From NCBI RefSeq assembly GCF_001021045.1, contig NZ_CP011545.1, positions 558,001-622,000 on the forward strand: a DNA stretch of 64,000 bases, written 5' to 3'. Under the pieces are notes generated by a model that searched no databases, was not told the origin of the DNA, and saw nothing but the letters and a program-made list of their open reading frames with translations. Positions 1-64,000 of this stretch are shown piece by piece; the stretch's first letter is position 1, and each line of letters starts with the position of its first letter. A program made the position numbers and the translations under genes. This DNA comes from Corynebacterium testudinoris. GTDB lineage: Bacteria > Actinomycetota > Actinomycetes > Mycobacteriales > Mycobacteriaceae.

Positions 1-399
1 CGCGCCAAGGCCTACGCCGACGCCGGAGCCGACCTCATCTTCACGGAGGCCCTGCACACCCCGGAAGAATTCGCGAAGTTCCGCGCCGCCGTCGACGTAC
101 CCTTGCTGGCCAACATGACCGAGTTCGGCAAGTCCGAACTGCTCTCCGCCCAGCAGCTCGAGGATCTCGGCTACAACGCCGTCATCTACCCGGTGACCAC
201 CCTGCGCATCGCGATGGGACAGGTCGAAGCCGCCCTCGGCGACATCGCCGAGACCGGCACGCAGACCGACTGGCTTGATCGCATGCAGCACCGCTCCCGC
301 CTCTACGAGCTCCTGCGCTACTCGGAATACAACGACTTCGATCAGCAGGTGTTCACCTACTCGGTCGACAGCTACCAGCCCACCTTCACCCAGCCTTAA
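1..399 (+). CDS. prpB: Methylisocitrate lyase PrpB, C-terminal part (5' end outside window)
   Basis: The open frame runs from base 1 to a TAA at 397-399 and gives the last 132 residues of a PEP mutase/isocitrate lyase superfamily enzyme. PrpB cleaves 2-methylisocitrate to pyruvate and succinate, the last step of the methylcitrate cycle for propionate. The visible part has the end of the TIM barrel (ADLIFTEA, LLANMTEFGK, YPVTTLRIA) and the usual C-terminal helices. The methylcitrate synthase gene follows after 31 bp, as in prpDBC operons, which supports PrpB over isocitrate lyase proper. The catalytic KKCG loop lies upstream of the window. Confidence 0.93.
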   Translation, partial: RAKAYADAGADLIFTEALHTPEEFAKFRAAVDVPLLANMTEFGKSELLSAQQLEDLGYNAVIYPVTTLRIAMGQVEAALGDIAETGTQTDWLDRMQHRSRLYELLRYSEYNDFDQQVFTYSVDSYQPTFTQP

Positions 400-430
400 C
401 ACTTCACTCCTTCGAAAGGGGATGAGCACC

Positions 431-1582
431 ATGTCCGAGAACAACAATCCCGATGTCCGCAAGGGTCTCTACGGCGTCATCGCCGACTACACCGCCGTGT
501 CCAAGGTGATGCCGGAAACCAACTCTCTCACCTACCGTGGCTACGCCGTGCAGGACCTCGTGGAGCATTGCTCCTTTGAAGAGGTCTTCTACCTCCTGTG
601 GAACGGTGAGCTGCCGAACGAGGAGCAACTCGCCGAGTTCACCACCCGTGGCCGGTCCTACCGCTGCCTCGATGCGGGCCTCATCGCCCTCATCCACTCC
701 CTGCCCAAAGACTGCCACCCGATGGACGTCATGCGCACCGCCGTGTCCTACATGGGCACCAAGGACTCGGAGCACTTCACCCCCGACGTCGATCACATCA
801 CCCACGTCGGCCACAACCTCCTCGCCCAGCTGCCGATGGTGCTGGCCATGGACATCCGCCGCCGCGAAGGCAAGGACATCATCGCCCCGGACTCCAACAA
901 GTCCGTCGCGGAGAACCTGCTGGCCATGGTCTTCGGTACCGGCCCGGACTCCCCGGCCTCCAACCCAGATGATGTGCGCGACTTTGAAAAGTCCCTCATC
1001 CTCTACGCCGAGCACTCCTTCAACGCCTCCACCTTCACCGCGCGCGTGATCACCTCCACCCGCTCGGACGTGTACTCCGCCATCACCGGCGCGATCGGTG
1101 CCCTCAAGGGCCCGCTGCACGGTGGCGCCAACGAGTTCGTCATGCACACCATGCTGCAGATCGAGGACCCGGCGAAGGCAACCGAGTGGGTCAACAACGC
1201 ACTCGACAACAAGGACCTCATCATGGGCTTTGGTCACCGCGTGTACAAGAAGGGTGACTCCCGCGTCCCGAGCATGGAGAAGTCTCTCCGTGAGCTCGCC
1301 GCCCGCCACGACGGCGCGAAGTGGGTCGAGATGTACGAGAACATGGCTGCCGCCATGGATACTCGCACCGGCATCAAGCCGAACCTGGACTTCCCGGCCG
1401 GCCCGGCGTACTACCTCCTCGGTTTCCCGGTCGACTTCTTCACCCCGCTGTTCGTCGTCGCCCGTATCGCCGGCTGGACCGCGCACATCGTGGAGCAGTT
1501 CGAAGGCAACTCGCTGATCCGTCCGCTGTCTGAGTACGTCGGCCCGGAACAGCGCGAGGTTACCCCCATCGCGGAGCGTTAA
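431..1582 (+). CDS. prpC: 2-methylcitrate synthase PrpC
   Basis: A 383-residue citrate-synthase family enzyme that condenses propionyl-CoA with oxaloacetate to 2-methylcitrate. Family signatures are visible: the GPLHGGANE histidine motif, the GFGHRVYK motif and the C-terminal NSLIRP(L)SEYVGP region. The start is taken as the ATG at 431, with a GAAAGGGG ribosome site at 414-421; the alternative ATG at 422 overlaps that site. It lies directly behind prpB in the same direction, so the pair is probably cotranscribed. Type II methylcitrate synthases of this length are typical of corynebacteria. Citrate synthase side activity is possible, but context favours propionate metabolism. Confidence 0.95.
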   Translation: MSENNNPDVRKGLYGVIADYTAVSKVMPETNSLTYRGYAVQDLVEHCSFEEVFYLLWNGELPNEEQLAEFTTRGRSYRCLDAGLIALIHSLPKDCHPMDVMRTAVSYMGTKDSEHFTPDVDHITHVGHNLLAQLPMVLAMDIRRREGKDIIAPDSNKSVAENLLAMVFGTGPDSPASNPDDVRDFEKSLILYAEHSFNASTFTARVITSTRSDVYSAITGAIGALKGPLHGGANEFVMHTMLQIEDPAKATEWVNNALDNKDLIMGFGHRVYKKGDSRVPSMEKSLRELAARHDGAKWVEMYENMAAAMDTRTGIKPNLDFPAGPAYYLLGFPVDFFTPLFVVARIAGWTAHIVEQFEGNSLIRPLSEYVGPEQREVTPIAER

Positions 1583-1610
1583 TTTTCACCGCTTTACCTG
1601 CTTCGCAGAG

Positions 1611-1670
1611 GATCCCACGGCCAAATGTCCCGGTCTCCATGACGGGGACTGGTCGTGGGATTATGCTTTT
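1611..1670 (+). terminator. Rho-independent terminator after prpC
   Basis: An inverted repeat pairs ATCCCACG (1612-1619) with CGTGGGAT (1654-1661), with further inner pairing (CCC...GGG). A T-rich stretch follows at 1663-1670. It ends the prp operon. The rest of the gap to pyc (1671-1846) presumably holds the pyc promoter, but I could not pick a convincing -35/-10 pair. Confidence 0.7.
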
Positions 1671-1846
1671 ATGGTCAGACCACTGACGAATAGCCGGACT
1701 ACCCCCGTTTTAGCTATTTGAGCTCACCCGAATCAGAAATCACCTGTTGCATTAATGTGGAGTAGCGAGAGACTGTGCTCTTGTCTGCACCCCAATAATT
1801 CCCGCATGCCGCCCACCCCGGCATGATGCTTGGAAAGGACTCCAAC

Positions 1847-4800
1847 GTGGCTACTTACATCCCGCCAGCATTCAAGAAGGTACTCGTCGCCAACCGCGGC
1901 GAAATCGCCGTGCGTGCATTCCGCGCCGCCTTTGAAACTGGTTCCTCCACCGTCGCGGTGTACCCAGTCGAAGACCGGAACTCTTTTCACCGGTCCTTCG
2001 CCTCTGAGGCAGTGCGCATCGGTACCGAGGGCTCCCCGGTCAAGGCCTACCTCGATATCGATGAGATCATCCGCGCGGCCAAGAAGTCGCACGCGGATGC
2101 CGTGTACCCGGGCTACGGATTCCTTTCGGAGAACGCCCAGCTGGCTCGTGAGTGTGCCGAGAACGGCATCACTTTCATCGGCCCGCCTCCGGAAGTCCTT
2201 GACCTGACTGGTGATAAGTCTGCGGCGGTGGAAGCGGCGAAGAAGGCGGGCCTGCCGGTCCTGCAGGACTCCGAGCCTTCCGTGGACATCGACGAATTGG
2301 TCGAAATGTCCAAGGACTTCACCTTCCCCATCTTCGTCAAGGCAGTGGCCGGTGGCGGCGGACGTGGCATGCGTTTCGTGGAAAAGCCCGAGGACGTGGC
2401 CCAGCTGGCCGCCGAGGCTTCCCGCGAGGCCGAGGCCGCCTTCGGTGACGGACACGTCTACCTCGAGCGGGCCGTGATTAATCCGCAGCACATTGAGGTG
2501 CAGATCCTCGCCGACCACACGGGCGACGTTATTCACCTCTACGAGCGCGACTGCTCCCTCCAGCGCCGCCACCAGAAGGTCGTGGAAATCGCCCCGGCGC
2601 AGCACCTTGACCCGAAGCTGCGCGATAAGATTTGCGCGGATGCCGTCAAGTTCTGTGAGACGATCGGCTACCAGTGTGCCGGCACCGTCGAGTTTCTCGT
2701 TGATGAGAAGGGCAACCACGTCTTCATCGAGATGAACCCGCGCATCCAGGTCGAGCACACCGTCACCGAGGAAGTCACCTCGATCGACTTGGTCAAGGCA
2801 CAGATGAACCTGGCCGCTGGCGCCACGCTCAAGGAACTCGGCCTGACCCAGGACAAGATCAAGCTCCACGGCGCGGCCCTGCAGTGCCGCATCACCACCG
2901 AAGACCCGTCCAACAACTTCCGCCCGGATACCGGCACCATCACCGCGTACCGCTCTCCGGGCGGCGCGGGTGTGCGTCTCGACGGCGCGGCGTCCCTCGG
3001 CGGCGAGATCTCCCCGAACTTCGACTCCATGCTGGTCAAGATGACCTGCCGTGGTGCCACCTTCGAGATTGCCGTGGCTCGCGCCCAGCGCGCGCTCAAT
3101 GAGTTCACCGTCTCCGGCGTGGCCACCAACATCGGCTTCCTCCGCGCGCTGCTGCGCGAGGATGACTTCCAGCACCACCGCATCTCCACCAACTTCATCA
3201 ACGACCACATTCACCTGCTGTCGGCCCCGCCGGCTGATGATGAGCCGGGTCGTATCCTTAACTACCTGGCCGATGTGACCGTTAACCGTCCGCACGGCAA
3301 GCGCCCGACCAAGGTGCGTCCGGCGAAGAAGCTGCCGCCGCGTAACGACGGCCCGATGCCGCGCGGTTCGCGCGACCTCCTGCGTGATCTGGGGCCGGAG
3401 AAGTTTGCCAAGCACCTGCGCGAGCAGGATGCCCTGGCCGTCACGGACACCACTTTCCGTGATGCCCACCAGTCGCTGCTGGCCACCCGCCTGCGCACCT
3501 CGGCACTCGTGGCTGCCGCGCCGCACGTCGGACGCCTGACCCCGCAGCTGCTGTCGGTAGAGGCGTGGGGCGGTGCCACCTACGACGTCGCCATGCGCTT
3601 CCTCTTCGAGGACCCGTGGCAGCGCTTGGACATGCTGCGTGAGGCTATGCCCAACGTCAACATTCAGATGCTGCTCCGCGGTCGCAACACCGTCGGATAC
3701 ACCGCGTACCCGGATTCGGTATGCCGCGCCTTCGTCAAAGAGGCCGCATCCTCGGGCATCGATATCTTCCGCATCTTCGACGCCCTCAACGACGTCTCGC
3801 AGATGCGACCGGCTATCGACGCCGTCCTGGAGACCGGCGACACCGTCGCCGAGGTTGCGATGGCGTACTCGGGCAACCTGCTCGACCCGAATGAGAACCT
3901 GTACACGCTGGACTACTACCTCAAGCTGGCCGAGGAGATCGTTGGCACCGGTGCTCACATCCTCGCGATCAAGGACATGGCTGGCCTGCTGCGTCCTGCG
4001 GCAGCTGCCAAATTGGTCTCCGCGCTGCGCCGGGAGTTCGACCTGCCGGTCCACGTCCACACCCACGACACCGCAGGTGGCCAGCTGGCCACCTACTACG
4101 CCGCTGCCCAGGCAGGTGCCGACGCCGTCGATGGTGCCTCCGCCCCCCTCGCCGGCACCACCTCCCAGCCGTCGCTGTCCGCCATCGTCGCGGCCTTCGC
4201 CAACACCCACCGCGACACCGGTATCTCCCTCGACGCCGTCTCCGACCTCGAGCCCTACTGGGAAGCCGTCCGCCAGCTCTACGCCCCCTTCGAGGCGGGC
4301 GTTCCCGGCCCAACCGGTCGTGTGTACAAGCACGAGATCCCCGGCGGCCAGCTGTCCAACCTGCGCACGCAGGCCAAGGCCCTCGGCCTGGAGGACCGCT
4401 TCGAGCTCATCGAGGACAACTACGCGGCCGTCAACGAGATGCTGGGCCGCCCGACCAAGGTGACCCCGTCCTCCAAGGTCGTCGGCGACCTCGCCCTGCA
4501 CCTCGTCGGTGCTGGGGTGGATCCGCACGACTTCGCGCTGGACCCGCAGAAGTACGACATCCCGGACTCGGTCATTGACTTCCTCCGCGGTGGCCTGGGC
4601 AACCCGCCCGGAGGCTGGCCGTTGCTGCGTGAGAAGGCGCTGGCTGGTCGCGGGGAAGGCACCAAGGGCCTCGTCGAGGTCAACCCCGAGGACGAGGCCA
4701 AGCTGGAGAGCCCGGATCGCGACGAGCGCCGCATCACCCTCAACCGCCTCCTCTTCCCCAAGCAGGCCGCGGAGTTCTTCGAGCACCGCCGCCAGTACGG

Positions 4801-5260
4801 CAACACCGAAGCCCTGGAAGACCGCGTGTTCTTCTACGGTCTGGAGGAGGGCGAGGAGAGCATCATCCGCTTCGCCTCTGATGTGGGGACCCCGCCGATG
4901 GTCGTGCGTCTCGACGCCGTCGGTGAGCCCGACGAGAAGGGCATGCGCCAGGTCGTTGCCAACGTCAATGGCCAGATCCGTCCGATGAAGGTCCGCGACC
5001 GCAGCGCTGAGTCCGTCACCGCCTCCGCGGAGAAGGCCGACCCGACGATGGTCGGGCACGTCGCCGCCCCGTTCGCGGGCGTCGTCTCCATCACCGTGCA
5101 GGTGGGCGACGAGGTCAAGGCGGGCGATCCGATCGCGGTCATCGAGGCCATGAAGATGGAAGCCACCATCACCGCCACGGTCGACGGCACCATCGAGCGC
5201 CTGGCCCTGGCCAAGGCCACCAAGGTCGAAGGCGGCGACTTGATCGTCGTCATCGGCTAG
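1847..5260 (+). CDS. pyc: Pyruvate carboxylase
   Basis: A 1137-residue single-chain anaplerotic enzyme: pyruvate + HCO3- + ATP gives oxaloacetate. Domain order is biotin carboxylase with ATP-grasp (about 10-460, KAVAGGGGRGMR, EMNPRIQVEH), HMGL-like carboxyltransferase (about 545-820, DTTFRDAHQS, AIKDMAGL), PC allosteric/C-terminal region, and biotinyl domain (about 1065-1137, EAMKMEA with biotin Lys1103). The GTG at 1847 is chosen because GGAAAGGA lies 7 nt upstream (1832-1839). This gives a protein close to the 1140 residues of C. glutamicum Pyc; starting at the ATG at 1823 would swallow the ribosome site. It is monocistronic between two terminators. Biotinylation would be done by BirA encoded at 18.4 kb. 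Confidence 0.97.
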   Translation: MATYIPPAFKKVLVANRGEIAVRAFRAAFETGSSTVAVYPVEDRNSFHRSFASEAVRIGTEGSPVKAYLDIDEIIRAAKKSHADAVYPGYGFLSENAQLARECAENGITFIGPPPEVLDLTGDKSAAVEAAKKAGLPVLQDSEPSVDIDELVEMSKDFTFPIFVKAVAGGGGRGMRFVEKPEDVAQLAAEASREAEAAFGDGHVYLERAVINPQHIEVQILADHTGDVIHLYERDCSLQRRHQKVVEIAPAQHLDPKLRDKICADAVKFCETIGYQCAGTVEFLVDEKGNHVFIEMNPRIQVEHTVTEEVTSIDLVKAQMNLAAGATLKELGLTQDKIKLHGAALQCRITTEDPSNNFRPDTGTITAYRSPGGAGVRLDGAASLGGEISPNFDSMLVKMTCRGATFEIAVARAQRALNEFTVSGVATNIGFLRALLREDDFQHHRISTNFINDHIHLLSAPPADDEPGRILNYLADVTVNRPHGKRPTKVRPAKKLPPRNDGPMPRGSRDLLRDLGPEKFAKHLREQDALAVTDTTFRDAHQSLLATRLRTSALVAAAPHVGRLTPQLLSVEAWGGATYDVAMRFLFEDPWQRLDMLREAMPNVNIQMLLRGRNTVGYTAYPDSVCRAFVKEAASSGIDIFRIFDALNDVSQMRPAIDAVLETGDTVAEVAMAYSGNLLDPNENLYTLDYYLKLAEEIVGTGAHILAIKDMAGLLRPAAAAKLVSALRREFDLPVHVHTHDTAGGQLATYYAAAQAGADAVDGASAPLAGTTSQPSLSAIVAAFANTHRDTGISLDAVSDLEPYWEAVRQLYAPFEAGVPGPTGRVYKHEIPGGQLSNLRTQAKALGLEDRFELIEDNYAAVNEMLGRPTKVTPSSKVVGDLALHLVGAGVDPHDFALDPQKYDIPDSVIDFLRGGLGNPPGGWPLLREKALAGRGEGTKGLVEVNPEDEAKLESPDRDERRITLNRLLFPKQAAEFFEHRRQYGNTEALEDRVFFYGLEEGEESIIRFASDVGTPPMVVRLDAVGEPDEKGMRQVVANVNGQIRPMKVRDRSAESVTASAEKADPTMVGHVAAPFAGVVSITVQVGDEVKAGDPIAVIEAMKMEATITATVDGTIERLALAKATKVEGGDLIVVIG

Positions 5261-5270
5261 CTCATCAGCA

Positions 5271-5310
5271 AAGCGCTGTCCCCATGAGGGGACAGCGCTT
5301 TGGCTTTTTC
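5271..5310 (+). terminator. Strong rho-independent terminator after pyc
   Basis: A perfect 13-bp stem (5271-5283 with 5288-5300) closes on the 4-nt loop ATGA and is followed by TGGCTTTTTC. It lies 10 bp after the pyc stop and before the convergent acetyltransferase gene. Confidence 0.92.
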
Positions 5311-5315
5311 TGGGT

Positions 5316-5801
5316 CTAGAAGTACGTCACCATCGTGGTCGTGTGCAGCTCGGGGCGTTCTTCCGCCACCTCGAACCCGATCTTCTCGTAGAGGCGCCGG
5401 GCGCGTTCATTCCCTTCGTCGACTGCTAGCGATAGGCCTTGGCGTCCTTGCTTGCGGGCGAGATCAAGGGCCGCATTGAGGAGCTCGCGTCCGAGACCGA
5501 GGCCACCGAAAGCAGCTTCCACCGCGATGGCTAGTTCGGGGATGTCCTCGGCGACGAATCCGTAGGGTGGGCGACGGTCTGTGCCCGAGCGCAACCACAG
5601 ACCTCCGGCAGGCACGCGCTGCTGGTAGGCGATGATGCCACCCTGGTCCGGAGTCCAGGCATCGACGTACATTGCCAGGTCATCGGCGTAGCCCTCGCCC
5701 GGGGCCTGGGACTCATCACCCCACACGTCGGCCAGGTGAAACAGCCGTTCCAGGTAGGTCCGGTCGGATTCGGTTGCGGGGCGCAGGTGGAAGTCAGACA
5801 T
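5316..5801 (-). CDS. GNAT family N-acetyltransferase
   Basis: About 161 residues. The GNAT acetyl-CoA site is visible as the segment VEAAFGGLGLGRELLNAALDLA, with the Q/R-x-x-G-x-G/A loop in the variant form GLGLGRE, followed by a C-terminal LYEKIGF motif typical of the fold. The acceptor substrate cannot be told from the sequence. The start is uncertain: ATG at 5801 (MSDFHLRPAT) begins right at the first beta strand; an in-frame ATG at 5810 adds three residues and neither has a clear ribosome site. It is convergent with pyc and divergent from the permease at 5845, with only about 40 bp between. Confidence 0.82.
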   Translation of the reverse strand: MSDFHLRPATESDRTYLERLFHLADVWGDESQAPGEGYADDLAMYVDAWTPDQGGIIAYQQRVPAGGLWLRSGTDRRPPYGFVAEDIPELAIAVEAAFGGLGLGRELLNAALDLARKQGRQGLSLAVDEGNERARRLYEKIGFEVAEERPELHTTTMVTYF

Positions 5802-5844
5802 GGGCACCATTGTAGGGAGGCTATCTTGGCTAAGGTCGTAGCCT

Positions 5845-6741
5845 ATGGTCGCATTCCTGGAGCGCTGGCAGGTCCCCCTGCTCATCGTGGCGTTGGGCCT
5901 TGGCGTGCTCATCGCCCCGCTTGGTGATGTCACCCCGGCTATCAATCCGGTCCTCATGGCGTTGCTCTACGCCACGTTCCTGGCGGTTCCGTTGCGTGCC
6001 CTGCGGGCTGCGCTTATCGACGTCCGGTTTCTCACCGCCCTGCTCATCCTCAACTTTGTGGTGGTCCCGGTCGTCGTCTTCGCGCTGTCGCGCTTTGTCG
6101 CCAGTGATCCGGTGCTGTTGCTGGGTGTGCTGCTGGTGTTGCTGGCGCCCTGCATTGACTACGTGATTGTGTTCTCGGGGTTGGCGGGCGCGGCGAATGA
6201 GCGCCTGTTGGCGGCGGCTCCGATCCTCATGGCCGTCCAGATGCTGCTCATTCCGGTGTATGTGCGGCTGCTGGGCGGACCGACGGACCTCATCGAGGCG
6301 GGGCCCTTCTTGGAGGCGCTGGTCCTGTTCATTGTCATTCCGCTGGGCTTGGCGGCTTGTACGCAGTGGCTCAAGCTGAACAGGGTCATGGTGGCGATGA
6401 ATGCGCTCATGGTCCCGTTGATGATGCTGACGTTGGTGGTCGTCGTCGCCTCGCAGATTGGGGGAGTGGAGGCGTCGATGCTCAGGGTGGTGCCCATCTA
6501 TGTGGTGTTCGTGGCTCTCATGGTTCCCCTGGGAAAGATCGTGGGGCGGCTCTTTGGCCAAGACGTCCCCGCGACCCGGGCGCTCGTCTTTTCGGGCGTG
6601 ACGAGGAATTCGCTCGTCGTGTTGCCGCTGGCCCTGGCGGTGCCGGGGGTCGCGCCGGTGGTGGTCACGCAGACGCTCGTGGAGCTGGTCGCCATGGTGA
6701 TCTTGGTTCGGTTGGTGCCCCGGGTCGTGCCGAAAAAATGA
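5845..6741 (+). CDS. ACR3-like / BASS superfamily permease (putative arsenic resistance type)
   Basis: A 298-residue integral membrane protein with about nine or ten hydrophobic segments, of the bile acid:sodium symporter fold often annotated as arsenic resistance protein. It has the LAPCIDYVIVF segment, with the Cys at the position of the conserved Cys of ACR3 pumps, and a C-terminal TRNSLVVLPLALA motif. A very similar protein is encoded in the metal island at 35850. The substrate (arsenite, antimonite or an organic anion) cannot be proven. It is followed by a PadR gene whose promoter carries palindromes, so the two may be functionally linked. The ATG at 5845 lacks an obvious ribosome site. 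Confidence 0.8.
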   Translation: MVAFLERWQVPLLIVALGLGVLIAPLGDVTPAINPVLMALLYATFLAVPLRALRAALIDVRFLTALLILNFVVVPVVVFALSRFVASDPVLLLGVLLVLLAPCIDYVIVFSGLAGAANERLLAAAPILMAVQMLLIPVYVRLLGGPTDLIEAGPFLEALVLFIVIPLGLAACTQWLKLNRVMVAMNALMVPLMMLTLVVVVASQIGGVEASMLRVVPIYVVFVALMVPLGKIVGRLFGQDVPATRALVFSGVTRNSLVVLPLALAVPGVAPVVVTQTLVELVAMVILVRLVPRVVPKK

Positions 6742-6745
6742 ATTA

Positions 6746-6790
6746 GCGATATATCGTTGACAGTCGACAGTTAGTGATATATCGTTAGCG
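6746..6790 (+). promoter_or_regulatory. Twin palindromic operator over the padR promoter
   Basis: A perfect palindrome CGATATATCG at 6747-6756 and a second copy, TGATATATCG, at 6775-6784 have centres 28 bp apart, and both are flanked by TTAG/GTTAG-like bases. A TTGACA -35 box (6757-6762) lies between them, and the second copy overlaps the -10 region (about 6778-6785). A dimer on each site would block RNA polymerase, so I read this as the PadR autoregulatory operator. Confidence 0.72.
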
Positions 6791-6842
6791 ATGTCGCAGG
6801 GGGACACGCCCCCTGACATCGAACGAGAAAGGCTCAACAATC

Positions 6843-7358
6843 ATGAGCGAGTTTCACCATCACCACCACCCCCACCACGAGCATCGGGAGCACCGCGGAC
6901 GCGGACGCCGGGGCCACGGACGCGGGCGCGGCGGTCGCGCCGGTCGGGGAGACCTGAAAAATGTCATCCTCTCCCTCCTCGCGGAGCAGCCCATGCACGG
7001 CTACCAAATCATCTCCACCATTGCCGAGCGCACCGAGCAGCGCTGGACCCCCAGCGCCGGAGCCATCTACCCGCGCCTGGCCATGCTGGAAGACGAAGGC
7101 CTCATTACCATCACCGTCAACGACGGCCGCAAGTTGGCGACCTTGACTGATCGGGGACAAGAGAGCGTCGATAAGCGAGCCGACGACGGCGATATTCTGG
7201 ACGCCTACCGTGACCCAGAACAACCTGGCGGCCCACATGGCGAACGGAGGGCGGCGTTTCGCCGCCTGAAGGAGGCCGTGCGCGGCGCCGACGACGACAA
7301 CACCGAGCGGATCGTTGAGATCCTGCAAGAGGCAACCGACAAGATCGAAGCCCTCTAA
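6843..7358 (+). CDS. PadR family transcriptional regulator with His-rich N-terminal tail
   Basis: A 171-residue regulator. Residues 5-17 hold nine histidines (runs HHHHH and HH), followed by an Arg/Gly-rich linker to about residue 36. Then comes the PadR winged-helix domain (ILSLLAEQPMHGYQI, PSAGAIYPRLAMLEDEGL) and a C-terminal dimer helix. The His cluster suggests transition-metal binding or sensing, which is inference. A ribosome site GAGAAAGG lies upstream of the ATG. The upstream double palindrome points to autorepression. The preceding permease gene may be part of the response, though the promoter between them would drive padR alone. A convergent terminator separates it from accBC. Confidence 0.88.
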   Translation: MSEFHHHHHPHHEHREHRGRGRRGHGRGRGGRAGRGDLKNVILSLLAEQPMHGYQIISTIAERTEQRWTPSAGAIYPRLAMLEDEGLITITVNDGRKLATLTDRGQESVDKRADDGDILDAYRDPEQPGGPHGERRAAFRRLKEAVRGADDDNTERIVEILQEATDKIEAL

Positions 7359-7364
7359 AACACC

Positions 7365-7392
7365 ACAACCTCCCTCAATCGAGGGAGGTTGT
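7365..7392. terminator. Bidirectional hairpin between padR and accBC
   Basis: A perfect 12-bp stem (7365-7376 with 7381-7392) has loop AATC and lies 7 bp after padR and 12 bp before the stop of the convergent accBC gene. It could serve either strand; neither side has a long T-run. Confidence 0.75.
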
Positions 7393-7404
7393 AGCGTGTA
7401 CGGC

Positions 7405-9180
7405 CTACTTGATGTCGAGCAGGACCTGACCCTTGGTCACGCCCGCCCCGGCATCGACAGCCAGATCCGTGACAACACCCGACTTGTGGGCCTTGACCGG
7501 GTTCTCCATCTTCATAGCCTCGAGGACGAGGATGACGTCGCCCTCGGTCACCTCGGCGCCCTCCGTCACGTTGACCTTGATGACGGTGCCCTGCATCGGC
7601 GCGGCAACCGAGTCGCCCGATGCGCCCGAGCCTCCGCCGCCTGAACGACGCTTCTTGGCCTTCTTCTTCGGGGCGGCCCCGCCACCCAATGCCAAATCAC
7701 CGGGCAGTGCGATCTCCACGCGGCGACCATCGACCTCAACGACGATCTTGTGGGCGGGCACAGCCTCGTCTTCATCGTCCACATCAGCCGGATCGACGAA
7801 GGGCTCCAGCGGGTTATCCCACGCCTCCTCGATCCACTTGGTGTACACCTCGAAGGACTCGCCATCGCCGATGAACGCGTCATTGGAAACGATGTGGCGG
7901 TGGAAGGGGAGGACCGTGGGCATGCCCTCGACGACGAACTCATCGAGCGCGCGACGAGCACGCTGCAACGCCTGATCGCGGTCCTCACCGGTGACGATGA
8001 GCTTGGCCAGCATCGAGTCGAACTGGCCGCCAATGACCGAACCCTTGGTCACGCCGGAGTCAACGCGCACGCCCGGGCCGTTGGGCTGGACGTATTCGGT
8101 GACCGAGCCGGGGGCCGGCATAAAGTTGTTGCCCGGGTCCTCGCCATTGATACGGAACTCGAAGGAGTGACCGCGCGGGGTCGGATCCTCGGTGAAGCGC
8201 AACTCCTGGCCCTCCGCGATGCGGAACTGCTCGCGCACGAGGTCCACACCGGTGGTCTCCTCAGTAACGGGGTGCTCCACCTGCAGACGGGTGTTGACCT
8301 CCAGGAAGGAGATGAGGCCATCCGCGCCGACGAGGTACTCCACGGTGCCGGCACCGAAGTAACCAGCCTCGCGGCAAATAGCCTTCGCGGACTCGTGAAT
8401 AGCCGCGCGCTGCTCATCGCTGAGGAACGGAGCCGGGGCCTCCTCCACGAGCTTCTGGAAACGGCGCTGCAGGGAACAATCACGAGTACCCATGACGACG
8501 ACGTTGCCATGCTGATCAGCCAGCACCTGAGCCTCGACGTGGCGGGCCTTATCCAAGTAGCGCTCAACGAAACACTCGCCGCGGCCGAAAGCCGAGACGG
8601 CCTCACGGGTGGCGGAATCGAAGAGCTCAGCGACCTCGCCCATCTCATAGGCGACCTTCATGCCGCGGCCACCGCCGCCGAAGGCAGCCTTGATGGCGAT
8701 GGGAAGACCATGCTCCTCGGCGAAGGCGACGACCTCACCAGCGTTGGCGACCGGGTCCTTGGTGCCCGGAGCCATCGGGGCATCAGCGCGCTCCGCGATG
8801 TGGCGAGCGGTGACCTTATCCCCCAGATCAGCGATAGCGGACGGCGGCGGGCCGATCCAGATGAGACCGGCATCAATGACGGCCTGCGCGAAGTCCGCGT
8901 TCTCGGAGAGGAAGCCATAGCCGGGGTGAATGGCGTCAGCGCCGGCCTTCGCGGCGGCGTCGAGAATCTTGTCGAAGACGAGGTAGGACTCGGCGGAACT
9001 CTGCCCACCGAGAGCGAAGGCCTCATCTGCCATGGCGACGAACGGAGCATCCGCGTCCGGCTCGGCGTAGACGGCGACGCTGGCGATGCCCGCATCCTTG
9101 GCGGCTCGGATCACGCGGACGGCGATCTCGCCGCGGTTAGCCACGAGGACCTTCGTGATCTTCTTGGTCTCAACTGCCAC
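7405..9180 (-). CDS. accBC: Acyl-CoA carboxylase alpha subunit (biotin carboxylase + biotin carboxyl carrier)
   Basis: A 591-residue protein, the same length as C. glutamicum AccBC. The biotin carboxylase ATP-grasp part covers about residues 1-455 ([25 protein letters not shown]). A Lys/Arg-rich linker follows ([13 protein letters not shown]), then the biotinyl domain with EAMKMEN (biotin Lys557). It carboxylates biotin for the DtsR/AccD carboxyltransferases that make malonyl-CoA and longer carboxyacyl-CoAs for fatty and mycolic acids. The start is a GTG at 9180 with AAAGGGA about 9 nt upstream. The gene stands alone, and its partner beta subunits lie 6-9 kb away at dtsR2 and dtsR1. Confidence 0.96.
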
Positions 9181-9358
9181 TGGGAAATCCCTTTCATGTG
9201 CTGCGATTGTGGGTCGCGCTAGCCGGCCAACAGCAGGGGGCCGCGCAACGCATGCAGACTATTCTTGCACACAAAAACGTGAGCATTTCGTCAGGTCTGG
9301 TGTTTCGCGCCAAAAAAGGGGCTAGGGAGGGGCATATTCCCAGGTGGCAGAGGAGTAA

Positions 9359-10216
9359 TTATTCTCCCAGGGCGATCGGCATCCGCACCATATTGCCCCA
9401 CTCGGACCACGAACCATCGTAATTACGGACGTTGGTGAAGCCGAGGAGGTACTTCAAAACAAACCACGTGTGGGCCGAACGGTCACCCAAGTGGCAATAA
9501 AGAATCGTCGGATCCTCACCCGTGAGATCAGCGTAGATCTCCATCAGCTCCTCGTAGGAGCGGAAGCGCGAATTCGGGTGAACCGTGGTGTCCCAGGGGA
9601 AGTTTCGTGCCGTGGGAATGTGCCCACGGCGCAGGGTGGGCGCCGAGCTGGCGTCGGCGGTGCCGGCAAACTCCTCGGGCGATCGGACATCGATAAGCAC
9701 ATCTGTGTCGATGGCCCCACGGACCTCCTCCACCAACGCCCGGGAGGAGACATCGTCGCGCTCAACAACCGGGTAATCAGTAGAAGGGTAATCCGGCACC
9801 ATGAACGAGGTATCGCGCTCCTCAGCCATCCAGGCATCACGGCCGCCATCCAGCAGTCGAACGTCCGGGTGGCCAAACAACTCGAAAACCCACAACGTGT
9901 ACGACGCCCACCAGTTGGCCTGGTCACCGTAGATAACAACGGTGTCGTCGCGGCCAATGCCCTTCTCGCTCATGAGGCGAGCAAAAGCCTCACCGTCAAT
10001 GAAGTCACGGGTGACCGGGTCATTGAGATCATTGCGCCAATCGATGCGCACCGCGCCGGGAAGGTGGCCAATATCGTAGAGAAGAGTGTCTTCATCAGAC
10101 TCGACGACGCGCAGACCGGGGCTACCCAGCCGGGCGGAAAGCCAGGCGGCAGACACCAGACGCTCCGGGTGGGCGTACTCCTGGAACTGGGGATACGGGT
10201 CAAAGGGAGTGGCCAC
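9359..10216 (-). CDS. Thiosulfate sulfurtransferase (two-domain rhodanese)
   Basis: A 285-residue protein with two rhodanese domains. The N-terminal half carries VIYGDQANWWASYT without the active cysteine. The C-terminal half carries the active loop YCHLGDRSAHTW with catalytic Cys241. The enzyme transfers sulfane sulfur from thiosulfate to cyanide or thiols. It resembles the CysA/SseA group of mycobacteria and the thtR gene found near accBC in C. glutamicum. The start is a GTG at 10216 with GAAAGGCG upstream. It is transcribed on its own, with the divergent gene starting 251 bp away. Confidence 0.92.
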   Translation of the reverse strand: MATPFDPYPQFQEYAHPERLVSAAWLSARLGSPGLRVVESDEDTLLYDIGHLPGAVRIDWRNDLNDPVTRDFIDGEAFARLMSEKGIGRDDTVVIYGDQANWWASYTLWVFELFGHPDVRLLDGGRDAWMAEERDTSFMVPDYPSTDYPVVERDDVSSRALVEEVRGAIDTDVLIDVRSPEEFAGTADASSAPTLRRGHIPTARNFPWDTTVHPNSRFRSYEELMEIYADLTGEDPTILYCHLGDRSAHTWFVLKYLLGFTNVRNYDGSWSEWGNMVRMPIALGE

Positions 10217-10395
10217 GGCGGTGACGCCTTTCTACTTACGGTCTACTTACAGTGCGTTTCTGGGATCGATTGACAGATCTCAGAGAGGTTCACTTAGAGA
10301 CTAGTGCTTATGAGTGGGGGGAGGCATGGTGGGCGGGGGAGTGTGTCTTTGGTAACTCCAATACCCCCGTGCCCACGGGCGGAGTTCCTAGGCAC

Positions 10396-10401
10396 TAAAA
10401 T
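10396..10401 (+). promoter_or_regulatory. Probable -10 box for the gene at 10468
   Basis: TAAAAT in the context CACTAAAAT, about 60 bp before the start codon; no strong -35 is seen. The rest of the 251-bp gap (10217-10467) is G-rich and has no other feature I can name. Confidence 0.45.
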
Positions 10402-10467
10402 CGCAGATGAACCGCTATTTTTTGGAGTGGTCCACGTCAACGTTTTCTCGCGAAAGGGAATACTTCA

Positions 10468-11532
10468 GTGAACAAGGCAATCGTCGTCTTCGAGGTCGAG
10501 GGCGGATCTGACAAGTACATCGACGGTCACCGCAGGGACACCATGCCAATCGTCAACGCCATCAAGGAGGCCGGCTGGGACGCCGAGGTCGTCTTCTACC
10601 GCCCCGAATGGACCGAGGACCTGTTCACTTACGTATCCGAAAACTTCGGCGGATACATCTCCCGCGTCAACCCCGGCAACATCCCCGGCGGCGAGAAGGG
10701 CTACTTCGACCTGCTGACCCGTCTTTCCGACGCGGGCCTCGTCGGCATGTCCACCCCGGCAGAGATGATGGCCTACGGCGCCAAGGATGCACTGGTCAAG
10801 CTCAACGACACCGACCTCGTCCCGGCCGATACCGCCGCGTACTACGACGTGGAGAGCTTCCACAACACCTTCCCCACGTCGCTGTCCTACGGCGAGCGCG
10901 TGCTCAAGCAGAACCGCGGCTCCACCGGCTCCGGCATCTGGCGCGTCCAGCTCGAAGACAAAGACCTCGCCGCCTCCGTCGAACCAGGCACCGCCCTGCC
11001 GCTGGACACCAAGCTCAAGGCCACCGAAGCCGTGGACAACCACACCGAGATCCGTGAGCTCGGCGAGTTCATGGACTTCTGCGACCAGTACATCATCGGC
11101 GACAACGGCATGCTCGTCGACATGCGCTTCATGCCGCGCATCGTCGAAGGCGAAATCCGCATCCTCCTCGTCGGCCCGCACCCCGTCTTCGTCGTGCACA
11201 AGAAGCCGGCCGCTGGTGGCGACAACTTCTCCGCCACGCTGTTCTCCGGCGCCAAGTACACCTACGACAAGCCCGAGGCCTGGCAGGAGCTCGTCGACCA
11301 GTTCGCCGACGCCCGCCCCGTCATCGCGGAGAAGCTCGGCGGCGACAACATCCCGCTGATCTGGACCGCCGACTTCATGCTCGCCGACGGCGAGGACGGC
11401 TCCGACACCTACGTGCTCGGCGAAATCAACTGCTCCTGCGTCGGCTTCACCTCCGAGCTGGACATGGGCATCCAGGAACTCGTAGCCAAGGAAGCCATTG
11501 GCCGTGTGGAGGTGGCAGCAACTCAGGCCTAA
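10468..11532 (+). CDS. Cj0069-type ATP-grasp-like protein of unknown function
   Basis: A 354-residue soluble protein. The segment VLKQNRGSTGSGIW looks like the ATP-binding Lys and glycine loop of ATP-grasp ligases. MRFMPRI plus GEINCSC near residues 315-330 resembles the Mg-binding Glu/Asn site, and the order of these elements fits the fold. It matches what I recall as the Cj0069 family, conserved in corynebacteria with no established role. The start is a GTG at 10468 with GAAAGGGAA at 10452-10460. It is a single gene between a divergent rhodanese and a convergent DUF3151 gene. The substrate is unknown. Confidence 0.78.
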   Translation: MNKAIVVFEVEGGSDKYIDGHRRDTMPIVNAIKEAGWDAEVVFYRPEWTEDLFTYVSENFGGYISRVNPGNIPGGEKGYFDLLTRLSDAGLVGMSTPAEMMAYGAKDALVKLNDTDLVPADTAAYYDVESFHNTFPTSLSYGERVLKQNRGSTGSGIWRVQLEDKDLAASVEPGTALPLDTKLKATEAVDNHTEIRELGEFMDFCDQYIIGDNGMLVDMRFMPRIVEGEIRILLVGPHPVFVVHKKPAAGGDNFSATLFSGAKYTYDKPEAWQELVDQFADARPVIAEKLGGDNIPLIWTADFMLADGEDGSDTYVLGEINCSCVGFTSELDMGIQELVAKEAIGRVEVAATQA

Positions 11533-11539
11533 GAAGGGC

Positions 11540-11950
11540 TTAGTTCAGCAGTCGCTCGACGGCGCCGGGGTCGGCGTCGGAAAGCATCTGACGGCAGCGG
11601 TCATACTCGTCGGTTTCCCCGATGAGTGCGGCCGCTTGTGCGAGCGCAGCAATGGCCCGCAGGACGGGTTGGTTCGGCTCGTGGTCCCACGGCACGGGCC
11701 CCCAGCCTTTCCACTTGTTGGCGCGCAGTCGGTCGAGGGAGCGGTGGTAGCCGGTGCGGGCGTAGGCGTAGGCAACGAGCTTGTCCTCATCGCTGGCGGC
11801 GTCGGCGAGGGCCTGTTCGGCGCGCGTGGCCCAGATGAGGGGGCTGTCGGGGTGGGCGAACGCGGCGGCCGCAGAGGTCGGATCGAGGTCGGCCGCTGGG
11901 TCGGCAGGCAGTGTCACTGGGGGCGGTGCGAGCATGTCATTGAGTTCCAT
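11540..11950 (-). CDS. DUF3151 family protein
   Basis: A 136-residue soluble protein that matches the actinobacterial DUF3151 family from memory: an N-terminal Pro/Ala-rich stretch, then helices containing RTGYHRSLD, WKGWGPVPW and NQPVLRAIAALA. Its function is unknown. I take the ATG at 11950; an in-frame GTG at 11956 adds two residues. The stop lies 7 bp from the convergent ATP-grasp-like gene, and the next gene is divergent, so it is likely monocistronic. Confidence 0.85.
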   Translation of the reverse strand: MELNDMLAPPPVTLPADPAADLDPTSAAAAFAHPDSPLIWATRAEQALADAASDEDKLVAYAYARTGYHRSLDRLRANKWKGWGPVPWDHEPNQPVLRAIAALAQAAALIGETDEYDRCRQMLSDADPGAVERLLN

Positions 11951-12044
11951 GTCCACCCACCATATGCGGAGATGTCTGGAGAAGTCAGGCGAGTGGGTAG
12001 TCTGTTTCTGTTACGGGACATTTCAGCAGTGAAGATGAGGGCTC

Positions 12045-14156
12045 ATGGTTTCAGGTGTGGCGGCAGCTCAGGCGGAGCGTATCCGTCCACGGAGCGTTTC
12101 CTACCGCTATGACCTCGATGGCCTGCGCGGCATCGCGATTGCCTTCGTCGTCTTTTTCCACATCTTCGTCGGACGGGTGTCAGGCGGCGTGGATGTGTTC
12201 CTGTTGCTGTCGGGCTATTTTTTCCTCGGCTCGCAGTTGCGTTATGCCCGCCGCGCGGACGCGAGTGCCAATCCGTGGTGGCCGATCTGGCGGACGATCC
12301 GCCGATTAGTGCCCACTCTGGTGGTGGTGCTGGCTGGAACTGTCGCCGCGTTGGTCGTGGTGGCCCCCGAGTTGCGCACGACGACTCTGGGGCGGCAACT
12401 GTGGGCCAGCCTGGGCTATTACCAAAACTGGGAACTGGCCACCCAGGATGCGGCCTACGATTCGGCCTCGCTGTACGTCAGCCCGCTGCAGCATCTGTGG
12501 TCGATGGCGGTGCAGGGGCAGTTCTATCTCATGGCGATCGGCCTGGCGATGCTGGTCATCTGGGTGCGCCGGGCTGGGTTGGATATCTCCAAGCTGGTTG
12601 GGCCACTGCTGGTGGTGGTCACGGTTGCGTCGTTTATCTATGCGTGGATGCTGCATGGCGTCGATCAGCAGCTAAACTATTACTCCACGTGGTCGCGGTT
12701 GTGGCAGCTTACGCTGGGGGCGTTGCTTGCGCTCTACGGTTCGCATCTCACGCTGCCGAACCGGCTGCGCGTGGCGGCGACGTGGATTGGCCTGGCCATG
12801 GTGCTCACCACCGGGTTCATCTTTGATGGTGCCTCGGCCTTCCCCGGGCCCGCCGCCCTCTATCCGATCGGTGGCGCGGTACTCATCATTGCTGGTGGGG
12901 GATACGGGCGTTTGGCGCAGGCTCTGGCGCATCGATGGATGCGCTGGCTCGGTGATATCGCCTACGCGCTCTACCTGTGGCATTGGCCGCTGCTTATCCT
13001 GGCGCTGGCCTATGTCGGGGAGGATGACTCGAGCATCTGGATCGGCGTTGGAGTCGTTGCTGTCTCGGTGCTGCTCGCCGATCTCACCCACCGCTTTGTG
13101 GAGGTGCCGCTGCGCCAGCATGGCAAGCGCCCCGTTCAGGGCGAAAAGAGGGTGGCCGGTGCCATGGAACAGGTACAGACGGAGTTCAGCGCCCGTGGTC
13201 GCTCCATCGGTGCGGTGCTCATCGTGGCGCTGACGGCGATGCTGATGACGGTGCCGCAGGCTTGGGCGGAGCGGATTGATGATATTGGGCAGATGAGGTT
13301 GGATCCCCGCCAGTACCCTGGTGCGATGGCGACGGCTGGGCAACCGGTGCCGCCGGTGGAGGAGTACCAGCCGGAGCTGCCCGTGGTGCATGAGTACTAT
13401 CCGCCTGCGTGGACCCGGGGGTGCATGTCGGTCTTTGGTGATGATCCTGCCTTGTTGCCCGTCGAGGAGCGGGGCGAGGACGACTGCGTCCTGGGTGATC
13501 CCGATGCCAGGTTTGATGTCTACGTCGTTGGTGGCTCGCACGCGGAACAGTGGACGACCGCGTTGGACATGCTCGGGTGGCAGTATCGCTTCCGGGTCAT
13601 CCCGCTGACCAGACAGTCTTGCCCGACCTTCGAGACAGAGCTGGATGGGGTGTTTAGCGAAGAATGTCAGATCTTCAACCAGTCCGTCCTGCGCAAGATC
13701 GACGAGGATCGCCCTGATCTGGTGATGTCCACGTCGACGCGGCCGCTCATTGAACAGGGTCGCTCCCTCGACGAGGTGCCCTTGAGCTACCCCACGCTGT
13801 GGAACTTCCTCGCTGAGCGAGACATTCCCTTTGTGGGCTTGCGGGATAATCCGTGGTTCCTGGAGCCGGATGGGTCCGGGTTCATGGTCTCGCGGTGCGT
13901 GGCGGAGACCGGGGATGTGGACGGCTGCGGCCAGCCTCGTTCCCAGGCGTATGCGCCCGTCGATCCCGCCGCCCGCTACCTCAGGCGACTGCCCAACATG
14001 AAAGCCGTGGATACCTCCGATTGGTTCTGCCCGGGGGATACCTGCCCGGGAGTGATTGGCAACGTCTACGTCTACCGTGACGGCAACCATTTCTCCGTGG
14101 CCTACGGGGAGAGTCTCGCGCCACTGCTGTGGGACGAGATCAAGGAGTTCTTCTAG
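12045..14156 (+). CDS. OafA-type membrane acyltransferase with C-terminal SGNH domain
   Basis: A 703-residue protein. Residues about 20-400 form the acyltransferase-3 membrane domain: YRYDLDGLRGIAI at the start, the H-x10-GGVDVFLLLSGY motif, about ten membrane segments and WHWPLLILAL. After a membrane exit near residue 400 comes an extracellular SGNH hydrolase-like domain with VVGGSHAEQW (about 495-498) and a C-terminal DGNHFS (about residue 680) carrying the Asp/His pair. Such proteins O-acylate cell-surface glycans or lipids; the target here is not known. The gene ends 4 bp inside the stop of convergent maf. The ATG has GATGAGGG upstream. Confidence 0.92.
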   Translation: MVSGVAAAQAERIRPRSVSYRYDLDGLRGIAIAFVVFFHIFVGRVSGGVDVFLLLSGYFFLGSQLRYARRADASANPWWPIWRTIRRLVPTLVVVLAGTVAALVVVAPELRTTTLGRQLWASLGYYQNWELATQDAAYDSASLYVSPLQHLWSMAVQGQFYLMAIGLAMLVIWVRRAGLDISKLVGPLLVVVTVASFIYAWMLHGVDQQLNYYSTWSRLWQLTLGALLALYGSHLTLPNRLRVAATWIGLAMVLTTGFIFDGASAFPGPAALYPIGGAVLIIAGGGYGRLAQALAHRWMRWLGDIAYALYLWHWPLLILALAYVGEDDSSIWIGVGVVAVSVLLADLTHRFVEVPLRQHGKRPVQGEKRVAGAMEQVQTEFSARGRSIGAVLIVALTAMLMTVPQAWAERIDDIGQMRLDPRQYPGAMATAGQPVPPVEEYQPELPVVHEYYPPAWTRGCMSVFGDDPALLPVEERGEDDCVLGDPDARFDVYVVGGSHAEQWTTALDMLGWQYRFRVIPLTRQSCPTFETELDGVFSEECQIFNQSVLRKIDEDRPDLVMSTSTRPLIEQGRSLDEVPLSYPTLWNFLAERDIPFVGLRDNPWFLEPDGSGFMVSRCVAETGDVDGCGQPRSQAYAPVDPAARYLRRLPNMKAVDTSDWFCPGDTCPGVIGNVYVYRDGNHFSVAYGESLAPLLWDEIKEFF

Positions 14157-14749
14157 CGGTCCCAGAAGTCCGATACCGAGAAGCCGAAGTGGTACAAGGC
14201 GCGTCGCACGAGGGGGAGGGACAGCCCGACCACGGAGGACGGGTCGCCCTCGATGCGGTCGATGAACCAGCCGCCGAGGGCCTCGAGGGTAAACGCGCCG
14301 GCGCACTCTAGGGGCTCGCCCGTGGCGGCGTAGGCGGCAATGTCCCTGGGGGAGGCGTCGGCGAAGTGCACCGTCGTGGAGGCGGTTTCTACGACTGTGT
14401 GCCCGTCGTAGACCACGCAATGCCCGGTGAGCAGCTCTGCGCTGCGGCCAGCTTGGGCCTGCCAACGCTCGATGGTGCGCTCGACGGTGTGGGGCTTGCC
14501 CTGGAGTTCCCCGTCCAGCAGGAGCATGGAATCGCAGCCGATGACCACAGTGTTGGCCGGGTACTCGCCGGCGACGGCGAGGGCTTTGGCCTCGGCGAGG
14601 GCGGCGACGGTGCGGGAGGCGGGGGCGTCGATAAGCGACGTCAGCAGCGCATCCTCATCGACGTGGGCCGGATGAAGAATCGGTTCAACCCCCGCGGAGT
14701 TGAGAATGAACTTCCGCGAGGGCGAAGCTGACGCGAGGACCAGCTGCAT
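14153..14749 (-). CDS. maf: Maf-like nucleoside triphosphate pyrophosphatase
   Basis: A 198-residue protein with the Maf signature at its N-terminus (LVLASASPSRKFIL) and the catalytic region VVIGCDSMLLLDG, plus GKPHTVERT and a C-terminal GDPSSVVGLSLP. Maf enzymes hydrolyse non-canonical nucleotides and so spare DNA and RNA. The ATG at 14749 shares one base with the TAA of accE (TAATG), so its translation is coupled to the carboxylase operon. The same dtsR2-accE-maf order is known in C. glutamicum. Confidence 0.94.
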   Translation of the reverse strand: MQLVLASASPSRKFILNSAGVEPILHPAHVDEDALLTSLIDAPASRTVAALAEAKALAVAGEYPANTVVIGCDSMLLLDGELQGKPHTVERTIERWQAQAGRSAELLTGHCVVYDGHTVVETASTTVHFADASPRDIAAYAATGEPLECAGAFTLEALGGWFIDRIEGDPSSVVGLSLPLVRRALYHFGFSVSDFWDR

Positions 14750-14964
14750 TAGTAGAACGTGACGTTGCGGAACGCGTTCGGGTTGTACAACGTCGTCCGC
14801 TGGAGGCGATCCTCCGGGCGGCCCCACAGGTTGCGCTCGCCGGAATCTTCAGCGGGGCGGCGCTTAGCCAGACCCGCGATGACGGCGGTGAGTGCGGCGA
14901 GCTCGGTAGCATCCGGGTTTCCTTTGAGGACCCGAAACAGTGGCTTTTCCATGGTTGTGGTCAC
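14749..14964 (-). CDS. accE: Acyl-CoA carboxylase epsilon subunit AccE
   Basis: A 71-residue soluble protein. The first half contains FRVLKGNPDATELAALTAV, typical of epsilon subunits that bridge alpha and beta subunits in actinobacterial carboxylases (C. glutamicum AccE, mycobacterial AccE5). The tail has WGRPEDRL. The GTG at 14964 is chosen because AAGGAG ends 6 nt upstream, over the stop of dtsR2; the gap to dtsR2 is 10 bp. Its place behind dtsR2 suggests that it stabilises complexes of AccBC with DtsR1/DtsR2. Confidence 0.9.
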   Translation of the reverse strand: MTTTMEKPLFRVLKGNPDATELAALTAVIAGLAKRRPAEDSGERNLWGRPEDRLQRTTLYNPNAFRNVTFY

Positions 14965-14974
14965 GTTCTGCTCC

Positions 14975-16501
14975 TTAGAGGGGGATGTTTCCATGCTTTT
15001 TCGGCGGGGTCATGAGGACCTTGCGGTCCAACAGGCGCAGGCCATCAACGAGGCGCGCCCGGGTGGTCGAGGGTTCGATCACCGCGTCCACCAAGCTGCG
15101 TTCCGCAGCCAGGTAGGGGGTGAGGTACTTCTCGGCGTAGTCCGCCTCATCCACCGAGAGCTTATCGACGGCCGCGGCAGCCTCCGCCACCGCAATCTGC
15201 GCCGTCGGCCACGCGAACACGAGGTCCGCGCCAAGATCCTTCGACCCCATGAGGACGTAAGCAGCGCCGATGGCACGGCGGGTGATCACCGTGATCTTGC
15301 CGACACTGGCCTCGGCATAGGCATAGGCCAGCTTCGCGCCGCGGCGCAGGACCCCGCCGTGCTCCTCCCCCTCCGAGGGGACGAAACCGGGGGAGTCGAC
15401 GAATTCGATGAGCGGGATGTTGAAGGAATCGCACGTGCGAATGAAGCGGGCGGCCTTCTCGGCGGACACCGAGTCGAGGCATCCGGCCAGCTCGGATGGC
15501 TGGTTGGCCACGATGCCCACGGTCCGTCCCTCGATGCGGGCGAAGCCGGTGATGATGTTCGTGGCGTAGTGCGGCTGCAACTCGAAGAAGGCGCCATTGT
15601 CAACGATTCGGCGGATGATGTCGCTAATGTCGTAGGTCTGGGCGCCAGAATCCGGGACGATGGTGTCGAGCTCACCATCGGCCGCGGTGGCCTCCGGGGC
15701 TTCGGCGCGGGGGGCCTCGGCGCGGTTATTCGCGGGCAGGAAGCCGATGATCTCCTGAACCAGTTCGAGGGCGGCGGCGTCACTGGCAGCTGTGGCGTGC
15801 GCCGTACCTGAGGTGGCGGAGTGGACCTGCGCACTACCCAAGGAATCCGGGGTGGCCGGGGCGCCGGTGACCTTTTCCACGACGTCGGCAGCGACGAGGT
15901 GGAGGCTGGCCTGGCCATCAACCATGACGAGGATGTCGGCGAAGACGGGCGCCAGCGCGTGGACGCCTTCGGTGTGTCCGGTCACGATGGCGATCTGCGG
16001 GATGAGGCCAGAGGCGGTGGTGGAACGGGCGATGATTCTGGAGTACATCGACAAGGTGACAATGCCCTCGGCGATGCGCGCCCCAGCCCCCTCGTGGATG
16101 CCGATGATGGGCACACCGGTCTTGATGGCGAGGTCGTAGATCTTGATGATCTTCTCGCCATACACTTCGCCGAGAGTGCCTTCAAAAACAGTCGCGTCCT
16201 GGGAAAACACGCAGACCTTGCGGCCCTGAATGGTGCCGTAGCCGGTCACCACACCGTCGGTGAGGGGGCGCTGGCTATCGATCCCGAACTCTGCGGAACG
16301 GTGCCGGGCGAGGGCGTCGGTCTCGACGAAAGAATCGTCATCGAGGAGGCTGAGAAGACGCTCGCGGGCGGTTAGATTGCCGGCGGCATGGGTGGCCTCA
16401 ACAGCATCGGTTCCCACCGGGGCCTCGGCCTCCGCCAGGCGGGCCCGCAAATCGGCGAGCCTTCCGGCGGTGGTGGTGAGATCAGGGGAGGTGGTCGTCA
16501 T
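14975..16501 (-). CDS. dtsR2: Acyl-CoA carboxylase beta subunit DtsR2
   Basis: A 508-residue carboxyltransferase. The N-terminal crotonase-like domain has EGAGARIAEG and the C-terminal domain has the HGGVLRRGAKLAYAY oxyanion region. The C-terminus is HGNIPL, shared with DtsR1. It transfers carboxyl from biotin-AccBC to acyl-CoA. It lies downstream of dtsR1 in the same direction, with 95 bp and a hairpin between, and is followed by accE and maf. In C. glutamicum the DtsR2 (AccD4) chain is not needed for oleate prototrophy, unlike DtsR1; which acyl-CoA it prefers here is not visible. The start ATG is at 16501. Confidence 0.92.
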   Translation of the reverse strand: MTTTSPDLTTTAGRLADLRARLAEAEAPVGTDAVEATHAAGNLTARERLLSLLDDDSFVETDALARHRSAEFGIDSQRPLTDGVVTGYGTIQGRKVCVFSQDATVFEGTLGEVYGEKIIKIYDLAIKTGVPIIGIHEGAGARIAEGIVTLSMYSRIIARSTTASGLIPQIAIVTGHTEGVHALAPVFADILVMVDGQASLHLVAADVVEKVTGAPATPDSLGSAQVHSATSGTAHATAASDAAALELVQEIIGFLPANNRAEAPRAEAPEATAADGELDTIVPDSGAQTYDISDIIRRIVDNGAFFELQPHYATNIITGFARIEGRTVGIVANQPSELAGCLDSVSAEKAARFIRTCDSFNIPLIEFVDSPGFVPSEGEEHGGVLRRGAKLAYAYAEASVGKITVITRRAIGAAYVLMGSKDLGADLVFAWPTAQIAVAEAAAAVDKLSVDEADYAEKYLTPYLAAERSLVDAVIEPSTTRARLVDGLRLLDRKVLMTPPKKHGNIPL

Positions 16502-16545
16502 GGTCCTCTAGTCTAGGTCGTTGCGCAGGTACCGCGAAAAGAAGG

Positions 16546-16577
16546 CCCCGCGGACCCCAATGAAGAGGTGCGCGGGG
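16546..16577 (-). terminator. Hairpin between dtsR1 and dtsR2
   Basis: CCCCGCG (16546-16552) pairs with CGCGGGG (16571-16577) across an 18-nt loop. Read on the minus strand it is followed by CCTTCTTTTC. It may partly terminate dtsR1 transcripts before dtsR2. Confidence 0.5.
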
Positions 16578-16596
16578 AAACTTCTCGGCCGAATTC

Positions 16597-18228
16597 TTAG
16601 AGCGGGATGTTCCCGTGCTTGCGGGCCGGGCGGGAGACGTTCTTATCCTGGTAGAGGCGGAGATTGCGGGCGATCATGCCGCGGGTCTCGCTGGGGAGGA
16701 TGACCGCGTCGATGAGGCCGCGCTCGGCTGCCTTATACGGGTTGAGCATGTGGTCCTCGTACTCGCGCTCGAAGGACTTGGCCAGCTCGACAACATCGAG
16801 GCCCTTCTCGGAGGCTTCCTTGAGCTCCTTGCGGTAGATGAAGCCCACCGCGCCGGCAGCGCCCATGACGGCGATCTGCGCGGTCGGCCACGCCAGGTTG
16901 ACGTCGGCGCCGAGGCCCTTGGAGCCCATGACGCAGTACGCTCCGCCGTACGCCTTGCGGGTGGTGACGGTGATCTTCGGGACCGTGGCCTCGCCGTAGG
17001 CGTAGAGTAGCTTCGCGCCGCGGCGGAGGATGCCGCCATACTCCTGGCCGGCGCCGGGCAGGAAGCCCGGGACGTCGACAAGCATGACGATGGGGATGTT
17101 GAACGCGTCGCAGGTGCGGATGAAGCGGGCGGCCTTCTCGGAGGAATCGATGTCGAGGCAGCCGGCGTAGACGGAGGGCTGGTTGGCGACGAAGCCGACC
17201 GACTGGCCCTCGATGCGGCCGAAAGCGATGACAACGTTCTCGGCGCGCTGGGCCTGGATCTCCAGGTACTCGCCGTCGTCGGTGAGGCACTCGATGACCT
17301 CGCGGACATCGTAGGGCTGGGTCGGCGAATCCGGGATGATGCCGTCGAGCTTGAGATCATCGGCGGTGATGTTGTCGCCGACGGCGCCCTGGTCAGCGGT
17401 GAAGGGCTCGTAGGGAGCAACCGTGCGGTTGTTGGAAGGCAGGAAGCCCAACAGGTCGTGGACCCAGTCGAGGGCCTCTTCATCGGTCTGGGCGGTGAAG
17501 TGGGAGTTACCAGCGGTGGCCATGTGCGTGGTGGCGCCGCCGAGTTCCTCCTGAGTGATTTCCTCGCCGGTGACGGTCTTGATGACGTCGGGGCCGGTGA
17601 CGAACATCTTGGAGGTCTTGTCCACCATGACAACGAAGTCGGTGAGGGCGGGGGAGTAGGCGTTGCCGCCAGCAGAGGCGCCCATGATCACGGAGATCTG
17701 CGGGACAACTCCCGAGGCGTGGATGTTCTGATAGAAGGTCCGGGCGATCTGGTCGAGGGAGACTGCGCCGTCCTGGATGCGGGCACCAGCACCCTCGTAG
17801 AGGCCGATGAGCGGGCGGCCGGTGGTGACGGCCAGGTCCATGATCTTGATCATTTTTTCGCCGTACACCTCGCCGAGGGCGCCGCCGAAGACGGTGCCGT
17901 CCTGGGAGAAGATGCAGACCTCGCGGCCGTCGATGGTGCCCCAGCCGGTGACGATGCCGTCGGTGGTGGGGTGCTTCTTGCCCATGCCGAAGTCGGTGGT
18001 GCGGTGCTTGGCCAGCATGTCGGTCTCGACGAAGGATCCCTCGTCGAGGAGGTAGTCCAGGCGCTCACGTGCCGTCAGGCGGTTCTGGGCGTGCACCCGC
18101 TCCACGGCCTTCTCGCCCATGGGGTAGGTGGCTTCCGCGCGGCGACGCTTCAAGTCGGCGATCTTGCCGGCGGTGGTGGTGACGTCGGTCAGATCGGACA
18201 GGTCCGTCAAAGGTGAGGAAATGGTCAT
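16597..18228 (-). CDS. dtsR1: Acetyl-/acyl-CoA carboxylase beta subunit DtsR1 (AccD1)
   Basis: A 543-residue carboxyltransferase, the same length as C. glutamicum DtsR1. It has MTISSPL at the start, both oxyanion regions ([30 protein letters not shown]) and the shared HGNIPL end. With AccBC and AccE it makes malonyl-CoA for fatty-acid synthase and is essential without oleate in C. glutamicum. The ATG at 18228 is chosen by this match; an in-frame start at 18249 would add seven residues. It is divergent from birA, and a FasR-like palindrome lies about 50 bp upstream. Confidence 0.95.
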
Positions 18229-18278
18229 GTTTGGGAATAGTAGACCCATTGATGCGTAGTTTCCACAACGAAACCTAC

Positions 18279-18292
18279 GTGATGAGTATCAC
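18279..18292. promoter_or_regulatory. Candidate FasR (fasO-like) operator upstream of dtsR1
   Basis: GTGAT (18279-18283), GAGT and ATCAC (18288-18292) form a perfect 5-bp-arm palindrome inside CCTACGTGATGAGTATCACACT, 51 bp before the dtsR1 start. FasR, a TetR-type repressor, controls dtsR1 and fasA in C. glutamicum through sites that I recall contain GTGAGTATCAC-like sequence. The match is by memory, so this is inference. Confidence 0.5.
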
Positions 18293-18397
18293 ACTCCATG
18301 TTTGTGCAGGTGACGGCGCTTTTGTGGGCAAAAGATCGGCGTGTCGGAAGTGACTCGTGTGACTGGATAGGCTCTGTCGGTGGGTCAAAGCCCCCTG

Positions 18398-18403
18398 TAA
18401 ACT
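18398..18403 (+). promoter_or_regulatory. -10 box for leaderless birA mRNA
   Basis: TAAACT lies 8 nt before the GTG of birA, with no ribosome site in between. This places the transcription start at or next to the start codon. Confidence 0.55.
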
Positions 18404-18411
18404 CGCTTCCC

Positions 18412-19194
18412 GTGAGCACCCTAGAGAGCTACTACCGCGAGCACCTACCCGCCTACGCCCGCGTCGATTGGGTCCCCGAGACGGGATCCACCAACGCTGA
18501 CCTGCTGGCCGATACCTTCGCCCCTGCGTGGACCGTCCGCCTCGCCGGGCAACAAACCGCAGGCCGGGGCCGGATGGGACGGCCGTGGGTCTCACCCGCC
18601 GGTACACAGGTCATCCTGTCAGTGCTCCTACGACCGACAATCGAAGAGATGGACCAGCTAGGCACCATCCCCCTGGCGGCGGGCCTCGCCGTGCTGGACG
18701 CCGTGAAGGAGCTGGCGGGAACCGGCGCCGACGTGCAGCTCAAATGGCCCAACGACGTGCTGCTCAACGAGAAAAAGGTCTGCGGCATCCTCGCCGAGGC
18801 CGCCGGGTTGCCCGAAGATCCCCGGATCGTCGTTGGCCTGGGGCTCAACGTCTCGCTCACACGTGAACAACTTCCCGTGCCGCACGCGACCTCCCTGGCG
18901 TTAGAGGGCATCGAGGTCGCCGTGGAAGAGGTCGGGGTCACCGTCCTCAACGCCCTGCGCCGCCGGCTCGAACAGTGGGCCACCGGTGGGCGCGACCTCA
19001 TGACTGACTACCGGGGGGCGTGCGCGACCGTCGGCAAGCCGGTGCGGGTGGAAGCCGCCACCGGCCAGTTGCTGGGCACCGTGACCGGGGTATCCAACGA
19101 CGGCCGACTGGAGCTAGAAGACGAGCAGGGGGCCCGCCACTTCATCTCCGCCGGTGACGTCACTCACCTTCGCCGCACCGACACCACCTACTAG
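18412..19194 (+). CDS. birA: Biotin-[acetyl-CoA-carboxylase] ligase BirA
   Basis: A 260-residue biotin protein ligase of the short class without the DNA-binding domain. It activates biotin to biotinyl-AMP and loads it on AccBC and Pyc. Visible motifs are TGSTNADL, the biotinyl-AMP loop AGRGRMGRPW, LKWPNDVLL with GILAE, and a C-terminal SH3-like domain (GTVTGVSNDGRLELE). GTG at 18412 is used because the -10 box lies just upstream and because a longer reading adds an unlikely N-terminus. It is divergent from dtsR1, next to the substrates it serves. Confidence 0.94.
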   Translation: MSTLESYYREHLPAYARVDWVPETGSTNADLLADTFAPAWTVRLAGQQTAGRGRMGRPWVSPAGTQVILSVLLRPTIEEMDQLGTIPLAAGLAVLDAVKELAGTGADVQLKWPNDVLLNEKKVCGILAEAAGLPEDPRIVVGLGLNVSLTREQLPVPHATSLALEGIEVAVEEVGVTVLNALRRRLEQWATGGRDLMTDYRGACATVGKPVRVEAATGQLLGTVTGVSNDGRLELEDEQGARHFISAGDVTHLRRTDTTY

Positions 19195-19205
19195 ACTCAC
19201 GCCCC

Positions 19206-19679
19206 ATGGGATCAATCCGGCCGGGACCAGGCGAGGTGGTGCGCGCCGACCTCACGGCGCCGCTGCGCACCCTCACCTTTCCCACCCTCGAGCTCATCCT
19301 CATCACCGGGGTGTGTTGGATGGGAATTGGCTGGCTCGATCAACCCGGCCACGCCTTCGGCGTCGACCTTCGCAACGGCGTGGTCGGAGTGTGGGCGCTG
19401 CTCGTGCTGTGGCGCTTCGTGGTGCCGCTGCTGCGCGCCCGGCGACGCCGCTTCCTGGTCACCGATCGCCGCATTATCGTCCGCGACGGCACCTTCCGCT
19501 CCCGGGTGGACTCCATTCCGCTGCAGGACGTTCGCGGTGTCCAGCGCCGCCGCAACGGAATCTCCTTGGCCATTCTCGGGTTTGATCGTCCCCTGTTCTT
19601 CCCCGATGTCCCGCGCACCAAGAAGGTCGCCTCCCTCATCGAGGCGTCCCTGCCGCCCGTGCCGGTCCGCTACTGGTAG
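19206..19679 (+). CDS. Membrane protein with bacterial PH domain
   Basis: A 157-residue protein with two hydrophobic segments (about 27-47 and 59-77), then a YdbT-type PH domain (FLVTDRRIIVRDGTFRS, IPLQDVRGVQRRRNGIS, DVPRTKKVASLI). Such proteins are common next to birA/purK in actinobacteria; their role is unknown. It starts 11 bp after birA and ends 17 bp before purK, so readthrough is possible even though purK has its own -10 box. Confidence 0.85.
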   Translation: MGSIRPGPGEVVRADLTAPLRTLTFPTLELILITGVCWMGIGWLDQPGHAFGVDLRNGVVGVWALLVLWRFVVPLLRARRRRFLVTDRRIIVRDGTFRSRVDSIPLQDVRGVQRRRNGISLAILGFDRPLFFPDVPRTKKVASLIEASLPPVPVRYW

Positions 19680-19683
19680 CCGC

Positions 19684-19689
19684 TATAGT
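19684..19689 (+). promoter_or_regulatory. -10 box for leaderless purK mRNA
   Basis: TATAGT ends 7 nt before the GTG start of purK. No ribosome site is present. Confidence 0.6.
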
Positions 19690-19696
19690 AAAGCCC

Positions 19697-20920
19697 GTGA
19701 TTGACGCTGCAGGAAACCCTCTCGCCCACGTCCCGGGCATGCCCACCGTCACCGTGATCGGCGACGGCCAGCTCGCCCGGATGATGCAGACCGAGGCCAT
19801 CGAGCTCGGCCAATCCATCCGGCTCCTGGCAGCGTCTCCCGACGCATCGGCAGCCCAAGTGGCCGCCGACGTGGTCTACGGCGATTACACCGACCTCGCT
19901 GATCTCCGCCGGGCGGTCGAGGGCGCCGACGCCGTCACCTTCGACCACGAGCACGTCCCCACCGAGCACCTGCGCGCCCTCATTGCCGAGGGTGTCAACG
20001 TTCAGCCCGGCCCCGACGCCCTGGTCAACGCCCAGGACAAGTTGGTCATGCGCAAACGCCTCCGCGAGATCGGCGCCCCCGTCCCGCCGTTCGCGGCGAT
20101 CGAATCGGTCGAGGATGCGGAAGCATTTTTCGACGCCGTCGACGGTGCCGTCTGCCTCAAAGCACGCCGCGGCGGCTACGACGGCCACGGCGTCTGGTTC
20201 CCCGCCGATCGCGCGCAGCTGCGCACTCTCGTTGCCGAACTCCTTGCGGCAGGCACCCCGCTCATGGCGGAAAAGAAGGTCGCCTTGGTGCGCGAGCTTT
20301 CGGCGATGGTGGCGCGCACGCCTTCGGGGAATGTGGCGGCGTGGCCGGTCGTGGAGTCAGTCCAGACCAACGGGATCTGCACCGAGGCAGTCTCACCCGC
20401 GCCGGGCCTGTCGCCGGAGCTGGGGCAGCGGGCACGCGACCTCGCCGTGCACGTCGCCGAAGAACTCGGGGTGACCGGCGTCCTCGCCGTCGAACTCTTC
20501 GAATTCGCCGATGCCAACGGCCAACCGGACATCGCCGTCAACGAACTCGCCATGCGCCCGCACAACACCGGCCACTGGACCCAAGACGGCTGCGTGACCA
20601 GCCAATTCGAGCAACATCTGCGGGCCGTCCTCGATTACCCACTGGGCTCCACCGCACCCACCGCTCCCGTCACCGTCATGGCTAACGTCCTCGGCGGCGA
20701 CACCGACCCAGACATGCCCATGGGGCAGCGCATGGCGCAGGTGTGGCAGCGCTTCCCCCACGCCAAGATCCACCTCTACGGCAAGCCGTGGCGCGCCGGG
20801 CGGAAGATTGGCCACGTCAACGTCTCTGGAGACGATGACACACGCGTGCGTCGAGAAGCGAACCTCGCAGCCGACTACCTCGTCCATGGCCGCTGGGCCG
20901 ACGGTTTCATCGCTGCTTAG
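19697..20920 (+). CDS. purK: N5-carboxyaminoimidazole ribonucleotide synthase PurK
   Basis: A 407-residue ATP-grasp enzyme that makes N5-CAIR from AIR, bicarbonate and ATP in purine synthesis. Motifs are [12 protein letters not shown] at the N-terminus, [20 protein letters not shown] for ATP binding, and [14 protein letters not shown]. The GTG at 19697 follows a -10 box by 7 nt. The partner mutase purE follows 29 bp after the stop. Confidence 0.95.
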
Positions 20921-20945
20921 CGGCTCGACATAGGTCCAGCTCTGG

Positions 20946-20951
20946 CACAAT
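20946..20951 (+). promoter_or_regulatory. -10-like box before purE
   Basis: CACAAT ends 7 nt before the ATG at 20959, the same spacing as purK. This supports the downstream ATG and a leaderless start. Confidence 0.42.
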
Positions 20952-20958
20952 GACACCC

Positions 20959-21459
20959 ATGAATCCCCAAGTTGGCATCATCATGGGCTCCGACTCGGAC
21001 TGGCCCACCATCGAACCCGCCGCCGAGGCTCTCGCCGAATTCGGCGTGCCCTTCGAAGTGGGTGTTGTCTCAGCTCACCGCACCCCGGAGAAAATGCTCG
21101 CCTACGCCAAGTCCGCCCACGAGCGTGGGCTCAAGGCCATCATCGCCTGCGCCGGCGGGGCCGCCCATCTGCCGGGCATGGTCGCCGCAGCCACGCCGCT
21201 GCCGGTCATCGGGGTACCCCGTGCGCTGAAGGATCTCGACGGCATGGATTCGCTGCTGTCCATCGTGCAAATGCCCGCGGGCGTGCCCGTCGCCACCGTC
21301 TCCATTGGCGGGGCGAAAAACGCCGGCCTGCTGGCCGTGCGCATCCTCGGCGCTGGCGACCCAGCACTGGTGGAGAAGATGGCTGCCTACCAAGCGGCCA
21401 TGGCGCAGGAAGTCGAGCGCAAGGACGAGAACCTGCGGCGAAAGCTGCTCGGAAGCTAG
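20959..21459 (+). CDS. purE: N5-CAIR mutase PurE
   Basis: A 166-residue class I PurE that moves the carboxylate of N5-CAIR to C4, the step after PurK. Motifs are [22 protein letters not shown] with the catalytic His, [12 protein letters not shown] and [10 protein letters not shown]. The ATG at 20959 is preferred over the one at 20950 because of the -10 box spacing and family start. It forms a functional pair with purK and is convergent with the next gene after 3 bp. Confidence 0.95.
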
Positions 21460-21462
21460 GCT

Positions 21463-23154
21463 CTAGCGGCGATAATCAGATTTTGCACGCAGTGTCTGCA
21501 CGAGCTTCGAGTAGTAGGCATTGTGCTTGGTGACCAATTCACTGACATCGTGGTCGATGATCGACGGGACTGATGCTCTAAATCCCGAGTGCCCTACGGC
21601 GACCTTGTTGCCTTGAGCAACACGGTACAACTTCGAGAGGACCTGGTCGCTTTGTGAATGGTAGTTGTGAATTGTGCCCGATACAGAATTGCCTAAACCA
21701 GTCCAGTCCCTTGATGGTCGTTGACTTGCGGCGGCGCCGAGCAGGTGGACATCCAAGATCCGGGCAGCTTCGGACGTGGTTGATAATGCGTTTGCCGTTT
21801 TGATCATGACGCGCCCTCCGAGGCTGTGGCCGATGAGCACCCAGTCATTTCGATCTGTCTTGATGATGAGTTCCGCCAGCGCCTGTCCGGCTCGTTCCGC
21901 CTTGTTGACGGCGGTGTGCCAAGGGTTCTTCAAAAGGTCCAGAGCGCCCATCGCGGCGCCCACTGGACCGAGGTTCTTTGCAGCTTGCTTGCCTGCCTTC
22001 ATTGCGATCTTTTTCACGCCTGCAACTGCGACGCCTTTCGCGCCACCAAAGCCTAGAAACGCCACAAGATCGCCGAGTTCCTTGGAACCCCAGGTGAGCA
22101 GGTAGATCGTGGGGTTGTCGTATTGAAGCTCGGCAAACTGTACCTCTTTTCGCCATTTCGGGTTGCGTTCAGTCGTAAACCCTCGGGCGATGACGACTGC
22201 GGGCCCGGTACCCTCACGAAGCTTTTCAATGTCGAATGATTCGTCATCATCGAGGTATGCACTAAGATAACGAGTTCCCCAGGCTCCACCGAGGACGGTG
22301 CCAGCCATGGTGATCAGGGCGGCTCCACCTGCCATTCCGAACCCACCTGCTGCGAGCGCGCCACCGCCAAGTGTCGCCAGGCCCGCTTTTGTAGCAGCCG
22401 CACCCGTCAACCCCAGAAATTTCACTCCGATGAAACCACCGATCACAGGCGCAGCCCCGGCTGCCGCTATGGCCGCCACACCGGCAGCTCCGATGCCAGC
22501 CGTCGCATAATAGGTGTTTCGAGCCCAATTTTTTCGACGGTAGTTCATCAAGTCATGAAAATCTTCGAGATCCGCGAGTGGAGCAGCTGCGTCTTCAAAC
22601 GAGGGGAGCTGGTGGCTGTGCTCAGCGCAGTAGGGCACAAAGTCACGAAGCCTGCGCTTGTACAGGGCGAGCGCATCGCAGCCGGGCGCCATGCAGGAAG
22701 TGGTAGCGGATCCACAAGAGCTGCACAGGTAGATGGTCGTGCCTGGGCCGCGCCTTTCGACTTTCTGGTGCACGGTGAAATACAAACAGGATGAGCACCA
22801 GGCTTGCCTGGATTCACTCGTAAGCCGATCGGATAGTTTGGCGAGTTGTGAGCATTCCCTAAACAGTGCCTCAGCACCGTCGGCCTGAGCCTTTTGGTCT
22901 TCCTTATTCAGGGATTCGTCGCGACTGTCGAGGTAAGCGCCGAGGGCGAGCAGCAGGCTAGATTTGATCGCTTTGTTGCCTGTGAGGATCGCATCGCCTT
23001 CGATCTCCGGCTCTGCCTGGTTTGGTCGCATATCGATGGAGATGTAGCGGCCCTTGGGGGACCGCAGCTCGCAGACTACGCGACCATCAGATAGCTCATC
23101 AATGGTGACTGCATCAGTTTTCATGAAGCGGAGATTACTGCCATATCCCGACAC
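21463..23154 (-). CDS. DUF726-like membrane alpha/beta hydrolase with zinc-ribbon region
   Basis: A 563-residue protein. Residues 120-176 carry CxxC (120/123), CxxC (144/147), Cys154, Cys159 and Cys176 followed by H179/H181, a likely zinc-binding module. Residues 217-295 are a Gly/Ala-rich membrane region. The C-terminal part is an alpha/beta hydrolase with nucleophile elbow GHSLGGR (Ser444), possible acid Asp503 and His near 522. The layout resembles the DUF726/TMCO4 group of membrane-associated lipase-like proteins. Its substrate and role are unknown. It lies alone in an accessory stretch and has fewer GC-rich codons than its purE neighbour (many AAA, GAT, ATT). A role in cell defence or lipid turnover would be speculation. 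Confidence 0.62.
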   Translation of the reverse strand: MSGYGSNLRFMKTDAVTIDELSDGRVVCELRSPKGRYISIDMRPNQAEPEIEGDAILTGNKAIKSSLLLALGAYLDSRDESLNKEDQKAQADGAEALFRECSQLAKLSDRLTSESRQAWCSSCLYFTVHQKVERRGPGTTIYLCSSCGSATTSCMAPGCDALALYKRRLRDFVPYCAEHSHQLPSFEDAAAPLADLEDFHDLMNYRRKNWARNTYYATAGIGAAGVAAIAAAGAAPVIGGFIGVKFLGLTGAAATKAGLATLGGGALAAGGFGMAGGAALITMAGTVLGGAWGTRYLSAYLDDDESFDIEKLREGTGPAVVIARGFTTERNPKWRKEVQFAELQYDNPTIYLLTWGSKELGDLVAFLGFGGAKGVAVAGVKKIAMKAGKQAAKNLGPVGAAMGALDLLKNPWHTAVNKAERAGQALAELIIKTDRNDWVLIGHSLGGRVMIKTANALSTTSEAARILDVHLLGAAASQRPSRDWTGLGNSVSGTIHNYHSQSDQVLSKLYRVAQGNKVAVGHSGFRASVPSIIDHDVSELVTKHNAYYSKLVQTLRAKSDYRR

Positions 23155-23737
23155 GCGTTGTTGGAATGCTCGGAAAAGTTCGAATGGCTGTTCCGGAAAC
23201 CTTGAGTCGCATGTTTTCAGAGCGGATCGGCATCTTGTCCTGGGTCAACTTGGCACTGATGGTTTGGGGCGGTATCCAGGGGTAGGGCGGCGCTAGTTGA
23301 GACGCTCTGCACCAAGATTCCAGGGTTCGGGAAGCTCTACGTCAGAGGAATGATGATAATCGGTCCCGGTCGCAGCGCCGTTTCGCGTAGCGCCACGGCT
23401 AAGGGAATCACGAGAATGAGTGCTTCGCTACTTGAGCATTCGTCAGGTGAGGGACGCCGTCATCACTCGGTCGAGTCGGCCGAAGTTGTAATAGGCGGCG
23501 CAGGCACCCTCGGGGGAGGCCATGCACCGCCAGGGCGTGATCTGTTCGGTGAGAGCAAAGTCGCACGCGCTTCCGAACTAGGGGACAATCGCCACCATCG
23601 GCGCGTTCGACCTCATCGATGACCCCCGCGGCAGCGCTGGGCTTCCGCCCACCGATTCGCCGTGATATCACACCGTAGAAAGGGGCCCCTTTCAGCTCTG
23701 TTCGAGCGGTGAAAAGACCCCTTTTAACGTGGTGAAA
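23155..23737. other. 583-bp stretch without a convincing gene
   Basis: No frame gives a recognisable protein on either strand. The short reading frames have skewed composition and no start signals. It separates two unrelated accessory genes and may be a scar of lost DNA. Near its right end are repeated ATCACACCGT words (23667-23676 and 23737-23746) and the hairpin listed next. Confidence 0.6.
23678..23726 (-). terminator. Probable terminator of the PaxB-like gene
   Basis: A perfect 16-bp palindrome GAAAGGGGCCCCTTTC (23678-23693) can also pair its CCCCTTT half with AAAAGGGG, read on the minus strand from about 23719-23726. This forms a large hairpin just after the stop of the minus-strand gene. 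Confidence 0.5.
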
Positions 23738-24388
23738 TCACACCGTGGCCGGAACGGCCGGAGCGAAGTGCTGTGGTCGTGCCTTGGCCCACATGAGCAG
23801 CCCGATGTAGATGAGGTCGAACACGCTACACAGCAGACCGATGCCGAGGATGAACGGCGAGTTACCCATGACGCCGAAGAGGATCGTGGGGGCCAGGGTG
23901 CCCAGCCACTTCGCCACGGCGATCACCAGGGACTGGCCGCGTGCGCCTCGGCGGGCGATGAACATGGCGATGAACAGTCCGGACATGAGCAGGTTTTGCA
24001 GGAAGGCGGAGTACTGGGCTGCCAGCATGCCCTCCATGCCGAACTCAGCGATGAAGAGGAATTGGAGTGCGAAGGATGTGCCGAGCACGGCGAGGCCCCA
24101 TCCGATGAACAGTGGCTTGGTGACAAATGAGGGGAGTTCTTTCCGCCCGTATCGGAAGAAGGTGTACAGGATGATCACATCGCCGATCGCCCAGGTGAGG
24201 TTGACGTAGGCCTGGATCTGGGGGTCGAACATGAGGTCGTGGACGGCGTAGATCCATTCCCAGGCGATGTTGAGTCCGAGGGCGGCGATGGGCATGGCGT
24301 AGGTCTTGTGGCGCAGGCCGATGACGATCGCGGCGACGTAGACGGTCGTCCAGGCGATGCCGCTAATGAGGGTGAGTGCGAGTTCCAT
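23738..24388 (-). CDS. Seven-helix membrane protein of the PaxB/Pyr4-like terpene cyclase type
   Basis: A 216-residue protein with about seven membrane segments. Two acidic sites recall the transmembrane terpene cyclases of fungal meroterpenoid pathways: Glu44 in the LNIAWEWIYA segment (helix 2) and Asp191 in the last helix (FDLIYIGLLMWAK). Bacterial members exist but are mostly uncharacterised, so the family call rests on these motifs and size, and activity is unproven. Its ATG shares one base with the TAA of the TetR gene upstream (TAATG), so the two are translated together and probably repressed together. Confidence 0.58.
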   Translation of the reverse strand: MELALTLISGIAWTTVYVAAIVIGLRHKTYAMPIAALGLNIAWEWIYAVHDLMFDPQIQAYVNLTWAIGDVIILYTFFRYGRKELPSFVTKPLFIGWGLAVLGTSFALQFLFIAEFGMEGMLAAQYSAFLQNLLMSGLFIAMFIARRGARGQSLVIAVAKWLGTLAPTILFGVMGNSPFILGIGLLCSVFDLIYIGLLMWAKARPQHFAPAVPATV

Positions 24389-24966
24389 TAGTTGTCCTTT
24401 GCGGTGGTGGAGTAGCGGGCGACGAGGTCGGACACTGCTTCGTGCAGTGCCGGGAAGTCGGTTTCTTGTTCTTGGGTGCAGTATCCGAGGATGAGTCCTT
24501 GGATGGCCGAGGCGACGACGAGGGCGGAGAAGCGGTCGCCGACTGCTCCGACGAGGAGGTCGGCGAGGCGGTCGTTGAAGAACCTCACCAGTGGCCTCAG
24601 CGTTGGGTCGTGCGTCGCTGCGACGATCATCTCGAATACCGCGACGGTGTCGTCGCGTTGGTCGCGGACGAGTAGTACGGCGTAGTCGGCGGCCAGCTTT
24701 GCGACGTCCCCGGGGTCCGAGGTCTCCACCAGCGCCCGGAAGGCGCTTCCCACGCGCGTCCCCGCGTGGTCGAACATTCCTGATCGCAGGTCGCCGATTT
24801 GGGGGAAGTGGTAGGTCACTGAGGCAAGTGAGACGCCTGCCTGTGCTGCCACTGCGCGGTGGGTGAGGGCGCCAGCTCCGCCGGCGGCGACCACCGCTAC
24901 GGAGCTGTCGAGGAGGAGTTCGCGGCGTTCTTGTCCGCGGGCGAGACGCCCATCTGTCTTGGCCAT
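24388..24966 (-). CDS. TetR family transcriptional regulator
   Basis: A 192-residue regulator with an N-terminal helix-turn-helix (THRAVAAQAGVSLASVTYHFPQ, residues about 35-58) and an all-helical ligand domain. The ATG at 24966 has GGAAAGG 5 nt upstream; the GTG at 24972 would overlap that site. It heads a two-gene unit with the PaxB-like membrane protein and is divergent from a flavodoxin-fold reductase. The shared 77-bp gap holds a palindrome, so it probably controls both directions. Confidence 0.88.
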   Translation of the reverse strand: MAKTDGRLARGQERRELLLDSSVAVVAAGGAGALTHRAVAAQAGVSLASVTYHFPQIGDLRSGMFDHAGTRVGSAFRALVETSDPGDVAKLAADYAVLLVRDQRDDTVAVFEMIVAATHDPTLRPLVRFFNDRLADLLVGAVGDRFSALVVASAIQGLILGYCTQEQETDFPALHEAVSDLVARYSTTAKDN

Positions 24967-24988
24967 TGGCACCTTTCCAAATCAATCT

Positions 24989-25000
24989 GTACAAATGTAC
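24989..25000. promoter_or_regulatory. Candidate TetR operator
   Basis: GTACA-AA-TGTAC (24989-25000) is a palindrome with 5-bp arms in the gap between the divergent tetR and reductase genes. It is followed by an AT-rich run TGTAACATAG that could contain the promoters. Confidence 0.6.
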
Positions 25001-25043
25001 TGTAACATAGTTTTCCGAACACCCACATCGACAGGAGAAGTCA

Positions 25044-25673
25044 ATGAAAATCCTCATGGTCGTCGACCACCCTTACGGTTTTCAGTCGTCTGAAAACATC
25101 CCCCACAAGCGCAGCTACACCGCCGCGCAAGCCGCCGCCGCCTGCCGCAGTCTCACTGCCGCCGGGCATGAGGTCGACCTCATCGACCTCGCCGCGGACG
25201 GGTTCAACCCCGTCATGAGCGCCGAGGACCTCGTCGCCTGGCGCAAGAAGTCCGTCATCGATCCCCTGGCCGCCGACTACCAAGCTCGCCTCAAAGAGGC
25301 CGACTACCTGGTGTTTGCCTTCCCCATCTGGTGGGAAGCCATGCCTGCGCTGACCAAGGGGTTCCTCGACAAAGTTCTCACCAAAGGCATCGTCTACAGC
25401 GAGCCCGAGAAGCCTGGTCTCTTCATCAACGGCATCCCGAACATCAAGGGAGTCGCGCTCCTGACCACGATGTCCACGCCCAACGCCCTCTACCGGTGGC
25501 TCATCGGCAACCCGATCCTGAAGATCATGTTCCGCGGCACCTTCCGCAAGATCGGCGTCAAGCGTCTGCGTTGGCTCAACACCAGCAACCCCACGGGCAA
25601 GACTCCCGAAAAGCGCGCCCAACTCCTGGCCGACCTCGAGCAATCGTTCAGCCGACAGCTCATCAGCTCCTAG
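25044..25673 (+). CDS. Flavodoxin-fold NAD(P)H oxidoreductase
   Basis: A 209-residue member of the flavodoxin-2 (MdaB/NQO-like) group. The N-terminal strand KILMVVDHPY starts the FMN fold. FAFPIWWEAMPALTKGFLDKV is the typical flavin-site segment, and GVALLTTMSTPNALYRW follows. It likely reduces quinones or related electrophiles with NAD(P)H. A GACAGGAGAA ribosome site precedes the ATG. It is divergent from the TetR gene and probably de-repressed by the same ligand. Confidence 0.85.
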   Translation: MKILMVVDHPYGFQSSENIPHKRSYTAAQAAAACRSLTAAGHEVDLIDLAADGFNPVMSAEDLVAWRKKSVIDPLAADYQARLKEADYLVFAFPIWWEAMPALTKGFLDKVLTKGIVYSEPEKPGLFINGIPNIKGVALLTTMSTPNALYRWLIGNPILKIMFRGTFRKIGVKRLRWLNTSNPTGKTPEKRAQLLADLEQSFSRQLISS

Positions 25674-25675
25674 GG

Positions 25676-26563
25676 CTACAACCTGTCGCGATGGGCAGCC
25701 GGCGTGACGCCGAACTTCGCCCGGTAGATGCGGGTCAGGTGGGCTTGATCGCGGAAGGCGTAGGGGGCGGCGATGGACATGATGCTGCGCCCGCGCAGCC
25801 GCGGGTCGAGCAGGTCCCGCCGCACGGCCTCCAGCCGGAGGTTCCTGATGTACTCCGCCACGCCCCATTCCTCTTCGCTAAAGATCCGGTGGAGGGTGCG
25901 GACGGAGATCCCGTGGGCGCGGGCAATGTGGGTGGCAGATAGTTCGGTCGACCCGAGGTTGTTCCGGATGTAGTTGTCTACCGCAACGCGGAGCGCCTCC
26001 TCCGGGGCGTAAGGGACGTCGCTGTCAAAAGCGAGCCCACTGAGAAGATCGATGGCAGCGTTGCCCAAGAAGGCCGATGACTCATGTCGGACGGCGGGGC
26101 CGTTCATGGCTGTGTGGAGCAGTTGAGTGAGCACCCCGCCGGGACCGGTGCCAGAGAAACTGCGGCTCAGGGCGTGGCTGAGAGTCCGCTTCGATAGTGC
26201 CAGCTCCTCCCGGTTGACGGTCATCACGGCGCACTCCCATTGCCCGCCAAAACGCAGGCGGTAGGGGCGGGCCGTGTCATAAAAGGCGATGTCATCGGGA
26301 TGGAAATGCAGGTCCGCGTGCCCCTCGCGGACGAGGGTCATGGTGCCGGAACGCACCGCGCAGACCTTGAGCGGCGTGTAGTCGGCCCGGGAGATGGAAC
26401 GCCGTGAACGCCGCAGATCCTGCGGAGTTCCGGAGATCCGGAAGGCTTCGACGCTTCCCAACGACGCCTGGCTGACCTCACCGTCCACGCTTGCCGACGC
26501 CCCCGGCACGTCCAGTCCGAACACCGAACTCATCCGCTCGGTCCACGGCATAGCCTCCGGCAT
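25676..26563 (-). CDS. AraC family transcriptional regulator
   Basis: A 295-residue regulator. It has an AraC-binding-2-like (FeaR-type) N-terminal domain (residues about 30-190) and a C-terminal double helix-turn-helix (LSATHIARAHGISVRTLHRIF ... RSIMSIAAPYAFRDQAHLTRIYRAKFG). The ATG at 26563 has GGGAGGCG about 6 nt upstream. It is divergent from the aldehyde/alcohol dehydrogenase operon and most likely activates it in response to an alcohol or aldehyde; this is inferred from position and from FeaR/AlkS-like arrangements. Confidence 0.88.
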   Translation of the reverse strand: MPEAMPWTERMSSVFGLDVPGASASVDGEVSQASLGSVEAFRISGTPQDLRRSRRSISRADYTPLKVCAVRSGTMTLVREGHADLHFHPDDIAFYDTARPYRLRFGGQWECAVMTVNREELALSKRTLSHALSRSFSGTGPGGVLTQLLHTAMNGPAVRHESSAFLGNAAIDLLSGLAFDSDVPYAPEEALRVAVDNYIRNNLGSTELSATHIARAHGISVRTLHRIFSEEEWGVAEYIRNLRLEAVRRDLLDPRLRGRSIMSIAAPYAFRDQAHLTRIYRAKFGVTPAAHRDRL

Positions 26564-26704
26564 TGTCTCGCCTCCCTCCGGGGTCTCCTGGCACGAACAG
26601 ACAAAAGCCCGGGCACAATCAGTCAACTAAACAGTGATGCTCAGCACAATACTCGGTCCCAGGTGAGATAGAACCCCCTGAATCCCGAAAGGACCTCCTA
26701 AACA

Positions 26705-28150
26705 ATGAGCATCACTTATGACACCTTCTTCATCGGCGGCGAATGGGTCGCCCCCTCCAGCAGTGAGGTGATCGTCCCCGTCGATCCCAGCACTGAGCAG
26801 GCCATCGGCCAGGTACCCGGAGCGAGCGAGCGCGATATTGATGCGGCGGTGTCGGCCGCGAGTCGCGCATTCGAGGACCCTACTGGGTGGGCCACCTGGG
26901 ATCCCTCCGAGCGCTCCACCGTCATGCGGCGCCTGGCCGACGAGATCGATGCCCGTGCCGATGACTTCCGGCAGCGGGTGAGCTCACAAAACGGCATGCC
27001 CATCGCGGTGGCCGCCCAGTTGGAAACCGGTTATCCCAGCGCCGTGCTGCGCTACTACGCCGACCTGGTCGACGGCTCCTCCATCTCCGCGATTCGCCCC
27101 GGACTTCTCGGCGGAGAGATCGAAGTCCGCCACCAACCCATCGGCGTCGTGGCAGCGATCGTGCCGTGGAACTTCCCACAAGCGCTGACCATGTTCAAGC
27201 TGGCTCCAGCCTTAGCCGCCGGATGCACCATCGTGATCAAGCCCTCGCCGGAAACCGTTCTCGATTCCTACCTCCTCGCCGAGGCAGTGGAAGCCGCAGG
27301 AGTTCCCGCAGGCGTGGTCAACATTGTTCCCGGTGGACGTGAGGCAGGCGCCTACCTGGTGTCTCACCCGCAGGTTCACAAGGTCGCCTTCACGGGATCC
27401 ACTGAAGCGGGCCGGAAGATTGGTGAGGTGTGCGGTCGCCTCCTGCGCCCCGTCACCCTTGAGCTTGGCGGCAAGTCCGCAGCCATCGTGTTAGATGATG
27501 CCGACCTGGATCTGAACAAGATCGGAACGGGCCTGTTCACCTCAACTCTGCTCAACAACGGGCAGACCTGCTTCCTGGGCACTCGCATTCTGGCACCAAA
27601 ATCCCGGTACAACGAGGTTGTCGATGCATTCACCGCATTCGCCGGCAGCCTCAAGGTAGGGCCAGCCCAATCGCCGGACACGCAGATCGGGCCCATGGCC
27701 ACGGCCCGCCAACGCGACCGGGTGGAGTCCTACATCGCCGAAGGTAAGAGCGCCGGAGGTCGCATCACGGTGGGCGGCGGCCGCCCTGACGACCTCGACG
27801 CCGGATTCTTCGTCGAGCCGACCGTCTTCGCCGGAGTGGACAACAGCGCCACCATCTCCCAGGAAGAAATCTTCGGCCCCGTCCTCACCGTCATCTCCTA
27901 CGACGATGAGGACCACGCCGTCCGCCTGGCCAACGACTCTCAGTTCGGCCTCGGAGGAACCGTGTGGACCAACGATCCCGAGCGCGGCGCCGCCCTCGCC
28001 CGCCGCGTTGAGACCGGCACCATTGGTATCAATCGCTACATTCCCGATCCCGCTGCACCCTTCGGAGGGGTGAAGGGGAGTGGCCTCGGGCGCGAACTCG
28101 GACCCGAGGGGCTCGCCTCCTACCAACAAACTCAGACCATCTACCTGTGA
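26705..28150 (+). CDS. NAD(P)-dependent aldehyde dehydrogenase
   Basis: A 481-residue ALDH superfamily enzyme oxidising an aldehyde to the acid. It has VPWNFPQALTM with the catalytic Asn, FTGSTEAGRKIG for the cofactor, ELGGKSA with the general-base Glu, and NNGQTCFLGTRIL with the catalytic Cys; EEIFGPVLTVI lies near the end. A ribosome site AAAGGACC precedes the ATG. It is followed 30 bp later by a zinc alcohol dehydrogenase, so the pair would convert an alcohol to its acid. The substrate (aryl or terpenoid alcohols are common for such pairs) is not determined. Confidence 0.93.
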   Translation: MSITYDTFFIGGEWVAPSSSEVIVPVDPSTEQAIGQVPGASERDIDAAVSAASRAFEDPTGWATWDPSERSTVMRRLADEIDARADDFRQRVSSQNGMPIAVAAQLETGYPSAVLRYYADLVDGSSISAIRPGLLGGEIEVRHQPIGVVAAIVPWNFPQALTMFKLAPALAAGCTIVIKPSPETVLDSYLLAEAVEAAGVPAGVVNIVPGGREAGAYLVSHPQVHKVAFTGSTEAGRKIGEVCGRLLRPVTLELGGKSAAIVLDDADLDLNKIGTGLFTSTLLNNGQTCFLGTRILAPKSRYNEVVDAFTAFAGSLKVGPAQSPDTQIGPMATARQRDRVESYIAEGKSAGGRITVGGGRPDDLDAGFFVEPTVFAGVDNSATISQEEIFGPVLTVISYDDEDHAVRLANDSQFGLGGTVWTNDPERGAALARRVETGTIGINRYIPDPAAPFGGVKGSGLGRELGPEGLASYQQTQTIYL

Positions 28151-28180
28151 CATCACGTCACCGACCACCATTGGAGAATC

Positions 28181-29281
28181 ATGCAGACCACTGCCGCTAT
28201 CGTCCGATCAGCCCACCAACCATTCGAAGTCACCACCGTCGAACTCGGCGCCCCAGAACTCAATGAGGTCCAGGTCCGAATCATCGCCGCTGGCGTCTGC
28301 CACACCGACGCCATCGTCCGGGACCAGATCTACCCGACATTCCTCCCCGCAGTGTTCGGCCACGAAGGCGCTGGCGTCGTGGAAGCCGTCGGCCCCGGGG
28401 TCACCTCAGTCCAGCCGGGGGATAAAGTCGTGCTCGGCTTCAACTCCTGTGGCCAGTGCAACAAGTGCCTGAGCGGCGCGCCCGCCTACTGCGAGCGCTT
28501 CTACGACAAGAACTTCGCCTGCACCCGCGACGATGGTTCGACTGCTTTCAGCGACAACGGGGAAAAGACCGGATCACACTTCTTCGGCCAGTCCTCCTTC
28601 GCCAACCACACCAATGTCTCCGTTCGCAGCGTGGTCAAAGTCGACGACGACGTGCCGCTCGAACTGCTCGGCCCACTGGGCTGCGGACTGTCCACGGGTG
28701 CAGGCGCCATCCTCAATTCGCTGGGCGTCAAAGCTGGTGACACCGTCGCCGTCTTCGGCACCGGAGCAGTCGGCTCGGCGGCGATCATGGCGGCCGCAGC
28801 CACAGGTGCTACCACCATCGTGGCAGTGGACATTCATGACTCCCGCCTGGAGTTAGCTCGCGAGCTGGGGGCCACGCACACGATCAATTCTCGAGACGAA
28901 GATCCCGTGGCCACGATCAAGGAGCTCACCGACGACGGAGTGGACTACGCCCTGGACACCACTGGCGTCGTCGCCGTGACCAGGCAGGCCGTGGATTCTC
29001 TTGCAATCAACGGAACCGCCGGTCTGGTTGGTGCCCCCGCGCCAGGCACCGAGGCAACCTTCGAAGTCGGCGGCTCCCTTGTACGCGGTTGGAAGTTCCG
29101 CACCATCATCGAAGGTGACGCCATCCCGCAGGATTTCATTCCTCGCCTGGTGCACCTGTGGCGCCAAGGGAAATTCCCCATCGAGAAGCTGGTGCGCTAC
29201 TACCCACTGGAACAGATCAACGACGCCTTCGCCGACTCCGCGAGTGGGGAAGTGATCAAGCCGATCATCACGTTTGACTAG
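28181..29281 (+). CDS. Zinc-dependent alcohol dehydrogenase (aryl-alcohol dehydrogenase type)
   Basis: A 366-residue MDR-family enzyme. The catalytic zinc ligands lie in GVCHTD (near residue 40) and FGHEGAG (near 62). The structural zinc site is a four-Cys loop (CGQCNKC ... YC). The Rossmann motif is GTGAVGSAAIMAAA, with VDIHDSR suggesting NAD. It resembles AreB/XylB-like benzyl alcohol dehydrogenases, but the substrate is inferred. It is second in an operon with the aldehyde dehydrogenase, under the likely control of the divergent AraC regulator. Confidence 0.92.
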   Translation: MQTTAAIVRSAHQPFEVTTVELGAPELNEVQVRIIAAGVCHTDAIVRDQIYPTFLPAVFGHEGAGVVEAVGPGVTSVQPGDKVVLGFNSCGQCNKCLSGAPAYCERFYDKNFACTRDDGSTAFSDNGEKTGSHFFGQSSFANHTNVSVRSVVKVDDDVPLELLGPLGCGLSTGAGAILNSLGVKAGDTVAVFGTGAVGSAAIMAAAATGATTIVAVDIHDSRLELARELGATHTINSRDEDPVATIKELTDDGVDYALDTTGVVAVTRQAVDSLAINGTAGLVGAPAPGTEATFEVGGSLVRGWKFRTIIEGDAIPQDFIPRLVHLWRQGKFPIEKLVRYYPLEQINDAFADSASGEVIKPIITFD

Positions 29282-29301
29282 CGTTGCTTCGCACGACCGG
29301 C

Positions 29302-29371
29302 CCTGAGGTGCACACAGATTTAGCAAATCCGCTAGCGGAAAGTTCACCAGTGAACTGTGAAAAACCTCAGG
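29302..29371. terminator. Nested inverted repeats between adh and the DHFR-like gene
   Basis: An outer pair CCTGAGGT (29302-29309) / ACCTCAGG (29364-29371) encloses a perfect inner repeat AGTTCAC-CA-GTGAACT (29341-29356). It lies between convergent genes and probably terminates transcription from one or both sides. Confidence 0.5.
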
Positions 29372-29923
29372 CTATGGGGTTGGAGTTACGTCGAGGGTGA
29401 CCTCCACGAACTTCCCAACCTGTCGTTGTCCGCTGAAGGTGAGCTGGGAGCTATCGATCCGGCGGGGAAGGGTGGGGCGTCCAGACGGTAAGAACACCGG
29501 AGCCAGGGTGAGGATAATCTTGTCGAGTGCGCCGGCATCAAAGAATTGACCGGCCAGATCACCACCGCCCATGACCCAGATGGTGTCGCCGTTTTTCCGG
29601 AAAAGAGGAAGATGATCGGCTACCGCACCGTTGAGCAACCGGATCGTATCGGATGATTCTGGGAGGGGAAGTTCGCGGGAGCTGAATACCCAGATGGGTC
29701 GGCCTCCGTGCTGGATGACGATCTCCTCCGGGGTACCGAGTTCCTTGAGCAGCCATTCGTAGGTCGTGGAGCCCATGACGAGGGCGTCAACATGGTCGAG
29801 GAAGGAACCGGTCTCGGCGGCAGCATCGTCGGAACCGGGGACGTCGAAAAGCCATTGCAGGGAGTCGTGATCATCGGCGAGGAAGCCGTTGAGGGTGGTG
29901 GCGGCATTGTAGATGATCGGCAT
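29372..29923 (-). CDS. Dihydrofolate reductase / RibD C-terminal domain family protein
   Basis: A 183-residue protein of the RibD-C/DHFR fold. It has the start IIYNAATTLNGFLAD, VMGSTTYEWLL and IWVMGGGDLAGQFFDAGALD, all typical of YyaP/YwjB-like stand-alone reductases in this family. NADPH binding is expected and the substrate unknown. It is convergent with the alcohol dehydrogenase and lies just downstream of the tus transport genes on the same strand, but with its own start. Confidence 0.86.
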   Translation of the reverse strand: MPIIYNAATTLNGFLADDHDSLQWLFDVPGSDDAAAETGSFLDHVDALVMGSTTYEWLLKELGTPEEIVIQHGGRPIWVFSSRELPLPESSDTIRLLNGAVADHLPLFRKNGDTIWVMGGGDLAGQFFDAGALDKIILTLAPVFLPSGRPTLPRRIDSSQLTFSGQRQVGKFVEVTLDVTPTP

Positions 29924-29933
29924 GGTGCCCAGA

Positions 29934-30137
29934 CTAGCGTCGCCACACCCACCAGGTCAGGCCTACGAGGACGGCGGCCAACAGGCCGGGCCATATCGCG
30001 GGGTCCGGTGAGAAGAGATTCGCTACTGCCTGCGCTAAGGCGAGGAAGGCGAAGAAACCCAGGAAACCGAGCAGGGTTTCGTGCTGAAGCTTTCGGCGTT
30101 GACCCCGCCCGGAGTCGCTGGGTTCGGTCGCGTTCAC
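29934..30137 (-). CDS. Small two-helix membrane protein at the end of the tus operon
   Basis: A 67-residue protein with a charged N-terminus and two hydrophobic segments (about 22-41 and 47-64, ending WWVWRR). The GTG at 30137 lies 4 bp after the tusG stop. C. glutamicum has a small hypothetical gene (cg0830) in the same place next to tusG, so this is probably its counterpart. Function unknown. Confidence 0.7.
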   Translation of the reverse strand: MNATEPSDSGRGQRRKLQHETLLGFLGFFAFLALAQAVANLFSPDPAIWPGLLAAVLVGLTWWVWRR

Positions 30138-30141
30138 TCGG

Positions 30142-30978
30142 TCATGCCTTCACTCCACCCGCGGTGAGGCCGGAGACGATACGGCGCTGGAAGATGAGCA
30201 CCATGATGATGAGCGGGATGGTGACCAGGGCTCCGGCGGCCATGATGGAGGCGTAGGGGTATTCGAAGGCGCTGGGGCCGGAGAACCGGGCGATGGCGAC
30301 GGTGACGGGCTCGGTGGCGGTGGTGGAGAGCTGGCGGGCGAGCATGAACTCGTTCCACGTGGCGATGAACGCCAGGATGGCGGTGGTGAACAGCGCGGGG
30401 GCGGCGAGGGGGAGGAGGACGAGGCGGAAGGCTTGGCCGCGGGAGGCGCCGTCGACCCGCGCTGCTTCCTCCAGTTCCCAGGGCAGCTGCCGGAAGAAGG
30501 AGACAAGGGTGTAGATGGTGAGGGGGAGGGCGAAGGAAATGTTGGGGATGATCATCGCCCGGTACTCGCCGATCCAGCCGAGGTTGCCGAAGAGCTGGAA
30601 CAGAGGGGTGACCAGGGCGATGCCGGGGAACATGGAGGCGGCGAGGATGATGCCGGTGACGATGCCCTTGCCGGGGAAGTTGAGGCGGGCGAGCGCGTAG
30701 GCGGTGAAGACGCCGACGGCGACGGCGAGCGCGGTCGTCGTTAAGGAAATGAACAGCGAGTTGCCGATGGCGCCGAGGAAATCATTGCCCTTGTCGGTGG
30801 CCAGGGCGTCGCGGAAATTGTCCAGCGTGACGTGGGTGGGCCAGGGAGTGGTGTCGAAGGTGTAAGCCTTGTCGCGGAGGACGACGACGACCATCCAGTA
30901 GAACGGGGCCAGCCCCCAGAACATGATGAATAGGACTCCGAGGTAGTGACCGATCATCGAGCGGGTTGCCTTGGTCAT
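30142..30978 (-). CDS. tusG: ABC sugar (trehalose) importer permease TusG
   Basis: A 278-residue inner-membrane permease of the MalG type with six membrane segments. The EAA loop reads EEAARVDGASRGQAF, the contact with the ATPase. With TusF, TusE and TusK it forms the trehalose importer that recycles trehalose released during mycomembrane synthesis. Its ATG overlaps the tusF stop (ATGA at 30975-30978). Confidence 0.9.
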   Translation of the reverse strand: MTKATRSMIGHYLGVLFIMFWGLAPFYWMVVVVLRDKAYTFDTTPWPTHVTLDNFRDALATDKGNDFLGAIGNSLFISLTTTALAVAVGVFTAYALARLNFPGKGIVTGIILAASMFPGIALVTPLFQLFGNLGWIGEYRAMIIPNISFALPLTIYTLVSFFRQLPWELEEAARVDGASRGQAFRLVLLPLAAPALFTTAILAFIATWNEFMLARQLSTTATEPVTVAIARFSGPSAFEYPYASIMAAGALVTIPLIIMVLIFQRRIVSGLTAGGVKA

Positions 30979-31982
30979 GCCGCCACCTCTTCCTTTTGGT
31001 GCTTAGCCTTGGTGCGCCCCACGCCGGGGACCTTTCTCTTTTTCAATCCCCGCTGGCCGGAGACATCGGCGCCGAGGAAGCGAATCATGATGAAGGCCAC
31101 GGCGAAGATGAGCAAGAAGATCAACGTGGAGAGCGCGGACGCGGAGTTGAAGTTGTTTTGTCTCATGTCCTCCACGACGAGCTGGGAGATCGTGGCGGTG
31201 GGGGAGTTGGAGGAGGCAGAAATCATGATGACCGGGAGGTCGTACATGCGCAGCGCGTCGAGGGTACGGAAGAGAACCGCGACCATCAGTGCCGGCTTGA
31301 CCAGAGGCATGGTGATCTGGACGAACTGCTGCCACCGTGAGGCGCCATCGACGCGGGCGGCTTCGTACACGTCCTTAGGGATCATCTGTAGGCCAGCGAG
31401 GATGAGCAGCGCCATAAACGGCGAGGTCTTCCAGACGTCGGCGATGATGACGGCGGAACGGGCTGCCCAGGGATCTGTCGTCCAACTGATGTCTGTGCTG
31501 AATATCGAGTTGATGATGCCGCGGTCGGCGAAGATGAACTGCCAGAGCTTCGCGGTGACGGCGGTGGGAATCGCCCAGGGAATGAGTACGGCGGCGCGGA
31601 CGAGGCCGCGGCCCTTGTAGCTGCCATTCATAATCAGCGCCATGATGGTGCCCAGGATGGTCTCCAGGAGCACGGTGACAACGGTGAAAAATAGCGTGAT
31701 GCGCACGGCTGGCCAGAAGTCGGTGGCCAGCACACCCGGGGGACACGTGGAAACGACACCGGTGGGGGACATGCACCGGTTGGTAATCCAATAGAGGTAG
31801 TGGTCAAAGCCGGCGAACCCACCTTCCACGAACACACCCGAAGTAGGATCGAGGTGCTTGTCAGCCTGGAAGGAGAGGTAGATGGCCCGAATGATGGGAT
31901 AGCCAATGACGGTGGCCAGCACGATGAGTGCCGGGGCAATCAACCAGGCTGCTGATCTTGCTTGGCGGGCTCGCGTCTGCAC
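30975..31982 (-). CDS. tusF: ABC sugar (trehalose) importer permease TusF
   Basis: A 335-residue MalF-type permease with membrane segments and the EAA loop YEAARVDGASRWQQF. The loop after the first helix is longer than in TusG. The start is a GTG at 31982. It is separated from tusE by 131 bp with a strong hairpin, while tusG overlaps its end by 4 bp. The C. glutamicum locus has an extra membrane gene (cg0833) between tusF and tusE that is absent here. Confidence 0.9.
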   Translation of the reverse strand: MQTRARQARSAAWLIAPALIVLATVIGYPIIRAIYLSFQADKHLDPTSGVFVEGGFAGFDHYLYWITNRCMSPTGVVSTCPPGVLATDFWPAVRITLFFTVVTVLLETILGTIMALIMNGSYKGRGLVRAAVLIPWAIPTAVTAKLWQFIFADRGIINSIFSTDISWTTDPWAARSAVIIADVWKTSPFMALLILAGLQMIPKDVYEAARVDGASRWQQFVQITMPLVKPALMVAVLFRTLDALRMYDLPVIMISASSNSPTATISQLVVEDMRQNNFNSASALSTLIFLLIFAVAFIMIRFLGADVSGQRGLKKRKVPGVGRTKAKHQKEEVAA

Positions 31983-32060
31983 GGCGAGGCTCCTTCCACA
32001 TAATGAGGTGTCCGTGTCGCTTAAGTCACTCGGAGTCTATTAAAGACCACAAAACCACAG

Positions 32061-32085
32061 AAAACCTGCCCATCGGGCAGGTTTT
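32061..32085 (-). terminator. Hairpin between tusE and tusF (attenuator or mRNA stabiliser)
   Basis: A perfect 11-bp stem AAAACCTGCCC (32061-32071) / GGGCAGGTTTT (32075-32085) has a 3-nt loop. On the minus strand it ends in TTTT and lies 28 bp after the tusE stop. Such a site would make more binding protein than permease. Confidence 0.72.
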
Positions 32086-32113
32086 CGTGGTCGAGATAGT
32101 ATCCGCTGGTTAC

Positions 32114-33412
32114 TTAGCCCGCGGCGTTCTCAATGGCGGCCTTCATGTCGGCAGTCGCGTCGTCGACGGACTTGCCGGAGGTGAGGGCGGCGTAGGCGTT
32201 GTCCTGGATGGCCTTGGAGATGGCCGGGTAGAACGGGGACACCGGACGCGGTGCGGCGTTCTCCAGGGAGGTCTTCAGCGCGGGGAGGTAGGGGAACTTC
32301 TCCACCAGGGCAGCATCCTCGTAGATCGAGGCGAGGACCGGCGGGAAGGAGGCCTCGGCGAAGGAGGTCTGGTTCTCCTCGTTGATGATGAACTGGATGA
32401 AGTCCAGGGCGGTGGCCTTGTTCTCAGAGTTCACGTTGATGCCGTTGTTGTAGCCACCGAGGGTGGACACGCCCACGCCGTCCTTGCCCACGAGCGGCTG
32501 GACCTCGAACTTGTCCACCACGGCGGAGGTCTCACCCTCAGCGGCGTTGGTGTACATGTACGGCCAGTTGATCGCGTAGGCGGTGTCGCCGGCGACGAAG
32601 GCCAGGTTGGTCTCTTCCTCGGTGGCGGAGGTGGAGGCCCGGGAGATGGTGCCGTCTTCGTAGGCGGTGACCAGTGCCTGGAGGCCAGCCTTGGAGTCGT
32701 CGGAGTCGACGGTGACTTGGCCGCTGGAGTCGAGGACAGAGCCGCCCCAGCCTTCCATGAAGCCGACGGTGTTGACCGTCAGGCCTTCGTACTGCTTGAG
32801 CTGCAGGGTGAGGCAGTCCTTGTTGGCATCCTGGGCGGCGGAGCAGGAGGCTTCCAGCTCGGCCCAGGTGCCGGGTGCTTCGGGGATGAGCTCGGTGTTG
32901 CGGAACAGCAGCTGGCCGTTGGTGTTCTGCGGCAGTGCGTAGAGGGTGCCGTTGTACGTCGCCGAATCGACGGTCGACTGCAGCAGGCCGGAGGTGTCTG
33001 CGGCGTATTCGCCCTCGAGTGGGGTCAGCCACTGGTTGGCGGCGAAGTCGGCGGTCCAGACGACGTCGAGTGCCATGACGTCGTAGTCGGAGTTGCCGGC
33101 CTGCAGGGACTGGACGAGGGTCTCGCGCTGGGCGTCGGCCTCACCCGCGAGCTCGGAGAGGGTCACCTGCTCGTCCGGGTGCTCAGCATTCCACTTCTCG
33201 ATGATCGGGATGATCTTGTCAGTGTCGTTTTTGCCCATGGCGAAGGTGATGGGGCCACGGCCACCCTCACTGGCAGCGGCGGAGGTCGCAGCACCGGTGG
33301 TGGTGGAGCCGGAGTCGCTCGATGTTGAGCTACAGCCAGCAAGAACAAGGCCCGTGACTCCGAGCGCAGCAATCACTGCGTGGCGGGACTTGCGGGAGAT
33401 GGGAAAAGTCAT
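32114..33412 (-). CDS. tusE: Trehalose-binding lipoprotein TusE
   Basis: A 432-residue extracellular solute-binding protein (family 1). The signal peptide is of lipoprotein type, with lipobox LAGC and lipidated Cys27. A Ser/Thr-rich linker follows, then the bilobed domain (QNTNGQLLFRNTELI; GGYNNGINVNSENK). It delivers trehalose to TusFG, as LpqY does for SugABC in mycobacteria. The ATG at 33412 lies 153 bp from the first gene of the metal island. The ATPase gene tusK, its neighbour in C. glutamicum, is 15.5 kb away here. Confidence 0.92.
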   Translation of the reverse strand: MTFPISRKSRHAVIAALGVTGLVLAGCSSTSSDSGSTTTGAATSAAASEGGRGPITFAMGKNDTDKIIPIIEKWNAEHPDEQVTLSELAGEADAQRETLVQSLQAGNSDYDVMALDVVWTADFAANQWLTPLEGEYAADTSGLLQSTVDSATYNGTLYALPQNTNGQLLFRNTELIPEAPGTWAELEASCSAAQDANKDCLTLQLKQYEGLTVNTVGFMEGWGGSVLDSSGQVTVDSDDSKAGLQALVTAYEDGTISRASTSATEEETNLAFVAGDTAYAINWPYMYTNAAEGETSAVVDKFEVQPLVGKDGVGVSTLGGYNNGINVNSENKATALDFIQFIINEENQTSFAEASFPPVLASIYEDAALVEKFPYLPALKTSLENAAPRPVSPFYPAISKAIQDNAYAALTSGKSVDDATADMKAAIENAAG

Positions 33413-33565
33413 CTGGGGTACACCCCAATAGGGCAGTTTTAGAATTTCTGTCGCGCTAACGTGGTCGAGTCCCTGCGGCGGCGGCTTTTCACAACTTCAT
33501 GGGCGGTTCAGTTGATGCCGGTAAGGAAACCTAGAGAGGCCCTAGTAGCACGGGGGATGAGTTTA

Positions 33566-34159
33566 TTAAAGGCCGAAGGCGCCGCCGCTGACGAGGATGA
33601 AGATACCCAGGCCGATCAAGACGATAGGGAACAACACATGCTCCCAGCGTTCGAGAATCTCCGCGATGGGCGGACGGGTGGCCACGAACTTCGCCAACAG
33701 GACCAGGCCCGCCACCAGAATCAGAAAGACAACGCAGTAGATGATAACGGTGGCGGTATCCACGTTGAGAAAAACCGGGACATAGACGCCGATATTGTCG
33801 CCACCGTTGGCAAAGGTCACCCCGGCGACGGTCAAGACGCTTACGTTCTTTCCGCTGACTTTCGCGTCATCGTCGTCATCGTCTCCCTGCCAGGCTTGCC
33901 AGGCCGCCCACAGCCCCAGGGTCAGGGGGATCAGCCCGAAGTAGGGGATCGCCTCGGTGGGCAGGAAAGCATCCGCCCCTAGGGTGACCAGAATCGCGGC
34001 TGCGAGGATGCCCGCGAAACCAAGGTACTGCCCGGCCAGGATCCGAAGTGTGGTCCCTGCTTGGCCGGCCCCACGGGCGAAGAACAGAGAGAGCACGATG
34101 ATGTCGTCGATATTGGTGGCGATAAACAGACCAACCGCCCCCAGGAGACCAGTTACCAC
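33566..34159 (-). CDS. cadD: CadD family cadmium resistance transporter
   Basis: A 197-residue membrane protein with five or so helices. The repeated acidic motifs TNIDDIIVLSLFF (about 15-27) and NGGDNIGVYVPVF (about 117-129) are characteristic of CadD cadmium transporters. A cytoplasmic loop has a run of six Asp. The GTG at 34159 overlaps the cmtR stop by 7 nt, so the metal sensor and pump are translated together. It probably exports Cd(II) (possibly Zn or Pb). Confidence 0.85.
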   Translation of the reverse strand: MVTGLLGAVGLFIATNIDDIIVLSLFFARGAGQAGTTLRILAGQYLGFAGILAAAILVTLGADAFLPTEAIPYFGLIPLTLGLWAAWQAWQGDDDDDDAKVSGKNVSVLTVAGVTFANGGDNIGVYVPVFLNVDTATVIIYCVVFLILVAGLVLLAKFVATRPPIAEILERWEHVLFPIVLIGLGIFILVSGGAFGL

Positions 34160-34518
34160 TTCCTGTTCCCCTCTCCGGTGGCGCACCCGGGCACGTCACA
34201 TGCCGAGTCAATACACGGGGCATTCTCGTCGGCAGCCAGAGTGGTATCCAGCAGTGAGTTCAACGCCTGGACAAGATGGGCGTCGACGATCTCGTAGCGG
34301 GTCTTCCGTCCCTGCGGTTCGGCGACCACAATTCCGCAGTCCCGTAGGCAAGTGAGGTGGTTCGACACATTTGACCGCGTCAGTTCCAGCTCCCGGGCGA
34401 GAGCGGCCGGGTAGGCCGGGCCACCCAGCAGGGTCAGGAGAATACGGGATCGGGTGGGATCGGCCATCGCCCGACCCAATCGGTTCATCACGTCCAAGCG
34501 CGAAGCAATAGTCAGCAT
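34153..34518 (-). CDS. cmtR: CmtR-type ArsR/SmtB regulator (Cd/Pb sensor)
   Basis: A 121-residue winged-helix repressor. Starting at the ATG at 34518, the cysteines fall at 57, 61 (TCLRDC in the recognition helix) and 102, the same positions as the Cd/Pb ligands of Mycobacterium tuberculosis CmtR. Extra Cys107 and Cys112 sit in the tail. The longer in-frame N-terminus is not used: TATAGT lies 7 nt upstream on the minus strand, so the mRNA is probably leaderless. It controls its own operon with cadD. Confidence 0.9.
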   Translation of the reverse strand: MLTIASRLDVMNRLGRAMADPTRSRILLTLLGGPAYPAALARELELTRSNVSNHLTCLRDCGIVVAEPQGRKTRYEIVDAHLVQALNSLLDTTLAADENAPCIDSACDVPGCATGEGNRKW

Positions 34519-34548
34519 ACACTGAACTATACAGCTGTTACTGAACTG
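34519..34548 (-). promoter_or_regulatory. cmtR-cadD promoter/operator
   Basis: On the minus strand a TATAGT -10 box ends 7 nt before the cmtR ATG. The plus-strand text has two ACTGAAC words (34521-34527 and 34540-34546) around ACAGCTGT. The second cmtR copy at 40.6 kb has a related CATGTACTGACCATACAG just before its start, so these are probably CmtR sites. Confidence 0.52.
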
Positions 34549-34652
34549 TTGCAACGAGGGTCGAACGTCGGCCCGACGGCGATGTGTGGGACACCAGCGC
34601 CCTTCGGTACTGTCTGTGTCGAAATCGATCGTATAAGTGATGGGAGAACACT

Positions 34653-35270
34653 ATGACACTTATTGACTACATACGGTTCTCGAAAGCGGACGGATCATAA
34701 ACCACCGATCTTCAGCGCGATGCCCTACTCCTCGCTGGCGTGGATCCAGATCACATCTATGAGGACAAGGCGTCGGGCAAAAAAGAAGATCGACCAGAAT
34801 TAGCATCGTGCCTGAAAGCACTGCGTCCCGGTGACACCTTGCTCGTGTGGAAGCTCGACCGGTTGGGCCGGAATCTTCGGCACCTGGTCAACATTGTCCA
34901 CGACCTCACCGCCCGCGGCGTGGGGCTGAAAGTACTGACCGGTCAGGGCGCGGCGATCGATACGACTTCGGCTCAGGGCAAGCTCGTCTTCGGCATTTTC
35001 GCCGCACTCGCAGAGTTCGAACGCGAACTGATCTCCGAGCGCACCATAGCTGGTCTCGACTCCGCCCGAGCCCGTGGACGCAAGGGAGGCCGGCCCTACA
35101 AGATGACCCCTGCGAAGGTGCGCCTGGCGATGGCGTCGATGGGGCAACCGGAAACCAGCGTCGCGGCGCTCTGCAAGGAACTCGACATCACCCGCCAAAC
35201 TCTCTATCGGCATGTCTCCCCGACGGGGGAACTGCGCGAGGACGGTCGGAAACTGCTCATAGGTAGTTGA
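34653..35270 (+). pseudogene. Tn3-type serine resolvase/invertase with in-frame stop codon
   Basis: The frame from the ATG at 34653 reads MTLIDYIRFSKADGS, then TAA at 34698-34700 (codon 16). It continues as TTDLQRDALLLAGVDPDHIYED with no further stop to 35270. The catalytic Ser10 lies before the stop. The downstream part has the conserved core (VWKLDRLGRNLRHL, EFERELISERT), a GRKGGRP linker and a helix-turn-helix (SVAALCKELDITRQTLYRH). Expected codon 16 is CAA or CAG, so a single C-to-T change explains the break. Restart at the ATG at 34740 would give a product without the nucleophile. Confidence 0.85.
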
Positions 35271-35327
35271 GTGGAGAAGGGGCGGGCTCGCACATCCTGA
35301 TTTCTCAGTCCTTTTGCGCCATGGCCT

Positions 35328-35342
35328 TATATATAGAGGTAT
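35328..35342. repeat. 15-bp repeat TATATATAGAGGTAT, copy 1
   Basis: The identical 15-mer occurs at 40957-40971. Both copies lie 57-58 bp after a resolvase 3' end, marking a duplicated module. Confidence 0.8.
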
Positions 35343-35362
35343 ATGGGTCATGACTGTCAGGC

Positions 35363-35392
35363 TTGACCTTCAAGTTAACTCGAAGGTATAGA
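35363..35392 (+). promoter_or_regulatory. MerR-type promoter with dyad in the spacer
   Basis: The -35 TTGACC (35363-35368) and -10 TATAGA (35387-35392) are separated by 18 bp. They enclose the near-perfect dyad ACCTTCAAGTTAACTCGAAGGT (35366-35387). This is the classic layout in which a MerR protein untwists an overlong spacer on metal binding. Confidence 0.8.
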
Positions 35393-35400
35393 GTGTGGCT

Positions 35401-35847
35401 GTGCGTATTTCAGAAGTCGCGGCAAGGTCGGGTCTTCCCGCGACCACGCTGCGTTATTACGAGTCGGTCGGGCTGGTGGAGGCTGTCCGCAGGCTCAACG
35501 GCTACCGCGATTACGATGACAGCGTGTTGGAGCGGTTGGCGTTTATCGCTGCGGCTAAACAGCTGGGTATGTCCCTGCCCGATATCGCTGACCTACTGGC
35601 GGTGGTCGATCACGATAGCTGTACCCGCGTCCGTGACGTGCTCCACCCTCAGCTGGTCCAACGCCTACGTGAGGTCGATGACCACCTGGCGAACCTACAG
35701 GTTCTGCGCGACCGACTCGACGACGCCGCCACCCGTCTGCGGGCCTGCCCCGACAGTCAGGCCCCCTGTCGCTCCGAGTGCGTGCTGCTCGACCATCAGT
35801 CTGCGACCTGCCCCCATCCCCTTAACCGAAAAGAAGGACCACTGTAA
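35401..35847 (+). CDS. MerR family metal-responsive regulator
   Basis: A 148-residue regulator with an N-terminal MerR helix-turn-helix (RISEVAARSGLPATTLRYYESVGL), the dimer helix, and a C-terminal Cys-rich end (Cys at RACPDS, PCRSEC, TCPHP), probably the inducer site. I use the GTG at 35401, 8 nt after the -10 box; the GTG at 35395 would add two residues. It lies 2 bp before the BASS permease gene and shares its mRNA, so the permease is the likely target. The inducer is unknown; arsenic- or antimony-like ions are plausible. Confidence 0.85.
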   Translation: MRISEVAARSGLPATTLRYYESVGLVEAVRRLNGYRDYDDSVLERLAFIAAAKQLGMSLPDIADLLAVVDHDSCTRVRDVLHPQLVQRLREVDDHLANLQVLRDRLDDAATRLRACPDSQAPCRSECVLLDHQSATCPHPLNRKEGPL

Positions 35848-35849
35848 CC

Positions 35850-36827
35850 ATGCCGCGCATCATTGAGTGGTGGGACAAATACCAGATCCCGCTGTATCTC
35901 GCTGCCCTCGCCCTCGGAGCGCTCACCGGTTTGAGTGTGCCCGACACCGCCCCGTCCTTCGAGCTGGCGATCAACCCTGTGCTCATGGTGCTGCTGTATG
36001 CCACGTTCCTGGGCGTGCCGCTGACCAGGGTCGGCCAAGCGTTGCGTGATGGTCGTTTCCTGGCCGGTTTGACGGTGCTGAACTTCCTCATCGTCCCGGT
36101 CGTGGTCTATGCACTGTCCTGGTTCGTTGCTGATGACCAGGCCCTGCTGCTAGGTGTGCTGCTTGTGCTGCTGGCCCCGTGCATTGACTACGTCATCGTC
36201 TTCTCCGGTCTGGCGGGCGCCGCCCACGACAAACTGTTGGCCGCGGCCCCGCTGTTGATGCTGCTGCAGATGCTGCTGCTGCCGGTCTACCTACGCCTGT
36301 TTGTTGGTCCGGGCTTGTTTGAGGTTATTGATCTGGCCCCGTTTATCGAGGCGTTTTTCCTGCTGATCGTCGTACCCCTGGCCCTGGCCGGGCTCACCCA
36401 GGTTCTGGCCGCCCGGTTTAACTCCGCCCGGCAGACCATGGTGTTGATGGAGGCGTTGATGGTGCCGCTGATGATGCTCACCCTCGCCGTGGTCGTCGCC
36501 TCCCAGATCGACGCCGTGCGCACCGACCTCACCTCGCTGTTGCGGGTCATCCCGATCTACATCATCTTCCTGATCGTGATGGTTCCCCTCGGTATCCTCA
36601 CCGCACGCGTTCTGAACCAGGATGTCCCGGCGACCCGGGCGACGGTGTTTTCCGGTGCCACCCGCAACTCTCTGGTTGTCCTGCCCCTGGCTCTGGCCCT
36701 GCCGGAGAGCCTCGCACTGGCCGCAGTTGTCGTGGTCACCCAGACCCTGGTCGAACTGGTCGGCATGATCATCTACGTCCGGGCCATCCCCCGCCTGATC
36801 CCGGCTACAGTGCCAGCCCCGGTCTAA
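35850..36827 (+). CDS. ACR3-like / BASS superfamily permease, island copy
   Basis: A 325-residue membrane protein with about ten helices, closely similar along its length to the permease at 5845. It shares INPVLMxLLYATFL, LVLLAPCIDYVIVFSGLAGA with the conserved Cys, LMVPLMMLTL and ATRNSLVVLPLALAL. It is probably a metalloid or oxyanion exporter in the group labelled arsenic resistance protein. A GAAAAGAAGGA ribosome site lies upstream. It is cotranscribed with merR, whereas the chromosomal copy is next to a PadR gene. Confidence 0.82.
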   Translation: MPRIIEWWDKYQIPLYLAALALGALTGLSVPDTAPSFELAINPVLMVLLYATFLGVPLTRVGQALRDGRFLAGLTVLNFLIVPVVVYALSWFVADDQALLLGVLLVLLAPCIDYVIVFSGLAGAAHDKLLAAAPLLMLLQMLLLPVYLRLFVGPGLFEVIDLAPFIEAFFLLIVVPLALAGLTQVLAARFNSARQTMVLMEALMVPLMMLTLAVVVASQIDAVRTDLTSLLRVIPIYIIFLIVMVPLGILTARVLNQDVPATRATVFSGATRNSLVVLPLALALPESLALAAVVVVTQTLVELVGMIIYVRAIPRLIPATVPAPV

Positions 36828-36969
36828 CCACCGCACCCCATCAGCAGCCCCTTTCAGTGCTACCCACTGAAGCTGGGCGCCATCGCTTCGCGACGCTCCT
36901 CTGGGGACGATGTTTTCCGGCAGATTTCTCGCCAAATGTGTCACCTTCCCCGAGCTGGGACACTCTGGT

Positions 36970-37611
36970 TTAGATGAGGGTGGTCCAATAGTCCCAGAAC
37001 CGGTGACTGATCAAGATGATGATGGCCAGGACCCAGACGGTGAGTACCACCCCGTGATAGCTCGTGGCGATGCGGATGGCCGTGCGTGCCCACGCCGGTC
37101 CCGTGTCTCGGAGTAACTGGAGGTTAACAAGGGTGGTGTACCAGAACAGGGGGATCGTCACCGCCCATACCACCATGCAGTACGGACACAGGGCACCGAT
37201 GACATACAGACTCTGATAGATCAGCCAGTGCACGAACACGACCGCGAAGCTCACGCCGGCCTGGGTGGCGACCCGGAACCAAGGACGGAAACCTGCACCA
37301 GCGAGGATGGCTGCGCCAACGACCGCTATCGCGGCAAAGCCCGCGATCCCGATCACCGGATTGGGGATGCCGAACGCCTCGGCCTGCGGGGTGGTCATCA
37401 CCGATCCGCACGACAGGATCGGGCCGATGTTGCAGGTGGGGATGTAGTCGGGGTTTTTCAACAGCTCAATCTTCTCGACCAGCAGCACCACAGCGGCGAT
37501 AAGTCCGATCACCCCGCCGCCGAGCAGCAGGACTCCCAGCCGCCGCCCGGCCATCGGGGCGGCCGACACGGTCTGGGCGGCGGTGTCGGAGCAGTCCCTC
37601 AGGTCAGTCAT
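36970..37611 (-). CDS. Vitamin K epoxide reductase (VKOR) family protein
   Basis: A 213-residue membrane protein with about five helices. The conserved loop Cys pair is in the NIGPILSCGSVM region, and the active CxxC is LCPYC in a membrane helix. Bacterial VKOR reoxidises a DsbA-like thiol oxidase by passing electrons to menaquinone. The ATG at 37611 overlaps the stop of the DsbA-like gene by 8 bp, a tight pair. In corynebacteria such a pair makes disulfides in exported proteins; inside a metal island it may protect or mature metal-exposed proteins. Confidence 0.9.
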   Translation of the reverse strand: MTDLRDCSDTAAQTVSAAPMAGRRLGVLLLGGGVIGLIAAVVLLVEKIELLKNPDYIPTCNIGPILSCGSVMTTPQAEAFGIPNPVIGIAGFAAIAVVGAAILAGAGFRPWFRVATQAGVSFAVVFVHWLIYQSLYVIGALCPYCMVVWAVTIPLFWYTTLVNLQLLRDTGPAWARTAIRIATSYHGVVLTVWVLAIIILISHRFWDYWTTLI

Positions 37612-38251
37612 TGAGGACTGCTTCCACGCTGGCGTGCAGGTCACTTACGCTGACCGGGTCCAAGCGCTGGCCGTCGAGGAAGAACGTCGGGGTGCCGGTG
37701 ACCCCAACGGACTGGGCATCGTGCTGGCTTTGTTCGATCCGGGCCAAGGTGGCAGGGTCGTCGACATCTTTCCGGAAGCGGTCCATATCCAACCCCAGGT
37801 CTTCGGCGTAGCCGAAGAAGGTGTCCTTTTGGGAGGAGGACTGGTGGCCCCACTCGTGGTCGGTCTCGAACAGTTTCTGGTACATCTGCTCGAACTGTCC
37901 CTGCTCACCGGCAGCTTCGGCCGCGAGGGCGGCGTTGACAGAGTTGGCGTGCAGCGGCATGTGCCGCACCACGAAGGTCACCCGGTCGCCGTATTCCGCG
38001 CGCAGATCTTCGATCACAGGGTAGAGGGCAATGCAGCTTTCGCATTCGAAGTCGAGGAACTCGACAAAGACTGCCTCCTCGCCGTCGGACAGGCGTGGAC
38101 TGTCCTCTCGCACCAGCAGCTCAATCGGGACGCTCTCCCCGGTCAGGCCTTCAGGCTCGGGGCGGTCAGGGCCGGTCAACACCATCAGGGCGACCAGGAT
38201 GATCGGGACAATGGCCACCAGGGACAGCGAGAGAATCGCGTTTTTGCTCAC
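37604..38251 (-). CDS. Membrane-anchored DsbA family thiol oxidoreductase
   Basis: A 215-residue protein. The N-terminal hydrophobic segment (about 6-26) is a signal anchor. The thioredoxin fold has the active motif FECESC (Cys70/Cys73), the insert helices, and the cis-Pro region GVTGTPTFFLDG. It introduces or rearranges disulfides outside the membrane and is reoxidised by the VKOR protein encoded next to it. The CESC active site differs from E. coli DsbA (CPHC) and matches actinobacterial thioredoxin-fold oxidases. Confidence 0.9.
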   Translation of the reverse strand: MSKNAILSLSLVAIVPIILVALMVLTGPDRPEPEGLTGESVPIELLVREDSPRLSDGEEAVFVEFLDFECESCIALYPVIEDLRAEYGDRVTFVVRHMPLHANSVNAALAAEAAGEQGQFEQMYQKLFETDHEWGHQSSSQKDTFFGYAEDLGLDMDRFRKDVDDPATLARIEQSQHDAQSVGVTGTPTFFLDGQRLDPVSVSDLHASVEAVLND

Positions 38252-38294
38252 GGCAGGATTCTACTTCCAAAAAAGAGACAGATCGGTCACCAGG

Positions 38295-40259
38295 TCACAC
38301 ATGAGGGCCGGCATGGGTGAGCTCCGACGTAGACAGTGTGCCAGCAGCCACTGGCCGTGCGGTAGTTGCGGTCCGGGCAGCGCGTAGACCATTGGCAATG
38401 ACGATAACCTCTGCGACCTCATGGACCAAGACAACCGCAGCTAGTCCCAACACACCAGTGATCGCCAGCGGCAGCAGCACGATGATGATCGCCAGGGACA
38501 GCACGATGTTCTGGTTGATGATGGTGCGCCCCCGTCGGGCATGGTGCAGGGCACGCGGAATCAGACGCAGGTCATCACCGGTAAAGGCAACATCCGCGGA
38601 CTCGATCGCCGCATCCGATCCCTTCGCTCCCATGGCAATCCCGATATCGGCGGTAGCTAGGGCGGGGGCGTCGTTGATACCGTCACCGATCATCGCCACC
38701 GGCCCCCGGCCTGCCAGGTCAGCCACGGCCTGAGCCTTATCCTCCGGGCGCAGCTCGGACCGGACATCCGTAATACCGGCCTCGTGGGCCAGAGCATCGG
38801 CGGTGCGCCGGTTGTCACCGGTGAGCATGGTAATCCCGAAACCCTCGTCCGTCAGGGACTGAATGACCTCGGGGGTTTCCGGACGGAGTTCATCGCGCAC
38901 CCCCACCGCACCGACCGGGTGGTCGTCACGGTAAACGATGACCACGGTCATACCCTGGCTCTCCAGGGTTTCGACCTGCCCGACCAAGGGGCCAGGGGAC
39001 AGCCAGCGGGGACTACCGACCTTAATCTGCGTCCCGTCGATCACCCCGGTGATCCCCTGCCCCGCAGTCTCGTCAACCTGCTGGGCAGTCGGCGCCTGGG
39101 GTGCTGCGGCGGTAATAGCGGCGGCCAGCGGGTGGGTGGAGTGATCCTCGAGCGCGGCAGCCCAGCCGAGGACATCTGCCCGACTGATGCCATCGATGGT
39201 GAGCACCTCCGCAACAGTGGGCTGATTGCGGGTTAGGGTACCGGTCTTATCCAGGGCCAGGTGGCGGATGCCACCGAGGCGCTCAAAAGCGGCGCCGGAC
39301 TTGATGGCCACCCCGAACTTGCTGGCCGCCCCGATCGCAGAGACGACCGTGACCGGCACCGAGATCGCCAGCGCACACGGCGAGGCCGCGACCAGCACGA
39401 CCAGGGCACGCTCAATCCACACACCTGGATCCCCGAACAGGGACCCGATCACGGCAACGAAGATGGCCAGAATGAGCACCCCCGGCACCAGGGGGCGGGC
39501 CAACCGGTCGGCGATACGCGCGCGTTGGCCCTTCTCACTCTGCGCCTGCTCGACCAGCGCGACCACAGTGGTCAGGGAATTGTCCGTGCCTCCGGCGGTG
39601 GCCTCAACTTCGAGAGCCCCGGTGGTGTTGATTGAGCCAGCCAGCACCGCGTCACCGGGGCCGACCTCCACAGGGATGGATTCCCCGGTGATCGCCGAAA
39701 CATCCAGGCTGCTGTGCCCGGACCGGATGATTCCATCGGTGGCCAAGCGATCTCCGGCCGCCAGGCGCAACACATCCCCTGGAGCGAGGTCTTCGACCGG
39801 CACTGTGCGGGTAGACCCGCGGACAAGAATGGTCGCGGTCGAGGGGATCAGAGCAAGCAGGGACCGCAGGCCCGAGCGGGCCTTGTCCATCGCCTTATCT
39901 TCCAGCGCCTCTGCGATGGAGTAGAGGAAGGCTAGGGCGGCGGCCTCCTCGATGAACCCGAGCAGGACGGCACCGGTGGCGCTGATCGTCATCAGCAACC
40001 CGATACCCAGTTTTCCCCGGGTAAACAACCCCTTCAGCGCCCCAGGAACGAACTGGGAGGCACCCAACAACAGGGAGGCCCAGAATAAGACGAGGGCGAT
40101 CATCCCGGCATTGGGGACGAACCACTCAAGGATCAGACCAACCAGCAACGATACACCGGAGGTCACAGGAAGGAGGATAGCCCGATCACGCCACCAGGGC
40201 GTGTGCTCCTCTTCTCTGGCCATCGGTGCAGATGGTTCACAACCACAGGCAGACGTCAT
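38295..40259 (-). CDS. ctpG: P1B-type heavy-metal ATPase (CtpG-like)
   Basis: A 654-residue metal exporter. It has the N-terminal ACGCE Cys pair (Cys5, Cys7) instead of a full HMA domain, TGES (191-194), the membrane metal site SPC (293-295) in place of CPC, the phosphorylated Asp337 in DKTGT, GDGINDAPAL, and HEVAE (His613) in a late helix. SPC is typical of the CtpC/D/G classes. The ATG at 40259 overlaps the cmtR stop by 4 nt. M. tuberculosis pairs cmtR with ctpG too, so Cd/Pb export is likely. Confidence 0.9.
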   Translation of the reverse strand: MTSACGCEPSAPMAREEEHTPWWRDRAILLPVTSGVSLLVGLILEWFVPNAGMIALVLFWASLLLGASQFVPGALKGLFTRGKLGIGLLMTISATGAVLLGFIEEAAALAFLYSIAEALEDKAMDKARSGLRSLLALIPSTATILVRGSTRTVPVEDLAPGDVLRLAAGDRLATDGIIRSGHSSLDVSAITGESIPVEVGPGDAVLAGSINTTGALEVEATAGGTDNSLTTVVALVEQAQSEKGQRARIADRLARPLVPGVLILAIFVAVIGSLFGDPGVWIERALVVLVAASPCALAISVPVTVVSAIGAASKFGVAIKSGAAFERLGGIRHLALDKTGTLTRNQPTVAEVLTIDGISRADVLGWAAALEDHSTHPLAAAITAAAPQAPTAQQVDETAGQGITGVIDGTQIKVGSPRWLSPGPLVGQVETLESQGMTVVIVYRDDHPVGAVGVRDELRPETPEVIQSLTDEGFGITMLTGDNRRTADALAHEAGITDVRSELRPEDKAQAVADLAGRGPVAMIGDGINDAPALATADIGIAMGAKGSDAAIESADVAFTGDDLRLIPRALHHARRGRTIINQNIVLSLAIIIVLLPLAITGVLGLAAVVLVHEVAEVIVIANGLRAARTATTARPVAAGTLSTSELTHAGPHV

Positions 40260-40621
40260 GACTGCTGGCCTCCTTCTGTATCGCAACAGCCGGCGACCGG
40301 ACAGGCAGGGTCTAGGCAGGGGGCATCCTCATCAACGGCGAGGGTGATCTCTACCAGGGCATTGAGCGCGCGGGCCAGGTGTGCGTCGACGATCTCATAG
40401 CGGGTACGCCGCCCCTCCGGCTCGGCGACTACAATCCCGCAGTCGCGTAGACAGGCCAGGTGGTTGGAGACATTCGTCCGGGTCAACCCCAGCGTTTCGG
40501 CCAGTTGGGCCGGATACCCGGGGGATTCGAGTAGGGACAACAGGATCCGGGACCGGGTGGGATCGGCCATGGCACGGCCCAGGCGATTCATCACATCAAG
40601 ACGAGAAGCAATAGTCAGCAT
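40256..40621 (-). CDS. cmtR: CmtR-type ArsR/SmtB regulator, second copy
   Basis: A 121-residue repressor, near-identical over its first 30 residues to the copy at 34153 and with the same metal ligands Cys57, Cys61 and Cys102. Cys107, Cys112 and Cys113 are in the tail. The ATG at 40621 is chosen by this match. It overlaps the P-type ATPase start (ATGA) and so controls that pump. With two similar sensors, cross-regulation between cadD and ctpG is likely. Confidence 0.9.
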   Translation of the reverse strand: MLTIASRLDVMNRLGRAMADPTRSRILLSLLESPGYPAQLAETLGLTRTNVSNHLACLRDCGIVVAEPEGRRTRYEIVDAHLARALNALVEITLAVDEDAPCLDPACPVAGCCDTEGGQQS

Positions 40622-40694
40622 GTACTGACCATACAGTAGGTGATGACTAGTTGGCAATCCCTCTCATCACCGAGGGGCCTCTCAGAGTCGCAGG

Positions 40695-40898
40695 ATGGAT
40701 TCGCCTTGGCGTGCGAGGAAGTGCAGACGACTTCTGCGCAAACGTCTTCTGCCCCTGACAGCCTCGATGGGACAGTCCGAGACCAGTGTTGCCGCGCTGT
40801 GCCAGGAACTGGGGATTACCCGCCAGACTCTTTATCGGCATGTCTCCCCCACCGGCCAGTTGCGCGAGGGCGGGCGGAAACTTCTTGCCGGCAGCTGA
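40695..40898 (+). pseudogene. Serine resolvase remnant (C-terminal DNA-binding end only)
   Basis: About 45 codons at the end of this frame (SMGQSETSVAALCQELGITRQ ... LLAGS) match the last part of the resolvase at 34653. The upstream half is degenerate, and the catalytic domain is gone. It follows a divergent cmtR just as the first copy does. Confidence 0.8.
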
Positions 40899-40956
40899 CT
40901 TCCCGTCCACAGCGCGGGGTTACTGCCGTCTTTCCGGGGCAGTCTCGAAGGTGCCC

Positions 40957-40971
40957 TATATATAGAGGTAT
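40957..40971. repeat. 15-bp repeat TATATATAGAGGTAT, copy 2
   Basis: Identical to 35328-35342 and at the same distance (58 bp) after the resolvase remnant. Confidence 0.8.
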
Positions 40972-41061
40972 AGCCGCGGATAGATGAAGAAGGAGACGCA
41001 GCGTCCACCACGTGACTTGTACCGACTGATCGGGCATGGATTCTGGTGGGGTGGGTCAAGA

Positions 41062-42242
41062 TCAGCTCACCGATTTGGGGCGGAACTGGAACATTGCGAG
41101 GGCGCCGATGACCGGGCCCGGCACTAACGTCAGGAAGGCGTACTGCCAGCCGACCAGGTCGGCGACCACAGCGGTGAGCTGAATGCTGACCACGGTCAGG
41201 GCGAAACCAATGGCCATCTTCGCGCTCAGTGCAGTTCCCACGAAACGGGGATCCACCACCTCTGTCATAGCGGTGGAAAACACTCCCGAGTCGGCGATGA
41301 CCGAGGCACCCCAGATACCGCAGAACACCGCCAAAACAGGGGCCGGTGCCAGAAACGCCAGGGGCGAGAGCACACAGCAGATACCACTGATGACCAGAGC
41401 AGTTGTCGCGGTATACGCTCGGCCATAGCGATCTGCTGCCCAGCCACCGATCATGCACCCGACAAATCCGAGCACACCGAGGGCGAGGAACATGACCACC
41501 TGGTCAAAGCCGTGAAACTGCGGTGAGGCAGGGGCATGGAGGACAAATATCGGCAGCCATGTCCAGACCGCGTAGAGCTCCCAATTGTGGCCGAAATACC
41601 CCAGATTCACCAGCCGAGGACCGCGTTGGCGAAACATCGTGATCATATAACCCGGGTTGAGGGTGATCCGGCTGCGGGAGATATACGGACCCGGTCGGAT
41701 GAGGGTAAATGCCAGTACAGCTCCGGTAAATCCAATGACCACGGTAACCAGCAGTACCGTGCGCCAGGGCAGCTCGACCAGGCCACCGATCAGGTGCGGC
41801 AACGTGGACCCCAGAGTCAAAGCCCCTAGGAGCAGACCCATCGCCGCGCCCCGATCCTTTGACGGCGCCCAGGAGGACATGAGCTTTACCCCGGTGGGGT
41901 AGACCGCCGCCAGAAAGACCCCGGTGAGAAAGCGCAGCACCAGGACACTGGAAAGGCCGAGATCGACAACCGCCACGAACAACGTGCTGAGGGCAGCTAG
42001 GGCAGCTCCACAACCAAGAAGTATGTGCATGGGGATTCGGTCGGTTAGGTTCAAGACAGTGGAGGTTAACGCCCCACCACGAAACCCAGTTGCACGGTGC
42101 CGGTCAGCCAGACTGACGCAGTATCACCGATACCGAATTCGGCCTGCACGCTCGGCACGACCGCGGAGACTGAAAACCAGACAGTCAGTGAGAGCACTTG
42201 TGTCAGGGCGATAAGCAGGCGTTGGACGGGCGGATATGTCAT
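41062..42242 (-). pseudogene. MFS transporter broken by a frameshift
   Basis: From an ATG at 42242 the frame encodes MTYPPVQRLLIALTQVL ... WLTGTVQLGFVVG and hits TAA at 42066-42068. One base further the frame continues as ALTSTVLNLTDRIPMH and runs to 41062, giving about 390 residues and twelve helices in all. The slip is at the GGGG run (CCCC at 42072-42075), consistent with one lost G. MFS signatures include GWAADRYGRAYT in the central loop. The substrate is unknown; neighbours suggest metalloid or organoarsenical export, but that is weak. A sequencing error could also cause this. Confidence 0.78.
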
Positions 42243-42263
42243 AGGTTGGATCTTATAGTCGTC

Positions 42264-42287
42264 GTGATCTGGTGATCTGGTGATGTG
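42264..42287. repeat. Three tandem 8-bp units (GTGATCTG, GTGATCTG, GTGATGTG)
   Basis: A short tandem repeat in the noncoding stretch between the MFS pseudogene and the arsC remnants. Confidence 0.6.
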
Positions 42288-42328
42288 TGGTGCCGATGTT
42301 CACGTGGACCAGCCGCACACCTGGGAGG

Positions 42329-42605
42329 GGGGACTTGCCTGCGTTGTGGACACAGATAAACAACTCGCTGGGGTGGGTTGTAGTGGTGTGGTCACGGCAG
42401 GGTCCTTTTCGCTGGCGGGTGGGAGGACTAGGTGCTGGTTAGCTCGGAGACGAGCGTCTGGACCCGGCTATCGATGTCATCGCGGACCAGACACATCCGC
42501 TCGAGTCCCTCGATGCCGCACTCGGAGGGCTCATCGGTGACCCAGCGTTCCAGGGAACCCTGGGCATCGGCGGGCATCTCGACCTGGTCGTCCGCGCCTA
42601 GGAGG
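42329..42605 (-). pseudogene. Decayed duplicate of the arsC-arsC junction
   Basis: This 277-bp stretch copies the junction between the intact arsC genes at 43335 and 43817. The high-coordinate part (42428-42605) encodes the last third of an arsenate reductase ([18 protein letters not shown]) with its TAG. The low part, from a GTG at 42395, encodes only the first codons of the next one (TPLQPT, then a one-base shift before CVHNAGK) and stops being homologous at about 42329. Neither piece can make an enzyme. Confidence 0.82.
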
Positions 42606-42639
42606 AACGTGCCCCACATCCAATGATGTGGGGCACGTT
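42606..42639 (-). terminator. Hairpin after the three-cysteine arsC
   Basis: A perfect 15-bp stem (42606-42620 with 42625-42639) has the loop CAAT and lies 10 bp after the arsC stop on the minus strand. There is no T-run. The arsC remnant begins exactly at its far edge. Confidence 0.8.
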
Positions 42640-42649
42640 GAACTGCTCT

Positions 42650-43282
42650 TTAGCTCTGGATGGTTTCCCAGAGTCCACTGACACGGTCGTCGATCTCCGC
42701 GATGATCTCGCGAACCTTCTCCGGCGTCTCATCGGTGGGATCAGTCAGTTCCCAGTCCAGATAGTGCTTACCGGGATAGATCGGGCACACGTCCCCACAG
42801 CCCATGGTGATGACATAATCGGCGGCACGAACCACATCATCGGTCAGCGGCTTCGGGAAAGCCCCGGCCAGGTCGATGCCACGCTCGGCCAGGACGTCCA
42901 GCACGACCGGGTGGACCTCGGAGGTCGGCAACGAACCCGCAGAGCGTACCTCCACGGATTTCCCGGCGTAGTGGGACAGCAAGGCCGAGGCGATCTGAGA
43001 GCGGCCAGCGTTATGGACACAGACGAACAGCACCTGCGGGACCGTCTTTTCGATCTTGCCCTCAGCCAGCGCCAGCGCCCGGAGACGGTCCTTGGCGAAG
43101 CGCTCCGCCAAGATAGGCAGGTGGGTGCGGATCTTGGCGGTGCGTGCCAGGGAGATATAGGACTCGAAGACGTAGCGCTCAATGGTCTCCGCAGAGAACG
43201 TTCCCTGGTAGGTGCGGGCGAGCCCTTCGGTGATGCGGGTCAGGATCTTGGTGTGCAGTTCCGGGGTTTCGGTGGTGGACAT
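42650..43282 (-). CDS. arsC: Arsenate reductase, three-cysteine type with N-terminal helical bundle
   Basis: A 210-residue protein. Residues 1-80 form helices; the low-molecular-weight phosphatase fold follows with loop CVHNAGRS (Cys88) and Cys162/Cys166 (GCGDVCP). This matches C. glutamicum ArsC1', which reduces arsenate with thioredoxin through a three-Cys relay. The ATG at 43282 follows GAAAGG. It is transcribed on the same strand as the other two arsC genes and acr3, 52 bp behind them, with its own hairpin terminator. Confidence 0.9.
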   Translation of the reverse strand: MSTTETPELHTKILTRITEGLARTYQGTFSAETIERYVFESYISLARTAKIRTHLPILAERFAKDRLRALALAEGKIEKTVPQVLFVCVHNAGRSQIASALLSHYAGKSVEVRSAGSLPTSEVHPVVLDVLAERGIDLAGAFPKPLTDDVVRAADYVITMGCGDVCPIYPGKHYLDWELTDPTDETPEKVREIIAEIDDRVSGLWETIQS

Positions 43283-43334
43283 GACAGACCTTTCCAAAGC
43301 AGTAAGGGGAGCGAAAGAGCTGGAGGGAAAAAGG

Positions 43335-43787
43335 TTAGTTCGAAGAAGAGCCGGAGAAATCAGTGATCAGTTCGGAGACGAGCCCCTGGACCCGGGTGTC
43401 GATGTCATCGCGGATCAGGCGCATGCGTTCCACTCCTTCGATGTGACGCTCCGAGGGCTCGTCGGTGACCCAGCGTTCCAGGGTGCCGCGCGCGTCGTCG
43501 GACATCTCCAGCTGGGCATCGGTACCGAGGACAATGACCCGGTCGACCGTGCGCAGTAGCTGCGGATCAATAGGTGTCGGGGTTTCGTCGGACATATCCG
43601 CCCCCATTTCGGCGATGACCTGGGTGGCCTGGCGGCTGACCTGGGCGTCTGGGGAGGTGCCAGCGGAGTGGATGGTGAGGAGATCACCGGCATACTTGGT
43701 TGCCAAAGCAGCAGCCATCTGGGACTTGCCTGCGTTGTGGACACAGATAAACAACACGCTGAGTGTGGGCTGTAGTGGTGCGGTCAC
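43335..43787 (-). CDS. arsC: Arsenate reductase, mycothiol-dependent type
   Basis: A 150-residue low-molecular-weight phosphatase-fold enzyme with the loop CVHNAGKS (Cys15) and no resolving cysteines, like C. glutamicum ArsC1/ArsC2. Those form an arsenate-mycothiol adduct that mycoredoxin reduces to arsenite. A GTG start at 43787 has AAAGGTCC upstream. It lies 29 bp behind its paralogue at 43817 in the acr3 operon. The C-terminus ends in a Ser-rich tail (FSGSSSN) absent from the paralogue. Confidence 0.9.
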
Positions 43788-43816
43788 GGCAGGACCTTTC
43801 GGCTGGCAGGCGGGGG

Positions 43817-44236
43817 TTAGTTGCTGGTGAGGTCGGTGATCAGGCCCTGTACCCGGTTGTCGATGTCATCGCGGACCAGTCGCATGCGCTCCAGGCCTTC
43901 GATGCCGCGCTCGGAGGGCTCATCGGTGACCCAGCGCTCCAGGGCGCCCCGGGCGTCGGCGGGCAGCTCCACCTGGGCATCGGCACCCAGGACAATCACC
44001 CGGTCGACGCTGCGGAGCAGCTCCGGGTCGATGCCCTTCGGGGTGCCCTGGGACATATCGGCCCCAGCTTCGGCGATGACCTCGATGGAGGCGGCATTGA
44101 GCTTGGTGCCGGGCTTGGTGCCGGCGGAATGGATCTCCAGCTGGTCACCGGCGTGCTTGTTGGCCAGGGCGGCGGCCATCTGGGACTTGCCGCCGTTGCC
44201 GACGCAGACGAACAGGACTGTTGGGTGGGTGCTCAT
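43817..44236 (-). CDS. arsC: Arsenate reductase, mycothiol-dependent type (acr3-coupled)
   Basis: A 139-residue paralogue of the gene downstream, with the phosphate loop CVGNGGKS (Cys11) and the [14 protein letters not shown] segment. The ATG at 44236 overlaps the acr3 stop (ATGA, 44233-44236), so arsenite is made and exported by co-translated proteins. The mycothiol mechanism is inferred from close likeness to C. glutamicum ArsC1/2 and from the lack of other cysteines. Confidence 0.92.
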
Positions 44237-45366
44237 GAGGTGAAGTTCTCCTTCTCGGATAAAGCAGTCTGCGGAGACGGTGTCGAGGATACAGGTAGGG
44301 TCGGATCCTGGGGGAAGAGTTTCGGTCCCAGCCACAGCATGGTGTAGACCAGGCCGACAAGCACCGGGATCTCGATCAACGGGCCGATCGTGCCGGCTAG
44401 CGCCTGTGCGGAGGTCGCCCCGAAAGTGCCGATGGCCACGGCGATGGCCAGCTCGAAGTTATTGCCCGCGGCCGTAAACGACACCGACGCCGACTGAGCG
44501 TAATTCATGCCCGACGCCTTCGCGGCAATCAGTGCGATGGCGAACATGCCGACGAAGTAGATCAACAGCGGTACCGCAAGACGCACCACGGTCCAGGGCT
44601 GGGAGGTGATCTGCTCTCCCTGCAGAGAAAACAGCAGGACGATGGTATACAGCAGGCCGATTAAGGACAACGGGGAGATGGCGGGCAGGAATTTGTTCTC
44701 GTACCAACCACGCCCCTTGACCTTCTCGCCGATGATCCGGGACAGCACACCGGCCAGCAACGGGATGCCGAGGAAGACGAGCACCGAGGTGACAATCGAC
44801 CAGAAGGAGAACTCCGCCGAGGTGGTCTCCAGACCCAGCCAGGAGGGCAGGACCTGCAGGTAGAACCAGCCCAGCACACCGAACATGATGACCTGGAAGA
44901 CGGAGTTGACCGCCACCAGCACGGCGGTGGCCTCCCGGTCACCGCAGGACATGTCCGACCAGACGAGCACCATGGCGATGCAGCGGGCCAGGCCGACGAT
45001 GATCAGGCCGGTGCGCAGTTCCGGTTCGTCCGGCAGGAAGGTCCAGGCCAGGGCGAACATCAGTGCCGGGCCCACGATCCAGTTGAGAATGAGTGAAACA
45101 CTCATCAGGCGTTTGTCAGCGGCGATTTCTTTGGTCTTGTCGTAGCGGACCTTGGCCAGCGGTGGGTACATCATCACCAGCAGGCCCAGGGCGATCGGCA
45201 GGGAGATCCCACCGACCTCCATGGAACCGAGGAAGGGGGCCAGTCCGGGGATGCCGCGGCCCAGAAGGAGGCCGAGCGCCATGGCGAGGATGATCCAGAT
45301 CGGAATATATTTGTCGAGGAAGGAAATATGGGCGGGTTGAGCCCGGGTCTGGGTGGGTGCGGTCAT
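44233..45366 (-). CDS. acr3: Arsenite efflux permease Acr3
   Basis: A 377-residue ten-helix permease. The segment [13 protein letters not shown] places Cys129, and [10 protein letters not shown] places Glu305, the two residues reported as essential in C. glutamicum Acr3. It exports arsenite using the proton gradient. It is the first gene of the acr3-arsC-arsC operon and is divergent from arsR across an 82-bp gap with a palindrome. The ATG at 45366 has no strong ribosome site but lies near AGAGGTGACGC. Confidence 0.95.
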
Positions 45367-45382
45367 GCGTCACCTCTCGGTA

Positions 45383-45402
45383 GTATTGATGTTTATCAAT
45401 AC
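45383..45402. promoter_or_regulatory. ArsR operator between acr3 and arsR
   Basis: GTATTGAT-GTTT-ATCAATAC (45383-45402) is a perfect 8-bp-arm palindrome. A weaker copy (TATATCGATGCTCGTCAATATA, about 45416-45437) overlaps the arsR -10 region TATAGT (45435-45440). Confidence 0.75.
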
Positions 45403-45448
45403 TCAAACTACTTCCTATATCGATGCTCGTCAATATATAGTGGTGGGT

Positions 45449-45796
45449 ATGATGACCGCACAGATTCTTCCCCTGACCGACCTGTCCGAGTGTTGCACGC
45501 TCGGCGCCGGCCCGCTTAATGATGATGAGGCCACCCGCTACGCCGCGCTGTTTAAGGTGCTGGCTGAGCCGGTGCGTCTGCGGATTCTGTCCCAGTTGGC
45601 CGCCGGTGGGTGTGGCCCGGTCAGTGTTAACGAGCTCACGGAACTGATGGGGTTGAGTCAGCCGACGATTTCGCATCACCTGAAGAAGATGACCGAAGCG
45701 GGCCTGCTGGAGCGCACGCGTGAGGGACGCACGGTATTGCACCAGGTGCGTCCGGCGCTGTTCGCCGAGCTGCGCACCGTCTTGCAGATCGGCTGA
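45449..45796 (+). CDS. arsR: Arsenic-sensing repressor ArsR (ArsR1 type)
   Basis: A 115-residue winged-helix repressor. From the ATG at 45449 the arsenite ligands fall at Cys15, Cys16 (SECCTLGAGPL) and Cys55 (AAGGCGPVS), exactly the trivalent site described for C. glutamicum ArsR1. The DNA helix reads SQPTISHHLKKM. The earlier in-frame ATG at 45353 is rejected because it covers the operator. It represses the divergent acr3 operon and its own mRNA, which may continue into arsO 8 bp later. Confidence 0.94.
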   Translation: MMTAQILPLTDLSECCTLGAGPLNDDEATRYAALFKVLAEPVRLRILSQLAAGGCGPVSVNELTELMGLSQPTISHHLKKMTEAGLLERTREGRTVLHQVRPALFAELRTVLQIG

Positions 45797-45804
45797 TCGC
45801 ACCC

Positions 45805-46809
45805 ATGGCAGGGCACAGCGACGACAGCTACGAAGCGATCATTATCGGCGGTGGCCAGTCGGGACTGGCCACCGCCTACTACCTGCTGCGGGCAGGCGTG
45901 AAGACCCTGGTCCTGGATGACCAGCCTGCCCCCGGCGGGGGTTGGCGGCATGTGTGGCCGTCGATGACGTTGTTTTCTACCGCGGAGTTTTCCAACCTGC
46001 CGGGTTGGCCCATGCCCGACTATGACGGGTTTCCCCCGGCTTCCCATGTGGTGGACTATCTCAGTGCCTATGAGCAGCGCTACCGCATCCCGGTGGAACG
46101 CCCCGTCCATGTGGACCGGATCGACTTCGACGATGATTGCTACCGCATCCGGGCTGGAGCGCAGTCCTGGACGGCGGACAATATTGTCGCGGCCACCGGC
46201 ACCTGGTCCGCCCCCTTCGCCCCGTCGTATCCTGGAACGTTCGCCGGCACTCACTGGCACTCGGCGAATTACCCCGGGATCGCACCCTTCCAGGGTAAGC
46301 GTGTCGCAGTGGTCGGTGGGGCGAACTCCGGCGCCCAGATCGCCGCGGACTTAAGCCGCGTGGCCGAGGTGACCTGGTACACCCGCGAGCAACCACGCTG
46401 GATGCCTGATGAGGTCGATGGCCGGGTGCTGTTTCGCCGCAACCGGCAGCGCGCCCTGGCCATTGGGCGCGGGGAACCGGATCCCGGGGCAGACTCGGAG
46501 CTCGGCGATATTGTCGTCCTGCCCGAGGTCCGTGCCGCCAGGGATTCCGGGCGCCTAAAGGCCACCCCGATGTTTAGCTCACTGGATGAGGTCGAGGCTG
46601 ATCACCTGATCTGGTGCACCGGGTTTCGCCCGGCGATTGGGCCGGTGCGCCGGCTGCTGGAAAACGGGAAACCACAATACCCGGGTCTGCATGTGGTCGG
46701 TTACGGCGACTGGACGGGCCCGGGGGCGGCGACGATCACCGGTGTCGGCCCCTACGCCAAAAAGGCCGCCCGCGACATTGCCGACTCTGTCGGCAAGACC
46801 GTGAAATGA
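45805..46809 (+). CDS. arsO: ArsO-type NAD(P)H-dependent flavin monooxygenase
   Basis: A 334-residue FAD/NAD(P) protein with IIGGGQSGLATAYYLL at the N-terminus, a second dinucleotide motif VVGGANSGAQIAA near residue 170 and the ATG-like TGFRPAIGPV near the end. It matches ArsO proteins of actinobacterial and firmicute ars operons, whose exact reaction is unclear; oxidation of arsenicals is proposed. It starts 8 bp after arsR and runs in the same direction. It ends 38 bp before the convergent second arsR. Confidence 0.86.
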   Translation: MAGHSDDSYEAIIIGGGQSGLATAYYLLRAGVKTLVLDDQPAPGGGWRHVWPSMTLFSTAEFSNLPGWPMPDYDGFPPASHVVDYLSAYEQRYRIPVERPVHVDRIDFDDDCYRIRAGAQSWTADNIVAATGTWSAPFAPSYPGTFAGTHWHSANYPGIAPFQGKRVAVVGGANSGAQIAADLSRVAEVTWYTREQPRWMPDEVDGRVLFRRNRQRALAIGRGEPDPGADSELGDIVVLPEVRAARDSGRLKATPMFSSLDEVEADHLIWCTGFRPAIGPVRRLLENGKPQYPGLHVVGYGDWTGPGAATITGVGPYAKKAARDIADSVGKTVK

Positions 46810-46847
46810 CCCGCCCCACCAGCCACAGGGGCGAGGTGACAAGGCTC

Positions 46848-47210
46848 TTAGCCCAGGTCGAGCACGGAGCGCAGCTCCTGAAACGCTGCCGGGATAACCG
46901 TGTAGTACGCCCACTTGCCCCGCTGCTCCCGGGCCAGCAGGCCGGCGTCAACCAGCTTGGTCGTGTGATGACTCACGGTGGACTGATTAACCCCCAGTGG
47001 GCCGGTCAGATCGCAGGCACACACAGACTCACACCCCTGGGAGGCGATATGCGACAGCAGGCGCAGGCGGGTGGGATCGGCCAGTGCCTTGAGCATCACC
47101 GCCAAGCGCTGCGCGCGGGAGGTATCGAGGGGCCCGCACGACAGGGAACAACACTCCCGACCATCACCGTGGTCGGGGCAGACGACCAGTTCTTCTAGCG
47201 CAGCACTCAT
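46848..47210 (-). CDS. arsR: Second ArsR family repressor, Cys-rich
   Basis: A 120-residue repressor with many cysteines: 11, 20, 21, 25 at the N-terminus and 60, 64, 66 at the helix CESVCACDL, resembling the ELCVCDL arsenite site of E. coli-type ArsR. The DNA helix is NQSTVSHHTTKLVDAG. ATG at 47210 is used; an upstream in-frame start at 47225 overlaps the operator. It is divergent from a flavoprotein gene and probably represses it. Confidence 0.88.
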   Translation of the reverse strand: MSAALEELVVCPDHGDGRECCSLSCGPLDTSRAQRLAVMLKALADPTRLRLLSHIASQGCESVCACDLTGPLGVNQSTVSHHTTKLVDAGLLAREQRGKWAYYTVIPAAFQELRSVLDLG

Positions 47211-47224
47211 GCCCCCATCATACA

Positions 47225-47238
47225 TTGACGACTGTCAA
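47225..47238. promoter_or_regulatory. Operator for the second ArsR
   Basis: TTGAC-GACT-GTCAA (47225-47238) is a perfect palindrome 15 bp before the second arsR start, in the gap with the divergent flavoprotein gene. Confidence 0.65.
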
Positions 47239-47323
47239 AGTGAAGCCTACGGTAGACATTGGCAACCATCGATATGACGAGGCCACCACCTCACTACTGA
47301 TCCGCATAGGAGATATCACCGCA

Positions 47324-48718
47324 ATGGCAACACCTCTGGATACGACATCTGCCCCTGATCCGGTCGTGGTGATCGGCGCCGGCCCGGTCGGCCTGGCCGC
47401 CGCCGCCCACCTACACGAACGTGGCCTACCCTTCCGGGTGGTCGAGCAGGGCCCGCAGGCCGGGGCGGCGATTGCCCAGTGGGGGCACACCCGGTTGTTC
47501 TCGCCCTGGGAGTACAACATCGACACCGCCGCCCGTCGCCTGTTGGAGCGCCACGACTGGAGCGCGCCACAGGATGAGGTCCTGCCCACCGGCCACGAGC
47601 TGTCCGCCGAGTATCTCGCACCCCTGGCGGCAACTCCGGAGATCGCCCCGGCGATCAGCTACGACACCCGGGTGGTGGCCATCTCCCGACTGGGCATGGA
47701 CAAGACCCGCACCGCGAACCGGGCAACCACCCCGTTCATCGCCCGCGTCGAGCACGACGGTGGCACGGTCGAGGATATTCAGGCCGCGGCAGTCATCGAC
47801 TCCTCTGGCACCTGGTCGACCCCCAACCCGCTGGGCCAGGCCGGCCTGATAGCCCCAGGGGAGTATAAGTCCCGCGAGCAGGGCCTGATCACCCAGACCC
47901 TGCCCGACGTGCTGGGCCGAGACCGCGAACGCTTCGCCGGCAAGCACATCCTGGTCGTGGGTGCCGGGCACTCCGCGGCCAATACCCTGCTGGAGTTAGG
48001 TGAGCTCGCTGAGCAGAACCCGGACACCCGGATCAGTTGGGCGGTGCGCTCGGCGGATGTCACCCACGTCTACGGCGGTGAGGCCAACGACGAGCTGGCC
48101 GCCCGCGGGGCACTGGGCTCGCGCCTGCGCCAGCTGGTGGACGCAGGACGTATCACCGTCCACACCTCCCTGACGATCACCGCCTTCGACACTCAAGGCG
48201 ACCGGCTGCAGGTCCATGGCACCACCCCGGAGGGGGAGAAAATCATTGAGGTCGACACGCTGGTACCGGCCACGGGTTTCCGCCCGGACCTGAGCATCCT
48301 CTCGGAGCTGCGGCTGGCCTTGGACCCGGCCGTGGAGGCCCCGGCCCAGCTGGGGCCGCTGATTGACTCCGAGTTCCACAGCTGCGGCTCGGTGGAACCC
48401 CACGGTGAGAAGGTACTGGCCCACCCGGAGGACAATTTCTATATCGCCGGAATGAAAAGCTATGGCCGCGCCCCGACTTTCCTTATGGCCACCGGCTATG
48501 AGCAGGTCCGCTCGATTGTTGCGGCCCTGGCCGGGGACCAGGAATCTGCTGACGCGGTGCACCTGGATCTACCCGAAACCGGGGTATGTACCACGGATCT
48601 GGGTGGGAGCTGCGACGTGCCGGCACCTGCTGGGGTGGTCTCGGAGGAGTCGTCCTCGCAGGGGTGTTGTACGCCGGCACCGCAGCTGCTCACGATCGGA
48701 CTGCCGGGTACTCACTGA
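47324..48718 (+). CDS. FAD/NAD(P)-dependent oxidoreductase with Cys-rich C-terminal tail
   Basis: A 464-residue flavoprotein. FAD-binding GAGPVGLAAAAHL lies at the N-terminus and NAD(P)-binding GAGHSAANTLLELG near residue 210, with LVPATGFRPD in the C-terminal half. The last 45 residues carry Cys422, Cys430 and the pair Cys448-Cys449, absent from ordinary members, and may bind arsenicals or serve as a redox shuttle (inference). The ATG at 47324 has AGGAGA about 10 nt upstream. Its divergent neighbour is a Cys-rich ArsR. Similar proteins occur in ars operons under no agreed name. Confidence 0.8.
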   Translation: MATPLDTTSAPDPVVVIGAGPVGLAAAAHLHERGLPFRVVEQGPQAGAAIAQWGHTRLFSPWEYNIDTAARRLLERHDWSAPQDEVLPTGHELSAEYLAPLAATPEIAPAISYDTRVVAISRLGMDKTRTANRATTPFIARVEHDGGTVEDIQAAAVIDSSGTWSTPNPLGQAGLIAPGEYKSREQGLITQTLPDVLGRDRERFAGKHILVVGAGHSAANTLLELGELAEQNPDTRISWAVRSADVTHVYGGEANDELAARGALGSRLRQLVDAGRITVHTSLTITAFDTQGDRLQVHGTTPEGEKIIEVDTLVPATGFRPDLSILSELRLALDPAVEAPAQLGPLIDSEFHSCGSVEPHGEKVLAHPEDNFYIAGMKSYGRAPTFLMATGYEQVRSIVAALAGDQESADAVHLDLPETGVCTTDLGGSCDVPAPAGVVSEESSSQGCCTPAPQLLTIGLPGTH

Positions 48719-48737
48719 ACCGAACGCTGATAGAGGG

Positions 48738-48782
48738 CAGGTGCACCACTCCGGAAAAGGGTGCTGCACCTGACCTTTTTCG
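48738..48782 (+). terminator. Terminator after the flavoprotein gene
   Basis: CAGGTGCA (48738-48745) pairs with TGCACCTG (48765-48772), followed by ACCTTTTTCG. It ends the arsenic section at the right edge of the island. The remaining gap to tusK (48783-48886) holds only AT-rich DNA and a short GC hairpin. Confidence 0.75.
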
Positions 48783-48886
48783 TACACCTTTCTAGATCGT
48801 CAGGTGTCTCCAATCTAGTGATCTAGCTTATATTTCCGCCGGAAGTTGGGCTATTTCACTTCTTCCCACCCCTGGCCGGGGGTGAG

Positions 48887-49891
48887 CTACAGGCGCTCAC
48901 CGGTCGAGGGGTGGAAGCGATGCGAGTCGGCGGGGGAGAAGCCGAAACGAACCCGCGCGCCGCGCTCTGGGGAGGCCACCTCGTTGAGGCGGGCGACGAG
49001 GCGGACCCCGTCGCTGGTGGCATAGACATAGGACTCCGAGCCGAGTTCCTCCACGAGGTCGACCGTTGCCTGCTTCTCCACCCAGCCGGCGGGCAGCTCG
49101 CGATCCTCGAGCACCATCATGGATTCCGGGCGGACGCCGAGCGTCACGCCGTCAAAGGGGAAGAGATTCATGGCGGGGGAGCCGATGAAGCCGGCGACGA
49201 AGTCGTTGACCGGGGCGTCGTAAAGCTCCCTCGGCGGCGCAACCTGCTGGAGGATGCCGTCCTTGAGGACGGCGACGCGATCTCCCATCGTCATAGCCTC
49301 CACCTGATCGTGCGTGACGTAGACAGTCGTGGTGCCCAGGCGGCGCTGGAGGGCGGCAAGCTCGGCGCGAGTCTGGACGCGGAGCTTGGCGTCCAAGTTA
49401 GACAGAGGCTCATCCATGAGGAAGACCTTGGGATCACGCACGATCGCGCGACCCATGGCCACGCGCTGCCGCTGGCCGCCAGACAGGTCCTTCGGCTTGC
49501 GGTCGAGGAACTCAGTGAGGCCGAGCATGTCCGCGGCGCGTTCCACCCGCTCAGCGATCTCCGCGGCAGGCAGCTTGGCCAACTTGAGGGCGAAACCCAT
49601 GTTCTTGGCCACGCTCAGGTGCGGATAGAGGGCGTAATTCTGAAACACCATGGCGATGTCGCGGTCCCCGGGCTCGGTGCCGGTGACATCGCGGCCATCA
49701 ATAAGCAAGTGCCCCGAGTCGACCTCTTCGAGTCCCGCTAACGCCCGGAGGGTGGTGGATTTACCGCAGCCGGATGGGCCGACGAGAACGAGGAACTCGC
49801 CGTCGGCGATCTCCAGATCGAGATCGTGGACCGTGGGGCGCTCGGCGCCCGGGTAACGGATGGAGACCGCATCAAACTTGACCGTTGCCAT
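48887..49891 (-). CDS. tusK: Trehalose importer ATPase TusK (MsiK/SugC-like)
   Basis: A 334-residue ABC ATPase with Walker A GPSGCGKST, Q-loop FQNYALYPH, signature LSGGQRQR, Walker B VFLMDEP and the switch VTHDQ. A C-terminal MalK-type domain (GVRPESMMV) follows. It powers the TusEFG importer. The ATG at 49891 is chosen over the GTG at 49900 by likeness to C. glutamicum TusK. It lies 15.5 kb from tusE because of the metal island, so it must have its own promoter here. Confidence 0.93.
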   Translation of the reverse strand: MATVKFDAVSIRYPGAERPTVHDLDLEIADGEFLVLVGPSGCGKSTTLRALAGLEEVDSGHLLIDGRDVTGTEPGDRDIAMVFQNYALYPHLSVAKNMGFALKLAKLPAAEIAERVERAADMLGLTEFLDRKPKDLSGGQRQRVAMGRAIVRDPKVFLMDEPLSNLDAKLRVQTRAELAALQRRLGTTTVYVTHDQVEAMTMGDRVAVLKDGILQQVAPPRELYDAPVNDFVAGFIGSPAMNLFPFDGVTLGVRPESMMVLEDRELPAGWVEKQATVDLVEELGSESYVYATSDGVRLVARLNEVASPERGARVRFGFSPADSHRFHPSTGERL

Positions 49892-49901
49892 AGGCGACAC
49901 G

Positions 49902-50555
49902 CTACACGCGTTGCGTCACCTTTTCCGCCACTGCGATCTCATCCAAGCGGTCGGTGTCGGACAAGCCGCTGACCACGACCGCCGACCCCCCAGCGGAGAG
50001 CGGAATGAGGACGGATTCGGCGAAGGAGGCGTCATCGTGCCAACCCGTGGACAACACCCGAGCGGGCTCCGTGGACGTGGGCACGACATCGCGCAATGAC
50101 GGCGCCGGGCCGAAGAACTGGTCGCCATAAAAACGCACCGTCGGCCCGAAATCGATGGCATCATCCGGCAATTGCCCGCCCGATTCGACGATGCCACGGC
50201 CGAAGGGGTCATCGCTGACCAGCACAATGTCGGGCCCGGAGTAGGCGTCGAAGCGGTCGAGGGAGGTAAACACGGCGTCAATGTCGTCGCTGGATTCGGT
50301 GCCAAAGCGGTGGCGTACCCCGGCGGCCACGCTGCCCAAAACGATGGTCGCGGCCTGCCAGCTGACGGGGAGATCGATGAGGATGGTGGATTCTTCGTCG
50401 AGGTCGAGCTCTTCGAGCAGCATGTTGGCGATTTTTGAGGCCCAGTTATCAAGAGTTTGGGCAGAAAAGTCGAGGCGCGCCCCGGTCGAGTCGTTGTACA
50501 CCGTGAGGCGGGGGGCGGCTGGATCCATCGCAAGCAAGTGTTCTAGAAGGTCCAT
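49902..50555 (-). CDS. TIGR03089 family protein
   Basis: A 217-residue protein of the actinobacterial family TIGR03089, which looks like the N-terminal piece of an AMP-binding (acyl-adenylate) fold: LTVYNDSTGARLDFSAQTLDNW and GSVAAGVRH, but no ATP-binding loop. Function is unknown. In mycobacteria the homologue lies next to the cpsA/lcpA-wbbL region as it does here. It is upstream of tusK on the same strand. Confidence 0.82.
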   Translation of the reverse strand: MDLLEHLLAMDPAAPRLTVYNDSTGARLDFSAQTLDNWASKIANMLLEELDLDEESTILIDLPVSWQAATIVLGSVAAGVRHRFGTESSDDIDAVFTSLDRFDAYSGPDIVLVSDDPFGRGIVESGGQLPDDAIDFGPTVRFYGDQFFGPAPSLRDVVPTSTEPARVLSTGWHDDASFAESVLIPLSAGGSAVVVSGLSDTDRLDEIAVAEKVTQRV

Positions 50556-50609
50556 GTCCGCCCATCGTAGGCAAAAGCTAGGTCGAACTGCGAGGATTAG
50601 CGTAAGTTG

Positions 50610-50627
50610 ATTGTGCCAGGCACCAAT
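50610..50627. promoter_or_regulatory. Inverted repeat before the carotenoid operon
   Basis: ATTG-TGCC-A-GGCA-CCAAT (50610-50627) is a near-palindrome 14 bp before the first start codon, just ahead of the ribosome site AAGGAGAGG. It could be an operator for the crt operon; no CrtR gene is seen nearby. Confidence 0.4.
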
Positions 50628-50641
50628 AAGGAGAGGCTAAA

Positions 50642-51412
50642 TTGTCAGACCCCGCCGCGCGACGATCCATCAGCATCGTCATACCCTGCCTCGATGATGC
50701 CGACTTGCTGGCGCGATGCCTGAACTCCCTCGCCGCACAGCGCACCCCGGCCGAAGAAATCATCGTCGTGGACAACGGTTCCACCGATGATTCGGCCGCC
50801 GTGGCCCGCGCCGCCGGTGCCCTGGTCATCACCGAGCCCCGCCGCGGCATCACCTGGGCCACCCGGACCGGTTTCGATGCCGCCAGCGGCGACATCCTCG
50901 TGCGTATCGACGCCGACGTGCTCGCCCCCAGCGATTACCTCACCCGCCTGCACGCGGCATGGGATGCCGCAGATGCCGCGAGCGCCGCGCCGGGCCGACG
51001 CGTCGTAGGGGTCACTGGGGTGGGTCGTTTCGAGCTGCCGGGCCCGTTCACCAGGTTGGCCAGTGCCCTCTACCTTGGTGCGTATCGCGCCAGCGTGGGA
51101 TCCGCGCTCGGCCACAATCCGCTCTTTGGCACCAACTACTCGGTGCGGGCCACGTGGTGGCGTGAGGTCCGCGACGAGGTCGATTCCGCCGATACCTCAT
51201 CACACGAGGACATGCAGCTTTCCTTCGAGGTCCGCCCAGACGAAACGGTGTGGTTTCAACCCGACCTCACCGTGGACATGGACCCCCGGGCCCTGTTTGG
51301 CGTCCGTCAGCTGGCCCGCCGATTTGGCCGCGGCATGCACACGATCGTGCGCGCGTGGCGGAAGCATCCCCCGCATCGCCGTCTGGCTCAACGCGGATTG
51401 TTGGGGGCGTGA
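50642..51412 (+). CDS. Family 2 glycosyltransferase at the head of the carotenoid operon
   Basis: A 256-residue GT-A fold glycosyltransferase. ISIVIPCLDDADLLARCLNSL starts the domain, VVDNGSTDD and RIDADVLAP hold the metal-binding acidic motif, and HEDMQLSFEV is the catalytic region. The start is a rare TTG at 50642 with AAGGAGAGG correctly spaced. Its TGA overlaps the crtE ATG (TGATG), so it is coupled to carotenoid synthesis. It may attach glucose to the C50 carotenoid (a CrtX role), which is inference; a cell-envelope glycan role is the alternative. Confidence 0.82.
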   Translation: MSDPAARRSISIVIPCLDDADLLARCLNSLAAQRTPAEEIIVVDNGSTDDSAAVARAAGALVITEPRRGITWATRTGFDAASGDILVRIDADVLAPSDYLTRLHAAWDAADAASAAPGRRVVGVTGVGRFELPGPFTRLASALYLGAYRASVGSALGHNPLFGTNYSVRATWWREVRDEVDSADTSSHEDMQLSFEVRPDETVWFQPDLTVDMDPRALFGVRQLARRFGRGMHTIVRAWRKHPPHRRLAQRGLLGA

Positions 51413-52377
51413 TGGACGATCTCACGAAGGGAGTCAACGATTCTTTGGCGCTGATCAACGAGTATCTCACCGCCACCCGCGGCCGCGCGCCGGTCAACTC
51501 CCAGCTCATCGATTATGCGATCGACGGGGTCTCTACCTTCGCCTTGGGGGGTAAGCATCTGCGTGCCGCGCTCGTGCATATCTCGGCGGGCGAGTTGCCC
51601 GCCGAGCGGCAGATCATCGCCACAACCTTCGGCGCCTGCGTTGACCTGCTGCATGGGGCCTTTATTATTCACGATGACATCATCGACCGCGATGACACCC
51701 GCCGCGGGCATCCGACGGTGCACGCCGCAGTGCGTGAGGAATACGCGGACGCGCATCTGGGGACGTCGATAGGCATTGCCGCGGGCGATATCGCCCTCAA
51801 CGGTGCGCTCCAGATCCTGGTCACGTCCCCGCTTGACGACGCCCTCGTGCGTCAAGCAATGCGCATCCTCACGGATGCAGCCCAACAGACAATTCTTGGC
51901 GAAGTCCTCGACATCGCCCACACGGTGGGCCAGGCACCCGATCCGGCCCTCGTGCGGTTGAGCAATGACCTCAAGACCTCCGATTACACCTTCGGCGCAC
52001 CGCTGAAACTCGGCGCACTGGCCGCCGAACGCGACCCCGCCTCGATGGAGCCCATCGCCCGGGAGCTGGGTCGAGCCTTCCAAGCCGCCGACGACATCGC
52101 CGGCTCGGTGGGCGATAGCGCTGTCACCGGCAAACTCGCCGGGGGAGACGTCCTGCATGGCCGCGCTACGCTCATGACCATGCGCATGGGCGGCGATGAA
52201 TTGGACACCGACCCATTGGCGCTTGGTGCCATCGTCCACGAAGTGGTGGAGGAAGGCCAGGCCCACCTACGTCTAGCTCGCACCCACATCGATGAGGCAG
52301 TGCTCAGCGATTCAATCCGCGCTGGCCTGCACGCCGTCGCCGACGATGTCGAAAGGATGTTGCGTACCTATGCCTGA
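51412..52377 (+). CDS. crtE: Geranylgeranyl diphosphate synthase CrtE
   Basis: A 321-residue trans-prenyltransferase that makes the C20 precursor for phytoene. It has GGKHLRAAL for diphosphate binding, the first Asp-rich motif HDDIIDRDD (88-92 DDIID), FGAPLKLGAL and the second Asp-rich motif AADDIAGSVGD. The start at 51412 overlaps the preceding stop. It supplies CrtB, whose ATG overlaps the end of this gene by 8 bp. Confidence 0.93.
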   Translation: MDDLTKGVNDSLALINEYLTATRGRAPVNSQLIDYAIDGVSTFALGGKHLRAALVHISAGELPAERQIIATTFGACVDLLHGAFIIHDDIIDRDDTRRGHPTVHAAVREEYADAHLGTSIGIAAGDIALNGALQILVTSPLDDALVRQAMRILTDAAQQTILGEVLDIAHTVGQAPDPALVRLSNDLKTSDYTFGAPLKLGALAAERDPASMEPIARELGRAFQAADDIAGSVGDSAVTGKLAGGDVLHGRATLMTMRMGGDELDTDPLALGAIVHEVVEEGQAHLRLARTHIDEAVLSDSIRAGLHAVADDVERMLRTYA

Positions 52378-53284
52378 CTACTCTTCCGCCTACTCCGCTG
52401 CGCTCCGAAGCTTCCTCGACCGCTACGATCGCATGTCCACCGCGGCTGCCCACCAGGTCATCACTTCCTATTCCACCAGCTTCTCCCTGGCGACGAGGCT
52501 GCTCTCCAGCCAGATCCGGGAAGACATCCGCAACCTCTACGCCATGGTCCGCATCGCCGACGAAATCGTCGACGGCACCGTCGAAGCCGCCGGACTCAGC
52601 CACGCCGAATGCGTCCAGATGCTCGACGAATACGAAAGGGCCGTCCTCGACGCACCCCACTGCCGTTTCCACGTGGACCCCGTCCTCCATGCCTACGCCC
52701 AATCCGCCCGCCGGTGCTCCTTCGACCCGGCACACGTCGAGGCCTTCTTCGCCTCCATGCGGCGCGACCTCACCCAATCCACCTACGACGCCGGAAGCTT
52801 CGATTCCTACGTCTACGGCTCCGCAGAGGTCATCGGCCTGCTGTGCCTATCGGCCTTCCTCGTGGACAACCCGGTGGGGGGCTCAGAGCGCGAGAGGTTG
52901 GAGTCGGGAGCGCGATCGCTGGGCGCGGCCTTCCAAAAGGTCAACTTCCTCCGCGATCTCGCCGAAGACTCCGATGTCCTCGGACGCACGTACTTTCCCG
53001 GCCTTGAGCGCGAATCGCTGACGGAGGCGCGCAAAGACGAACTCATCGCCGACATCCGCGCCGATCTCGCCCAGGCATCATCAGTGATGGGCTACCTGCC
53101 GGTGTCCGCCCGGGCCGGTGTGCTCGCAGCTGCCAACCTGTTCGCCGAACTCACCGACCGCATCGATGCCCTCCCGGCGCAGGAACTCACCCGCCGCCGA
53201 GTCAGCGTGCCCCCGCACGTCAAAGCCCGCATCATCGTGACCTCCCTGGCCTCAACCCCTCGACTGAAAGCAGGACGTCCATGA
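52370..53284 (+). CDS. crtB: Phytoene synthase CrtB
   Basis: A 304-residue squalene/phytoene synthase that joins two GGPP to 15-cis phytoene. It has TSFSLATRLL near the N-terminus, YAMVRIADEIVD as the first Asp motif, and FQKVNFLRDLAED with the second Asp motif. The ATG at 52370 is used; it lies within the end of crtE, and the stop overlaps crtI by 4 nt. Confidence 0.94.
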   Translation: MPDYSSAYSAALRSFLDRYDRMSTAAAHQVITSYSTSFSLATRLLSSQIREDIRNLYAMVRIADEIVDGTVEAAGLSHAECVQMLDEYERAVLDAPHCRFHVDPVLHAYAQSARRCSFDPAHVEAFFASMRRDLTQSTYDAGSFDSYVYGSAEVIGLLCLSAFLVDNPVGGSERERLESGARSLGAAFQKVNFLRDLAEDSDVLGRTYFPGLERESLTEARKDELIADIRADLAQASSVMGYLPVSARAGVLAAANLFAELTDRIDALPAQELTRRRVSVPPHVKARIIVTSLASTPRLKAGRP

Positions 53285-54861
53285 CCCCCTCGCAACCCCA
53301 CACCGCCGTGGTCATTGGGGCGGGGGTGGCTGGCCTCGCCACCGCCGCGCTCCTGGCGCGCGAGGGCCTGTCCGTGACGGTCGTCGAGCGCCTCGACACC
53401 GTTGGTGGGCGCGCCGGGGACCTCACCCTGGACGATCACCCCGGGTTCCGCTGGGACACCGGCCCCTCCTGGTACCTCATGCCCGAGGCTTTCGATCACT
53501 TCTTCCGCCTGCTGGGCACCACCGCTGAGGAGCAGCTCGACCTCGTCGATCTGGCGCCGGCATACCGCGTCTTCCCCGAGGGACAAGAGCTTATCGACGT
53601 CCCGCAGGGACGCGAAGCCGTCATCTCCCTGTTCGAGAGCATCGAACCCGGCGCCGGAGCCGCCCTGGAGCGCTACCTCGACAGCGCCGCCGATGCGTAT
53701 GAGATCTCCCTCGACCGCTTCCTCTACACCACGTTTTCCGCCATCTCACCCCTCGTGCACCGCGACGTGCGGGCCCGGGCTCGGCAGCTGGCCACACTCC
53801 TGAGCACCTCGCTGCAGAAATTTGTGAACAAGCGTTTCCGCGACGTTCGCCTCCGCCAGATTCTCACCTACCCGGCCGTGTTCCTCTCTTCTCGTCCCGA
53901 ATCCACGCCCGCGCTTTATCACCTGATGAGCCACACCGACCTGGTTCAAGGCGTGAAATACCCGGTGGGTGGCTTCACCTCCGTGGTGGACGCCCTGCAT
54001 CGCCTCGCCGTTGAGGAAGGGGTGGACTTTGAGTTGGAAACCGACGTCACGGCGATCACCACCTCAGGAAAACGCGCGACGGGAGTACGCGTCAGAAATG
54101 CCCGAGGGGAGATCCGGGAGATCCCCGCCGACCTGGTTGTCTCCGGCGCGGACCTCCACCACACCGAAAACGAACTCCTCCCCGCGCAGCTGCGCACCTA
54201 CCCGGAAAAGTACTTCGCCGGACGCGACCCCGGCATCGGCACGGTCCTGGTCATGTTGGGTGTGCAGGGGAGACTTCCTCAGCTACGCCACCACAACCTG
54301 CTGTTTAGCAACGATTGGGCGGTCGACTTCGCCGCCGTCTTCGACGGGCCCCAGCCGGAACGGCCCGAGGGCGCCTCGCAGTCGATTTACGTCTCCATGC
54401 CCTCGGCCACCGATCCGGGCGTGGCACCACCAGAGCATGAAAACCTCTTCATCCTGGTCCCAGTACCCGCGAGCGAGTCCGTCGGTCACGGCGACCTCTT
54501 CGGCGAAGGATCCGTGTCAGTCGATGCGATTGCCGATGCCGCCGTCGACCAGCTCGCCGAATGGGCCGACATCCCGGACCTTCCGGAGCGGATTGTGGTC
54601 CGCCGCACGGTAGGGCCAGCCGACTTTGCCGAGCGCTATCACGCGTGGCGCGCCGGCTCCATCGGCCCCGCCCACACCCTCAAGCAATCGGCGTTCCTCC
54701 GGGGAAGCAACGTCTCCGGCAAAGTGGACGGGCTCTACTACGCCGGGGCCACGACCCTGCCCGGGGTAGGAGTACCCATGTGCCTGATCTCCGCTGAGAA
54801 CGTGCTCAAGCGCCTGCGGGGCGATAGCAGCCCCGGCGCTCTACCCGAGGCTGGCCGATGA
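53281..54861 (+). CDS. crtI: Phytoene desaturase CrtI
   Basis: A 526-residue FAD-dependent desaturase that converts phytoene to lycopene. It has the FAD motif VVIGAGVAGLATAALLAREG, the GGRAGD loop, WDTGPSWYLMP, and the C-terminal YYAGATTLPGVGVPMCLISAENV typical of carotenoid desaturases. It is coupled by ATGA overlap to crtB and to crtYe. Confidence 0.94.
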   Translation: MTPSQPHTAVVIGAGVAGLATAALLAREGLSVTVVERLDTVGGRAGDLTLDDHPGFRWDTGPSWYLMPEAFDHFFRLLGTTAEEQLDLVDLAPAYRVFPEGQELIDVPQGREAVISLFESIEPGAGAALERYLDSAADAYEISLDRFLYTTFSAISPLVHRDVRARARQLATLLSTSLQKFVNKRFRDVRLRQILTYPAVFLSSRPESTPALYHLMSHTDLVQGVKYPVGGFTSVVDALHRLAVEEGVDFELETDVTAITTSGKRATGVRVRNARGEIREIPADLVVSGADLHHTENELLPAQLRTYPEKYFAGRDPGIGTVLVMLGVQGRLPQLRHHNLLFSNDWAVDFAAVFDGPQPERPEGASQSIYVSMPSATDPGVAPPEHENLFILVPVPASESVGHGDLFGEGSVSVDAIADAAVDQLAEWADIPDLPERIVVRRTVGPADFAERYHAWRAGSIGPAHTLKQSAFLRGSNVSGKVDGLYYAGATTLPGVGVPMCLISAENVLKRLRGDSSPGALPEAGR

Positions 54862-55196
54862 GCGTCGCCTACCTCAGCATTCTCCTAGTCACCCTCGTCT
54901 GCATGGTGCTGTGCGATTGGCGATGGAAGCTCACCTTCTTCGCTGACGCCCGCCGCGCCGCCATCATCTGCGTGGCGATGGTCGCGTTGTTCCTGGTCTG
55001 GGACGCCCTCGGCATTGTCACCGGCTCCTTCTTCCGGGGAGCCTCCGACTACATGCTGGGAGTAGAACTCGCCCCGGAGATGCCCGTGGAGGAGCCGATC
55101 TTCCTCTTCTTCCTCACCTACCTCACCCTCAATCTGACCTCCGGAGTTCGCCTCCTGCTTCACATCCGCTCGACTTCCCGGAGGGTTCAGCCGTGA
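54858..55196 (+). CDS. crtYe: C50 carotenoid epsilon-cyclase subunit CrtYe
   Basis: A 112-residue membrane protein with three helices of the lycopene cyclase domain type. DWRWKLTFF and the acidic ELAPEMPVEEPIFLFFL motif in the third helix are the usual signatures. With CrtYf it forms a heterodimer that cyclises flavuxanthin ends to decaprenoxanthin. Overlaps crtI and crtYf by 4 nt each. Confidence 0.92.
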   Translation: MSVAYLSILLVTLVCMVLCDWRWKLTFFADARRAAIICVAMVALFLVWDALGIVTGSFFRGASDYMLGVELAPEMPVEEPIFLFFLTYLTLNLTSGVRLLLHIRSTSRRVQP

Positions 55197-55483
55197 CCTA
55201 CCTGCTCATCAGCCTTCCCTTCCTCATCGTCGGCCTCGCGGTAGCGGCGTGGCGGCGCCAATACGTGGTCACCGCCGTTGTCGCGGTGGTGCTTGTCGTG
55301 CTCACCATCATCTTCGACAACCTCATGATCTGGGCCGAGCTCGTCGGCTACGGTGACGCCCAACGACTGGGCCTGCACATTGGTCTTGTACCCGTGGAGG
55401 ACTTGTTCTACGCCCTGGTCGTCGCCCTGATTGTTCCTGCCGTGTGGCCGCACCGCGGGCGCCCTGCCAATGAGGACGCATGA
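55193..55483 (+). CDS. crtYf: C50 carotenoid epsilon-cyclase subunit CrtYf
   Basis: A 96-residue three-helix partner of CrtYe. The motif IGLVPVEDLFYAL in its third helix is the counterpart of the CrtYe acidic motif. The start is a GTG at 55193. Whether the ring is epsilon (decaprenoxanthin) or gamma (sarcinaxanthin) cannot be seen from sequence; gene order favours decaprenoxanthin as in C. glutamicum. Confidence 0.9.
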   Translation: MTYLLISLPFLIVGLAVAAWRRQYVVTAVVAVVLVVLTIIFDNLMIWAELVGYGDAQRLGLHIGLVPVEDLFYALVVALIVPAVWPHRGRPANEDA

Positions 55484-56337
55484 GCACACTGAACAACATC
55501 ATCGCTGCCTCCCGGCCGATCAGCTGGGTGAACACGGCCTTCCCCTTTGGTGTGGCCTACCTGTTGGCGGGTGGGGGACTGGACTGGCTGTTTTGGGTTG
55601 GCGTGTTGTTTTTCCTCATTCCGTACAACATCGCGATGTACGGCATCAACGATGTCTTTGACTACGAATCCGATATCCGTAACCCGCGCAAAGGCGGAGT
55701 CGAAGGCGCCGTCCTGCCAAAATCCATGCACAAGCCCCTCCTGTGGGCCTCCGTGCTCAGCACCGTGCACTTCTTGGCAGCCATGGTGTGGGCGGGCACC
55801 TGGACTTCTACCCTGTGGCTGGCCGTCGCCACGGCAGCCGTCGTCGCATACTCGGCCCCGCCGATGCGCTTCAAGGAACGCCCCATCCTGGACTCGATGA
55901 CATCCTCCGCACACTTTGTTACCCCAGCTCTCGTGGGGGCGACCATCCGCGGAGGTGACGCCAGCGGCTACTTCTGGTTGGCCGCCGGAGCCTTCTTCCT
56001 GTGGGGCATGGCCAGCCACGCCCTCGGCGCCGTCCAAGACGTCAAGGCAGACCGAGAAGGTGGCCTATCGTCCATCGCCACTGCCCTGGGTGCCCGGGCC
56101 GTCACTCGCCTGGCGGCGGGGTTCTACCTCCTCGCCGCGGCGCTGCTGTTCTTCCTGCCTGCCCCCGGCTGGCTCGTTGGGATCGCGGGCCTGGGCTACG
56201 TGGCCAACACGTTGCGGTTCTGGAACATCACCGACGACACCTGTGAGGACGTCAACCGCGCGTGGCGCGTATTCCTCTGGCTGAACTACGTCGTCGGTGC
56301 GATCGTGACCATGTCGCTGGCGTGGGTGTATCTGTAG
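55480..56337 (+). CDS. crtEb: Lycopene elongase CrtEb
   Basis: A 285-residue UbiA-type prenyltransferase with about eight helices. The Asp-rich site is NDVFDYESD, the second is VQDVKADREGG, and AYSAPPMRFKERP is the usual loop. It adds two C5 units to lycopene, giving the C50 flavuxanthin. It is the last gene of the operon, with ATGA overlap to crtYf. Confidence 0.93.
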   Translation: MSTLNNIIAASRPISWVNTAFPFGVAYLLAGGGLDWLFWVGVLFFLIPYNIAMYGINDVFDYESDIRNPRKGGVEGAVLPKSMHKPLLWASVLSTVHFLAAMVWAGTWTSTLWLAVATAAVVAYSAPPMRFKERPILDSMTSSAHFVTPALVGATIRGGDASGYFWLAAGAFFLWGMASHALGAVQDVKADREGGLSSIATALGARAVTRLAAGFYLLAAALLFFLPAPGWLVGIAGLGYVANTLRFWNITDDTCEDVNRAWRVFLWLNYVVGAIVTMSLAWVYL

Positions 56338-56478
56338 TTGCTACCCCAGCGGAGGAAACACCTGTGGTGAATTGGGAAATTGAGCTGCTGGCCCGATACT
56401 TTCATCGAGGCACCAATTGATTGCGTTTACTACTTAACCCACACGCGACTTTCCTCGGAAGAGCCGAAGAAAAATGAG

Positions 56479-56518
56479 GACCGGTCCTGGACTGCTCCGG
56501 AGAGCAGCGGAACCGGTC
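56479..56518 (-). terminator. Terminator of lcpA
   Basis: GACCGGT (56479-56485) / ACCGGTC (56512-56518) encloses an inner stem CTGCTC-CGGA-GAGCAG (56492-56507). On the minus strand it is followed by CTCATTTTTCTTC, fitting a terminator for lcpA. The rest of the 258-bp gap holds no other feature I can name. Confidence 0.78.
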
Positions 56519-56595
56519 TTGATGAATTCACGCTACAAGTCTTCCATTCATGTGGTCAACCCTGAACTCCGCGAATACCAGGTCCGGGGCGTCGA

Positions 56596-58173
56596 CTAGT
56601 TCACGCAGCGTGGTCCATTGCCACCGGCGTCGATTTCGGGGGCGACCTCGGCCTCGCCGAAGTCGGATCCGGGGGTTCCCACGGAGACAGATGGGGAGGC
56701 AGCTGAGGTGCTCGCGGCGGATTCGCTCAGCGGGCCGGTGTAGTCGTCGGCGGTGACGACGATGAGGGTGGAGTCGTTGATCCCGGCGTTGGCCGTGATG
56801 GGCAGGCCGCCGAGGGCCTCAGACAGGGCAAGGGCCCGCGGGTCGCTGGGGTCCGCGGCCACGATCTGGGCCGTGGAGTAGATGCCGGCCTGGGCGTTGG
56901 ACACGTCGCCGACCTCGTAGCCGTTGTCCCGCAGCCAGCCGCCGACCTGGCCGGCCAGCCCGGCGGTGACTCCGGCGTTGAGGACCATGATCTCGGTGCC
57001 TTCGAGCTTGCGCTCGGAAGGTGCGGAGGATTCAGCGGGGGAGGAGTCGGTGCTTTCCTCGGCCGGGGCGTTGAGGAGACCGTCCATGTAGGCGTGCACT
57101 TGGTCGGTGTCGACGGTGACGATGGATTCGCCGTAGTCGCCGACCCCGTCGATGGAGGTGACCGGGATGGTGGAGAAGACGACGCTGCCGCCGGCGAGGT
57201 TGGCCAGCTGGGTGGCGAAGGAGAGGATGTCCCAGTCCTCGTCGATGACGACGGATCGTTCGACGGCGGTGGCCATGTTGTTGAGCTTCGAGGGGTTGGT
57301 CAAGGTGCCAGCGGCGAGCACCTTGTTCACCAGCGACGCCATGAAGGCCTGCTGGCGGACGATGCGGTCGAGATCGCCGCGGGGGAGGCCGTGGCGTTGG
57401 CGGACGAAGGCCAAGGCCTGGGTGCCGTCGAGGTTTTGCTCGCCGGCGTGGAAGTCCGCGCCGGAGAACTCGTCTTGGACGTCGGCGTTGAGGCAGACGT
57501 CGACGCCGCCGACGGCGTCGGTAAGCAGCACGAAGCCGAAGAGCCCGATCTCGGCGAAGTGATCGACCTCGATGCCGGTGAGGTTGCTCACAGCTTTGAT
57601 GAGGCCCTTGCGGCCGGCGTTGGTGGCATCGGCGTCCGCCTCCTGCGGCGACATGCCAGTGGCCACGAGGCTTTCACGTTCGGCTGCCTTGTGCACACCG
57701 AAGACACCGTTGATTTTCATGTTGCCGAAGGTCTCGTCGCGGACGTAGGTGTCACGCGGGATGGACACGGCGGTGGCGGAGGAACCATCGTTGGGGACGC
57801 GGATCACCATGATGGTATCGGTGTTTTCCTCACCCTCATCGACGCCCGCGCGCAGGCGAGCTAGTTCTTCCTCGGACAGGGGATTGCCCTGAGCATCGGA
57901 ACGGGAATCGCTGCCGACCAGCAAGATATCGGTCGCGCCGTCAGCTGCTCTGCCTTTGACGCCTTGCCCGCCACCGAGGGCGAGGTTGCCTGCCGAGGCG
58001 ACCTCAGAGCCGAGTCGGCCGACTGTGTTGTAACCGAGGAAAGAGATGACGATCACCAGTGACGACAGCAGAGCCAGAATCACTTTGACCGGCGTCGGCC
58101 CGACCTGGCGGGTCGAGCGGCCGGTGCCGGGGGCGGCCTGGATGTCGCGCACGTGGCGGTACTTGTCACTCAC
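56596..58173 (-). CDS. lcpA: LytR-CpsA-Psr protein LcpA (arabinogalactan-peptidoglycan ligase)
   Basis: A 525-residue protein with one N-terminal membrane anchor (about 30-50) and an LCP domain (about 80-330): DILLVGSDSR, MVIRVPNDGS with SIPRDTYV, GLIKAVSNLTG, LDGTQALAFVRQRH with catalytic Arg/Asp, and DLDRIVRQQ. A Ser/Glu-rich linker follows, then a LytR_C domain (about 390-490, EIMVLNAGVTAGLAGQV). It transfers arabinogalactan to peptidoglycan. Homologue of C. glutamicum LcpA (cg0847), next to wbbL as here. Confidence 0.93.
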   Translation of the reverse strand: MSDKYRHVRDIQAAPGTGRSTRQVGPTPVKVILALLSSLVIVISFLGYNTVGRLGSEVASAGNLALGGGQGVKGRAADGATDILLVGSDSRSDAQGNPLSEEELARLRAGVDEGEENTDTIMVIRVPNDGSSATAVSIPRDTYVRDETFGNMKINGVFGVHKAAERESLVATGMSPQEADADATNAGRKGLIKAVSNLTGIEVDHFAEIGLFGFVLLTDAVGGVDVCLNADVQDEFSGADFHAGEQNLDGTQALAFVRQRHGLPRGDLDRIVRQQAFMASLVNKVLAAGTLTNPSKLNNMATAVERSVVIDEDWDILSFATQLANLAGGSVVFSTIPVTSIDGVGDYGESIVTVDTDQVHAYMDGLLNAPAEESTDSSPAESSAPSERKLEGTEIMVLNAGVTAGLAGQVGGWLRDNGYEVGDVSNAQAGIYSTAQIVAADPSDPRALALSEALGGLPITANAGINDSTLIVVTADDYTGPLSESAASTSAASPSVSVGTPGSDFGEAEVAPEIDAGGNGPRCVN

Positions 58174-58244
58174 GCCCTGCAGTTTATGCCATCGGAGTGG
58201 CGTAGCCGATGTGACGGCCGGGGCGTCGCTAAGCTGATTCCATT

Positions 58245-59135
58245 GTGACTAGCTTGCCTATTGCCGTTGTGACGGTGACATACTCGCCAGGTTCTTACCT
58301 CACGGACTTCCTGGACAGCCTGCCCGCAGCCACCGCGAGCGGGGCCGTTGTGGTGCTCGCCGATAACGGTTCGACCGACGGTGCCCCAGAGGCTGCCGCT
58401 GCCGCGCACGACAACGTGGAGTTTTTCCCCACGGGCGGAAACCTCGGTTACGGCACGGCGATCAACCTGGCCGCCCGGCACCTGCAACCCCTGCGCGATG
58501 CAGGCGAGATCAACCCGGACTTCTTCGTCATTTCCAACCCGGATGTCGTTTTCGGCCCGGGCTCCATTGACACGCTCCTCGAGTGTGCAAGCCGGTGGCC
58601 CGACGCGGCCGACGTCGGACCACGGATCGATCAATCTGATGGAAGTGCCTATCCCTCGGCACGCGCGGTCCCCACGCTGCGCAATGGCATCGGCCACGCC
58701 CTTTTCTCACAGATCTGGCCCACCAACCCGTGGACGCGCTCCTACCGCGACGATGCTGACATGGACCACGAACGCGTCGCCGGGTGGTTGTCCGGCTCCT
58801 GCCTCCTGGTTCGCTGGGACGCCTTCGACGCCGTCGGCGGGTTCGACGAGCGTTACTTCATGTATATGGAGGACGTGGACTTGGGCGATCGGTTCCATCG
58901 CGCCGGGTACGTCAACGTTTTTTGCCCGCAGGCGCGCATTACTCACGCCGTGGGGCATGCGGCGGGCAAACATCCGGACACGATGCTGCCGGCCCATCAC
59001 GATTCGGCTTATCGTTTCCAGGCCGACCGCCTTCCTCACTGGTGGCAGGCTCCGCTAAGGGCTGCCCTTAAGATTGGCTTGAAAGCCCGCGGGGTGCTTG
59101 CCGTGTGGCAGGCGCGTTCACGAAAGGACTCCTAA
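58245..59135 (+). CDS. wbbL: Rhamnosyltransferase WbbL
   Basis: A 296-residue family 2 glycosyltransferase with VAVVTVTYSPG at the start, LADNGSTDGA, ISNPDVVFGPGS for metal and sugar nucleotide, and GGFDERYFMYMEDVDLGDRF as the catalytic region. It adds the rhamnose of the linker that joins arabinogalactan to peptidoglycan. The start is a GTG at 58245. It is divergent from lcpA across 71 bp. manC starts 5 bp after the stop. Confidence 0.92.
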   Translation: MTSLPIAVVTVTYSPGSYLTDFLDSLPAATASGAVVVLADNGSTDGAPEAAAAAHDNVEFFPTGGNLGYGTAINLAARHLQPLRDAGEINPDFFVISNPDVVFGPGSIDTLLECASRWPDAADVGPRIDQSDGSAYPSARAVPTLRNGIGHALFSQIWPTNPWTRSYRDDADMDHERVAGWLSGSCLLVRWDAFDAVGGFDERYFMYMEDVDLGDRFHRAGYVNVFCPQARITHAVGHAAGKHPDTMLPAHHDSAYRFQADRLPHWWQAPLRAALKIGLKARGVLAVWQARSRKDS

Positions 59136-59139
59136 CCCG

Positions 59140-60228
59140 ATGACTGTTTCTGCTAATCCTGCCCAGACTGATGCCGTCATCCTGGTTGGTGGTCGCGGCA
59201 CGCGGCTGCGGCCGCTGACGATTAATACGCCGAAGCCGATGCTGTCGACGGCTGGGTACCCCTTCCTGCAGCATCTGCTGGCCCGCATCAAGGCGGCGGG
59301 GATCACGCACGTGGTGCTGGGGACGTCGTATCGGGCGGAGGTGTTCGAGGAGTACTTCGGGGATGGCTCGGAGATGGGTTTGGAGATCGAGTACGTCGTC
59401 GAGGAGGAGGCGTTGGGTACCGGCGGCGGTATCCGTAACGTCTTTGATCGCCTGCGCCATGAGACGGTCATGGTCTTCAACGGTGACGTGTTGGCTGGTA
59501 CGGACCTCAACGCCATTTTGGCCACGCATGAAGAGAAGAATGCGGACGTGACCTTGCATTTGGTTCGCGTGCCTGATCCTCGGGCGTTCGGCTGCGTGCC
59601 CACGGATGCCGATGGCCGGGTTCTGGAGTTTTTGGAAAAGACCGAGGATCCGCCGACTGATCAGATCAACGCCGGTTGCTATGTCTTCCGCCGCGAGATC
59701 ATCGAGGCTATTCCTGCCGGTCGGGTTGTCTCCGTTGAGCGTGAGACGTTCCCGGGGCTGTTGGCGGCCGGCCGCCGCGTGTACGGCCATGTCGATTACG
59801 CCTACTGGCGCGACATGGGCCGCCCGGACGATTTCGTTCGCGGTTCCTCCGACTTGGTCCGAGGTATTGCGCATTCGCCGCTGCTGGAGGGTCGCACCGG
59901 AGAATCGCTTATCGACGAATCCGCGGGGGTCGCCGCTGGCTGCCTCCTGCTGGGAGGCACGTCGGTCGGCCGCGGTAGTGAGATCGGGGCGGGGAGCCGC
60001 CTGGACGACACGGTGGTGTTTGACGGGGTCACCATCGAGCCGGGTGCCATCATCGAGGATTCCATCATTGCGTCGGGCGCGCGGATCGGGGCTAATGCTC
60101 GGATCTCTGGTTGCGTCATCGGGGAAGGCGCGCAGATCGGGGCCCGTTGTGAGCTGCAAAGCGGCATGCGAGTCTGGCCGGGCGTGGTCATTCCGGACAA
60201 TGGAGTGCGCTTCTCTTCGGATGCGTGA
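59140..60228 (+). CDS. manC: Mannose-1-phosphate guanylyltransferase ManC
   Basis: A 362-residue nucleotidyltransferase with LVGGRGTRLRPLT near residue 15, EEEALGTGGGIR, and FNGDVLAGTDL for Mg and sugar. C-terminal left-handed helix repeats are seen as GxGxxI-like hexads (about 280-350). It makes GDP-mannose for lipomannan and other mannosylated envelope parts. The ATG at 59140 follows GAAAGGA. Position behind wbbL agrees with C. glutamicum cg0849. Confidence 0.9.
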   Translation: MTVSANPAQTDAVILVGGRGTRLRPLTINTPKPMLSTAGYPFLQHLLARIKAAGITHVVLGTSYRAEVFEEYFGDGSEMGLEIEYVVEEEALGTGGGIRNVFDRLRHETVMVFNGDVLAGTDLNAILATHEEKNADVTLHLVRVPDPRAFGCVPTDADGRVLEFLEKTEDPPTDQINAGCYVFRREIIEAIPAGRVVSVERETFPGLLAAGRRVYGHVDYAYWRDMGRPDDFVRGSSDLVRGIAHSPLLEGRTGESLIDESAGVAAGCLLLGGTSVGRGSEIGAGSRLDDTVVFDGVTIEPGAIIEDSIIASGARIGANARISGCVIGEGAQIGARCELQSGMRVWPGVVIPDNGVRFSSDA

Positions 60229-60355
60229 TGACACGCCGGTAGCCCCGGCAGTTGTTATCAGCTTTATGGCCTGCCACTAGATGTAGTGCCCCCACGCTTT
60301 ACCCCCGATACTGAGGGTTTGTTGCTGTTGTGACTGATGTGACTGTTGACCTTGA

Positions 60356-60378
60356 AATTTCCTGATAAACGGGAAATT
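60356..60378. promoter_or_regulatory. Inverted repeat upstream of whcD
   Basis: AATTTCC (60356-60362) / GGAAATT (60372-60378) is a 7-bp-arm repeat 90 bp before the whcD start, within a 239-bp gap. Its function is unknown; it may be an operator or WhiB2 site. Confidence 0.45.
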
Positions 60379-60467
60379 CCCACCCATCGAGGTTGACGAC
60401 ATTTAGTGATTCGGTGTGTAATCACATCAGTGTAAGAAGCAATATTCGGACGGAGAAAGGATCGGGC

Positions 60468-60791
60468 GTGGAAGACATGGCAAACGACGCCATTCTCCGT
60501 GGCAGAACCACCGGGGGCAACAGCGGGAGCGGGTCAGCGGCCTTGTCGCTCGATGACCTCTTCGGGGCTGTTGAGCAAGAATGGCAAGACCAAGCGCTCT
60601 GCGCACAAACCGATCCAGAAGCCTTTTTCCCAGAAAAGGGTGGCTCCACCCGTGAGGCCAAGCGCATCTGCCAAGCCTGCTCGGTACGCGATGATTGCCT
60701 GGAGTACGCGCTTGAGCACGATGAGCGCTTTGGCATCTGGGGCGGGCTCTCTGATCGTGAGCGCCGGCGCCTCAAGCGCGAGATAAGCTAG
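60468..60791 (+). CDS. whcD: WhiB2-type iron-sulfur regulator WhcD
   Basis: A 107-residue WhiB protein. The four cluster ligands are Cys45, Cys68, Cys71 and Cys77 (CxxC and CxxxxxC), followed by the GIWGG turn (89-93) and the basic DNA tail RERRRLKR. WhiB2/WhcD controls septation with WhiA. The GTG at 60468 has GGAGAAAGG 7 nt upstream; the in-frame ATG at 60393 adds an atypical N-terminus. It follows wbbL-manC as in other mycolata. Confidence 0.9.
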   Translation: MEDMANDAILRGRTTGGNSGSGSAALSLDDLFGAVEQEWQDQALCAQTDPEAFFPEKGGSTREAKRICQACSVRDDCLEYALEHDERFGIWGGLSDRERRRLKREIS

Positions 60792-60792
60792 C

Positions 60793-61248
60793 TCACCACT
60801 GGTAGTCCGGGTCGATATCCCGGGGATCTAAGTTGAGATAGTTGGCAACGAGAGCGGTCAAGATCGTGGTTAAGAGATCTTGCCGCTCTTGTGCGTTTGC
60901 GGTCCGTTGTTCCACCGGCATGCGAAAGACCACAAGGCGGGCACGGGTGGGCTGGCCGGAGGAATCGATGCCGGCGGGGATGATGCGACCCAGGGGGACC
61001 GGGCCATCGGCAATGATCTCGTTGGGCAAAACCGTCATATCCGCGCGCAGCCGCATCCGAGGCACGGTGTCCACGGCTAAGTCGAGTTGAGCGAGCTGCT
61101 GCGCATAGGAATGCTGTAGGGGGGCGTAAGCCTCCAGTACGGCGACATCAAAAGACGTCGCGCGGGAGCGGTAGCGCGGGGCGGCCATGGGGACCTGGGG
61201 GCCCCTGAGTCCACGGCCATGTCTGTCGCGGAAACTCCTGGTGTGCAT
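60793..61248 (-). CDS. Metallopeptidase-family protein lacking HExxH
   Basis: A 151-residue protein of the zincin-like family seen as Rv3259 in mycobacteria: SRATSFDVAVLEAYAP, DGPVPLGRIIPAGID, LVVFRMPVEQR and a C-terminal NLDPRDIDPD. The zinc motif is not present; the region reads LLTTILTALVANYL where related proteins have LLHEIL, so it is probably not a protease. Start ATG 61248 by comparison with the family; longer in-frame starts exist. It is convergent with whcD (1 bp gap) and divergent from DUF3499. Confidence 0.78.
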   Translation of the reverse strand: MHTRSFRDRHGRGLRGPQVPMAAPRYRSRATSFDVAVLEAYAPLQHSYAQQLAQLDLAVDTVPRMRLRADMTVLPNEIIADGPVPLGRIIPAGIDSSGQPTRARLVVFRMPVEQRTANAQERQDLLTTILTALVANYLNLDPRDIDPDYQW

Positions 61249-61324
61249 GCAGATGAGGGTAGGTCGCCAGACCCTGACAGGGGGCAAGGCGCGCGGGAGG
61301 CTACCCAAATCTCAAGAACAGGTT

Positions 61325-61330
61325 TAGACT
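61325..61330 (+). promoter_or_regulatory. -10 box for leaderless DUF3499 gene
   Basis: TAGACT ends 8 nt before the GTG at 61339, with no ribosome site between. Confidence 0.45.
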
Positions 61331-61338
61331 TGGCCAGC

Positions 61339-61779
61339 GTGAGCCAGTTTCGTCGTTGTTCCCGCCCCGGTTGTGGCAAGCCCGCAGTCGCCACGATGAC
61401 CTATGCCTACGCCGAGTCCACGGCCGTCGTCGGGCCACTGGCCCCGGCCGCCGAGCCCCATAGCTGGGACTTGTGCGAGCACCACGCCGAGAAGATCACC
61501 GCCCCGCTGGGCTGGGAGATGCTCCGCGTCGACCACATCGACATCGATGATGATGAGGATCTCACCGCATTAGCTGAGGCCGTCCGCGAGGCCGGACGGG
61601 TCACCAGCGGCCTGATTGATAGCGATGAGGTTGCCCGCCCCGACGTCAACCAGCGCGATGTGACCAACCCAGCCGCCTCCCTGCATCCCGTGCACCGCAC
61701 GAAGCGGGTCGCCGAGGAACGCCAGCGTCGCCGCTCACACCTGCGCCTCGTGCCGGACGGGGACAGCGCTGCGGAGTAA
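61339..61779 (+). CDS. DUF3499 family protein
   Basis: A 146-residue protein. The N-terminus SQFRRCSRPGCGKPAVATMTY has two cysteines, and SWDLCEHHAEK follows, a likely zinc-binding set (CxxxxC and C-x-x-H/H). The Asp-rich middle (DIDDDEDL) and basic tail are usual. Found only in actinobacteria between whiB2 and manB; function unknown. The GTG at 61339 is chosen over the upstream start at 61219 by family start and -10 box. It is followed 11 bp later by pmm. Confidence 0.85.
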   Translation: MSQFRRCSRPGCGKPAVATMTYAYAESTAVVGPLAPAAEPHSWDLCEHHAEKITAPLGWEMLRVDHIDIDDDEDLTALAEAVREAGRVTSGLIDSDEVARPDVNQRDVTNPAASLHPVHRTKRVAEERQRRRSHLRLVPDGDSAAE

Positions 61780-61782
61780 ACT
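61777..61782 (+). promoter_or_regulatory. -10 box for leaderless pmm mRNA
   Basis: TAAACT ends 8 nt before the ATG at 61791. It overlaps the DUF3499 stop. Confidence 0.5.
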
Positions 61783-61790
61783 CTCCTGCT

Positions 61791-63158
61791 ATGCGCACAC
61801 GTGAATCAGTAACCTCCGTCATCAAGGCCTACGACGTCCGCGGCGTCGTCGGCCAAGACATCGATGCGGACTTCATCCGCGACACCGGCGCGGCCTTCGG
61901 CCACCTGCTGCGGGGAGAAGGGGAAACCCAGGTAGCCATCGGCTACGACATGCGCCCGTCCTCCCCGGACTTGGCCGCCGCCTTCGCGGAAGGGCTCAAT
62001 TCCCAAGGCATCCACGTGATCCTCCTGGGCCTGACTTCCACTGATGAGCTTTACTTCGCTTCCGGCACCCTCGAATGCGCCGGGGCGATGTTCACCGCCT
62101 CCCACAACCCGGCGAAGTACAACGGCATCAAGCTCTGCCGCTCGGGTGCGCGCCCGGTCGGCCAGCAATCCGGCTTGGCCGACATCATTGACATGCTGGT
62201 CGACGGCGTCCCGGCCTACGACGGTGCACCCGGCACCATCAACGAGTGGGATGTGCTCGCTGACTACGGTTCCTACCTGCGCAACCTGGTGGATCTTTCT
62301 GGCATTCGCCCCCTCATCGTGGCTGTCGATGCGGCCAACGGCATGGGCGGGCACACCGTCCCCGAGGTCTTCGCCGGGCTGCCCCTCGATGTGCGCCCCC
62401 TCTACTTTGAGCTCGATGGCACCTTCCCCAACCACGAGGCCAACCCGCTGGACCCGAAGAACCTCGTGGACCTGCAGAAATTCACCGTCGACCAGGGCGC
62501 AGACATCGGCCTGGCCTTCGACGGTGACGCCGATCGCTGCTTCGTGGTGGATGAACGCGGTGAACCGGTGAGCCCGTCGGCGATCACCGCGATCGTCGCC
62601 AAGCGCTACCTCAAGCAGCACCCCGGCGCCACGATCATCCACAACCTCATCACGTCGAAGTCGGTGCCCGAAGTCATCACCGAGAACGGCGGGGTGGCCG
62701 TGCGCACCCGAGTGGGACACTCCTTCATCAAGGCCACCATGGCCGAGACGGGCGCCGTGTTCGGCGGCGAGCACTCCGCCCACTACTACTTCACCGAGTT
62801 CTTCAACGCCGACTCCGGCATCCTCGCCGCCATGCACGTCCTCGCGGCTTTGGGCTCGCAGGAGCAGTCGCTGAGCGAGATGATGGCCGAGTACAACCGC
62901 TACGAAGCCTCCGGTGAAATCAACTCCACCGTCGACGATCAAGCGGCCCGCACCCAGGCCGTCCTCGACGCCTTCGCCGATCGCATTGAGTCCGTCGACG
63001 AGCTCGATGGCGTCACCGTCGAACTGGCCGGCACCCCCGCGTGGTTCAACGTGCGCGCCTCCAACACGGAACCGTTGCTGCGCCTCAACGTCGAAGCCCC
63101 CACCCGCGACGAGGTGGATGCCCTCGTCGAGGAGATCTTGGGCATCATCCGCGCCTAG
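61791..63158 (+). CDS. pmmA: Phosphomannomutase (ManB/PmmA)
   Basis: A 455-residue phosphohexomutase that converts mannose-6-P to mannose-1-P, the substrate of ManC. Active phosphoserine Ser104 is in FTASHNPAKYNG; the metal loop is DGDADRC (244-249); the sugar loop is GGEHSAHYY; and the C-terminal phosphate site is RASNTEPLLR. Adjacent genes agree with GDP-mannose synthesis. The same order occurs in C. glutamicum and M. tuberculosis. Confidence 0.94.
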   Translation: MRTRESVTSVIKAYDVRGVVGQDIDADFIRDTGAAFGHLLRGEGETQVAIGYDMRPSSPDLAAAFAEGLNSQGIHVILLGLTSTDELYFASGTLECAGAMFTASHNPAKYNGIKLCRSGARPVGQQSGLADIIDMLVDGVPAYDGAPGTINEWDVLADYGSYLRNLVDLSGIRPLIVAVDAANGMGGHTVPEVFAGLPLDVRPLYFELDGTFPNHEANPLDPKNLVDLQKFTVDQGADIGLAFDGDADRCFVVDERGEPVSPSAITAIVAKRYLKQHPGATIIHNLITSKSVPEVITENGGVAVRTRVGHSFIKATMAETGAVFGGEHSAHYYFTEFFNADSGILAAMHVLAALGSQEQSLSEMMAEYNRYEASGEINSTVDDQAARTQAVLDAFADRIESVDELDGVTVELAGTPAWFNVRASNTEPLLRLNVEAPTRDEVDALVEEILGIIRA

Positions 63159-63184
63159 TTCGGCCTCATGTCTGGATCTGGCAC

Positions 63185-63190
63185 TACTCT
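63185..63190 (+). promoter_or_regulatory. -10-like box before the isomerase-like gene
   Basis: TACTCT ends 7 nt before the ATG at 63198, the usual spacing for leaderless starts in this window. Confidence 0.4.
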
Positions 63191-63197
63191 GGGCCGC

Positions 63198-64000
63198 ATG
63201 GATTCCAGCAGCTATCACGACGGCTCTGCCTACGATCGTGAGTCGGTGCAATTTTATGATGTGGCCCATGAAGGCGCGCAGATCCGCGCGATCGCCGGGG
63301 TCGTGCCTGACTTAGCCGCCTTGCGCGGCCTCGCACCCCGCAGCCTCGTGGTGGTGGCGACCGATCAGGTGGCGCGGGCGTCGGCACGCTTTGTTGTTTC
63401 CTTCCGCAGCCCCCTGCGCCTGCCCATTGTGGTGACGGGGGCCCTCCCGACGTATGTCGGCCCGCTCGATGTGGTCATGGTGGTGGGGGACCGCGCTGAA
63501 GACCCGGAGATTTCCCAGGAACTCATCACGGCGGATCGGCGGGGTGCGTTCACCATTCTCGTCGGGCCATCCCGCGGCCCCATTGTGGATGATGCCCCCG
63601 CCCGCACCATCATCATCCCCGCTCTGCCCACGGTGGTGGGTTCCTCACCGGCTCGGACCATCACGGCCGTGACGACAGTCCTTGACCTGCTGGAGGAGGA
63701 TCCCAGCCTCGTTGAGCAGCGCCTGGAAGAAACTGCCATCGCCATTGATGCGGAGCTGGAGCAGCTGTCCCCGGAACGCGACAACCTGGTCAACCCGGGC
63801 CGACAGCTGCGCGAGTTCGCCGATGGCGCCCGCCTCATCCACACCGGTGCGAGCCCGGCGGAATACGGCATCGCGGAGTTGGTCGCCGCCTTGTGGAGCA
63901 ACAAGGGCATTCCCTCTGGTGCCGCCCCCGCGGGGGAAATGACCGTCGAGCCGCCCCGTGAGGCAAGTATTTTCCATGACCCGTTCTTGGACGGCCCCAT
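63198..64000 (+). CDS. Phosphosugar isomerase-like (SIS/PMI) protein, 3' end outside window
   Basis: The frame is open from the ATG at 63198 to the last base, giving at least 267 residues. MDSSSYHDGSAYDRESVQFYDVA starts the chain, LVVVATDQVARASARFVVSF and IVVTGALPTYVGPLDVVMVVGD look like the SIS-domain strands, and DARLIHTG-like residues appear later. It matches the Rv3256c-type protein next to phosphomannomutase in mycobacteria, in the position of a bifunctional phosphoglucose/phosphomannose isomerase. Activity not proven. Confidence 0.75.
   Translation, partial: MDSSSYHDGSAYDRESVQFYDVAHEGAQIRAIAGVVPDLAALRGLAPRSLVVVATDQVARASARFVVSFRSPLRLPIVVTGALPTYVGPLDVVMVVGDRAEDPEISQELITADRRGAFTILVGPSRGPIVDDAPARTIIIPALPTVVGSSPARTITAVTTVLDLLEEDPSLVEQRLEETAIAIDAELEQLSPERDNLVNPGRQLREFADGARLIHTGASPAEYGIAELVAALWSNKGIPSGAAPAGEMTVEPPREASIFHDPFLDGP

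Follow-up and report, generated by a model that had tools for sequence, protein, structure and literature searches.

A metal-resistance island in the tusE leader splits the predicted trehalose importer locus of Corynebacterium testudinoris

In the window of C. testudinoris DSM 44614 analysed here, a single stretch of 64,000 nucleotides, a metal/metalloid island of 15.36 kb lies between tusE-tusF-tusG (30.1-33.4 kb) and tusK (48.9-49.9 kb), which raises the question of whether the two parts of this locus were once joined and, if so, what now drives the genes on either side. Trehalose import matters for the cell envelope of mycolic-acid bacteria, and the trehalose importer of Corynebacterium glutamicum, TusFGK2-E, is reportedly the subject of a paper on Tus by Henrich et al. 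(2013). Excerpts of two further papers place the C. glutamicum importer within cg0830-cg0838 (PMC6683498, PMC8899591).

All four tus genes of the window are open reading frames (Table 1). The best PDB matches of TusE are the trehalose/maltose-binding protein 1eu8 and LpqY, while that of TusK is the trehalose-import ATPase SugC. The set comprises the parts by which LpqY-SugABC of mycobacteria and Tus of C. glutamicum are recognized, i.e., a MalE-type solute-binding lipoprotein, two MalF/G-type permeases and a MalK/SugC-type ATPase with a TOBE domain, and the genes are predicted to encode a trehalose ABC importer. The locus differs from both systems in that tusK lies 15.5 kb from tusE, and in that tusE lacks the leader common to its relatives.

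Table 1. Coordinates in the window of the importer genes, the island genes and the junction features.
Feature	Position	Strand	Basis
tusG, MalG-type permease	30142..30978	-	NCBIfam MalG-like match, under equivalog cut-off
tusF, MalF-type permease	30975..31982	-	NCBIfam MalF-like match, under equivalog cut-off
tusE, solute-binding lipoprotein	32114..33412	-	Pfam SBP_bac_1; lipobox VLAGC read directly
Last native upstream sequence at tusE, 12 bp	33413..33424	-	G029 comparison
Left copy of GTACACC (within 33413..33424)	33418-33424		G029 empty-site comparison
Island left terminus ACCCCAATAGGGCAGTTTTAGAATT, recurrent mobile end	33422..33446	+	
CadD-type cadmium transporter	33566..34186	-	Pfam Cad 107.4 bits, cut-off 26.2
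cmtR1, ArsR-family repressor, Cd/Pb-sensing by match	34153..34518	-	NCBIfam CmtR equivalog 171.8 bits, cut-off 150
cmtR1 promoter-like site TTGCAA-17-TATAGT	34526..34554	-	
Serine resolvase remnant	34740..35270	+	PF00239 + HTH_7
MerR-family regulator	35395..35847	+	Under equivalog cut-offs
SBF/ACR3-like transporter	35850..36827	+	Pfam SBF; 40.5 bits, cut-off 282.8
VKOR-family protein	36970..37644	-	
DsbA/thioredoxin-like protein	37604..38251	-	
Cd-type heavy-metal P-type ATPase	38295..40286	-	TIGR01512 486.9 bits, cut-off 313.5
cmtR2	40256..40621	-	CmtR equivalog 176.1 bits, cut-off 150
Second resolvase remnant, last 45 codons only	40761..40898	+	87% identical to first remnant
MFS transporter without N-terminal part	41062..42054	-	Pfam MFS_1 match from profile position 55
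Three ArsC-like genes	42650-43297, 43335-43787, 43817-44335	-	All under ArsC cut-offs
ACR3 arsenite efflux transporter	44233..45366	-	TIGR00832 416.2 bits, cut-off 282.8
ArsR-type regulator	45353..45796	+	
ArsO flavin monooxygenase	45805..46809	+	435.1 bits, cut-off 425
ArsR-type regulator	46848..47225	-	
Second oxidoreductase, FAD/NAD(P)-dependent; convergent with tusK	47225..48718	+	
Terminator-like hairpin and T run at island end	48738..48781	+	
Right copy of GTACACC	48782..48788		
Displaced native tusE leader	48782..48886	-	Alignment with 17 relatives
tusK, SugC/MalK-type ATPase	48887..49900	-	Pfam ABC_tran + TOBE_2; PDB SugC 8ja7
TIGR03089-family gene, ending 1 bp before tusK; 5' side not affected by the island	49902..50555	-	212.6 bits, cut-off 85

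TusE and TusK are most similar (96%) to those of genome G029, which has an empty site: there, tusK lies 113 bp from tusE. Window positions 33424 and 48782 join in G029, with GTACACC common to both ends, and the alignment on the tusK side continues to 51407; since this genome has an empty site, the island is an insertion. At E<=1e-20, tusE was matched in 141 of 171 genomes, our own included, of which five hold only a paralogue of ~30% identity. A gap survey covering all 136 tusE places yielded 91 genomes with the pair among the matches listed, ours being one; the tusE-tusK gap is 71-626 bp in 87 of them, the longest of these gaps stemming from cut-short alignments, as against an intergenic distance of 15,474 bp in C. 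testudinoris; the four long gaps are of 1.9, 3.8, 6.9 and 15.5 kb, the last being our own. The sequence-only reading, according to which an island splits a joined tusK-tusE pair, was borne out, as G029 and other close relatives without the island keep tusK next to tusE, island-free close relatives with a distant tusK do not occur, and the whole island is present in none of the other 241 genomes among the matches listed. An ancestrally separate tusK is rejected by the empty site together with the gap surveys, and the split is a derived state. Adjacency of the ATPase gene is nevertheless not a strict feature of such importers: 45 of the 136 tusE-bearing genomes show no tusK among the matches listed (some at contig ends), and, among named loci, the gap is at most 566 bp in 57 of 80, while 18 of 78 informative ones have no tusK near tusE.

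The interval between tusE and tusK carries, as first read, genes of cadmium, lead and arsenic type along with resolvase remnants, of which there are two. The CadD-type gene passes the Pfam cut-off and fails NCBIfam TIGR00779 (111.6 bits, cut-off 181.65). The start of cmtR1 was set at ATG 34518, not at TTG 34554, and cmtR1 is 74% identical to cmtR2. The frame of the first resolvase remnant is broken by an in-frame stop further upstream, in the N-terminal part; a longer open reading frame at the second gave no Pfam match. The three arsenate-reductase-type genes can be called ArsC-like only, their best scores against TIGR02691, TIGR02689 and PRK13530 being 57-68 bits (cut-offs 157.6-215). Assignment of the SBF gene at 35850 to ACR3 was unconfirmed by its score.

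Copies in other species match several stretches of the island at 95-99% identity. The cadD-cmtR end recurs with 95-97% identity in three Rothia plasmids, the cadA-cmtR module with 94-96% identity in three Corynebacterium plasmids and the ars block with 81.5% identity in a C. maris plasmid, while chromosomal copies of island modules reach up to 99%. The closest known counterparts of the blocks are mobile cadmium and arsenic plasmid modules of Corynebacterium and Rothia, whereas in C. testudinoris several are fused into one island; none of the plasmid records holds 80% or more of it, and the island is a mosaic. Its left terminus, ACCCCAATAGGGCAGTTTTAGAATT, recurs in 14 of the 242 genomes, with 18 copies altogether and three mismatches allowed in all, and GTAC precedes 16 of the 18, the search pattern itself having started with GTAC. 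Each junction carries a copy of GTACACC and the empty site a single one, and GTAC stands before the left end at other places as well; the repeat may be either a target duplication or a site-specific core, both of which fit. No second copy of the first 25 bases of the left terminus was found on either strand of 33301-49000 with up to nine mismatches, and a classical transposon with paired terminal inverted repeats was rejected, as only the left end has this sequence.

The island entered at GTACACC, downstream of the conserved Shine-Dalgarno motif of tusE and ahead of its ATG, and the displaced leader lies on the tusK side. It carries the Shine-Dalgarno motif AGAAAGG (48787-48793), the -10-like hexamer TAGATT (48812-48817) and an inverted repeat beside the tusK stop. 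In the aligned leaders of 17 relatives, TCA-TA--TT and GAAAGGTG are common to at least 80% of rows; in C. testudinoris the two sequences have ended up on the tusK side. The other three long-gap genomes (G139, G093 and G142) and loci L093 and L107 keep the GAAAGG motif beside tusE, as do G139 and G142 a longer leader-like sequence, judged by eye. By a crude test, 61 of 80 named relatives have a Shine-Dalgarno-like site and 20 of those 61 a strict TANANT box, which occurs in 13.6% of shuffled regions; the native leader is thus firm in its -10 portion only among the closer relatives. tusE, and along with it probably also tusF and tusG, is severed from the displaced leader, which is likely the old tusE promoter.

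What, then, could drive tusEFG? We consider it somewhat better than an even chance that, with the island in the tusE leader, tusEFG are now read through from cmtR1-cadD, with predicted derepression by Cd(II) or Pb(II). On the same strand, cadD ends 153 bp upstream of tusE, and cmtR1 precedes cadD. The cmt operon of Mycobacterium tuberculosis is CmtR-controlled; as there, a CmtR-type repressor gene heads a metal-transporter operon, whereas in C. testudinoris this transporter is of the CadD type and a sugar importer now lies in the path of the operon. Both cmtR1 and cmtR2 score above the CmtR equivalog cut-off and encode cysteines at 57, 61 and 102, presumably the metal ligands of CmtR. The residues listed for mycobacterial CmtR in an excerpt of one paper include these three cysteines (PMC7863910), and part of another states that CmtR senses Cd and Pb (PMC10961391).

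The promoter-like site of cmtR1, whose -10 box is followed after 7 nt by the ATG, was the one such site found in the region, where shuffles predict 0.7. All nine copies with a cmtR start fitting a fixed pattern have TATA[GA]T in the same position; they come from 8 of the 19 loci scanned, of which two represent a single place in one genome. The -35 hexamer before cmtR is less constant than the -10 box. Downstream, transcription would have to continue beyond the end of cadD into tusEFG, where the element-derived GGGGTG would serve tusE as a new Shine-Dalgarno sequence, its pairing with the 16S tail being predicted at -8.5 kcal/mol as against -8.4 for the old one. A terminator scan of 33300-34800 returned four weak minus-strand matches (1.4 expected), of which one lies in the cadD-tusE interval and another at the start of tusE, and with such weak hairpins read-through may drop or stop; folding of the cadD-tusE stretch was no better than that of shuffles. 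Promoter donation does not appear to be a general habit of the element, as open reading frame calls beside 13 cadD-type copies (12 distinct flanks, one from C. testudinoris itself) revealed no consistent read-out into a gene, by a crude test that missed tusE in its own flank, where a longer overlapping frame won. At the cadD-type copy of locus L190, a same-direction open reading frame starts at the boundary.

Expression of tusEFG from a constitutive promoter, located at the island end or inside tusE-tusF-tusG and with no link to metals, is unlikely. The 131-bp tusE-tusF gap has room for one, and the TANANT hexamer TAAACT lies at 33565, 147 nt before the tusE ATG, although a single hexamer of this kind is close to what chance gives (0.4 in shuffles) and no sigma-70-like site was found on the minus strand between cadD and tusE. 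According to an excerpt of a C. glutamicum study, HrrA binds upstream of tusG (PMC7337898), so that the distal genes may have their own control; a promoter inside tusE-tusF-tusG would, however, leave tusE unserved.

Silencing of the importer by the insertion, with tusEFG intact only through its recency, is distinctly improbable. Such silencing would agree with the loss from tusE of the conserved -10-like box and Shine-Dalgarno motif, with a predicted hairpin at the new start that raises the cost of opening the SD-to-AUG stretch from 10.05 to 13.98 kcal/mol, with the youth implied by the 95-99% identities, and with tolerated loss of tusE elsewhere (30 of 171 genomes without a match, and the five with a paralogue only). 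Against it stand the usable Shine-Dalgarno sequence, the same-strand operon upstream of tusE and the state of the genes themselves: tusEFG are intact, and comparison with G029 (dN/dS of 0.083 for tusE, 0.031 for tusF and 0.016 for tusG) revealed neither relaxed selection nor a surplus of amino-acid changes on the C. testudinoris branch, in a test with little power for a recent insertion, which may be the only cause of the low values.

The proposal made from the letters alone, that tusK relies on a promoter within or beside the island, is hardly credible: tusK does border the island, but it lies 5' of it in the direction of transcription, still 1 bp behind the TIGR03089-family gene as in G029. 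The link then drawn between metals and trehalose uptake is plausible as a prediction through read-through from cmtR1-cadD into tusEFG, and falls away for tusK.

A 15.36-kb mosaic sits in GTACACC, with the common leader left on the tusK side; under the favoured read-through from cmtR1-cadD, tusK would stay under the old TIGR03089-tusK control, so that regulation of the ATPase has likely become separate from that of the other importer genes. The fuller claim, that this single insertion made the importer Cd/Pb-induced by bringing both a metal-controlled promoter and a new Shine-Dalgarno sequence while the ATPase remained under its old control, is tentative and on balance somewhat unlikely; if true, all parts of the importer would be present together only under metal stress.

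Among the literature matches listed, as judged by title and abstract opening, there was no report of this insertion. The kind of event is already known and the novelty is modest, the new element being an exact, testable rewiring. Mobile resistance islands are common; this locus is a useful case in that the displaced leader, the operon now upstream of tusE and the empty site are all resolved to single bases. If the metal link fails, the locus shows a core importer tolerating the loss of its leader; if it holds, maintenance of the cell envelope could be linked to metal exposure through the importer.

The four genes of the predicted trehalose ABC importer, encoding a binding lipoprotein (tusE), two permeases (tusF and tusG) and an ATPase (tusK), all lie on the minus strand of the C. 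testudinoris DSM 44614 chromosome, a circle of 2,721,226 bp (PMC4520890). The best solved-structure matches of TusE and TusK are trehalose importers. The tusK-tusE interval contains a CadD-type gene, two CmtR genes, a Cd-type P-type ATPase, VKOR and DsbA-like genes, three ArsC-like genes, ACR3, ArsO, ArsR-type genes and two resolvase remnants, where the names CadD (NCBIfam), ArsC-like and that of an SBF gene rest on sub-cut-off matches. The sequence-only reading had positioned the importer genes correctly, and the cadmium, lead-type and arsenic genes and resolvase remnants it listed were all found.

The separation of tusK from tusE is a derived state. The most similar TusE and TusK proteins (96% each) are those of genome G029, in which the two genes are 113 bp apart and the sequences flanking the island are joined, as seen by BLAST and alignment; GTACACC occurs once in this empty site and at both ends of the island. 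As proposed, the importer locus has been split by a metal island. A tusE orthologue is present in 136 genomes, C. testudinoris included, and among the matches listed at least 91 carry a same-strand tusK beside it, with a median gap of 170 bp. In 87 of these the gap is 71-626 bp, the longest values stemming from alignments that end early, and in four it is 1.9, 3.8, 6.9 and 15.5 kb, the last being that of C. testudinoris. The matches listed for the other 45 genomes, some with short contigs, include no tusK beside tusE. Among 80 named loci, tusK lies at most 566 bp from tusE in 57 and farther away in three (3.88, 3.88 and 1.27 kb, the last in Rhodococcus), is absent near tusE in 18, and two contigs are too short to tell. 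TIGR03089 directly precedes tusE in 13 of the 18 tusK-less loci (L056, L059, L060, L070, L078, L079, L081, L084, L088, L089, L091, L099 and L111). Within the genus tusK can be lost or relocated, which weakens the case for the split alone harming the importer; an ATPase from elsewhere presumably serves the tusK-less loci.

Positions of features in and around the island (window coordinates unless a genome or locus is named)
Feature	Position	Remark
Left island end, ACCCCAATAGGGCAGTTTTAGAATT	33422-33446	
Positions joined in G029	33424 and 48782	
cmtR, two copies	34184-34483 / 40287-40586	71% identity
Resolvase tail, two copies	35133-35270 / 40761-40898	77% identity
SBF gene	35850	
arsC-like gene fragments	42330-42700	downstream of three arsC-like copies
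tusE leader elements	48782-48886	adjoining tusK
cadD-cmtR relative	G029:C1:2112872-2113944	82%
cadD-cmtR relative	G029:C1:2157427-2158188	88%
Serine-resolvase-like gene	L176 (G094) 1571-2197	208 aa

The insertion has displaced the tusE leader. In 17 aligned relatives, picked among short-gap genomes, a TCA-TA--TT box and GAAAGGTG, immediately before the ATG, are conserved; in C. testudinoris these elements are now beside tusK, and 12 native bases are left upstream of tusE. The conserved GGTG is still at its old spacing from the ATG, and the AGAAA preceding it has become TTGG, so that GGGGTG may act as a new Shine-Dalgarno sequence. The old and new sites are predicted to pair equally well with the 16S tail (-8.4 and -8.5 kcal/mol), but the new start region would be costlier to open (13.98 vs 10.05 kcal/mol) owing to a GGGG/CCCC hairpin. 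In a comparison covering the four long-gap genomes and named loci L093 and L107, the leader is cut off from tusE in C. testudinoris only among those four genomes, the other three, L093 and L107 retaining a GAAAGG motif next to tusE. The tusK-tusE gap has taken up other inserts in L093, L107 and L164 (3.88 kb), L162 (1.9 kb) and L163 (6.9 kb); named by eye, they comprise an opposite-strand pair of an ABC-F-like ATPase and an MFS gene, a secreted SOD-like protein with another gene, and a transposase-containing block.

tusE, tusF and tusG are open and show no decay by dN/dS against G029 (0.083, 0.031 and 0.016, respectively) or by amino-acid changes placed with two outgroups (tusE, 2/6 on the C. 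testudinoris and 5/5 on the G029 branch; tusF, 1/4 and 1/6; tusG, 1/1 and 1/1), values which cannot date the insertion.

The island may bring new control. cmtR1 and then cadD lie on the same strand as tusE, cadD ending 153 bp before it. A promoter-like TTGCAA-17-TATAGT is followed after 7 nt by the cmtR1 ATG, sites of this type numbering 1 against 0.7 expected; the -10 box is conserved in those copies whose cmtR start matched. Hairpins found by a scan of the cadD-tusE stretch are all weak, but the wider scanned region has more of them than the shuffle mean (4 vs 1.4); the stretch itself folds no better than shuffles. On this basis, read-through from cadD into tusE is plausible as a prediction. 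CmtR1 scores above the equivalog cut-off and has the expected cysteines. The mycobacterial protein is described as a Cd and Pb sensor in PMC10961391, which also reports a zinc effect, and according to PMC7863910 both zinc and hydrogen peroxide affect M. bovis CmtR, so that induction in C. testudinoris could extend beyond Cd/Pb.

Among the matches listed, parts of the island have near-identical copies in other species: identity reaches 95-98% for cadD-cmtR in several genomes (others, 79-88%), 99% for cadA-cmtR2 in G044, 98% for the ars block of G117, and 99% over 3.8 kb for that of G021. The resolvase-to-DsbA stretch between them is more distant (81-85%). Matching plasmid records number 58, four at 95-99% and 42 at 60-80%. 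G029, without the island at tus, has cadD-cmtR relatives elsewhere on its chromosome. The duplicated cmtR and resolvase tail keep one order, which suggests assembly from related modules, and the arsC-like fragments are probably a decayed fourth copy. Copies of the left end number 18 (L174-L191), spread over 14 of 242 genomes, and judged by eye they have 16 distinct flanks; GTAC precedes it in 16/18, a search pattern itself starting with GTAC having possibly under-counted other contexts. The sequence inside this end is of at least two kinds. At the right end stands a GTACA that in G117 and G021 runs on for ~120 bp up to a region resembling a transposase by eye; a search of the island for an inverted repeat matching the left end found none at the right end. 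In L176 a serine-resolvase-like gene (named by eye) begins ~70 bp into a variant of this mobile end and may point to the enzyme that mobilises the element.

The sequence-only reading holds up in that the importer is split by the island, with a possible link to metals, but the gene whose control would have changed is tusE, which lost its leader, rather than tusK, for which a promoter in or next to the island had been proposed. The insertion of an accessory resistance island within a core locus is a known kind of event; its unusual aspects are the exact insertion point, next to a ribosome-binding site, and the clear prediction that follows from it.
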